From an uncultured Bacteroidales bacterium (GTDB lineage: Bacteria; Bacteroidota; Bacteroidia; Bacteroidales; Paludibacteraceae): 32,119 nucleotides of DNA. The stretch lies in the NCBI GenBank assembly GCA_902792535.1, contig CADAZU010000018.1, positions 1 to 32,119 of the forward strand, in the 5' to 3' direction. The notes below the pieces were generated by a model. The model was not told the DNA's origin, did no database searches, and worked only from the letters and a program-made list of their open reading frames with translations. How positions within the stretch are numbered: the first letter of the stretch is position 1; each line of letters begins with the position of its first letter. Positions 1-32,119 of this stretch are shown here, piece by piece. The translations under genes were made by a program, and so were the position numbers.

Positions 1-1347
1 AATCTCCTTTCTTAAATTGTCCAACGCTTCGCGAACGATAGCCTGCAGCGGCATTTTGGAGGTGCAGACATACTCGCAGAGCGCAAAATCTTCGGGAGCT
101 ACCTCATACGCGCCGAGGGCTTCCATCTTGTCGATGTTGCCGGCAATCATGGCTTTGATGAGGTACTCGGGGTAGATGTCCATCGGGAAGACCTTGTCGT
201 ACTCGCCGGAGACGATGATCGCGCGGCGACCACCTTTGAGACGTGCGTCCCACTGGTAGTGCTTCTTGCCGAAGAGCCAGCGTGTGAAACAGTTGTCGAG
301 CATGGCAGCGGGGTCGGTCTTGCCGAAATGGAACGACGAGAAGCGCGGCAGCATCCAGCCCATGAACTCGTGGTTCTCGGAGCCTTCGTCCAGCACCGTG
401 AACTGGTTGTCATAGACGGAGATGATGTCGTCAAGGCTGATCTGGCGTCCGGAGAGCACGTTGCCGGCGATGTAGCGGCACGGACACTCAGTGTGTACGT
501 TGCTCGTCAGGATAGCTGATACAGGCATACCCGGCAGCACGTTGTAATACTGCTTGCCGTAAGCGAGCGGACCGGTCAGCGCCACTTTCTTCTGGTAATC
601 CACGATACCTTTCTGGAAGAGGCGGCCGATGATGGCAAGGTCCTGGATGTTGACGGTGAAGACCGTCTCACCCTTCGCCAGCGGCGCGAGGTTGTTGAGC
701 TGTACGCCTACGTTACCCGCAGGGTGGGGACCAAAGACCTCATAGAGGGTGCAGTCCTTCAACTCACGGAACTCGGTTGCTTTGGCGCCACCCTTGATGC
801 CGACGAACACCGGAGCCAGTTGGCTCAGGGCGGTTACGGCAGCCTGCAGGGTAGGCAGCTGACCTTTCAGTACCCACTCGTAGTTCGGAGCCACGGGAGC
901 CGTGTCGAACGTAGAGATAAAGATAGCACGAGGAGTCTTGTTCGGCAGCGCAATGCAGTCGTACGGACGCTGTTTGATGAGCGCCCAGAGACCGGACTTG
1001 AGAAGGAGTTCCTTCACATCGCCTGCGGTGTCGAACTTCTCGTACTGAACGGTAGCGTCTGCCTCGATGTCGATGGACATCACCTTGCGCCGCTCGCCGC
1101 GGACGATTGCCACGACTTTACCCGACACAGGGGACGTGAACTGCATCTGCTCAAACGCCTTGTCGTGAAAGAGCGGCGAACCGGCTTTCACGAAATCGCC
1201 TTCATGCACGTCCAGCTTGGGCGTGACACCGGCGAAATGGTCGGGCACAATATGAAAGACCTCCGGACGGCGCACGCTACCCAGCTGCTCCACCGCGGGT
1301 CCCTCGAAAGGAATGTCCAAACCACGTTTCAGTTTGATTTGTTGCAT
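1..1347 (-). CDS. nqrA: Na(+)-translocating NADH-quinone reductase subunit A (3' end cut by window edge)
   Basis: Reading leftwards from an ATG at 1347, 449 codons stay open to base 1 with no stop. The protein starts MQQIKLKRGLDIPFEGPA and contains HIVPDHFAGVTPKLDVHEGD, GIKGGAKATEF and PVSAILTSNVHTECPCRYI, all typical of NqrA. NqrA is the non-membrane subunit of the six-subunit NQR complex, which oxidises NADH, reduces quinone and exports Na+. Family members are about 445-450 residues, so only the last few residues should be missing; nqrB would be expected beyond the left edge. The start fits the family N-terminus and lies about 70 bases downstream of a Bacteroidales-type promoter at 1420-1450. 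Nothing looks broken. Identification rests on recognised sequence, not a search. Confidence 0.95.
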   Translation of the reverse strand, partial: MQQIKLKRGLDIPFEGPAVEQLGSVRRPEVFHIVPDHFAGVTPKLDVHEGDFVKAGSPLFHDKAFEQMQFTSPVSGKVVAIVRGERRKVMSIDIEADATVQYEKFDTAGDVKELLLKSGLWALIKQRPYDCIALPNKTPRAIFISTFDTAPVAPNYEWVLKGQLPTLQAAVTALSQLAPVFVGIKGGAKATEFRELKDCTLYEVFGPHPAGNVGVQLNNLAPLAKGETVFTVNIQDLAIIGRLFQKGIVDYQKKVALTGPLAYGKQYYNVLPGMPVSAILTSNVHTECPCRYIAGNVLSGRQISLDDIISVYDNQFTVLDEGSENHEFMGWMLPRFSSFHFGKTDPAAMLDNCFTRWLFGKKHYQWDARLKGGRRAIIVSGEYDKVFPMDIYPEYLIKAMIAGNIDKMEALGAYEVAPEDFALCEYVCTSKMPLQAIVREALDNLRKEI

Positions 1348-1419
1348 AAATGTTAGTTAATTATTGTTTGATTTGTTATGATTTTTCGATATTTTGATAG
1401 TCGTTACAAAAAGCGGGCG

Positions 1420-1450
1420 CAAAGGTACAAAAAGTTTTTCACATACACAA
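1420..1450 (-). promoter_or_regulatory. Bacteroidales-type promoter for nqrA
   Basis: On the minus strand a -7 box TACCTTTG (1427-1420) follows a TTG (1450-1448) with 20 bases between. It matches the TTTG-N19/20-TAnnTTTG pattern of the phylum and leaves a leader of roughly 65 bases before the nqrA ATG. Confidence 0.65.
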
Positions 1451-1519
1451 GCGCGCGCGTTCATTTTTTATAAAAAAATAACAAATTGCATAATTTATTT
1501 GGCAAATCGCTTTTTGCCG

Positions 1520-1550
1520 TTTGGTATGTGCCGATTTTTTTGTAATTTTG
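1520..1550 (+). promoter_or_regulatory. Bacteroidales-type promoter for the DPP4-family peptidase gene
   Basis: TTTG at 1520-1523, 19 bases, then TAATTTTG at 1543-1550. Transcription would begin near 1557, so a longer reading frame starting at 1521 cannot be the real start; the ATG at 1572 lies just inside the transcript and begins a signal peptide. Confidence 0.75.
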
Positions 1551-1571
1551 CATGCCAAAAAATGTGAAAAG

Positions 1572-3677
1572 ATGAAATTAATCCTAATATTATCTATTTT
1601 GCCGGCGATTTTAGCCGGGGAGTACAATGCCAAAACGCTTACCGTAGCGGAGCAGGACAGCATTTTGAAGGTACAAAGTAACCAAGTACCAAGTACAAAG
1701 GAGGAGGTTGCCTGTACGCGGTATAGGCTGGAGAGCGAGAACGAGGAGCAGATTTTCCGCCATTCGCAGGTGGCGGAGTGGTTCGTGTATGACACAATGC
1801 GGCACACGCGCAAGCGTCTCGGAGAAGGGATGTTCAAGGGCGAAGAGGTCAAGGTGCGCGACGCCGTGATGAGCCCGAACGGACGGTATGTGGCTTTTGC
1901 GAAAGACAACAACCTCTATATCCACAAACTCGATTTCGGAACCGAAGTGGCGGTGACGAAGGACGCGAACACCGAGATCATCAACGGTGTAGCGGACTGG
2001 CTGTACGAGGAGGAGTTTGCCACCACGGCGCTTTTTGCATGGAGTCCGGATTCGAAACAGCTGGCATTTATACGGCTGGACGAGACGGAAGTGCCGGAGT
2101 TCAGTTGGCAGACTTATCTGGAGACGCAGTATCCCGTTTCGGAGAGTCTGCGCTATCCGAAAGCCGGTTGCGCCAATGCGAAAGCGAGCGTCTGCGTCTA
2201 TGACGTGGCGACAAAGGGGATTGTGACGGTTAAGTTTTCGGAAGCCGGCAACCAGAACTCGGATTATTATTTCCCGCGGTTGCGGTGGACGGAGAGTGGG
2301 GAGCTGATTGTGCTGCGCGTGAACAGAGACCAGACGAAGATGGAGGTCTTTTCCTGCAACGCCAAATCGACCGTTTCGAACCTGCTGTACAAAGAGGAAA
2401 GCAAGAACTATTTTGTGGACTACAGCCTGTTCGACGAGTGGAAATGGCTGAGCGACGGACGGATCATTGTGCTGAGCGAGAAAGACGGCTGGCGGCGTGC
2501 GTATCTCTATAACGCGCAAGGGATTGAGCAGCGAACGCTGACGCCGGACGAGATGGATGTGACCGCGCTGTACGCCGTGGACGAGAAAGCGCAGATTCTG
2601 TATTATCAAGCCGCTCCGACGCCGAGCACAAGGCAGATCTACGCCTTGAATTACCAAAAACCAGCCGCCAGTATTCAGCTGACAGCAGGCGATGGTATGC
2701 ACAGCGCGCGATTCAGCGCGGACGGCAAGAAGATGATCGTCTGCTACCAGAGTTTTGATACACCGAACCGATATACGCTCTATAAAAGTCCCTCCCCGGG
2801 AGTTCTACGACCGTCCACAGGACGCTCGATCGAGCAGAGCTCTTCACCCCTTAAGGGTGGGGAAGTGCTGCTGAGCAATGACTCGCTGGCGGAGGCGTGG
2901 CAATCCAACGGTCTGCCGGAACCGGAACTGATGAAGATTCCGAACGGCAAGGGACAGGAGTTGGAAGCGATGCTGATGATAAGCGACAAAGTGACCAAGG
3001 ACCAAGGACCAAAGCCGTTGGTGGTGATGCACTATAGCGGTCCGGCGAGCCAGCGCGTGTTGAACCGTTGGCGCAAACGGTTCGAATATGCGTTAGTAGA
3101 AGCAGGCTACGCTGTGCTGATCGTGGACAGCCGCGGCGGCGATTGCCGTGGTCGTGCTTGGCGGAACGAGACATACATGGGCTTGGGAATCAAGGAAGCG
3201 GAGGATCTGATTGCTGCGGCGAACTATATCAGTCAGCGTCCGGAGATTGACGCGGACAGAATGGCAATCCTCGGCTGGAGTTACGGCGGATATGAGACGC
3301 TGATGACGATGAGCACCAAGGGACATCCGTTCAAAGCGGGTGTGGCGATTGCGCCGGTGACCGACTGGAAATTATACGACAGCGCTTATACGGAGCGCTA
3401 TATGCGTCGCCCGCAGGTTAATCCGCGCGGATATGAAGAGGCTTCGCTGATGAACCATGTGGAGGACATGAGCGGCGAGGTGCTTATTATCCACGGAACG
3501 GGCGATGACAATGTGCATGTGCAGCACGCGATGCAGTATTTTGACGCGCTGGTGAAGGCGGACAAGCAGTTTGAGATGCAGCTCTATCCGGACGACAATC
3601 ATTTCCTGCGCAAAGGCAACAACGCCAAGCACATGCACGAGCGCGTGTTGGGCTTTTTGGAACGAGTTTTAAAGTAA
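1572..3677 (+). CDS. Dipeptidyl peptidase IV-family serine peptidase, exported
   Basis: A 701-residue S9B peptidase that likely removes N-terminal dipeptides (often X-Pro) from peptides in the periplasm or at the outer face. A signal peptide is visible at residues 1-17 (MKLILILSILPAILAGE). The N-terminal beta-propeller carries the DPP4 Glu motif in WLYEEEF (Glu146-148). The C-terminal alpha/beta hydrolase domain has the nucleophile in GWSYGGY (Ser570), Asp645 in HGTGDDNVH and His677 in DDNHF; the Ser-Asp-His spacings resemble human DPP4. Length is typical once three odd insertions are allowed for (1671-1701, 2787-2866, 2984-3014), all in frame. First gene of a plus-strand run reaching 9045. 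Peptide use as carbon and nitrogen source is a reasonable role; exact substrate unknown. Confidence 0.92.
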   Translation: MKLILILSILPAILAGEYNAKTLTVAEQDSILKVQSNQVPSTKEEVACTRYRLESENEEQIFRHSQVAEWFVYDTMRHTRKRLGEGMFKGEEVKVRDAVMSPNGRYVAFAKDNNLYIHKLDFGTEVAVTKDANTEIINGVADWLYEEEFATTALFAWSPDSKQLAFIRLDETEVPEFSWQTYLETQYPVSESLRYPKAGCANAKASVCVYDVATKGIVTVKFSEAGNQNSDYYFPRLRWTESGELIVLRVNRDQTKMEVFSCNAKSTVSNLLYKEESKNYFVDYSLFDEWKWLSDGRIIVLSEKDGWRRAYLYNAQGIEQRTLTPDEMDVTALYAVDEKAQILYYQAAPTPSTRQIYALNYQKPAASIQLTAGDGMHSARFSADGKKMIVCYQSFDTPNRYTLYKSPSPGVLRPSTGRSIEQSSSPLKGGEVLLSNDSLAEAWQSNGLPEPELMKIPNGKGQELEAMLMISDKVTKDQGPKPLVVMHYSGPASQRVLNRWRKRFEYALVEAGYAVLIVDSRGGDCRGRAWRNETYMGLGIKEAEDLIAAANYISQRPEIDADRMAILGWSYGGYETLMTMSTKGHPFKAGVAIAPVTDWKLYDSAYTERYMRRPQVNPRGYEEASLMNHVEDMSGEVLIIHGTGDDNVHVQHAMQYFDALVKADKQFEMQLYPDDNHFLRKGNNAKHMHERVLGFLERVLK
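1671..1701 (+). repeat. Short-period repeat element (CCAAGTA type), copy 1, inside the peptidase gene
   Basis: Units GTACAAA, GTAACCAA, GTACCAA, GTACAAA follow one another (7-8-7-7 bases). They encode VQSNQVPSTK near residues 34-43, just after the signal peptide, in frame. Nearly the same DNA and peptide recur at 16979-17007 in an unrelated glycosyltransferase. Confidence 0.85.
2787..2866 (+). repeat. In-frame low-homology insertion with small palindromes, inside the peptidase gene
   Basis: About 80 bases encode a Ser/Pro/Gly-rich segment (SPSPGVLRPSTGRSIEQ, then SSSPLKGGE) between the last propeller strands and the hydrolase domain, where related peptidases have no such stretch as far as I recall. 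It holds the palindromes TCGATCGA and CCCCTTAAGGG plus a CTCCCCGGGAG segment. It looks like an inserted non-coding-type sequence that happens to be open. Boundaries are approximate. Confidence 0.55.
2984..3014 (+). repeat. Short-period repeat element (CCAAGGA type), copy 2, inside the peptidase gene
   Basis: Units GACAAAG, TGACCAAG, GACCAAG, GACCAAAG (7-8-7-8 bases) encode DKVTKDQGPK just before the core strand PLVVMHYSGP. It is the same element type as at 1671, but read in a different phase. Confidence 0.8.
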
Positions 3678-3682
3678 GCGTA

Positions 3683-3750
3683 CCGTCGAGACCTCGTCGG
3701 GACGTCGTCGAGAAATGGTATAAGTGAAAAATCACAAATTACAAAATAAC
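3683..3750 (+). repeat. Intergenic arrays: three 11-base units, then 7-base units
   Basis: In the 84-base gap after the peptidase gene, three 11-base units (CCGTCGAGACC, TCGTCGGGACG, TCGTCGAGAAA) fill 3683-3715. About nine bases further on, AAATCAC, AAATTAC, AAAATAAC follow at 7-8 base steps (about 3728-3750). No TAnnTTTG promoter is visible in the gap, so the transporter gene may be read from the peptidase promoter. Confidence 0.65.
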
Positions 3751-3761
3751 AATTTAATATT

Positions 3762-5018
3762 ATGGAAACAAAACAACAAAACAAGTCTCTGACAATTATC
3801 ACGATTGTTGCGATGATGTTCCTCTACGCAATGATCTCTTTTGTCACCAATTTGGCTGCTCCGGTGGGTAAGATCTGGGGCGCATCGTTTGAAGACCCGG
3901 CTCAGGCTGAGCGAATGGGTATGCTGGGTAACCTGTTCAATTTTCTGGCGTACCTGATTATGGGTATTCCGGCAGGAAACATCCTGGCGAAACGCGGTTA
4001 CAAGAGCACCGCTCTGATGGCTATCGCGCTGGGATTCGTAGGAATCGGATTCCAGTGGATGAGTGGTGTGCTGGATAGCTTCTATGTCTATCTGTTTGGC
4101 GCGTTGCTGGGCGGTTTCTGCGTTTGTATGCTGAATACGGTGGTAAACCCGATGTTGAACCTGTTAGGTGGCGGAGGCAACCGCGGAAACCAGTTGAACA
4201 TGGTTGGCGGTACGCTCAATTCGCTCTCCGGTGCTCTGACGCCGATGTTGGTGGGTGCGATCGTTGGTGAGAGCCTCGCCGGCAAGCAGATTGACGATGT
4301 CAACGTAGTGCTGTACATCGCGATGGCAGTATTTGCCGTGATCTATCTTATCATCCGCATCACACCGATTGCCGAACCGGCAGGAGCAGGTCAGCAGGTG
4401 ACTTACGAGCACAGCCCTTGGTCTTTCCGTCATCTGACGCTGGGCGTGATTGCGATCTTCTTCTATGTGGGTGTAGAGATCGGTATTCCGGCAACACTCA
4501 TTTCGTATCTGACTCCGCGGGTTGGTTTTGCGGCAGCAGGTCTGATTGCAGGACGGTATTGGATTTTGATGTTGATCGGTCGTTTCATCGGTTCCACTAT
4601 TGGTGGTAAAGTCAGCAGTCGCACGATGGTGATGTGTGTTGCTTCGGTTGCCATCGCGCTGATGGTAGCTGCTATGCTGATCGGCGACAGCATCATGGCG
4701 AAGACTTTTGTACAGGGTCAAGTAATCGAAGTGCCGCTGGCTTCTACGTTGCTTGTTCTCTGCGGTCTGTGCACCTCCGTTATGTGGACTTCGATCTTCA
4801 ATATGGCGACAGAAGGATTAGGCAAATATACTGCGAAGGCGTCCGGTATCTTTATGATGATGGTCGTCGGCGGCGGAATTGTGCCGTATATTCAGAGTGT
4901 GATTGCGGCGCACGATTGCCTGCTCAGTTATATCGTGCCCATCGTTAGCGTGGCTTATATCCTATTCTACGCAATCTGGGGAAGCAAAAATGTAAACAAA
5001 GATATTAAAATTGATTAA
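3762..5018 (+). CDS. Sugar MFS transporter (fucose/glucose/galactose permease-like)
   Basis: A 418-residue, highly hydrophobic protein of about 12 membrane helices. The N-terminal half carries NTVVNPMLNLLGGGGNRGNQ followed by NMVGGTLNS, the pattern of the FHS-type sugar:H+ symporters, and RG-K after helix 2 (AKRGYKS). It should bring a monosaccharide across the inner membrane; which one cannot be read from sequence. The ATG at 3762 follows an AT-rich leader without Shine-Dalgarno sequence. It ends two bases before the ROK kinase gene, so uptake and phosphorylation of the same sugar are probably coupled. Length is normal and no damage is seen. Confidence 0.87.
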   Translation: METKQQNKSLTIITIVAMMFLYAMISFVTNLAAPVGKIWGASFEDPAQAERMGMLGNLFNFLAYLIMGIPAGNILAKRGYKSTALMAIALGFVGIGFQWMSGVLDSFYVYLFGALLGGFCVCMLNTVVNPMLNLLGGGGNRGNQLNMVGGTLNSLSGALTPMLVGAIVGESLAGKQIDDVNVVLYIAMAVFAVIYLIIRITPIAEPAGAGQQVTYEHSPWSFRHLTLGVIAIFFYVGVEIGIPATLISYLTPRVGFAAAGLIAGRYWILMLIGRFIGSTIGGKVSSRTMVMCVASVAIALMVAAMLIGDSIMAKTFVQGQVIEVPLASTLLVLCGLCTSVMWTSIFNMATEGLGKYTAKASGIFMMMVVGGGIVPYIQSVIAAHDCLLSYIVPIVSVAYILFYAIWGSKNVNKDIKID

Positions 5019-5020
5019 CC

Positions 5021-5977
5021 ATGAAAAAGTATGCTTTAGGTATCGACTTGGGTGGAACGGGCACCAAGTTCGGTTTGGTTAGCGAAGACGGACAAGTGCT
5101 TCGCAGTAATTCCATCCCCACACAGCAGTATCCTGAAATCAACGAATACTGCGATGAGTTGTGCGAACGTATGCGCCAACTCGTCAAGGATGAAGGTATT
5201 GAACTGAGTGATGTGGTTGGCATCGGTTGCGGTGCGCCTAACGGTAATTTCTATTCGGGCTGTATCGAACAGGCTCCCAACCTGCCGTGGAAAGGGGTAG
5301 TGCCTTTTGCCAAACTCATCAGCGAGCGTATGGGCATCAAATGTACCATTACCAACGATGCCAATGCTGCCGCGCAAGGCGAGATGATCTACGGTTCTGC
5401 ACGCGGAATGAAGAACTTTATCGTCATTACCCTTGGAACAGGCGTCGGTTCGGGTATTGTAATCGACGGCAAACTGCTCTACGGACATGACGGCTTTGCC
5501 GGAGAGCTGGGACACTGCAAGGTGGATCATTCCGGTAACGGACGCCTCTGCGGATGCGGTCAGCGCGGATGTATCGAAGCCTATGCGTCAGCTACAGGTG
5601 TGGCACGCACGGCTAAAGAAATCGTCACTTCGACCACTCAGCCGACGCTTCTCCGCCAAGTAGAAGACATCGACCATATCACGTCCAAAGATGTGTTCGA
5701 CGCCGCAGAAAAGGGCGATCTGGTAGCCAAGGAAATCTTTGATTACACAGGACATCTGCTTGGAGAGAAACTTGCGGATTACGTGCATTTCTCCAGCCCG
5801 GAGGCTATCATCCTCTTTGGCGGTTTGACCAAGGCTGGTCACTGGATCATGGATCCGATTCGTGAAGCGATGGAGGCGAACCTCATGCCGATCTGGAAGG
5901 GCAAAATCCCTGTATCTATCTCGGTGCTCAAAGACAGCGACGCAGCTATCCTTGGCGCTTCTTCGCTCGCGTGGTAA
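5021..5977 (+). CDS. ROK-family sugar kinase (glucokinase-like)
   Basis: A 318-residue ROK protein. The N-terminal phosphate-binding loop is GIDLGGTGTKFGLV (residues 7-20). The second ATP-binding segment is ITLGTGVGSGIVIDG. The family zinc site is present: GHCKVDHSGNGRLCGCGQRG continuing CIEAY, with the His and the Cys cluster intact. An Asp in ITNDANAAAQGE is the expected catalytic base region. There is no helix-turn-helix, so it is a kinase rather than a ROK repressor. It probably phosphorylates glucose, or the hexose imported by the transporter encoded two bases upstream; mannose or N-acetyl sugars are alternatives. Its stop overlaps the start of the deacetylase gene by seven bases. Confidence 0.9.
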   Translation: MKKYALGIDLGGTGTKFGLVSEDGQVLRSNSIPTQQYPEINEYCDELCERMRQLVKDEGIELSDVVGIGCGAPNGNFYSGCIEQAPNLPWKGVVPFAKLISERMGIKCTITNDANAAAQGEMIYGSARGMKNFIVITLGTGVGSGIVIDGKLLYGHDGFAGELGHCKVDHSGNGRLCGCGQRGCIEAYASATGVARTAKEIVTSTTQPTLLRQVEDIDHITSKDVFDAAEKGDLVAKEIFDYTGHLLGEKLADYVHFSSPEAIILFGGLTKAGHWIMDPIREAMEANLMPIWKGKIPVSISVLKDSDAAILGASSLAW

Positions 5978-6561
5978 AAGTGCGCGATATATGGCAACGT
6001 CTCTTCCCGTACGGTGTTTTCCGTACGGGGGAGGCGGTGTATCTTACTTTCGATGACGGTCCTATTCCTGAGGTCACGCCGAAAGTGCTGGCAATCCTGG
6101 ATCGTTACGGCGTGAAGGCGACCTTCTTCATGGTGGGCGAGAACATAGACAAACATCCGGAGGTGTATGAGCAGGTTGTGAAGGGCGGACATGCCATCGG
6201 CAATCATACCTATAACCACCTGAAAGGATGGAAATACCCGCTGAAAGAGTATCTGGCGAATGTGGCAAAATTTCCCAAGGAGACCAAGCTGTTTCGTCCG
6301 CCGTACGGCAAAGCGAGTTTCCGGCAAAGACGAGCCTTGGCAATGCAAGGCTATCGGATCATTTACTGGGATATTCTGACGCGGGATTATAACCCTAAAC
6401 GCACGCCGGAAGCGATGTTGGCGAAAGTGAAACGCGATGTGCGTCCGGGGAGTATCATCAATTTTCACGATTCGCTCAAGTCGAACGAGCGGATGTTAGC
6501 GGTCTTACCGCAAGTAATAGAATTTTTGCAAGCGCAGGGCTATGAACTGCGCACATTATAG
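5971..6561 (+). CDS. Polysaccharide deacetylase (NodB-type, carbohydrate esterase 4)
   Basis: A 196-residue single-domain NodB protein that should remove acetyl groups from N-acetylated sugars such as peptidoglycan or other glycans. The motifs are in order: TFDDGP (Asp28/Asp29), HTYNH (metal ligands His79 and His83), RPPYG, YWDILTRDY and INFHDS. The start is a GTG at 5971 inside the end of the ROK gene; GTG at 5980 is an equally possible start, and both leave the family's N-terminal WQRLFPYGVF segment. No signal peptide is seen, so location is uncertain (cytoplasmic, or exported in a way not visible here). The next gene begins one base after its stop. Confidence 0.88.
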   Translation: MVKVRDIWQRLFPYGVFRTGEAVYLTFDDGPIPEVTPKVLAILDRYGVKATFFMVGENIDKHPEVYEQVVKGGHAIGNHTYNHLKGWKYPLKEYLANVAKFPKETKLFRPPYGKASFRQRRALAMQGYRIIYWDILTRDYNPKRTPEAMLAKVKRDVRPGSIINFHDSLKSNERMLAVLPQVIEFLQAQGYELRTL

Positions 6562-6562
6562 G

Positions 6563-8359
6563 ATGAGAATAGGAAATCTGCGCAAAGCGATATATTGTCT
6601 GGCAGCGCTCGCAATCTTGGCGAGTTGTGCCAACCGTGGTATAGGTCCGCAAGGCGGTCCGAAAGATTCTATTCCGCCTGTTCCTCTGCGTTCGGTGCCC
6701 GAAATAGGTGCGCTGAATTTCAAAGACAAACGCATAGAGGTCACTTTCGACGAATATATCCAACTCAATAATATAGCCGGCAACCTGTTGATGTCTCCGC
6801 CCCAGCAGAACGCGCCGGACGTTCGGGCGAGGGGTAAGCGGCTGATTGTCAATTTCCAGGACTCGCTGCGCGACAGCACGACTTATACCATTGATTTCGG
6901 AGACGCGGTGTGCGATTTCCGCGAGCGCGTACCGCTGCATGGTTTCTCGTTCTATTTCTCTACGGGCGACGAGATTGATACGCTGGAGTTCCACGGAATG
7001 GTGTATGACGCGGCGACGCTGAACCCCATGCAGGGTATTCTGGTCGGCATCCATCGCGATATGTCGGACTCGGTTTTGAGCCAACAGCCTTTCGTGCGTA
7101 TCGCCAAGACCGACTCAACGGGGCATTTCCGTATAGGCAATATCCATCCGGGCAAATACAAGTACTACGCCGTGGATGATTTCAGCCGCGATAACCGGTT
7201 AACGCCGGGTGAAGCGATGGCGTTTGCGGACGAGGAGGTGACGATCGTTCCGAGGGACACCGCCGATAGTGCGGCAATGGTGGAAGGCAGGCTTTTCTTG
7301 TTTAAGGAAGCGCAGGAGAAGCTGTATCTCCAGCGCACGTTGCGCGATGAGCAACATCGTATCACGCTGCTTTTCTCGGCTTCGCCGGACAGCGTGCTCT
7401 CTTGGCGCGCGATGCGTCCCTCGGAGGTCGATTCGACGAAGAGCGACTCCGCGTGGGTCGATCCGACACCTTTTATACACATGGTCTATAATGTCCGGCG
7501 CGATACGGTGACGCTGTGGCTTACGGATAGCACTGCTATCCGCCAGGACTCGATCTTCCTCGAGGCGCGTTACCGCCGTACGGACAGCGTCTTAGATCTG
7601 GAGTGGTACACCGATACGCTGCGCGCTGTATGGCGTGCGCCAAGGATGACCGCGAAAGCGAAAGAACAGTTGGACAGGAAGAACCGCAACCGCCGTCTGG
7701 AACTGAAATCCAATGCCCGTAAGGGATTTGAGTTATACGACACGCTGAGTCTGAGTTGCACCACGCCGCTGGGCGCGATAGCAATCGACTCCGTGCATCT
7801 CTTCCACCGCCGGGACACGGTCTATACACCTGTTCCCTTTGAGATCATGCCGTACGACACCCTGCCGATGAAATTGCTGTTTAAGGCAGAACTGAAGGCG
7901 GGCGAGGACTACGAACTGCGTCTCGACAGTGGGGCGTTGACGGATGTATATGGCGTGAGCCATATCGCGGGAAATTATCCTCTGACGGTCAAGACACCGG
8001 CGGATTACTCTACGCTTCGCGTTCGGCTAAAGCCTTTTGTCCCGCAAGCACGGATTCAGATCTTGGACAGCAAGGATCAAGTGATACGCGAGCTGCCGGC
8101 AACGGAGGAAGGGGCGTTCTTTGAATACCTCAAACCCGACACGTACTATATGCGGCTCTATCTGGACGAGAACGGCGACGGCAAATGGACTACCGGATCA
8201 TGGGAGAACCATCGCCAGCCGGAAGCCATCTATTATTTCCCCGGTAAGATACAAACCAAGTCCAATTGGGATTTCGAGGAAGAGTGGGATTACCAAGCGG
8301 TAGACCGGATGCAGGCGAAACCGAAAGAACTGATCCAAGTGGTGACGAAAAAGAAGTGA
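6563..8359 (+). CDS. Lipoprotein with N-terminal Ig-like (Big_5/SbsA-type) domain
   Basis: From the ATG at 6563 the protein (598 residues) has a lipoprotein signal peptide ending in the lipobox LASC. An upstream ATG at 6542 would spoil the signal and overlap the previous gene by 20 bases, so it is not used. Residues after the Cys include GIGPQGGPKDSIPP and a Big_5-like beta domain (IEVTFDEYIQLNN to TTYTIDFGDAVCD). Later parts are beta-rich, with a segment resembling carboxypeptidase-regulatory-like folds (GHFRIGNIHPGKYKYYAVDD) and YYMRLYLDENGDGKW near the end. Such proteins are common in Bacteroidales, and their function is unknown. It is presumably anchored in the outer membrane. Confidence 0.75.
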   Translation: MRIGNLRKAIYCLAALAILASCANRGIGPQGGPKDSIPPVPLRSVPEIGALNFKDKRIEVTFDEYIQLNNIAGNLLMSPPQQNAPDVRARGKRLIVNFQDSLRDSTTYTIDFGDAVCDFRERVPLHGFSFYFSTGDEIDTLEFHGMVYDAATLNPMQGILVGIHRDMSDSVLSQQPFVRIAKTDSTGHFRIGNIHPGKYKYYAVDDFSRDNRLTPGEAMAFADEEVTIVPRDTADSAAMVEGRLFLFKEAQEKLYLQRTLRDEQHRITLLFSASPDSVLSWRAMRPSEVDSTKSDSAWVDPTPFIHMVYNVRRDTVTLWLTDSTAIRQDSIFLEARYRRTDSVLDLEWYTDTLRAVWRAPRMTAKAKEQLDRKNRNRRLELKSNARKGFELYDTLSLSCTTPLGAIAIDSVHLFHRRDTVYTPVPFEIMPYDTLPMKLLFKAELKAGEDYELRLDSGALTDVYGVSHIAGNYPLTVKTPADYSTLRVRLKPFVPQARIQILDSKDQVIRELPATEEGAFFEYLKPDTYYMRLYLDENGDGKWTTGSWENHRQPEAIYYFPGKIQTKSNWDFEEEWDYQAVDRMQAKPKELIQVVTKKK

Positions 8360-9045
8360 TGGAAAAGACGTATTGGGCAGATAGCAAACGGTATGATTAC
8401 TATTTCATGGCAGTGGGGCTGCTGCTCCAAGTGCTGGTCTATGTGCTCATGCCGCATGACACCTGGCTGTCGCTCTTGAGCGGCTGTCTGGGCGTCTGTT
8501 CCGTTTGTCTCACGGCGCAAGGAAAAATCTTGACTTTCGCATTCGGTTTTGCGCAAGTCTTCACCTATACATATCTCTGTTATACCCAGCGTTTCTACGG
8601 CGAGATAGCTATCAACGGCTATTATTTCGTCACGATGATCTACGGCGTTTATGTATGGAAACGTCGTCTCAAAGCACCGGAGGGCAGTTCGTCCGGAAGC
8701 GGTGTGGTTACGCCGCGCTCCCTCTCGCGGCGAACGATTCTGATCATTGCAGTAGCAACGCTGGTCGGTTCGTGGCTGGCAGGGTGGGGACTTTCCGTCT
8801 GGACGGACGACACCCAGCCGTATTTAGACGCTTTCACAACAATACCCGCACTGGTAGCGCAGGTATTGATGATTCTTGTGTACCGCGAGCACTGGTTTAT
8901 CTGGCTGGCGGTCGATGTATTGAGTGTCGCGTTATGGATTCGCGCCGGTGATCCTTGCATGGCGGCGCAATATCTGTTCTGGTGCGCCAACTGCCTCTAC
9001 GGTCTCCGGCGATGGAAAGCCATCAGCGCTCGTTCGGCATCTTAA
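8359..9045 (+). CDS. pnuC: PnuC-family nicotinamide riboside (or related vitamin) transporter
   Basis: A 228-residue protein with about seven membrane helices. The C-terminal QYLFWCANCLYGLRRW and the earlier GKILTFAFGFAQVFTY and YYFVTMIYGVYVWKR match PnuC proteins, which let nicotinamide riboside across the inner membrane for NAD synthesis. Relatives carry thiamine (PnuT), and sequence alone does not decide between them; no TPP riboswitch or thiamine gene lies nearby. The ATG shares a base with the upstream TGA (TGATGG), showing translational coupling. A longer frame from 8266 would overlap the lipoprotein gene by 94 bases and is rejected. Its 3' end overlaps the convergent DUF4837 gene by 23 bases. 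Confidence 0.85.
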   Translation: MEKTYWADSKRYDYYFMAVGLLLQVLVYVLMPHDTWLSLLSGCLGVCSVCLTAQGKILTFAFGFAQVFTYTYLCYTQRFYGEIAINGYYFVTMIYGVYVWKRRLKAPEGSSSGSGVVTPRSLSRRTILIIAVATLVGSWLAGWGLSVWTDDTQPYLDAFTTIPALVAQVLMILVYREHWFIWLAVDVLSVALWIRAGDPCMAAQYLFWCANCLYGLRRWKAISARSAS

Positions 9046-10045
9046 GCGTATAGAGAATAGCTTCCTGCTGACGCAAGGCATTGCGTTTCTTCTGTCCTGC
9101 CGCGAAAAGGAATGCTTCGGCTCTCACTACGCGCCCGTTCACTTGATCCAGACGTGTCAGCGACACAAACGGACCACCCATCGCTTCGCCGTCCTCGAGT
9201 CTCCATAAACCGCGTGTCTCCACGGCATAGAAACCGCCCACGGTGTCCCGGAGCGCAGATACATAGCGGCTCATCGGCGGGAAATGCTTGGTCTCGGTTC
9301 CCATGTGGCTGCCTTCTACTTGACCGCTGACGAGTTGCCCCATCACTTCGTTGCGCAGCGCGATGATGGCTTCGTTGGTGAACTGCTCTTGGGAAGTGTA
9401 CGGGAAACTATAGACGAGGATGTCTTTGCGCATCGGACCCTTGTTGTTGCAAGCCCAAACGACCTCCACCGAGTCCGCTTCACTTTCCACTTTCAATTTT
9501 TTACTTTCGATGAACATATAGTCCTCCGGGATGAGGATGTCGTAGCCCTGTTTATTGAGCGCCGCGCGTGCCTCTTTGCAGGTGTTGGCATGGTAGAAAC
9601 GTATCTGGCGCGCTAACTCTTCCTGCACAAACCACTCGCGGATAGCCTCGCCGTATTCGTTCCAATAACTCAAAAACGCCTCGTCGTTCGGCGCTTGGAT
9701 ACGAACCAGCGCTTGCGGTTTGGAGTACGCGTCGCGTGTGCGAATGGTCTTTGTCTGGGTGTATTTGTGCTCGTCGATGTCAATAACCAGCACATTACGC
9801 GATGATTTCAGGAAATCATCAAACTGAGACGGGGCTACATGCGAGACCGTGAAATACGGCTCCATCTGAGGCAAACCGTACATGTCGGCGCTCATCAGGT
9901 CGCATACCGGTGCTTTGACCGAACCCGGACTGACCACCAGGCACTCGTAGATACTTCCGGTTGCTGAGGTCAAGAGGCGGTCATTGCCCTTTCCGCAACC
10001 CATCATTACCAGCGCTATCAGCGCGAAAAATAAGCTCTTTTTCAT
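9023..10045 (-). CDS. DUF4837-family lipoprotein
   Basis: A 340-residue protein with a lipoprotein signal (MKKSLFFALIALVMMGCGKG, acylated Cys at 17). The body resembles DUF4837, a Bacteroidota family of unknown function: VVSPGSVKAPVCDLMSADMY, then LPQMEPYFTVSHV and KTIRTRDAYSKPQALVRIQA. A run of ESKKLKVESEADSVE near the middle is encoded by a short-period repeat (9478-9508) and looks inserted in frame. It has its own promoter (10068-10097), divergent from the AraC-type gene. It ends inside the pnuC coding sequence on the other strand. Confidence 0.8.
   Translation of the reverse strand: MKKSLFFALIALVMMGCGKGNDRLLTSATGSIYECLVVSPGSVKAPVCDLMSADMYGLPQMEPYFTVSHVAPSQFDDFLKSSRNVLVIDIDEHKYTQTKTIRTRDAYSKPQALVRIQAPNDEAFLSYWNEYGEAIREWFVQEELARQIRFYHANTCKEARAALNKQGYDILIPEDYMFIESKKLKVESEADSVEVVWACNNKGPMRKDILVYSFPYTSQEQFTNEAIIALRNEVMGQLVSGQVEGSHMGTETKHFPPMSRYVSALRDTVGGFYAVETRGLWRLEDGEAMGGPFVSLTRLDQVNGRVVRAEAFLFAAGQKKRNALRQQEAILYTLKMPNER
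9478..9508 (-). repeat. Seven-base repeat array inside the DUF4837 gene
   Basis: On the plus strand CACTTTC, CACTTTC, then AATTTTTTACTTTC; read on the coding strand it gives SKKLKVESE. The pattern is of the same kind as the other heptamer arrays of the window. Confidence 0.65.
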
Positions 10046-10067
10046 AGCGTTACTTGCATTTTGACTG

Positions 10068-10097
10068 CAAAATTACTATATTTTATTGAATTTTGCA
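10068..10097 (-). promoter_or_regulatory. Promoter for the DUF4837 lipoprotein gene
   Basis: Minus strand: TTG at 10097-10095, 19 bases, TAATTTTG at 10075-10068, about 23 bases before the ATG. Confidence 0.65.
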
Positions 10098-10114
10098 AGA
10101 AAAATTACTAAAAA

Positions 10115-10146
10115 TTTGTGCATTTCGAAAAAAAATAGTACTTTTG
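10115..10146 (+). promoter_or_regulatory. Promoter for the AraC-type regulator gene
   Basis: TTTG at 10115-10118, 20 bases, TACTTTTG at 10139-10146; the leader to the ATG at 10209 would be about 55 bases. Confidence 0.6.
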
Positions 10147-10208
10147 CCCCCGAAATGCAAAATAATGTCCCTATGAATTATTATATTAATTGATAAATAC
10201 TTACTCGC

Positions 10209-11060
10209 ATGACCCTATTTACAGATTTGATTTTTATCACCGACGAGAAGGATGGTTTCCGCGAATGTCGGGAGAAACGCACCACATCGGTTGCCACAAT
10301 GACCACTATTTTGTGTACCGGAGGATATATCGACGTTTATTACCGCGGCGAGATGATCCGTATCGGGAAAGACGATTTATTTATTCGTATCCCAGATTTC
10401 ACCCAGCCTCTCGGTCCGTATGAGATGTCGCCTGATTTTGAGTTCAAGCAGGTCACGATTGACACCTCTATCTATGAGCAGATCATGTACGATCATATGC
10501 GCGTAGAGCCGAATTGGTGGGCGAAGCAGGAGTATATTAAGCGCAATCCCATCTTCCATATCAACGAGATCAGTATTGATTTCTTCAATACCTATTTCCA
10601 TCTGCTGACGCTTCAGCTGCAGGACCGTCTATCGGATTACCGTCGCCAGATCTTGCGCTTCATTGCCAAGGGAGCCATGATGGAGTTGCTCAATTATATG
10701 GACAAGATCGCGATAACTGCGAGTCTCGGCACGCCGCATCGCGCAGTAAGCCAGGGCGACTACATTTTCCATGAGTTCATGCACCTGTTGCAGGAGCATC
10801 CTCATGAGCGCGAGGTGCAATGGTATGCCAAGCATCTGGAGATCACGCCGAAGTATCTATCGGAGGTGTGCAAGTCCAAGAGCGGCAAGTCGGCGAGCGA
10901 ATGGATCACGGAGGTTACCATCTCCGAACTGAAGCATTACTTGCAAAATACCACCATACCTATTCGTGAGATTGCGAAAATAATGGCGTTCCCCAATGCC
11001 AGTTTCTTCAGCCAATATACGAAGAAACATCTGCATATGACGCCGAACCACTTCCGCAAA

Positions 11061-11075
<15 letters not shown>
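10209..11075 (+). CDS. AraC-family transcriptional regulator
   Basis: A 288-residue protein. The N-terminal ~150 residues form a cupin-like sensing region ([35 protein letters not shown]). The C-terminal ~100 residues are an AraC-type double helix-turn-helix: [20 protein letters not shown] for the first and [20 protein letters not shown] then [13 protein letters not shown] for the second. It should bind DNA near a promoter and respond to a small molecule that is not known. Neighbouring genes give no clear target. It is transcribed alone from 10115-10146; its last 15 bases overlap the convergent glyA gene. Confidence 0.9.
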
Positions 11076-12341
<1,266 letters not shown>

Positions 12342-12386
12342 AGTATCTGTTTTTTTTGAAGTATTTACTTTTTTTGAATGCAGGTG

Positions 12387-12417
12387 CAAAGATAATACTT
12401 TTTTTGCACATATGCAA
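12387..12417 (-). promoter_or_regulatory. Promoter for glyA with extended TTGCATATGT motif
   Basis: Minus strand: TTGCATATGTGCA begins at 12417, 20 bases after the TTG comes TATCTTTG (12394-12387), about 45 bases before the ATG. Confidence 0.7.
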
Positions 12418-12491
12418 ATTTAAATGCTTTTTTCCCGATAAAAAACGATATTATGGTGTGTTATAATGCCGCATCTTCCCTTTCTCGTTCC

Positions 12492-12566
12492 GTTAATCCT
12501 GTGTTAATCCTGTGTTGGAAGGAGGAAAATGAAAGAACGAAGGATGAAGGAAAAAATAGGAAAAAT
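12492..12566 (+). repeat. Intergenic arrays: two 11-base units, then AAGGATG-type units
   Basis: GTTAATCCTGT is present twice in a row (12492-12513). It is followed by a purine-rich stretch with GAACGAAGGATGAAGG and related pieces up to about 12566, similar to the one at 17790-17826. It lies between the divergent promoters of glyA and the DUF4160 gene. Confidence 0.55.
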
Positions 12567-12576
12567 GCTCTTTCGC

Positions 12577-12607
12577 TTGCATATGTCGAAAAAAAGCAGT
12601 AATTTTG
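12577..12607 (+). promoter_or_regulatory. Promoter for the DUF4160/DUF2442 pair with extended TTGCATATGTCGA motif
   Basis: TTGCATATGTCGA starts at 12577; 20 bases separate the TTG from TAATTTTG at 12600-12607. The leader to the ATG at 12635 would be about 20 bases. Confidence 0.7.
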
Positions 12608-12634
12608 CACGCAAAACTGGAAGGAAAACGAATT

Positions 12635-12892
12635 ATGCCTGAAGTTAGTCGTTTTTATTGAATAATCATTAAGATGTTCTTTAAGCCTAAAGAGCATGAG
12701 CCCGCGCATATACATGCGCTCTATGAAGAATATATGGGAGTGTTTGACATCACCACTTTTGAGATGACAGAGGGCGATCTTCCGAACCGTGCTCAGAAAA
12801 TGGTAAAAGAATGGCTTGCGGAGCATAAAGAAGAATTGCAAGAAATGTGGAATACACAGAAGATTGTAAAACTCCCTCCATTGAAAGATTAA
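12635..12892 (+). pseudogene. DUF4160-family small protein gene with a nonsense codon at position 9
   Basis: From the ATG at 12635 the frame reads MPEVSRFY, a TGA (12659-12661), then IIIKMFFKPKEHEPAHIHAL and onward to a normal stop at 12892. DUF4160 proteins usually begin MPxISRFYGIxIxMFF, so one base change GGA to TGA explains the stop. The remaining 72 codons from ATG 12674 are intact (MFFKPKEHEPAHIHAL; EGDLPNRAQKMVKEWLAEHK), so a shorter protein lacking the first strand could still be made. Its partner DUF2442 gene follows 27 bases later. Function of the family is not established; pairing with DUF2442 has a toxin-antitoxin-like size, which is inference only. Confidence 0.75.
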
Positions 12893-12919
12893 AATGCAAA
12901 TAATCGTGCCAAGATATCT

Positions 12920-13168
12920 ATGATACCGCGGATTAAGTCATATCAGCCGCTTGCGGATTTTCAACTGCTCGTTTCGTTTGATGACGGGCGGAAAGTCCGC
13001 TATGACGTAGCAGACGATATTAAGACATTGCCTGCTTTCCGGGATCTTCAGACCGAACATGGATTGTTTGAGAATGCGCAGTTGGATGCAAGCCGTACAT
13101 GTATCTATTGGAATGATCAAATAGATTTACCAAGCGATGCTATATACGAGTATGGGGTAACATTGTAA
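12920..13168 (+). CDS. DUF2442-family small protein
   Basis: An 82-residue protein. FQLLVSFDDGRKVRYDVADD near the N-terminus and CIYWNDQIDLPSDAIYEYG at the end match DUF2442 proteins, small domains often found beside DUF4160 genes. The molecular role is unknown. It is probably cotranscribed with the DUF4160 gene upstream. It is intact, unlike its neighbour. Confidence 0.75.
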   Translation: MIPRIKSYQPLADFQLLVSFDDGRKVRYDVADDIKTLPAFRDLQTEHGLFENAQLDASRTCIYWNDQIDLPSDAIYEYGVTL

Positions 13169-13350
13169 CCCAAAAACAGGAGAGTGTTTCGGCAAAGGAG
13201 AAAAGTAAAAATCCCTCGCTTCTTTGGAAAGCACGGAGCAGAAAAAGCAATAAATAGTAAATCAACAATAATCAAAATTTAAACAAAAATCTGCCTATGG
13301 CATAAAACAACAGACAAACAACATACATAAATAATCAAGCATTCAGCTAA
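13169..13350. other. Gene-free stretch before the hairpin
   Basis: AT-rich sequence with no convincing reading frame and no TAnnTTTG promoter that I can see; nothing is assigned here. With the hairpin that follows it makes a 344-base gap before the GtrA gene. Confidence 0.5.
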
Positions 13351-13491
13351 GAGCTTGGGTTGTTGAAAACTGGACACTTTCAAACAATTAGACCAAGAAC
13401 AAGGCTTTTATGCTCACGTTTTGCGTGAGCCTTGTTCGATACAGTAAGGTCTAATTAGGTAGTCCAGAAATCCTCAACAACCCGAACTGAG
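13351..13491 (+). other. Long imperfect inverted repeat (MITE-like element or structured leader RNA)
   Basis: Nested complementary pairs: GGGTTGTTGA (13357-13366) with TCAACAACCC (13474-13483); CTGGAC (13370-13375) with GTCCAG (13462-13467); AATTAGACC (13386-13394) with GGTCTAATT (13448-13456); GAACAAG (13397-13403) with CTTGTTC (13431-13437); GCTCACG (13412-13418) with CGTGAGC (13424-13430), loop TTTTG. The single arm is about 60 bases with small internal loops. It sits 22 bases before the AT-rich glycosyltransferase cassette. It could be a small non-autonomous mobile element, a leader RNA, or a terminator for the DUF2442 gene; sequence alone does not decide. Confidence 0.7.
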
Positions 13492-13512
13492 CCGACAAGT
13501 CTCACGTTTTTT

Positions 13513-13950
13513 ATGTCCCTATATACAAAGATACATAGCATAATCCATTCTCCCAAACTCCATGAGTTTATACGGTTTGCGATAGTAGGTACTATTGCAA
13601 CGGGTATTCACTATGGCATTTATATGCTGATTGTATGGATGAACGATATTGACGAGGATGAGAAATTATATACAAACATAGCATATACAATTGGTTATAT
13701 CATTTCATGGCTATGTAATTTCTACCTCTCTGCGCATTTTACCTTCAAGGAGAAAACATCTGTCAAAAGAGGAATCGGGTTTGCTCTGTCACATGGAGTA
13801 AACTATCTGCTTCATCTTATATTCCTAAATTTCTTCTTATGGCTCGGAGTGTCAGAAAGTTTGGCTCCGATCCCTGTATTCTGCATAGTTATACCTATAA
13901 ATTTCTTATTGGTCCGATTTGTCTTTAAATCCAAACAATTTGAGAAATGA
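13513..13950 (+). CDS. GtrA-like membrane protein
   Basis: A 145-residue protein with four predicted membrane helices. HEFIRFAIVGTIATGIHYGI in the first helix and WLCNFYLSAHFTFKEK between helices 2 and 3 are the GtrA family pattern. GtrA proteins are thought to flip or assist transfer of polyprenyl-phosphate-linked sugars across the inner membrane. The stop overlaps the start of the GT2 gene by four bases (ATGA). Codon use is markedly AT-rich compared with flanking genes, as in the next two genes. Confidence 0.85.
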   Translation: MSLYTKIHSIIHSPKLHEFIRFAIVGTIATGIHYGIYMLIVWMNDIDEDEKLYTNIAYTIGYIISWLCNFYLSAHFTFKEKTSVKRGIGFALSHGVNYLLHLIFLNFFLWLGVSESLAPIPVFCIVIPINFLLVRFVFKSKQFEK

Positions 13951-14903
13951 AAAAAGTATCCGTAATAATTCCTTGTTATAACGAGGCGCAATCACTACCA
14001 CTATTGCATGTGGAATTGTGTAAGTTAGCAGACGCAGAGCAATATTATGAATGGGAGTTCCTGTTCATTAACGATGGTTCGCGCGACACAACAATAAATG
14101 AATTGGAGAAGTTGCGCGAGAAAGACGCACGTTGTAACTACGTCGATTTGAGCCGTAACTATGGCAAAGAAGTGGCTCTACTGGCCGGTTTTGACTACGT
14201 AACAGGAGACTGCGCTGTCATTATGGATGCCGACTTGCAGCATCCGCCTCACGTCGCTCATGAAATGTTGCGGAAGTGGGAAGAAGGCTACGAAGATGTA
14301 TATGCCCGTCGTAAGTCGCGCGGAAAAGAAGCTTGGTTGAGAAAACAACTCTCACTTGCCTATTATCGCTTGTTGAGCAAATCCACTCGCATAGATGTGC
14401 TACCCAATGTCGGGGACTTCCGCCTTTTGGATCGCCGTTGTATAGATGCACTTTGCCAATTACGTGAACAAAGTCGCTATACCAAAGGCATGTATTGCTA
14501 CATCGGTTTCAAGAAAACATTCGTGGACTTCGAAACACAAGACAGAGTGGCAGGCGAATCTTCCATGAGTTATCGCGTACTTATAAAATTAGCAATAGAA
14601 GGGCTTACTGCATATACAACCTCTCCGCTCCAATGGGCTACAGGAGTGGGTCTTGTTGTATCATCGGTTTCATTCCTATATGCCATATGGGTAATTATAA
14701 AAACGCTGATATGGGGCGAACCGGTAGCAGGCTTCCCGACTATAATGATAGCTATTTTATTTTTGGGCGGAGTGCAACTATTATCACTTGGTATCATTGG
14801 AGAATATTTAGGCCGCGTTTTCAACGAGACGAAGAACCGTCCTGTGTATTTTGTAGAATCTTTTAATGGAGAAAAATATGAAAAATCAAGAAAACATTAT
14901 TAA
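13947..14903 (+). CDS. GT2 glycosyltransferase of the GtrB / polyprenyl-phosphate sugar synthase type
   Basis: A 318-residue protein. The catalytic GT-A domain starts SVIIPCYNEAQSLPLLH, has FINDGSRDTT and the nucleotide-sugar/metal motif MDADLQHP. The RNYGKEVALLAGFDY segment is also typical. Two C-terminal membrane helices (about residues 230-290) and the tail LGIIGEYLGRVFNETKNRPV are characteristic of GtrB, which moves a sugar from UDP-sugar to a polyprenyl phosphate. It overlaps GtrA by four bases and the next gene by 26-38 bases, so the three genes form one unit. Confidence 0.9.
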   Translation: MKKVSVIIPCYNEAQSLPLLHVELCKLADAEQYYEWEFLFINDGSRDTTINELEKLREKDARCNYVDLSRNYGKEVALLAGFDYVTGDCAVIMDADLQHPPHVAHEMLRKWEEGYEDVYARRKSRGKEAWLRKQLSLAYYRLLSKSTRIDVLPNVGDFRLLDRRCIDALCQLREQSRYTKGMYCYIGFKKTFVDFETQDRVAGESSMSYRVLIKLAIEGLTAYTTSPLQWATGVGLVVSSVSFLYAIWVIIKTLIWGEPVAGFPTIMIAILFLGGVQLLSLGIIGEYLGRVFNETKNRPVYFVESFNGEKYEKSRKHY

Positions 14904-16287
14904 ATGGACATTCTGGGGAATATGGATTGCCATAGTAGCCATATGTTCCTATTTTATTGTCGCTAACGCAGCTTGGGTTGATTACGACGATTCGCAAGTA
15001 ATCATGTACACAGGTTGGGACAAACCGATCTTCGGCTTCTTTGTCGATCCTGCGTACGGCCGATTCTTCCCGTTGGACTACACGGTTTATGACATTCTCC
15101 CCATTTTCTATGACGGTCAGATACCACCTGTTGCACACTATGCTATTCATGTATTCTGGTTTATCTTATACATGGCTTTCTTTGCTGCCATAGGTTTGCA
15201 TATACTCAAAGAAGAAAAGCCTGTTTGGAAATATGCCATTACACTTGTTTTGCTGATTACTATAGTTGGCAGGACATATAGCCATTTTATGCAATTATGG
15301 ACGGGTATATGGACCATTTTTGCTTTTATTCCTTTATTTTTATATGGATATATTCGATTTACAGAAACAAAGAAATGGGGCTACGGAATATTAGCACTAA
15401 TAGCAATAAATTATGTGCTTTATTACTATGAAACGATGTTTACGATTCCTGTTGCAATCGGAGCATGTTCTCTCCTGTTCTCATACAAGAAGCAAGACAA
15501 ACAAGAACGCATATTCAACTATCTTCTTATTGCAAGTGGCGTGCTATTCCTGTTACTCTATTTAATTTTAGTAGTACCAAGAATAGAACATATGTACCAC
15601 CACTATACAAAAGATTCCATTTGGGCAAATGCTGCCAAAATACTTTTTGCACAAAAAATCATGTGGCTGGTTATCGTTGCTTTAATCGTCCGTGTAGTCT
15701 CTTTCCTAAAGAAAAAAGCAGACTATACCATATATGATAGTATATTGTTGGCGTCTTGCGCTTATTGTTGCGGAGCAGCTGCTTTGCATTTGGATTACAC
15801 ACTTTATTATACTCCTGCTACTATCCTTGCCCTCCCTGCTATTCTGTATTTCGCGAATCAATACCTAAAGCCATGGATGGTTCTTGTCTTGTTTGTTTGC
15901 CTCGCAGGATTCTATGGCAGAAAGATTCCGAAAGATATTCAAGAGAGACAAAATGCTCGAATTAGTTATCATGCAAATATCTGCAAGTTCAACGAATTAG
16001 TCGCAACAGGAAAAGATTTATACTATTATCTGCCGGAAAATCCGTCATTGGATGCCGGTGAATTAGATATACGTTCTTGCAAAGTTATGTATTTGGAAAG
16101 CAAAGCCGGTTGGTATCAAAACAATCCAGATTTTTCGATTACACGCGTAGAGGAATGTGATGACTTTGTGCAAGGTATTTGGATTATGGATAAAAAAGAC
16201 GAGCAGACTTTTAACGAAAAATGCTCGTCTGCTCAATTGGTAAATGATATTACTTTTGAAGACTACAGAATCTACATGGTAGAATAA
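14866..16287 (+). CDS. Polytopic membrane protein, probable GT-C glycosyltransferase
   Basis: A 473-residue protein (469 if the ATG at 14878 is used; both starts lie inside the end of the GT2 gene). It has one N-terminal helix, a loop with acidic WVDYDDSQVIMY, about ten further helices, and a soluble C-terminal ~110 residues. The acidic residues after the first helix are where GT-C enzymes that use polyprenyl-phosphate sugars keep their catalytic Asp. With GtrA and GtrB it resembles O-antigen modification modules, where the third gene decides the target glycan. No close family name is recognised, so the acceptor is unknown. Base composition is strongly AT-rich (16 of 60 G+C at 15301-15360). 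Confidence 0.7.
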   Translation: MEKNMKNQENIIKWTFWGIWIAIVAICSYFIVANAAWVDYDDSQVIMYTGWDKPIFGFFVDPAYGRFFPLDYTVYDILPIFYDGQIPPVAHYAIHVFWFILYMAFFAAIGLHILKEEKPVWKYAITLVLLITIVGRTYSHFMQLWTGIWTIFAFIPLFLYGYIRFTETKKWGYGILALIAINYVLYYYETMFTIPVAIGACSLLFSYKKQDKQERIFNYLLIASGVLFLLLYLILVVPRIEHMYHHYTKDSIWANAAKILFAQKIMWLVIVALIVRVVSFLKKKADYTIYDSILLASCAYCCGAAALHLDYTLYYTPATILALPAILYFANQYLKPWMVLVLFVCLAGFYGRKIPKDIQERQNARISYHANICKFNELVATGKDLYYYLPENPSLDAGELDIRSCKVMYLESKAGWYQNNPDFSITRVEECDDFVQGIWIMDKKDEQTFNEKCSSAQLVNDITFEDYRIYMVE

Positions 16288-16318
16288 TCCCTGTATTATA
16301 ATGAACATATAGTTTTGC

Positions 16319-16341
16319 GTGAATCAGTGAATGAGTGAATC
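16319..16341 (+). repeat. Eight-base repeat array
   Basis: GTGAATCA, GTGAATGA, GTGAATC follow each other directly after the cassette. Confidence 0.6.
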
Positions 16342-16356
16342 TTAACAACCTGTCTT

Positions 16357-16450
16357 TTCCTAAAATTCATAGACAGTTTTTGATTATGTTTCCTAAGTTA
16401 TTGGACGCTCATCCTAAATTCATTGACACTTTCCTAACTTTGTTGACATT
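16357..16450 (+). repeat. Degenerate direct repeats around TCCTAA ... TTGAC
   Basis: TTCCTAA or TCCTAA occurs at 16357, 16390, 16412 and 16431, each followed within about ten bases by a GAC core (ATAGACA, TTGGACG, TTGACACT, TTGACATT). The last three copies are about 20-22 bases apart. A 65-codon frame here is a by-product of the repetition and is not called a gene. Function unknown. Confidence 0.45.
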
Positions 16451-16551
16451 CGGTCATGTCATTTTTTTTCTTAACAACAGGAACTTTTCAAGTTCGTTTC
16501 AAAATAGGTTCAAGCGGCAGAGGCTGCGCTGACGTCGCGCTTCTATTAGGC

Positions 16552-16576
16552 AGATTTGGGTACAACCGCCAAATCT
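16552..16576 (+). other. Small perfect hairpin in the 530-base gap
   Basis: AGATTTGG (16552-16559) pairs with CCAAATCT (16569-16576) around a nine-base loop. It could be a terminator or part of a small RNA, but there is no clear T run. The rest of 16451-16629 holds no gene that I recognise. Confidence 0.35.
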
Positions 16577-16629
16577 TAAAAATCGGAAACTTTTGAGGGA
16601 CGAAAAAGGGCGATTTTAGGGCTTCTATC

Positions 16630-16684
16630 GTCTCGTATCTGTCTCGTAGGTGTCTCGTATGCAAGCCGTATGCAAGTCGTGCGG
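16630..16684 (+). repeat. Five tandem 11-base units
   Basis: GTCTCGTATCT, GTCTCGTAGGT, GTCTCGTATGC, AAGCCGTATGC, AAGTCGTGCGG run without gaps. Read on the other strand, the 3683-3715 array has the same GTCTCG/GTCCCG start and the same 11-base period. Confidence 0.8.
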
Positions 16685-16768
16685 GGCGGAATCTTAATGA
16701 TCGGCAATAATTATGTCCATATTACTTTCGCAAAAATACTGCAAATGACAAAATAAAACGGATTTTTC

Positions 16769-16799
16769 TTGCATATGTCGATTTTTAGTTGTATCTTTG
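16769..16799 (+). promoter_or_regulatory. Promoter for the second GT2 gene with extended TTGCATATGTCGA motif
   Basis: TTGCATATGTCGA starts at 16769; 20 bases after the TTG comes TATCTTTG (16792-16799). This rules out an in-frame start at 16789 and supports the ATG at 16819. Confidence 0.75.
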
Positions 16800-16818
16800 C
16801 ACGCTAATTTGGATAAGT

Positions 16819-17790
16819 ATGGATATTTCTGTAATAGTGCCTCTGTACAATGAGGCGGAGTCGCTGCCGAAACTCTACGAGTGGATCGCACGCGTAATGA
16901 AGGAAAACAAGTTTTCCTATGAGATCATTTTCGTCAATGACGGCTCAACTGATGAGTCGTGGAGCGTCATAGAGAAATTACAAAGTGACCAAGTACCAAG
17001 TACAAAGGAGCGTGGTGAGGTGCACGGGATCTGTTTCCGCCGGAATTATGGTAAGAGCGCGGCGTTGTATTGCGGATTCAAGGCTGCAAAAGGCGATGTG
17101 GTGATTACCATGGATGCGGACCTGCAGGACAGCCCGGACGAGATCCCCGAACTCTACCGGATGATCATGGAGGAGGGTTATGACCTCGTGAGCGGCTGGA
17201 AGCAGAAACGGTATGACAACAAGTTGACCAAGAACCTGCCGTCCAAACTGTTCAACGCCACGGCGCGCAAGGTAACCGGCATTCAGCTGCACGACATGAA
17301 CTGCGGACTGAAAGCCTACCGTCTGGAGGTTGTGAAGAACATAGAGGTATTCAGCGAGATGCACCGATATATCCCTTATCTGGCGAAGAACGCCGGATTT
17401 ACCAAGATCGGCGAGAAAGTGGTGCAACACCGCAAACGCGAGTTCGGTACGTCCAAGTTCGGTCTGAACCGTTTCGTGAACGGCTATCTGGACCTGATGA
17501 CCCTTTGGTTCCTTAACAAATTCGGCAAACAGCCGATGCACTTCTTCGGTTTGGTAGGAAGCCTGATGTTCCTGATCGGATTTATCGCTGTGATCGTTGT
17601 GGGAGGCATGAAATGGTATGCGCTGGCGCACCATGTGCCGGCAATGTTGGTTGGCGTGAACCCGTATTTCCATATTGCTATTCTGATGATGATCTTGGGT
17701 TGTATGTTGTTCCTTGCGGGCTTCTTAGCCGAGCTGGTGATCCGCAATTCGCCTTCGCGGAACGATTACCTGATCAAAGAAGAGATTTGA
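16819..17790 (+). CDS. GT2 glycosyltransferase, polyprenyl-phosphate sugar synthase type
   Basis: A 323-residue protein starting MDISVIVPLYNEAESLPKLY. FVNDGSTDES, RRNYGKSAALYCGFKAAKGD and MDADLQDSPDEIP (Asp99 and Asp101) mark the catalytic domain. The MNCGLKAYR segment and two C-terminal helices with LAELVIRNSP follow. It likely loads a sugar onto a polyprenyl phosphate or acts in envelope glycan synthesis. Residues about 54-64 (LQSDQVPSTKE) come from a repeat element nearly identical to one in the peptidase gene and are not part of the normal fold. Composition matches the bulk of the window, unlike the other GT2 at 13947. Followed 11 bases later by an unknown gene. Confidence 0.9.
   Translation: MDISVIVPLYNEAESLPKLYEWIARVMKENKFSYEIIFVNDGSTDESWSVIEKLQSDQVPSTKERGEVHGICFRRNYGKSAALYCGFKAAKGDVVITMDADLQDSPDEIPELYRMIMEEGYDLVSGWKQKRYDNKLTKNLPSKLFNATARKVTGIQLHDMNCGLKAYRLEVVKNIEVFSEMHRYIPYLAKNAGFTKIGEKVVQHRKREFGTSKFGLNRFVNGYLDLMTLWFLNKFGKQPMHFFGLVGSLMFLIGFIAVIVVGGMKWYALAHHVPAMLVGVNPYFHIAILMMILGCMLFLAGFLAELVIRNSPSRNDYLIKEEI
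16979..17007 (+). repeat. Short-period repeat element (CCAAGTA type), copy 3, inside the GT2 gene
   Basis: Units TACAAAG, TGACCAAG, TACCAAG, TACAAAG (7-8-7-7 bases), read in the same phase as the copy at 1671, giving QSDQVPSTK. It lies between IEKL and GEVHGICFRRNYG, a surface loop. Confidence 0.85.
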
Positions 17791-17826
17791 AAGGATGAAG
17801 GATGGAAGATGAAAAGACGAAGGAAT
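17790..17826 (+). repeat. Heptamer-like purine array at a gene junction
   Basis: AAGGATG, AAGGATG, GAAGATG, then AAAAGACGAAGG span the gap after the GT2 gene and the first codons of the next one. The start ATG at 17802 is inside the array. Confidence 0.6.
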
Positions 17827-19037
17827 TAGGTAACCAAGTGAATACGATAGAGCGTGCGCTGGGCGAATGTATGGTGGAGACCGCAGCAACGGTCGTTCGC
17901 GTGTGGCTGAACGAGTTGGGAGAAATAAATCCGTACGAGCAAGCGTTGCACTCCATCCGCACTCGATACCATGAGGTGTTCGTCAAATGGCTGAACATAG
18001 ACGACCCGGAAGCGGAGAGTGAACTGGACAAAATCACGGGCGAGATGTACCAGTTATGCGACGCCGTGTATGCTGATATTCGTCTCAAACGCGGACTCTC
18101 GCCGGAGATGCATGGTTTTAATCCGAAGACCGTTTCGTCTGTGCTGAACTATTTCCAGAATTGCATCCAGTTGACGGAAAAGGATTTTAAGTGGTTAGAC
18201 GATGCGATGCATGACCCAAAGCAGACCGGAGCGGCGTTGATTGCTATAACGGCGCTGACCCGGAACCTGCGCGAGTGTTTCTCTATCGATGGCATGTATG
18301 CGCTGATAGGGGGCATAGACAGCGAGGTGGAGGTGGTTGCCAACCACTGTCTGGTCAATGTGATCTCGCTGCTGATCCATTACGACGTGCGGATCGATTT
18401 CTTCCCGTCCATCCAAGAGGAGTTTGCCCTTCAGATCTCGGAACCGGAGAAAGAAGACAAAGCGTTTGAAATGCTCTGTACGCTGGTGGAATACTCCAAG
18501 AAATCGCTGCTGGAAGAGTTCGCAACCGGTATGATGCCGCTGAATTGGCTGCCGGAGAGCATGCAGAAGCTGGTTCAGGCGTCCGGCATTCAGAATGACC
18601 ACAAGACGTTCTATTCCTGGGTACCCAAAGCCGAAGTGGAGTACATGACGGAGTTGGTGAACAACCTGCCCGGGACGTGGGTCTATCAAGAGCTCGTCGG
18701 AAATGATATTGAGAAAGAGAAGTTCCTCGTGAAGATCGCGGTCGAGTGCGGTTACCGGGACTATCTGTGGCTCAAGCCGCGCGCAGCCGGACAAGTCTAC
18801 CGTGATAAGTTGCGCGAAGGAGCGAATGAGCCGATTGATTACATCAATTATGCTCATTGCCTGATGGTTTTAGGCGACCGGATGATGGCGTTTGAGAACT
18901 ATCGGTTGGCGCGTCAAGCCTGCGGTTCGCTCAAAGATTTCTATGCCCTTTTCCGTCCGGACAGGCGTGCTCTGGTGGATCATGGCGTGCCGATGGACTT
19001 CGTCTATTTCATCGAAGATAATTTGGTGAAGGGGTGA
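17802..19037 (+). CDS. Conserved-looking protein of unknown function, mostly helical
   Basis: A 411-residue protein with no signal peptide or membrane helix, rich in predicted alpha helix (for example ALGECMVETAATVVRVWLNE and YINYAHCLMVLGDRMMAFEN). The last 100 residues look like tetratricopeptide-type helical pairs (INYAHCLMVLGDRMMAFENY, RLARQACGSLKDFYALFRPD). I do not recognise a named family. It is 11 bases after the GT2 gene and shares its strand, so it is probably cotranscribed. The first ~10 codons (MEDEKTKELG) come from a short repeat array, so an alternative start such as the GTG at about 17838 cannot be excluded. It ends in a heptamer array shared with the convergent gene. Confidence 0.7.
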   Translation: MEDEKTKELGNQVNTIERALGECMVETAATVVRVWLNELGEINPYEQALHSIRTRYHEVFVKWLNIDDPEAESELDKITGEMYQLCDAVYADIRLKRGLSPEMHGFNPKTVSSVLNYFQNCIQLTEKDFKWLDDAMHDPKQTGAALIAITALTRNLRECFSIDGMYALIGGIDSEVEVVANHCLVNVISLLIHYDVRIDFFPSIQEEFALQISEPEKEDKAFEMLCTLVEYSKKSLLEEFATGMMPLNWLPESMQKLVQASGIQNDHKTFYSWVPKAEVEYMTELVNNLPGTWVYQELVGNDIEKEKFLVKIAVECGYRDYLWLKPRAAGQVYRDKLREGANEPIDYINYAHCLMVLGDRMMAFENYRLARQACGSLKDFYALFRPDRRALVDHGVPMDFVYFIEDNLVKG

Positions 19038-19059
19038 CGGGTTACCGGTTACGGGTCAG
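19032..19059. repeat. Four heptamers spanning two convergent stop codons
   Basis: GGGTGAC, GGGTTAC, CGGTTAC, GGGTCAG run without gaps. The first supplies the TGA of the unknown gene (19035-19037) and the last supplies the TGA of the convergent PagL-like gene (19058-19056). Confidence 0.75.
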
Positions 19060-20375
19060 AATGCGACGCCGAGTCCGGCATCAATGAACTCAGCACGAAC
19101 ACCGTGGGTCTTAAGACCCAGTTGGACAAAGAGATGGTCCAGCACATGGTATTTCAGCACAAACTGCATATAGCACCATCCGTCCTGATAATTGCTGGCG
19201 TCCGTGAAGTCATATTGATAGAAAATACCGCGGTTTAACGGTGTGCCGGCATCGTCCATCTCCTTTGCGCCCTGACCTTTATCCCATGATTTTTTGCCGA
19301 CAAACGGCTCTAAGTTCTTGATCGGATCATAGACGTAGAAACCGACATGGATTCCGGCGGTCAGATGCCCGATGATGAACTCCGGCTGGATCGAGATACC
19401 TGCGCGGAAACAATTCGCCAATTTACTCTCCTTGAGATACGTTTTGCCAAAATAGGTAACCGGTGCATCGGGGAACGCCTCTTTGGCGCCCGGGATATTA
19501 TTGCTGACACTCCTGTAGTAACCGTCGTAGAAAGCGTCAATACCTGCTCCGATACGGAAGATGGAGACGGGTACCCAATAAGCCGCCACTTTGACCGTAG
19601 CCGCTCCGAAGAACTGCATCTTGGGATAGTTGTCGCGGTAATAATTCTGCTTCACACCTCCGGTCGCGCTGATCTCCACCGCCCAAGGTTTGTCCACGCC
19701 GTCATACAGTTTGCGCGGCACGTCGGGATCGGGTTTTTCGTATTGTTTCGCCCCCGGTTGGTAACGCACCCCTAATTCGCCGCCGAACATGTTATAACCC
19801 GCGTTCGGGTGCATGATCGAACCGTTCGATATATGATGCCAGCCGCCGTTGAGGGTGATCTCCCAGCCGTCCTTGATCGGGAAATCCATATATAGCTCCA
19901 ATGCCAGATACGCGTTCAGGATCGAACCGATGGACCAGTTCGCGTCCTTGTGATCCAGGTAGAGGTGTTCGCCTTTGTAAGTGTTGGCATATGTCTTGGT
20001 GACCGCCGCGAGACCGACCGTCGGACGCGCGCCGATACGGAAATGCGTACCATTATAAAACGGCATATTGATATACCCATAGGCTGCGATGGCGGACCCC
20101 AGAATCGTGTCATTTCCCAGATTCAGATAACGTGCTCCGACGCCGATGGAGGCATTGTTCCATTGCTGCAGGCTATGCCACCTGCCGGTGGGCAGAAATT
20201 CTACCGTGAACGCCGCTCCCGGCACGACCGGAGTGGGGCGAAGCCAAGGCGACACTTTCTCGTCCGGCAGCATGAATAGACCTGTTCCGGAGAGACGGTA
20301 TGCCAACTCATAATGGGAGAGCGCAAATGCCTGCAAAGAGGCAAAGAGCAATATGATAGAAAGTGTTTTTTTCAT
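19056..20375 (-). CDS. Acyloxyacyl hydrolase / PagL-like lipid A deacylase candidate (outer membrane)
   Basis: A 439-residue protein with a signal peptide (MKKTLSIILLFASLQAFA, cleaved about residue 18) and a beta-barrel composition. GGWHHISNGSIMHPNAGYN carries the His-x-Ser-Asn pattern that marks the active site of PagL-type lipid A 3-O-deacylases. It may remove an acyl chain from lipid A in the outer membrane. It is far longer than typical PagL (about 170-190 residues), a size seen in Bacteroidota acyloxyacyl hydrolases as I recall. An in-frame ATG at 20408 lies upstream of the -7 box and is not used. It has its own promoter, divergent from murC. Confidence 0.7.
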   Translation of the reverse strand: MKKTLSIILLFASLQAFALSHYELAYRLSGTGLFMLPDEKVSPWLRPTPVVPGAAFTVEFLPTGRWHSLQQWNNASIGVGARYLNLGNDTILGSAIAAYGYINMPFYNGTHFRIGARPTVGLAAVTKTYANTYKGEHLYLDHKDANWSIGSILNAYLALELYMDFPIKDGWEITLNGGWHHISNGSIMHPNAGYNMFGGELGVRYQPGAKQYEKPDPDVPRKLYDGVDKPWAVEISATGGVKQNYYRDNYPKMQFFGAATVKVAAYWVPVSIFRIGAGIDAFYDGYYRSVSNNIPGAKEAFPDAPVTYFGKTYLKESKLANCFRAGISIQPEFIIGHLTAGIHVGFYVYDPIKNLEPFVGKKSWDKGQGAKEMDDAGTPLNRGIFYQYDFTDASNYQDGWCYMQFVLKYHVLDHLFVQLGLKTHGVRAEFIDAGLGVAF

Positions 20376-20385
20376 TTTTCCGCTG

Positions 20386-20415
20386 CAAAGGTACGTTTTT
20401 TTTTGCATATATCAA
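20386..20415 (-). promoter_or_regulatory. Promoter for the PagL-like gene, overlapping the murC promoter
   Basis: Minus strand: TTG at 20415-20413, 19 bases, TACCTTTG at 20393-20386, about 11 bases before the ATG. Its TTG box and the one for murC sit at the two ends of TTGCATATATCAA. Confidence 0.65.
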
Positions 20416-20433
20416 AATTTTTTTGTACTTTTG
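20403..20433 (+). promoter_or_regulatory. Promoter for the murC-ftsQAZ operon
   Basis: TTGCATATATCAA starts at 20403; 20 bases after the TTG comes TACTTTTG (20426-20433), 25 bases before the murC ATG. Only promoter-like site seen before 26132 on this strand. Confidence 0.65.
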
Positions 20434-20458
20434 TGCCCAAATTGCGTGATAAGAAATC

Positions 20459-21862
20459 ATGATTTCGTCTCAAAACATACAAAATTTCTTTTTTCTGGGT
20501 ATCGGCGGCATAGGGATGAGTGCCCTTGCGCGCTATTTTCACCATCATGGCTACCCCGTGAGCGGTTATGACCGCACTCCTTCTGCGCTGACCCGCGAGA
20601 TGGAGACGGAGGGGATTCGGATTACGTATGTGGACGATCCTGCAATTCTCCATTCTCAATTCTCTGATAATCGTGCCCCTTCGGGGCTAAGAACTCTCAA
20701 TTCCCGCAACACGCTCGTCGTGCGCACGCCGGCTGTTCCGGAGGATAGCGCTATATACACGTATTTGCGAGAGCAGGGATTCGACATCCGCAAGCGTTCG
20801 GAAGTGCTGGGAATGGTGACGCGGGAGAAGAAAGCGCTTTGCGTTGCCGGCACGCACGGCAAGACGACGACCAGCACGATGTTGGCGCACCTGCTGAATC
20901 CCGTGAATGCGTTCCTCGGCGGAATCAGCATGAACTACGGCACGAATGTGCTGATGGACAAGGAGAGCGAATATGTGGTGGTGGAGGCGGATGAATACGA
21001 CCGCTCGTTCCATCGGCTGACGCCGTATATATCTGTAGTGACGGCGGTCGATGCCGACCATCTGGATATCTACGGAACCGCGGAGGCGTACCGCGAGGCG
21101 TTTGCTCATTACACGAGCCTCATCACCGGTGCGCTGGTGATGAAGCACGGCATCGCGTTGGAACCGAGGCTGCAACCCGGCGTCAAATGCTATACGTACG
21201 GAGCAGGCGGCGATTTCTATGCCGAGAATATCCGCGTGAGCGAGGGACAGATTGTCTTTGATTTCCACACACCGGAGGACGTGGTGCATGATATAGAATT
21301 AGGTGTACCCGTGTGGGTGAACATAGAGAACGCCGTGGCTGCGATGAGTGTTGCATGGCTGGTGAATAAGGAGAAAAATACTCATTATTCATTATTCATT
21401 AACCACTTGAAAGAAGCGGTAGCATCCTTCAAGGGCGTGCAACGGCGCTTCAATATCCATCTCAACACGCCGAAGGTGGCGTATATAGACGACTATGCGC
21501 ACCATCCGCAGGAGATCGCAACGGCGATAGATTCGATCCGAAAGGTGTATCCTTCTCGCAGGCTGATCGGTGTGTTCCAACCACACCTATATACTCGCAC
21601 GCGCGATTTTGCGGACGGGTTTAGAAAAGTGCTGGCTACCATGGACGAATGTGTCCTGCTGCCGATCTATCCGGCGCGCGAGGAACCGATCCCCGGTGTC
21701 ACGAGTGAAATATTAGGCGGCAAAGTTGTTCAAAAGAGCGAACTGGTGGATGAGTTGAAACGCAGAGTTGCTGCATCCAAGGAGCCGGTGGTCGTGCTGA
21801 CCGTCGGAGCCGGAGACATAGATCGGCTGGTGCCTGCAGTAGCAAAGGGATTGAGTGAATGA
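20459..21862 (+). CDS. murC: UDP-N-acetylmuramate--L-alanine ligase
   Basis: A 467-residue Mur ligase that joins L-alanine to UDP-MurNAc, the first peptide step of peptidoglycan synthesis, in the cytoplasm. The N-terminal Rossmann loop is FFLGIGGIGMSALARYF, the ATP loop is CVAGTHGKTTTSTMLAHLL, and the central domain has VEADEYDRSFHRL and DADHLDIYG; the C-terminal domain has DDYAHHPQEI and FQPHLYTRTRDF. Two in-frame stretches are foreign to the family: residues about 63-84 (ILHSQFSDNRAPSGLRTLNS) and a loop THYSLFINHL before the SFKGVQRRF motif. Both come from short repeats. The stop overlaps ftsQ (ATGA). Confidence 0.95.
   Translation: MISSQNIQNFFFLGIGGIGMSALARYFHHHGYPVSGYDRTPSALTREMETEGIRITYVDDPAILHSQFSDNRAPSGLRTLNSRNTLVVRTPAVPEDSAIYTYLREQGFDIRKRSEVLGMVTREKKALCVAGTHGKTTTSTMLAHLLNPVNAFLGGISMNYGTNVLMDKESEYVVVEADEYDRSFHRLTPYISVVTAVDADHLDIYGTAEAYREAFAHYTSLITGALVMKHGIALEPRLQPGVKCYTYGAGGDFYAENIRVSEGQIVFDFHTPEDVVHDIELGVPVWVNIENAVAAMSVAWLVNKEKNTHYSLFINHLKEAVASFKGVQRRFNIHLNTPKVAYIDDYAHHPQEIATAIDSIRKVYPSRRLIGVFQPHLYTRTRDFADGFRKVLATMDECVLLPIYPAREEPIPGVTSEILGGKVVQKSELVDELKRRVAASKEPVVVLTVGAGDIDRLVPAVAKGLSE
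20644..20703 (+). repeat. Heptamer array plus hairpin inside murC
   Basis: AATTCTC, CATTCTC, AATTCTC (20644-20664) is followed by the perfect hairpin GCCCC-TTC-GGGGC (20675-20687) and a further CTCTCAATTC (20694-20703). It is open in the murC frame and adds about 20 residues. Confidence 0.75.
21379..21403 (+). repeat. Heptamer array inside murC, second site
   Basis: After ACTC come ATTATTC, ATTATTC, ATTAACC: three heptamers making 21 bases, a whole number of codons (encoding HYSLFIN with flanking bases). Confidence 0.7.
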
Positions 21863-22599
21863 GTGTCGGACGGATCATATGGAGTTGTGTGGGAATCGCG
21901 GTCATGGCGGGACTTATGGCGGCGGCGATTGCTTGGGGGTATATATCCCGTCCGGCGGAAGAGCCGTGTACCGCATTGGAATATATCATTGAGGACCGCG
22001 CGGAGCGGATGTATCTGTCGGAGAGCGAGTTGACGGCATTGCTGGTGGGGCAGGATATTTACCCGGTGGGTAAGACGCTGAACACCGTGGCGCTTCACCG
22101 GATAGAGAATGCGATCCAACATCACCCGATGGTGCGCAAGGCGGAGTGCTATCTGACTCCGAGACATATCGTCCGTGTCCGTCTGACCCAGCGCGTGCCT
22201 CTTCTGCGCGTGCAGACGCCGGTGGACACATACCTGATAGATACGGATCGCAAGGTGATGCAGGCGCGCAATAGTGTGCGCGACGAAGTGCCGCTGGTCA
22301 CGGGCAATGTGGGAACACAGATGGCTTCGGGTCGGCTGGCGGATTTCGCTCAGTGGCTGCAGGACGAACCTTATTGGCAGGAGCGGATTCACCATCTCTA
22401 TGTCCAAACGCCGATCATGGTCTATCTCTATATGCGCGGAGAAAACCAGCCGCGGGTGGTGATGGGGGCTATGCACGGCTATGAGCGGAAACTGAAGAAA
22501 CTAAGGACTTTTTACCGGAACAGCCCGGAAGAAGTGAAAGCAAAAAACTATACCGAACTGGACTTGCGCTTTCGCGGGCAGGTGATCGGTAGATATTAA
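21859..22599 (+). CDS. ftsQ: Cell division protein FtsQ
   Basis: A 246-residue single-pass protein. One N-terminal helix (residues about 5-27) is followed by a POTRA-like region with YLSESELTALLVGQD and ENAIQHHPMVRKAECYLTPR, then VRLTQRVPLLRVQT and YLIDTDRKVM. FtsQ links cytoplasmic and periplasmic parts of the divisome. The call is by fold pattern and position between murC and ftsA, since FtsQ is weakly conserved. It begins in the murC stop codon and ends 25 bases before ftsA. Confidence 0.9.
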   Translation: MSVGRIIWSCVGIAVMAGLMAAAIAWGYISRPAEEPCTALEYIIEDRAERMYLSESELTALLVGQDIYPVGKTLNTVALHRIENAIQHHPMVRKAECYLTPRHIVRVRLTQRVPLLRVQTPVDTYLIDTDRKVMQARNSVRDEVPLVTGNVGTQMASGRLADFAQWLQDEPYWQERIHHLYVQTPIMVYLYMRGENQPRVVMGAMHGYERKLKKLRTFYRNSPEEVKAKNYTELDLRFRGQVIGRY

Positions 22600-22624
22600 A
22601 CATAAACTTTAACTATTTACACAA

Positions 22625-23908
22625 ATGGCAAAGAAACAACCTCAAACAGCGGATTCTCTTCCCCTTGTGGCATTGGACTTGGGAAGCGACAGCGTGCGCG
22701 CCATGGCGGCGCGGCGTATTGCGCAAGACTTGTTCCAGATCTTGGGCGTAGAGGAACGACCGCAAAAACAAGGCAATGTATGTGTGGAGCAGGGTGTGAT
22801 CACGCAATCCAGCAATGCGGGATACGTGATCGCCGAGATCCTGAAACTGCTCGCAAACCGCATCGGCGTGGACGAGTTGCCGATGGCGTTTATCTCGATC
22901 GGTGGACAATCGATGCAAATCGCTGCTGTCCATTCGCGGCGCGACCAGGCGCGCAAGAAAGAGATCAGTCAGTCGCTTTTGGACGAAATGGAGCGGGAAT
23001 GTAAGGAGAAGATCGAACTCCGAAACCCAGACGTAGCCGTATTGGGTCTTGTACCCAGTTATTTCAAACTCGACGGAGTGGAGCAGGATGAGTTACCGAG
23101 CCCGGAGCAACGCGCCGCTTTGGTGGAAGCGCACTATACCGCTTTCTGCGGACGCAAGGCGATTGACACCCAGTTGCAGAAATCGTTCTCGCAAGCCGGA
23201 CGGGTTATCGAGCACTCGTTTGTTCGTCCGGAGACGCTGCTGTCCGCTTTCGCGACCTGTGACGGCAATCATGTGCTGATGAACGGCTGCGCCGTACTGG
23301 ATCTCGGTGCACAGACCACTACTTTCACCGCGTACAAAGGCGGGCAGTATCTGATCAACAAAGTGGTGCCGAAAGGCGGCTATCATATCACCCGAATGTT
23401 GGAGCAGCAGGGCTTGGATTTCGCTACGGCGGAAGTGCTGAAGCGTAAGTTCGGTTGCGCTTCGCCGGATTGTCTGGAGAAGAATGTGCGACTTCGTATA
23501 CCCGCTTCGGCGGAGATCGGCGGCGATTTCGTGATCTCTACCCAAGAGTTGGCGGAAGCGATCGAACTCAAACTGCAGGAGATCCTGACGCCGGTATTGG
23601 AGGAGTTGAAGAAAGTGGAAAATCGCATCTCAACGCTCTATATAACCGGCGGCGGCAGTATGCTGCAAGGCTTGGCGGAGTACATCCAGAGCAAGACGGC
23701 CGTCAATGTGCAGTTCGGAGCGCATAACCTGTTGCTCCATCGCGACACGGACGAGAAATACCTTTCGCCGGAATACACTTCGCTCGTCGGTACGATTCTG
23801 CTGGGACAGGATTTCCGCGACAATCATAAGAACCAGCTGGTGCGCAAACCCGGGTTCTTCGACAGAATGAAAGAAAGCACATTAGATATGTTTATTGACC
23901 AAGACTAA
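22625..23908 (+). CDS. ftsA: Cell division protein FtsA
   Basis: A 427-residue actin-like ATPase that tethers FtsZ to the membrane. Visible parts: LVALDLGSDSVRAMAARR (phosphate 1), the 1C/SHS2-like region with FISIGGQSMQIAAVHSRR, AVLDLGAQTTTFTAYKGG (phosphate 2), and YITGGGSMLQGLAEYI (adenosine site). The C-terminus RKPGFFDRMKESTLDMFIDQ fits the membrane-binding helix of the family. The gap to ftsZ is 11 bases. Confidence 0.95.
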   Translation: MAKKQPQTADSLPLVALDLGSDSVRAMAARRIAQDLFQILGVEERPQKQGNVCVEQGVITQSSNAGYVIAEILKLLANRIGVDELPMAFISIGGQSMQIAAVHSRRDQARKKEISQSLLDEMERECKEKIELRNPDVAVLGLVPSYFKLDGVEQDELPSPEQRAALVEAHYTAFCGRKAIDTQLQKSFSQAGRVIEHSFVRPETLLSAFATCDGNHVLMNGCAVLDLGAQTTTFTAYKGGQYLINKVVPKGGYHITRMLEQQGLDFATAEVLKRKFGCASPDCLEKNVRLRIPASAEIGGDFVISTQELAEAIELKLQEILTPVLEELKKVENRISTLYITGGGSMLQGLAEYIQSKTAVNVQFGAHNLLLHRDTDEKYLSPEYTSLVGTILLGQDFRDNHKNQLVRKPGFFDRMKESTLDMFIDQD

Positions 23909-23919
23909 AAACTACGAAT

Positions 23920-25176
23920 ATGAATGAAGATTTAATTACTCTGCCTTTGGAAGGCTTGACAGAAGATAGTATTATCAAAGTGATCGGTGTCGGTGGTGGT
24001 GGCTGCAATGCGGTTAACTATATGCACCGCCAAGGATTGAAGGATGTGTCCTTCTTGGTATGTAACACCGATCGTCAGGTGTTGATCAAATCCTCTGTAC
24101 CGAATAAGTTGCAACTCGGTCCCGGTTTGGGAGCCGGTGGCGATCCGGAGACCGCGCGCCAGTATGCCGAGGAGAGCAGGGATCATATCCGTGAGGCGCT
24201 CAACGATGGCACCCAGATGCTGTTTATTACTGCCGGAATGGGTGGTGGAACAGGAACCGGTGCGTCTGCCGTAGTTGCCGAAGTGGCGCAAGAGATGGGG
24301 ATTCTGACGGTGGGTATTGTGACCATTCCGTTTGCTTTCGAGGGCAAGAAGAAGATCGAAAAAGCGATGACAGGCGTAGCGCGGCTGGCGAAGCATGTGG
24401 ACGCACTCCTTATTATTAATAATGAGAAACTGAAACAGATTTATCCGGAGCTGAACTTGCTCAATGCGTTCTCCAAGTCGGACGACGTGGTAGCCAATGC
24501 GGCGCGCGCGATCGCGGAGATCATTACTGTACCGGGATATATCAATACCGACTTTGCCGACGTGCGCAATACGCTGAAGAAAGGCGGCGTGGCAATCATG
24601 AATATCGGTCGCGCTTCCGGCGAGAAACGTATTACCAACGCCATCAACGACGCCCTCAATTCGCCGCTGGTCAACACCAACGACGTCCACGGAGCGGAGC
24701 GCATTCTGCTCCAGTTCTATTGCTCCACCGAGCACGCTATAGTCATGGAAGAGATCGACCAGATCAACGATTTCGTGCAAGAGGTGGGGGACAATATCGA
24801 GGTGCAATGGGGTGCTTCGATCGACGAGACGCTGGGAGAGGAAGTGCGCGTGACCGTCATTGCTACCGGATACAAAGTGGACGGTCTGCCATCCGAGGAC
24901 GAAGAGGAAGGCAAGAAGACCATCGCGGAAGCCATCGATGCCAATTATCCTCCGCAGACACCGAAACCGATGGAGGACGAACCGGCGCAACTGATCGACC
25001 TGAGTGACACACTTCGCGCAGAGGGCGTAGAACCGCCGGCGCAACCCCGTGAGCGCGCGACTTCGGCTTCGGCGGAAGAGATCGTGATCAAGGTGGAAGA
25101 AGAGGCGGCTCCTGAAGAAAAACCCAAAGAGACCTCTCATCGGCCCTTTGGATGGATTAGAAGAAATAAAAATTAA
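23920..25176 (+). CDS. ftsZ: Cell division protein FtsZ
   Basis: A 418-residue tubulin-like GTPase that forms the division ring. The N-terminal IKVIGVGGGGCNAVNYM, the tubulin signature GGGTGTG (residues 108-114) in ITAGMGGGTGTGASAVVAEV, and GYINTDFADVRNTLKKGGVA are clear. A long acidic, Pro- and Glu-rich linker (about residues 325-400) leads to a C-terminal RPFGWIRRNKN, where partner proteins bind in other bacteria. Length is normal for the phylum. It is followed five bases later by an unknown membrane-protein gene, so that gene is likely expressed with it. Confidence 0.97.
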   Translation: MNEDLITLPLEGLTEDSIIKVIGVGGGGCNAVNYMHRQGLKDVSFLVCNTDRQVLIKSSVPNKLQLGPGLGAGGDPETARQYAEESRDHIREALNDGTQMLFITAGMGGGTGTGASAVVAEVAQEMGILTVGIVTIPFAFEGKKKIEKAMTGVARLAKHVDALLIINNEKLKQIYPELNLLNAFSKSDDVVANAARAIAEIITVPGYINTDFADVRNTLKKGGVAIMNIGRASGEKRITNAINDALNSPLVNTNDVHGAERILLQFYCSTEHAIVMEEIDQINDFVQEVGDNIEVQWGASIDETLGEEVRVTVIATGYKVDGLPSEDEEEGKKTIAEAIDANYPPQTPKPMEDEPAQLIDLSDTLRAEGVEPPAQPRERATSASAEEIVIKVEEEAAPEEKPKETSHRPFGWIRRNKN

Positions 25177-25181
25177 ACTAT

Positions 25182-26132
25182 ATGGAAAGAGAAATGAATT
25201 TTTGGGACCTCTGTGTCGCCTGTGGTCGCGCAATAGGTCGTGGCTGCGTAGCACTCTGGAACATCTTGTCGCGCATGATCCGCCTGACGTACCGTTATTG
25301 GTACATCGTTGTGACTTTGGTCGTTCTGGCTATCGCGCTGGCAATCTATCATACCCGGCCGAAGAACATCAAATACCGCGTGAACGCCATCGCTATGGTC
25401 AATGGGGCTTCGATGCAGCAGTTTGAGAAAGCGTTTGCGCCCCTTCAGTCCGGTCATTTACTGCCGCCGGACGCCAAGATAGCGCCTTATATGCGTTGGA
25501 AACAGGCTGGCAATTTTAATATCTTCCGTGTTGTGGACGTGCACCATGACGGAGTGGCGGACTACATTGATTTCAAACGCAAATCATCACCCAAGGATAC
25601 GGCGGAGGTGCAAATGCAGGATCGCGTTTGTATCCAGTTCCAAACATCGGCGGTGTTCGTGCCTATGATTCCGGAGATAGAAGAAGCCATTCTGGAACTG
25701 CTCAACGGCAATGAGGCGTTGCAGCAGGCTCATGAACTCTATCTGGAGAACTTGCGCGAAGAAGTAGCCTTTAACCACCGCCAGGCGGTTAAACTGGACA
25801 GCCTCACCAGCGCGTATTATTACAATGCCGGTTCGCCTGCAGCGATGATGAACAAAGATGGCAACGGTGTCAATTTCTACGGAGATCGTAGGATTCGTCT
25901 CTTCCTGGGCGAGATATACAAGCAGCAACTTCACACCCGGAACGGCGACCTGCGTCTGCAGCTGGCTTATGCTCCGGTAGTGCTGGAGAACCATTTTGCC
26001 GTAGATCCTGCTCCGGTCATGACCCGTACGAAATGCGTCATCCTGTTTTTCCTGCTTTCGTGGATAGTAGGATGCCTGATTGCCGAACTGATCGACCGCC
26101 GCAAAGCGATCGCGGAATGGCTGAAAAAATAA
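25182..26132 (+). CDS. Unknown two-helix membrane protein following ftsZ (Wzz-like topology)
   Basis: A 316-residue protein. A first helix (about residues 40-58, WYIVVTLVVLAIALAIYH) and a second near the C-terminus (CVILFFLLSWIVGCLIAELI) flank about 220 residues that should lie in the periplasm; both ends face the cytoplasm. The layout resembles chain-length regulators (Wzz) or similar envelope proteins, but no family motif is recognised. A coiled-coil-prone part is ALQQAHELYLENLREEVAFN. It sits five bases after ftsZ and ends just before a strong hairpin, so it is the last gene of the division operon. The start could also be the ATG at 25194. Confidence 0.75.
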   Translation: MEREMNFWDLCVACGRAIGRGCVALWNILSRMIRLTYRYWYIVVTLVVLAIALAIYHTRPKNIKYRVNAIAMVNGASMQQFEKAFAPLQSGHLLPPDAKIAPYMRWKQAGNFNIFRVVDVHHDGVADYIDFKRKSSPKDTAEVQMQDRVCIQFQTSAVFVPMIPEIEEAILELLNGNEALQQAHELYLENLREEVAFNHRQAVKLDSLTSAYYYNAGSPAAMMNKDGNGVNFYGDRRIRLFLGEIYKQQLHTRNGDLRLQLAYAPVVLENHFAVDPAPVMTRTKCVILFFLLSWIVGCLIAELIDRRKAIAEWLKK

Positions 26133-26153
26133 ATAACAATGAAGATATAAAAG

Positions 26154-26183
26154 AAACGCGTGGGGCTAAGCCTTCACGCGTTT
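26154..26183. terminator. Bidirectional terminator between convergent operons
   Basis: AAACGCGTG (26154-26162) pairs perfectly with CACGCGTTT (26175-26183), with an inner GGC-TAA-GCC pair; T residues follow on the plus strand (TTTTAT) and A residues precede (minus-strand T run). It serves the ftsZ-linked gene on one side and dedA, whose stop lies in the loop, on the other. Confidence 0.85.
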
Positions 26184-26855
26184 TATCATCCATCGGATGA
26201 GGTAGTAGAGTATTACTGCCCCAAGCAGTATGAGTATCGCCACGGATAGTTCGTGGCTATATTTGTTTATGAGGTCCGCTTGACCGTGCGCCACATATCC
26301 GAGGACGGCGAGCACCGTGTTCCATAGCCCTGCGCCCAGGAAGGTGTAGAACAGGAACCAACCGAAATGCATCTTACTCAGTCCCGCCGGAATAGAGATC
26401 AGTTGGCGGATACCCGGGATAAAACGCCCGACAAACGTACTGACCTTGCCGTGGTCATTGAAATAAGCTTCTGCTTTCTCCACTTTCTCGCGGCTCAAGA
26501 GACACAGATGCCCTAATTTGCTATCCGCAAAAGCATAAATGATCGCGCGTCCCAGCCAAAGAGAGAGCAGGTAATTGATGATAGCGCCCAGCATGGCTCC
26601 TATCGTACCGAAAAGGACAATCAGCGCTACGTTCACAAAATAACTGTCGCTCACATAGACTGCGCTGCTTGGGTCTGCCGCTACATATGCTGCAGGCGGA
26701 ATGACGACCTCGCTCGGGAAAGGAATGAACGAACTCTCCACGGTCATAAGCGCCGTGATAGAAGCGTAGTTCATGTTCGCGCTATACCAGTCTGTAACAA
26801 CCGACACCCAGTTGGTGCCGGTTGCTAACAGAATGATCAGAAATGCTCGTTTCAT
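26166..26855 (-). CDS. DedA-family membrane protein (VTT/SNARE-associated)
   Basis: A 229-residue inner-membrane protein. ESSFIPFPSEVVIPPAAYVA and GRFIPGIRQLISIPAGLSKM are DedA signatures. Members are involved in membrane homeostasis and some transport undecaprenyl phosphate or phospholipids across the membrane; which applies here is unknown. The ATG overlaps the yqeY stop by four bases, and the gene ends inside the bidirectional terminator, so it is the last gene of the lepA operon. Confidence 0.9.
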   Translation of the reverse strand: MKRAFLIILLATGTNWVSVVTDWYSANMNYASITALMTVESSFIPFPSEVVIPPAAYVAADPSSAVYVSDSYFVNVALIVLFGTIGAMLGAIINYLLSLWLGRAIIYAFADSKLGHLCLLSREKVEKAEAYFNDHGKVSTFVGRFIPGIRQLISIPAGLSKMHFGWFLFYTFLGAGLWNTVLAVLGYVAHGQADLINKYSHELSVAILILLGAVILYYLIRWMIKRVKA

Positions 26856-27304
26856 TGGGCTAAGAGCTCACGCACTTTGAGGTTGATGGCTTTGCCTTCC
26901 GCCTTGCCGGCGAGTTGTTTGGTTGCCACGCCCATTACTTTGCCCATGTCCTGCGGACCCGTAGCACCCACTTGCGCAATGATCTCGCGTAGCGCAGCGG
27001 TCAGTTCCTCCTCGCTCAGCATAGCCGGGAGATACTGCTCAATGATCTTGCATTGCGCCAGCTCGTCTTCTGCCAACTCGGGACGTCCGGCATCGATGTA
27101 CATCTGCGCCGATTCCTTGCGTTGCTTCACCATCTTCTGAAGGATCTGCAATGCCTTCTCGTCGTGCAGTTCGCCGTCGCTGCCTTTGGCAGTCTTCGCC
27201 TCCAGGAACTCTTTCTTGATTCCGCGCAGCGCGTCCAGCGCTACTTTATCTTTCGCGAGCATCGCTTTTTTGATGTCCTCGCTGATTTGATCAAATAAAC
27301 TCAT
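26852..27304 (-). CDS. yqeY: GatB/YqeY domain protein
   Basis: A 150-residue protein of the YqeY family: MSLFDQISEDIKKAMLAKDK, LRGIKKEFLEAK, QRKESAQMYIDAGRPELAED and ATGPQDMGKVMGVATKQLAG. The domain also occurs at the C-terminus of GatB, where it helps tRNA-dependent amidation; free-standing members have no settled role. Its ATG follows directly after an octamer array that contains the nhaD stop codon. Confidence 0.92.
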   Translation of the reverse strand: MSLFDQISEDIKKAMLAKDKVALDALRGIKKEFLEAKTAKGSDGELHDEKALQILQKMVKQRKESAQMYIDAGRPELAEDELAQCKIIEQYLPAMLSEEELTAALREIIAQVGATGPQDMGKVMGVATKQLAGKAEGKAINLKVRELLAQ

Positions 27305-27329
27305 AAATCTTCAAATCCTCAAATTTTCA
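27305..27329 (-). repeat. Octamer array filling the nhaD-yqeY gap
   Basis: On the plus strand CTTCAAAT, CCTCAAAT, TTTCAAAT. The coding-strand TGA of the antiporter gene is formed by the end unit and the yqeY ATG begins just after the first one. Confidence 0.65.
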
Positions 27330-28673
27330 AATAAACAACAGTTGTACGATAATATAAACCGGCAGGAGGATGATGAGCGAGAACTTAATCATATAGCCGA
27401 AGAAGGACGGCATCTTGATTCCGCTCTCCTCTGCGATGGCTTTCACCATGAAGTTAGGTCCGTTGCCGATATAGGTCAGCGAGCCGAACATCACAGCCGC
27501 GATGGAGATGGCTTTGAGCAGTATCTCCGGAACACCGGCTACGAAAGGTGTGCCGTTGAACATACCTGTTACGACACCTGCTTCAGCGGCAGCAAGCGAC
27601 TCCGGCAGACCGGAAGCAACGCCGTGGAAGGCAACGGCAGTAGGTGTGTTATCGAGGAACGCGGAGAGCGCACCGGTCGAGTAATAGAACTGCCATGCGT
27701 GGGTGAAACCGAGGTCGGCTGCGTGCGCCTTTAGATAGGCGAGGGCAGGGGTCATCGTCGTGAAAATACCGAGGAACAGAACCGCTACCTCTACTATTGG
27801 CGTCCAGCTGAACTTGTTGTCGCCGAAACGCACCTCTTTCTTGGTGGTGTAGAGCGAGAGACCTGTGAGCGAGAGAAGAACTATCTCACGCAGGTATTTG
27901 AGCCACAGCGGAGCGTCCGCTTCACCCATCTGTTTGATGGTTCCTTCGTTCACAAAAGCCACTGCGAGCACTACGCCTAACAGATAGACGAAATTGATAG
28001 TACCTTTCATCACCATCGGGGTCGCCTCACGCGAGTCCGCGGAGAGGGATGTCCAGTGCTCTTTCTTGTAATAATAGGTATCCATCGCGAAATAGATGCC
28101 GAGCAGCAGAATTCCCGTAACAGCCCATTCGGGCGCAAGGTGCATGAACCATGAGAAGTGTGCGCCGCGGAGGAAGAGCATGAACAAAGGTGGGTCGCCC
28201 AGCGGAGTGAGCAGACCGCCGCAGTTGGCTACCAGCGCAATGAAGAAAAGGATGGTGTGAACCTTGTGCTCACGCTGTTTGTTGGTCTCGATGAGCGGAC
28301 GGATAAGCAGCATGGCTGCGCCCGTCGTTCCCATGATAGAGGCTAAGATCCAGCCCAAGCCCAGGAAACCGGTGTTGACCCAGGGTTTGGCTTTCAGGTC
28401 ACCCGAGAAATGAATACCGCCGGTGATGACAAACAGCGCCAGCAGCAGGATGATGAACGGCACGTAGTCGAAGAAGATCTGGTGCTCCAACTCGTGCAGC
28501 ATTCCGCCCATGATCAGGCATACCGCTACGGGCACGCCGAGGAAGAGGGAAACAATGAGTTTGTTGGTGTTCTTCTCCCACCAGTGTTCAGCTACCAGCG
28601 GACCGATAGCGATCATCAGAAGCATGAGGCCGAACGGAATCAGCGACCATGCCGAATGTACAAATTGTTCCAT
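27327..28673 (-). CDS. nhaD: NhaD-type Na+/H+ antiporter (ion transporter superfamily)
   Basis: A 448-residue protein with about 11-12 membrane helices. TTGAAMLLIRPLIETNKQRE, then VANCGGLLTPLGDPPLFMLF and LSAFLDNTPTAVAFHG, are the pattern of the NhaD branch of the arsenite/citrate-type ion transporters. It should exchange Na+ (or Li+) for protons and may use the Na+ gradient built by NQR, whose nqrA is at the left edge; this link is inference. It lies 27 bases after lepA with no promoter visible in the gap. The C-terminus QLLFI ends in a short repeat. Confidence 0.87.
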   Translation of the reverse strand: MEQFVHSAWSLIPFGLMLLMIAIGPLVAEHWWEKNTNKLIVSLFLGVPVAVCLIMGGMLHELEHQIFFDYVPFIILLLALFVITGGIHFSGDLKAKPWVNTGFLGLGWILASIMGTTGAAMLLIRPLIETNKQREHKVHTILFFIALVANCGGLLTPLGDPPLFMLFLRGAHFSWFMHLAPEWAVTGILLLGIYFAMDTYYYKKEHWTSLSADSREATPMVMKGTINFVYLLGVVLAVAFVNEGTIKQMGEADAPLWLKYLREIVLLSLTGLSLYTTKKEVRFGDNKFSWTPIVEVAVLFLGIFTTMTPALAYLKAHAADLGFTHAWQFYYSTGALSAFLDNTPTAVAFHGVASGLPESLAAAEAGVVTGMFNGTPFVAGVPEILLKAISIAAVMFGSLTYIGNGPNFMVKAIAEESGIKMPSFFGYMIKFSLIILLPVYIIVQLLFI

Positions 28674-28700
28674 AGTATTTATATAATGAATAAAATGTTG

Positions 28701-30512
28701 TTAGTCCAACTTCAGCACCGCTAAGAACGCTTTCTGTGGCACTTCTACGTTGCCGATCTGTTTCATTCGTTTCTTGCCTCGCTTCTGTTTCTCCAGCAGC
28801 TTGCGCTTACGGCTCACGTCACCGCCGTAACATTTGGCGAGGACATCTTTGCGAACCTGCTTGACCGTTTCGCGGGCAATGATCTTCGCCCCGATAGCCG
28901 CCTGTATTGCAATGTCAAACTGCTGTCTCGGCAGCAACTCTTTCAGCTTCTCGCACATCCGCCGTCCGAAATCCACGGCGTTGTCCCGGTGCGTCAACGT
29001 GCTCAGCGCATCTACCTGTTCGCCGTTCAGCAATATATCCAACTTCACGAGGTTCGACGGACGGAAACCGTTCATATGCCAATCGAAAGACGCATAGCCT
29101 TTGGAAATACTCTTCAGCTTGTCGTAGAAATCAATCACGATCTCGCCCAACGGCATATCGAACAGCAACTCCATTCGGTTGCCGGATATATATTCTTGTT
29201 TGACGAGTTCGCCGCGTTTGCCCAGACACAGCGTCATGATCGGACCGATGTAATCCGCTGTCGTTATGACACTTGCGCGGATATACGGCTCCTCGATCCG
29301 GTCTATCTCCGTCAAGTCGGGCATGCCGGCAGGGTTATGCACCTCCACCATGCCGCCGTCCTTGGTATAGACGTTGTAACTTACGTTCGGAACGGTCGTG
29401 ATCACGTCCATGTCGAACTCGCGGTCCAGACGTTCCTGCACGATCTCCATGTGTAGCAAACCTAAGAATCCGCAGCGGAAACCGAAGCCCAACGCCATCG
29501 AACTTTCCGGCTGGAAAGTGAGACTTGCGTCGTTCAACTGCAACTTCTCCAGACTTGCCCGCAGATCCTCATAATCCTCACTCTCAATAGGATACACACC
29601 GGCGAACACCATTGGTTTGGCTTCCTCAAATCCGTCAATCGCTTTCTCGCAAGGCCTGTCCACATGCGTGATCGTATCACCCACTTTGACCTCGGTCGAA
29701 GTCTTGATTCCGGAAATAATATATCCCACGTTTCCGGCAGAAATCTCTTTGCGCGGACTCATGTCCAGTTTGAGAATACCGATCTCGTCCGCGTCGTACT
29801 CTTTGCCCGTGTTCACGAACCGCACTTTCTCGCCCGTTTTCATCGTGCCGTTCACCACTTTGAAATAAGCGATGATTCCTCGGAAACTATTGAAAACACT
29901 GTCAAAAACCAGACATTGCAGCGGCGCTTTCGGATCACCTTTCGGAGCAGGAATACGTTCTACGATGGCGTCCAAGATCTCCGGCACACCTTCGCCTGTC
30001 TTGGCGGAGCAGCGCAAAATCTCCTCGCGCTTGCAGCCCAACAGCTCTACAATCTCGTCCTCCACACGCTCCGGCATGGCGTTTTCCATGTCGCATTTGT
30101 TGAGCACAGGAATGATCTCCAGATCATGCTCAATCGCCATATAAAGATTGCTGATCGTCTGCGCTTGCACACCTTGCGTAGCATCCACCACCAGCACAGC
30201 GCCCTCGCAAGCCGCAATACTCCGGCTCACCTCATAACTGAAGTCCACATGCCCCGGAGTATCAATCAGATTGAGAGTATATGGGCTATCTTTTGGTACT
30301 TGGTCCTTTGTCCCTTGGTACTTATAGCTCATCTGAATTGCGTGGCTCTTAATAGTGATGCCGCGTTCTTTCTCCAGATCCATATCGTCCAGCACTTGGT
30401 TCTCCATCTGCCGCACATCCACAGTCTGCGTGATCTCCAGCATTCGGTCCGCCAGCGTACTCTTGCCGTGGTCGATATGCGCAATTATACAAAAATTCCG
30501 TATCTTATCCAT
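28701..30512 (-). CDS. lepA: Elongation factor 4 (back-translocating ribosomal GTPase)
   Basis: A 603-residue translation GTPase. G-motifs are AHIDHGKST, the switch [19 protein letters not shown] and NKCDM. The C-terminal region [20 protein letters not shown] and [20 protein letters not shown] is unique to LepA and separates it from EF-G. Residues about 66-77 ([12 protein letters not shown]), just before the DTPGH strand, are extra compared with other LepA proteins and come from a repeat element. The catalytic loop is intact. First gene of the lepA-nhaD-yqeY-dedA unit, with its promoter at 30545-30575. Confidence 0.97.
30291..30324 (-). repeat. Short-period repeat element (CCAAGTA type), copy 4, inside lepA
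   Basis: Coding strand units TACCAAG, GGACAAAG, GACCAAG, TACCAAAAG: the same 7-8-7-n structure as copies 1-3, encoding [10 protein letters not shown]. Confidence 0.8.
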
Positions 30513-30544
30513 TTAATCCTATTTATCCAAATTAAAATCGGGTG

Positions 30545-30575
30545 CAAAGATACGAAAAATAATCGACATATGCAA
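30545..30575 (-). promoter_or_regulatory. Promoter for the lepA operon with extended TTGCATATGTCGA motif
   Basis: Minus strand: TTGCATATGTCGA begins at 30575, 20 bases after the TTG comes TATCTTTG (30552-30545), about 33 bases before the ATG. Confidence 0.75.
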
Positions 30576-30615
30576 GTCCCTTGCGCATTTTTCTGGAAAA
30601 TATTCTTGGCAGTTG

Positions 30616-30634
30616 TGCCGTCTGCCGGACGGCA
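30616..30634 (-). terminator. Hairpin just after the leucine-rich-repeat gene
   Basis: TGCCGTC (30616-30622) pairs with GACGGCA (30628-30634) around TGCCG. It lies one base past the stop of the LRR gene. No strong T run follows, so termination is probable rather than certain. Confidence 0.55.
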
Positions 30635-30635
30635 T

Positions 30636-31640
30636 TCATTGTATAGCCTGCCCGCTGATGCTGTATGTTTTGTCTCCGTGCAGAATATAGACATTGCCGT
30701 TCTTGATTAGTTTCTGCGCGGGGTTGGCGGGATTCGTATAAACAGCCGGAGCCTCCGTCGGATTATTCGCCTCATACACGGCTTGCAGCACAATTCCCTC
30801 CGCCAGATCGCCGGGTAGCACTTGCCATTTGAGGAACGTGAATCCCTCAATACGCGGAGCGTGAGGAATCTGCCATTTCTGCGCCTCCATATAATGGAGT
30901 GTGCTGTCCTCTTTCAGATAACTTACCTGAACCGTCTGTTCCTCAAACTGCAGGTCGGTCGCCACACCTATTATATTCGCGAAATCGCACCAGACCGCTT
31001 TGGCTTGATAGAGATCGATGTAGTCCATCGGCACATAGAGAATACAGGTCTGCTTGTTGACATTATAAACCGCACGCGACTGAAGGGATTGCGGGGTAAT
31101 AGCGTAGTTATGAATGCTCACCAGTTTGGAGCAGTTGTAGAACGCATCCTGACCGATTGTCGTCACCGATGCCGGGATAATGACATCCTCCAGCGCTGTA
31201 CAGCCTTCCAACACACTGGTAGCCACCGTCTTGATGCCTTTCGGGAACTCGAAGTTCTTGAGGGACGTACAGAACGCAAACGCATAGGTACCGATACTCG
31301 TCACCGATGCCGGGATTGTTACGTTCTTGAACAGCGAACAACCGTTGAATGCGTATTGACCGATGGTGGTCAGTTTCTCCGGCAGTGTAACGCTGTCCAG
31401 TTTGTTCATTTGGTAGCACAAATAGCCGGGAATGGTCTTCACGCTGTCGCCAAAGACGAAAGAGGTAATCTGCGAACCATAGAACGGCGCGTTATCGCCT
31501 GTACCGACAGAACAGTTAGCCGGCAACCAAGTAACGGACTTGGTCGGGTTACCTTTGAACGCACTGCTTCCGATGCTGGTTACCGTACTCGGGATTGTGA
31601 CCGACTCCAACTTACAGTTCTGGAACGCCCGCTGATAGAT
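30636..31640 (-). CDS. BspA-like leucine-rich-repeat surface protein, C-terminal part (frameshifted from the upstream part)
   Basis: From about 31640 the frame reads IYQRAFQNCKLESVTIPSTV, then several 23-residue BspA-type repeats (NVTIPASVTSIGTYAFAFCT, DVIIPASVTTIGQDAFYNCS). Next come a beta domain like the Listeria-Bacteroides repeat (EGFTFLKWQVLPGD) and a C-terminal tail NGNVYILHGDKTYSISGQ, similar to tails on many secreted Bacteroidales proteins; a role in sorting is inference. There is no proper start: the in-frame TTG at 31610 is a Leu codon of a repeat. The protein continues from the segment at 31612-32119 in another frame, so a frameshift separates them. Such proteins bind host or bacterial surfaces in known cases. 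Confidence 0.8.
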   Translation of the reverse strand: MYQRAFQNCKLESVTIPSTVTSIGSSAFKGNPTKSVTWLPANCSVGTGDNAPFYGSQITSFVFGDSVKTIPGYLCYQMNKLDSVTLPEKLTTIGQYAFNGCSLFKNVTIPASVTSIGTYAFAFCTSLKNFEFPKGIKTVATSVLEGCTALEDVIIPASVTTIGQDAFYNCSKLVSIHNYAITPQSLQSRAVYNVNKQTCILYVPMDYIDLYQAKAVWCDFANIIGVATDLQFEEQTVQVSYLKEDSTLHYMEAQKWQIPHAPRIEGFTFLKWQVLPGDLAEGIVLQAVYEANNPTEAPAVYTNPANPAQKLIKNGNVYILHGDKTYSISGQAIQ

Positions 31641-31641
31641 C
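31543..31641 (-). repeat. 99-base exact direct repeat, copy A
   Basis: Identical base for base to 32021-32119; the flanks differ at once on the left (G at 31542, T at 32020). The offset is 478 bases, not a multiple of three. Confidence 0.95.
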
Positions 31642-32119
31642 TTCGTGCAGGTTCACGTTCTTCAGCGAAGAACAGCCGTAGAATGCATCCGTGCTGATGG
31701 TCGTCAAGGTGGCCGGCAGTTCAATCGACTCCAGCGAAATGCAGCCTTCGAAGAAACTTTGCGGCAGTGTCTTTTGCGTTACCGGCAAGTTGATGGATTT
31801 GAGATTCGTGCAATTCATGAAAGCATATTGACCAAGCCTGTTGACCGAAGCCGGAAGCACGATTGTATCCAACAGACTCATGTTCTTGCAGATATATGCC
31901 GGCACAAGCTCTACGCCGTCCGCAAAAGTGAAAGAAGTGACTTGCGAAGACGTGCTATAGAACGGTGCGCTGTCATCCGAACCGATTGAGCAGTCTGCCG
32001 GTTTCCAGACAATCGTAGTTGTCGGGTTACCTTTGAACGCACTGCTTCCGATGCTGGTTACCGTACTCGGGATTGTGACCGACTCCAACTTACAGTTCTG
32101 GAACGCCCGCTGATAGATC
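31612..32119 (-). CDS. BspA-like leucine-rich-repeat protein, upstream part (5' end beyond window, ends at frameshift)
   Basis: Open from the right edge: IYQRAFQNCKLESVTIPSTV, then further BspA-type repeats (SLESIELPATLTTISTDAFY, LDTIVLPASVNRLGQYAFMN). After SLKNVNLHE it runs into DLSAGVPEL and a stop at 31612. A normal repeat would continue with two more residues and then IYQRAFQNC, which is exactly what the next frame encodes, so the break is a frameshift, not a true end. Whether the frameshift is biological or comes from assembly across the repeat cannot be told here. Confidence 0.75.
   Translation of the reverse strand, partial: IYQRAFQNCKLESVTIPSTVTSIGSSAFKGNPTTTIVWKPADCSIGSDDSAPFYSTSSQVTSFTFADGVELVPAYICKNMSLLDTIVLPASVNRLGQYAFMNCTNLKSINLPVTQKTLPQSFFEGCISLESIELPATLTTISTDAFYGCSSLKNVNLHEDLSAGVPEL
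32021..32119 (-). repeat. 99-base exact direct repeat, copy B, ending at the window edge
   Basis: Second copy of 31543-31641. The window stops at the base where copy A diverges from its own right flank, so the true extent here is unknown. Confidence 0.95.

What the first reader, a model, noticed from the sequence alone, without database searches (positions are those of the whole stretch)
1671..30324. Short-period direct-repeat arrays (7, 8 or 11 bases) scattered between and inside genes
At least a dozen sites hold 2-5 near-identical units in a row: heptamers at 1671, 2984, about 3728, 9478, 16979, 17790, 19032, 20644, 21379 and 30291; octamers at 16319 and 27305; 11-mers at 3683, 12492 and 16630. 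The unit sequence differs from site to site, but the architecture is constant. Several lie in frame inside strongly conserved enzymes where relatives have no extra residues. They are not a CRISPR, not an IS, and too regular for random low complexity. They may be footprints of a copying or repair process, or a family of tiny mobile repeats. The mechanism is inference; the arrays are seen directly.
Basis: partly seen in the sequence, partly recalled or inferred. Interest (0 to 1): 0.75.

Follow-up and report, generated by a model that had tools for sequence, protein, structure and literature searches.

The report
Seven-base repeats rewriting bacterial protein loops
A group of gut bacteria carries many tiny arrays of 7-, 8- or 11-base repeats that keep turning up, with a different repeat sequence in different species, in the same loops of essential enzymes, so the spacing of the repeat is kept while its letters are not.

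Summary
The arrays are real: 14 of 15 named sites pass a repeat test, and the window holds 15 TRF rows of period 7/8/11 against about 2 (maximum 6) in shuffles. They belong to a genome-wide phenomenon of one Paludibacteraceae (Bacteroidales) genus: 10-20 period-7 arrays per 100 kb in five genomes sampled, against 1.5 in samples of six other families. Units are not all unrelated: four window sites share one dispersed family (GTACCAAG). Dominant families differ between species. Arrays sit in frame in conserved enzymes. LepA has one length-variable turn; 10 of 29 genomes aligned carry an insert there, nearly all different, needing 9 changes on a tree (6 forced). One peptidase loop is significantly 7- or 8-periodic in 15 of 22 genomes, with about ten units. 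A 92.5%-identical relative shows one clean 22-nt empty site and other sequence at three more array sites. No reverse transcriptase and no above-cut-off RAYT-type transposase was found in the genome; MutS is present. Best explanation: short patches copied between arrays by microhomology-guided template switching, plus 7-nt slippage, filtered by selection. The pattern is shown; the enzymatic cause is inferred. Closest known: bacterial heptamer repeats and Rickettsia palindromic elements; this is a new variant.

The parts
1671..1702 (+). GTACCAA-family heptamer array in frame in the S9 (DPP-IV-like) peptidase gene 1521-3677 (VQSNQVPSTKE)
   Evidence: rearranged in relative G075; 3 of 24 genomes, window included, are significantly 7-periodic in this loop
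2783..2867 (+). Hairpin-rich REP-like insert in frame in the same peptidase gene, shared with G075, absent from the 22 other genomes aligned
2984..3016 (+). GACCAAG heptamer array in the peptidase loop before PLVVMHYSGP; most relatives aligned have another 7- or 8-nt array in this loop
3684..3713 (+). 11-mer array just after the peptidase stop codon
3728..3756 (+). degenerate 7/8-nt array upstream of the next gene's start codon
9478..9509 (-). degenerate GAAAGTG-type run (KLKVES); below both thresholds used here
   Evidence: not or 80
12489..12518 (+). intergenic 11-mer array
16318..16341 (+). octamer array (GTGAATCA) downstream of the ORF ending at 16287
16626..16681 (+). two abutting intergenic 11-mer arrays
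16975..17009 (+). GTACCAA-family array in frame in a GT2 glycosyltransferase gene (KLQSDQVPSTKERG); shared with G075, absent from G022 (net +7 aa)
17788..17824 (+). GGATGAA heptamer array across a gene junction; G075 has other, 48-nt longer sequence there
19031..19052 (+). clean 22-nt insertion GGGTGACGGGTTACCGGTTACG at a stop codon; empty site in G075
20643..20705 (+). MurC insert 1: AATTCTC heptamers, hairpin GCCCCTTCGGGGC, AATTCTC heptamers
   Evidence: least confident stretch of the model
21377..21405 (+). MurC insert 2: TCATTAT heptamers (8 extra residues)
27305..27332 (.). AAATCTTC octamer array between genes; a longer hairpin-type sequence stands there in G075
30291..30324 (-). GTACCAA-family array in frame in lepA, at the one internal length-variable turn of the protein

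Best explanation
Short tandem arrays with a preferred period of 7 (also 8 and 11) nucleotides are multiplying through the genomes of one Paludibacteraceae genus. SHOWN: they are far above chance, enriched in this clade, dispersed as families with shared multi-unit sequences and ragged ends, and dominated by different units in different species. They recur at the same loops with different units, and some were gained or exchanged within about 7% nucleotide divergence. One family is read in one direction as hydrophilic loops and in the other as signal-peptide-like cores. INFERRED: a stalled or broken replication strand anneals by a few bases of microhomology to an array elsewhere, copies 20-60 nt, and returns (microhomology-mediated template switching or conversion). 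Slippage in 7-nt steps then lengthens, shortens and homogenises the array. Each array is a microhomology landing pad, so occupied loops keep being rewritten. Insertions fall widely, and selection keeps in-frame ones in surface loops, at gene ends, in signal peptides and between genes. No dedicated enzyme is required.
For: Periodicity and density. Dispersed families: 94 overlapping pattern hits (up to 2 mismatches) against 0 for the reversed pattern; 44 looser GTACCAAG matches, some weak, many sharing the irregular 7-8-7-7 order AAGTACCAAGTGACCAAGTACCAAG. Exact 24-mer GGTGACGGGTTACCGGTTACGGGT at 2 places in G000, 3 (2 loci) in G006 and 2 in G051 (one in lepA), with unrelated flanks and ragged ends. 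Clean 22-nt insertion with GGGT at the junction. LepA: inserts in 10 of 29 genomes, nearly all of different kinds, 9 changes with 6 forced by starred branches; the count cannot tell gain from loss. Peptidase loop 3: 12 of 22 at lag 7 and 5 at lag 8 (p<=0.02, uncorrected), none at lags 5, 6, 9, 10, 11; 12 hand-assigned states need 14 changes. Orthologues with an array at the same site 12 of 67 (17 of 67 at a looser threshold) against 5.6% (7.0%) at random sites; some pairs counted from both sides. Same-length replacement: MurC in L112, MurG-like gene in G003 and G006. Selection filter: 58% of 122 period-7 arrays inside ORFs against 92% of random placements; 42% within 60 nt of a stop codon against 7%; GTACCAAG sense in 31 gene bodies, antisense in 8 N-termini that by eye read as signal peptides. 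No RVT_1 in G000, PF01797 in G000 only below its cut-off, MutS_V in 40 of 41 genomes.
Against: Only one clean empty-site pair was found at nucleotide level, and the donor of no insertion is proved. The family in LepA of G068 (GAGAGC) has only 5 hits in that genome, so not every insert comes from an abundant resident family. Template switching was not observed, and slippage may explain part of the changes. The other loop of the peptidase (site 1671) is significantly 7-periodic in only 3 of 24 genomes. Lags 6 and 9 are also raised, less or partly for coding reasons. The repair gene set was not surveyed beyond MutS domain V. G000 is 82.65% complete, so absences are weak. GGGT at one junction is short enough to be chance.
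Confidence: 0.45

Rival explanations
1. Local replication slippage only: each array is born by duplication of a native 7-mer and evolves as a microsatellite (long simple sequence repeat); 7 nt is a property of the replicative polymerase. Families recur because of composition and convergent preference.
For: Period 7 is preferred, with 8 and 11, whatever the unit; heptamers are described as the most abundant class of longer simple repeats in most genomes (PMC4679880 introduction, citing Mrazek 2007). The 22-nt insertion at 19031 lies beside native GGTGAAGGGTTAG, which resembles its unit.
Against: Identical 24-mers with the same order of unit variants at loci with unrelated flanks and in different species; shared irregular 7-8-7-7 order; LepA inserts carry non-repeat filler and hairpins absent from empty alleles; species-specific dominant families.
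Confidence: 0.22
2. An unrecognised dedicated activity (an unknown transposase, a non-RVT_1 templated polymerase, or an end-joining system) writes array patches into the genome.
For: High density in one clade; period conserved while sequence is not; repeated filling of one site.
Against: No fixed ends, no consistent target duplication seen, no fixed length; no RVT_1 in G000, G003, G006 or G022; PF01797 only below cut-off in G000 and without a match in G002 and G006, with weak above-cut-off fragments in G003 and G022.
Confidence: 0.15
3. The arrays are functional sites (for example translation or RNA-binding signals, as proposed for TAACTGA repeats) kept by selection on the DNA or RNA.
For: Strong enrichment near stop codons.
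Against: Units differ between species at the same site; many lie deep inside coding regions; no exact TAACTGA pair and no GGGNATC pair in 832 kb.
Confidence: 0.06
4. Same-site arrays are one ancestral insertion whose units diverged quickly (concerted evolution in place) rather than repeated insertion.
For: MurC and peptidase loops are occupied in several related species with similar length; G000 and G075 share the MurC arrays almost unchanged.
Against: LepA: inserts of unrelated kinds scattered on the tree among empty alleles, at least 6 forced changes. It may still hold for MurC site 1 and the peptidase loop.
Confidence: 0.12

Closest known systems
Heptanucleotide long simple sequence repeats (Mrazek 2007, as described in PMC4679880) and TAACTGA repeats of Beggiatoaceae, cyanobacteria and some Bacteroidetes (MacGregor 2015, PMC4679880)
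   Same: Short tandem heptamers scattered over a genome, over-represented, lineage-patchy, no known mechanism
   Different: There mainly one unit, mostly intergenic in the main genome. Here dozens of units per genome, also 8- and 11-mers, over half of the period-7 arrays inside ORFs, unit swapped between species at the same site; no exact TAACTGA pair
Degenerate heptanucleotide repeats of cyanobacteria (STRR, name seen in the search listing; P6b region of the Nostoc tRNA-Leu intron, passage of PMC3488679)
   Same: Degenerate heptamers, copy-number change, other sequence elements inserted, repeat classes at one site (class scheme cited there to Costa 2002)
   Different: There an intron stem-loop of one gene; here loops of many protein-coding genes with dispersal between loci
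Rickettsia palindromic elements (RPE; Ogata 2000 and 2002, via passages of the review PMC10969869)
   Same: Small repeats inserted in frame in unrelated metabolic genes
   Different: RPEs are about 150-bp palindromic families with a conserved peptide; here about 20-60-nt period-7 arrays without fixed ends. Hairpin elements co-occur at the same sites
GGGNATC quadruplex repeats of Xanthomonas and Nostoc (PMC4692102, abstract)
   Same: Heptamers spread over the genome, near gene ends
   Different: G-rich and under-represented in coding regions; here distinct units average 35% G+C and no GGGNATC pair was found
REP elements with RAYT transposase
   Same: Hairpin elements co-inserted with heptamers resemble REPs (by recall)
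   Different: No PF01797 match above cut-off in G000, and none at E<=0.001 in G002 and G006

Membership tests
Long simple sequence repeats of unit 5-11 nt | tandem units longer or more numerous than expected in that genome | tested here: met
   (degenerate units allowed; the exact-run excess rests on few sites)
Long simple sequence repeats of unit 5-11 nt | coding arrays mainly with unit length a multiple of three | tested here: not met
   period 7: 58% of 122 arrays inside ORFs
TAACTGA repeats | unit TAACTGA in tandem | tested here: not met
   0 exact pairs in 832 kb
Rickettsia palindromic elements | in-frame insertion in unrelated genes | tested here: met
Rickettsia palindromic elements | about 150-bp palindromic unit with conserved peptide | tested here: not met
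   inserts of about 20-90 nt with ragged ends and differing peptides
REP/RAYT | RAYT (Y1_Tnp) transposase in the genome | tested here: not met
   G000 only E=8.8e-4, below cut-off; genome 82.65% complete
Diversity-generating retroelement or retron product | reverse transcriptase in the genome | tested here: not met
   no RVT_1 in G000, G003, G006 or G022; present in G002, which also has arrays
Mutator-driven microsatellite expansion | loss of MutS | tested here: not met
   MutS_V in 40 of 41 genomes (missing in a 54%-complete one); MutL and MutH not tested
Microhomology-mediated template switching | new patch matches a donor elsewhere and has microhomology at both junctions | tested here: inconclusive
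   one clean case with GGGT at the junction and one exact second copy in G000; direction of copying unknown
GGGNATC quadruplex repeats | G-tract heptamer unit | tested here: not met

The most novel reading that the evidence does not exclude
These genomes run a continuing process of natural insertional mutagenesis in which the period (7, 8 or 11 nt) is the conserved quantity and the sequence is not: an unidentified, perhaps dedicated, copying activity spreads array patches between loci, so that loops and signal peptides of core enzymes are repeatedly rewritten with a species-specific vocabulary of heptamers.
Probability: 0.2. Interest if true: 0.9.

Novelty: new variant of a known kind. Interest (0 to 1): 0.72.

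Why it matters
Heptamer repeats have been noted in bacterial genomes without a mechanism. Here many related genomes show filled, empty and refilled sites inside near-invariant genes, so birth, copying and replacement of arrays can be dated and their junctions read. It gives a natural record of which turns of LepA, MurC, an S9 peptidase and (names by recall) MurG and Dxs tolerate insertions, and a route by which loops and signal peptides can change quickly. If a dedicated activity lies behind it, it would be a new kind of genome-writing process.

Tried and rejected
Rejected: chance; RAYT transposition; reverse-transcriptase-driven writing; loss of MutS; one universal unit (118 distinct canonical heptamers in the five sampled genomes plus L101-L124; TCA/TGA occurs in 58 against 32 expected, a bias and not a rule); TAACTGA or quadruplex repeats; a general trait of the order (six other families, 400 kb: 6 arrays, two of them T-runs). 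CRISPR and IS were set aside by inspection only.

Led nowhere: the peptide text search NYELRI (0 papers); 80 kb more of G075 gave no alignment with my G000 sample. The GAGAGC matrix is weak, and its reversed control is void, because that pattern read backwards is a rotation of the same unit. The indel classifier labels only 2 of 18 events period-7: alignment noise in a divergent permease gene fills its list, and two array-for-other-sequence swaps were labelled 'other'. A regular expression for peptidase loop 2 matched no sequence.

Literature: all 10 searches used. No title or abstract start listed describes in-coding heptamer arrays of Bacteroidales, but one search listed 40 of 53 papers and one search listed 25 of 148, and subscription papers and preprints are mostly not held.

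Dropped before counts: LepA: 56 of 61 genomes matched, 30 loci fetched, 29 aligned (L230 not extracted). Peptidase: 57 of 61 matched, 24 fetched, 22 parsed for loop 3 and 24 for loop 1. MurC: L085 not extracted and 11 matching genomes not fetched. Ortholog pairs under 55% identity left out (67 of 81 kept).
Full report
WHAT WAS CHECKED. The window is contig 18 of a 2.37-Mb, 82.65%-complete genome. Its nearest named relatives are MAGs titled Paludibacteraceae or Bacteroidales, many from ruminant gut (MurC 68-78% identical for the top 15). Host genes: LepA, MurC, a DPP-IV-like S9 peptidase, a GT2 glycosyltransferase, YqeY, a CitMHS_2 permease and SHMT (Pfam). The 15 array sites were tested one by one: 12 by TRF, 2 more by a lag scan, 1 (9478) by neither. 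The window exceeds shuffles clearly, and 832 kb of the genome exceeds them overwhelmingly at lags 7 (122 against 2.3), 8 (53 against 3.3) and 11 (60 against 4.0) and at 14, 15, 16, 22 and 33. Lags 4, 5 and 17 are near expectation, 10 and 13 slightly raised (11 against 2.7, 7 against 2.3), and 6, 9, 12, 18 and 21 are raised too, which may partly reflect codon-phased protein repeats. Arrays of period 11 are mainly intergenic (60%); those of period 7 are 58% inside ORFs, 29% at an ORF edge and 13% between (greedy ORFs of at least 80 aa).

FAMILIES. The arrays are not all unrelated. GTACCAA/GGACCAA units at 1671, 2984, 16979 and 30291 belong to a family with 94 overlapping pattern hits in the genome against 0 for the reversed pattern. 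Among 44 looser matches, some of them weak, a longer irregular order recurs, AAGTACCAAGTGACCAAGTACCAAGTACCAAGG, steps 7-8-7-7. AATTCTC, TCATTAT and AAATCTTC families recur as well. The array at 19031 shares an exact 24-mer with a second locus of the same genome and with lepA of G051; copies elsewhere share the core, have unrelated flanks and end raggedly. This argues for copying of multi-unit blocks between loci.

RELATIVES. Four congeners sampled by 80-299 kb each show 10.5-20.1 lag-7 arrays per 100 kb, but other dominant units: G003 AATCACC and AACCCGT, G002 AACCATT. GGTTACG-family hits: G051 190, G003 92, G006 85, G022 56, G053 55, G000 24, the other seven genomes 0-7; the reversed control gave up to 17, in G051. 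GTACCAA hits: G000 41, G075 26, G022 16, the other ten 0-10; the reversed control gave 21 in G002 against 10 hits there, where the reversed unit is itself a resident family. GAGAGC is weak (5 in G068, 17 in G022); its reversed control is void because it is a rotation of the same unit. In samples of six other families of the order, 400 kb held 6 lag-7 arrays, two of them T-runs. Named loci around murC show the same gradient: 28 arrays in 105 kb (15 closest), 6 in 64 kb (next 9), 6 in 394 kb (other 56).

SAME LOOPS, DIFFERENT UNITS. LepA was searched in 61 genomes of the genus (56 matched at 1e-150); of the best 30 loci, 29 were aligned. The only internal variable-length block, apart from a single-residue gap in one sequence, is the turn between KSHAIQMxYK and [11 protein letters not shown]. 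Ten of 29 carry an insert: GTACCAA (window), TCAGC-type (G075), GGTTACG (G051), GAGAGC (G068), GAAAGTC plus hairpin (G057), AATGGTG plus hairpin (G071, G053), hairpins (G002, G072), and a looser repeat (G007). On a quick tree from the rest of the gene the insert needs 9 changes, 6 forced by starred branches, no less scattered than shuffled labels; such counts do not separate gain from loss. The nearest solved EF4 chain (5imq_B) has 7 residues fewer there than the window. In the S9 peptidase, the loop before PLVVMHYSGP was parsed in 22 of 24 aligned genomes, window included: 12 are significant at lag 7 and 5 at lag 8 (p<=0.02 per lag, uncorrected), none at lags 5, 6, 9, 10 or 11; 15 different sequences have 7 or 8 as significant best lag. 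The first loop of the same protein (site 1671) is much less affected: 3 of 24 at lag 7, 2 at lag 8, 1 at lag 10. Units in the hot loop, assigned by hand, include GACCAAG, AAATCTC, AAATCAC, AACAGCC, AAGAGCC, GGTAACC, GACCAAC, CAAACCG and two octamers; 12 states (including 'weak' and 'none') need 14 changes on a weakly supported tree. MurC shows two such loops: among the window and L101-L115, arrays at the first in 6 of 16 and at the second in 5 of 16. In L112 the second loop is an array with no length change, and a gene that I take by recall for murG shows different arrays of equal length in G003 and G006 between conserved flanks. Over 141 coding arrays in five genomes, 81 ortholog alignments spanned the site; among the 67 at 55% identity or more the net length differences run from -10 to +16, and 12 orthologues have an array at the same site against 5.6% at random sites of the same alignments, some pairs being counted from both sides. 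Shared sites may reflect shared tolerance, shared ancestry, or both.

TEMPO. G075 is 92.5% identical over window 16763-27308. There the arrays in MurC (both) and in the GT2 gene are shared nearly unchanged, and peptidase loop 3 is identical. The array at 19031 is a clean 22-nt insertion absent from G075. Those at 17788 and 27305 correspond to other, longer sequence, the LepA array is of another family, and peptidase loop 1 is rearranged within the family. So of nine array sites compared, four are conserved, one rearranged and four gained or exchanged.

SELECTION. Of GTACCAAG matches in the sample, 31 are sense in gene bodies (SDQVPSTK-like), 1 sense near a start, 8 antisense in the first 40 codons, all reading by eye as signal-peptide or lipoprotein cores (LVLGTLSLGTSC-like; no predictor was run), 5 antisense in bodies (some weak matches or doubtful ORFs) and 7 outside ORFs. 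Arrays lie within 60 nt of a stop codon in 42% (period 7), 47% (8) and 23% (11), against 7% of random positions. A model of window MurC (mean pLDDT 92.6, 36 sequences) is confident overall and places insert 1 in the least certain stretch (blocks 61-70 and 71-80 at 80 and 62); insert 2 lies at the end of a helix and the following turn. The arrays counted inside genes keep the frame, which the ORF criterion itself demands.

MECHANISM. Machinery tests were negative: no RVT_1 in G000, G003, G006 or G022; PF01797 only below cut-off in G000, weak above-cut-off fragments in G003 and G022; MutS in 40 of 41 genomes. Arrays and hairpins occur together (MurC insert 1; a related composite has the same hairpin core with the flanking heptamers in the opposite orientation). 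The most economical reading is passive spread by microhomology-guided copying between arrays plus 7-nt slippage and a selection filter. What is shown is dispersal, recurrence, turnover and placement. What is inferred is template switching and the reason for 7. The preference for 7 stays unexplained; the idea of a 7-nt polymerase contact is attributed to Mrazek and colleagues in the introduction of PMC4679880.

PRIOR WORK SEEN. PMC4679880: abstract, introduction and the section on cyanobacteria and Bacteroidetes. PMC4060949: passages and part 1 of 2 of section 3.1; its Table 2 gives a median of +0.75 for 7n3 in Bacteroidetes. PMC4692102: abstract and outline. PMC3488679 and PMC10969869: passages. 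Mrazek 2007, Costa 2002 and Ogata 2000/2002 were not read and are known only through these. No paper seen describes coding-region heptamer arrays exchanged between species at the same loops (searches, some with capped lists).

VERDICT. A real, lineage-enriched and unusually informative variant of bacterial heptamer repeats. The pattern is firm; the mechanism is likely but not proved. On re-checking, facts were mended (void GAGAGC control, lag 6 and 9 excess, loop 1 result) without a change of odds.

Noticed in passing
window 27327-28682: The CitMHS_2 permease gene is 94.9% identical to G022 although the window is about 71-81% identical to G022 around it, and only about 74% to G075 over 28022-29056, while G075 is 92.5% identical next door: looks like allelic replacement or recent transfer of one gene.
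   Followed up: partly
window 2783-2867: An 85-nt hairpin-rich element sits in frame inside the peptidase gene; a similar-looking element is at the 27307 site in G075.
   Followed up: partly
window 20643-20705; L053 and L056: Composite element heptamers-hairpin-heptamers; the same hairpin core is flanked by heptamers in the opposite orientation in L056.
   Followed up: partly
own-genome sample, e.g. L036, L042, L046, L056, L066: Signal-peptide-like N-termini of several proteins are made of the GTACCAAG repeat read antisense (LVLGTLSLGTSC).
   Followed up: partly
window 16451-16704: A 255-bp repeat 88.6% identical to L059:19299-19045 overlaps the 11-mer arrays.
   Followed up: no
window 12001-18000: G+C falls to 40-45% over ORFs for a GtrA-like protein, glycosyltransferases and a large membrane protein (the GtrA name is from recall): possible acquired island.
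   Followed up: no
own genome, 832 kb: Lag-9 arrays are as many as lag-11 ones in G000 (60, 75% inside ORFs) but fewer per 100 kb in the four congeners sampled.
   Followed up: no
G051:C6:170389-170611 and C27:10-583: Long higher-order arrays of a 21-nt unit built of three heptamers of the GGTTACG family: possible expansion loci.
   Followed up: no
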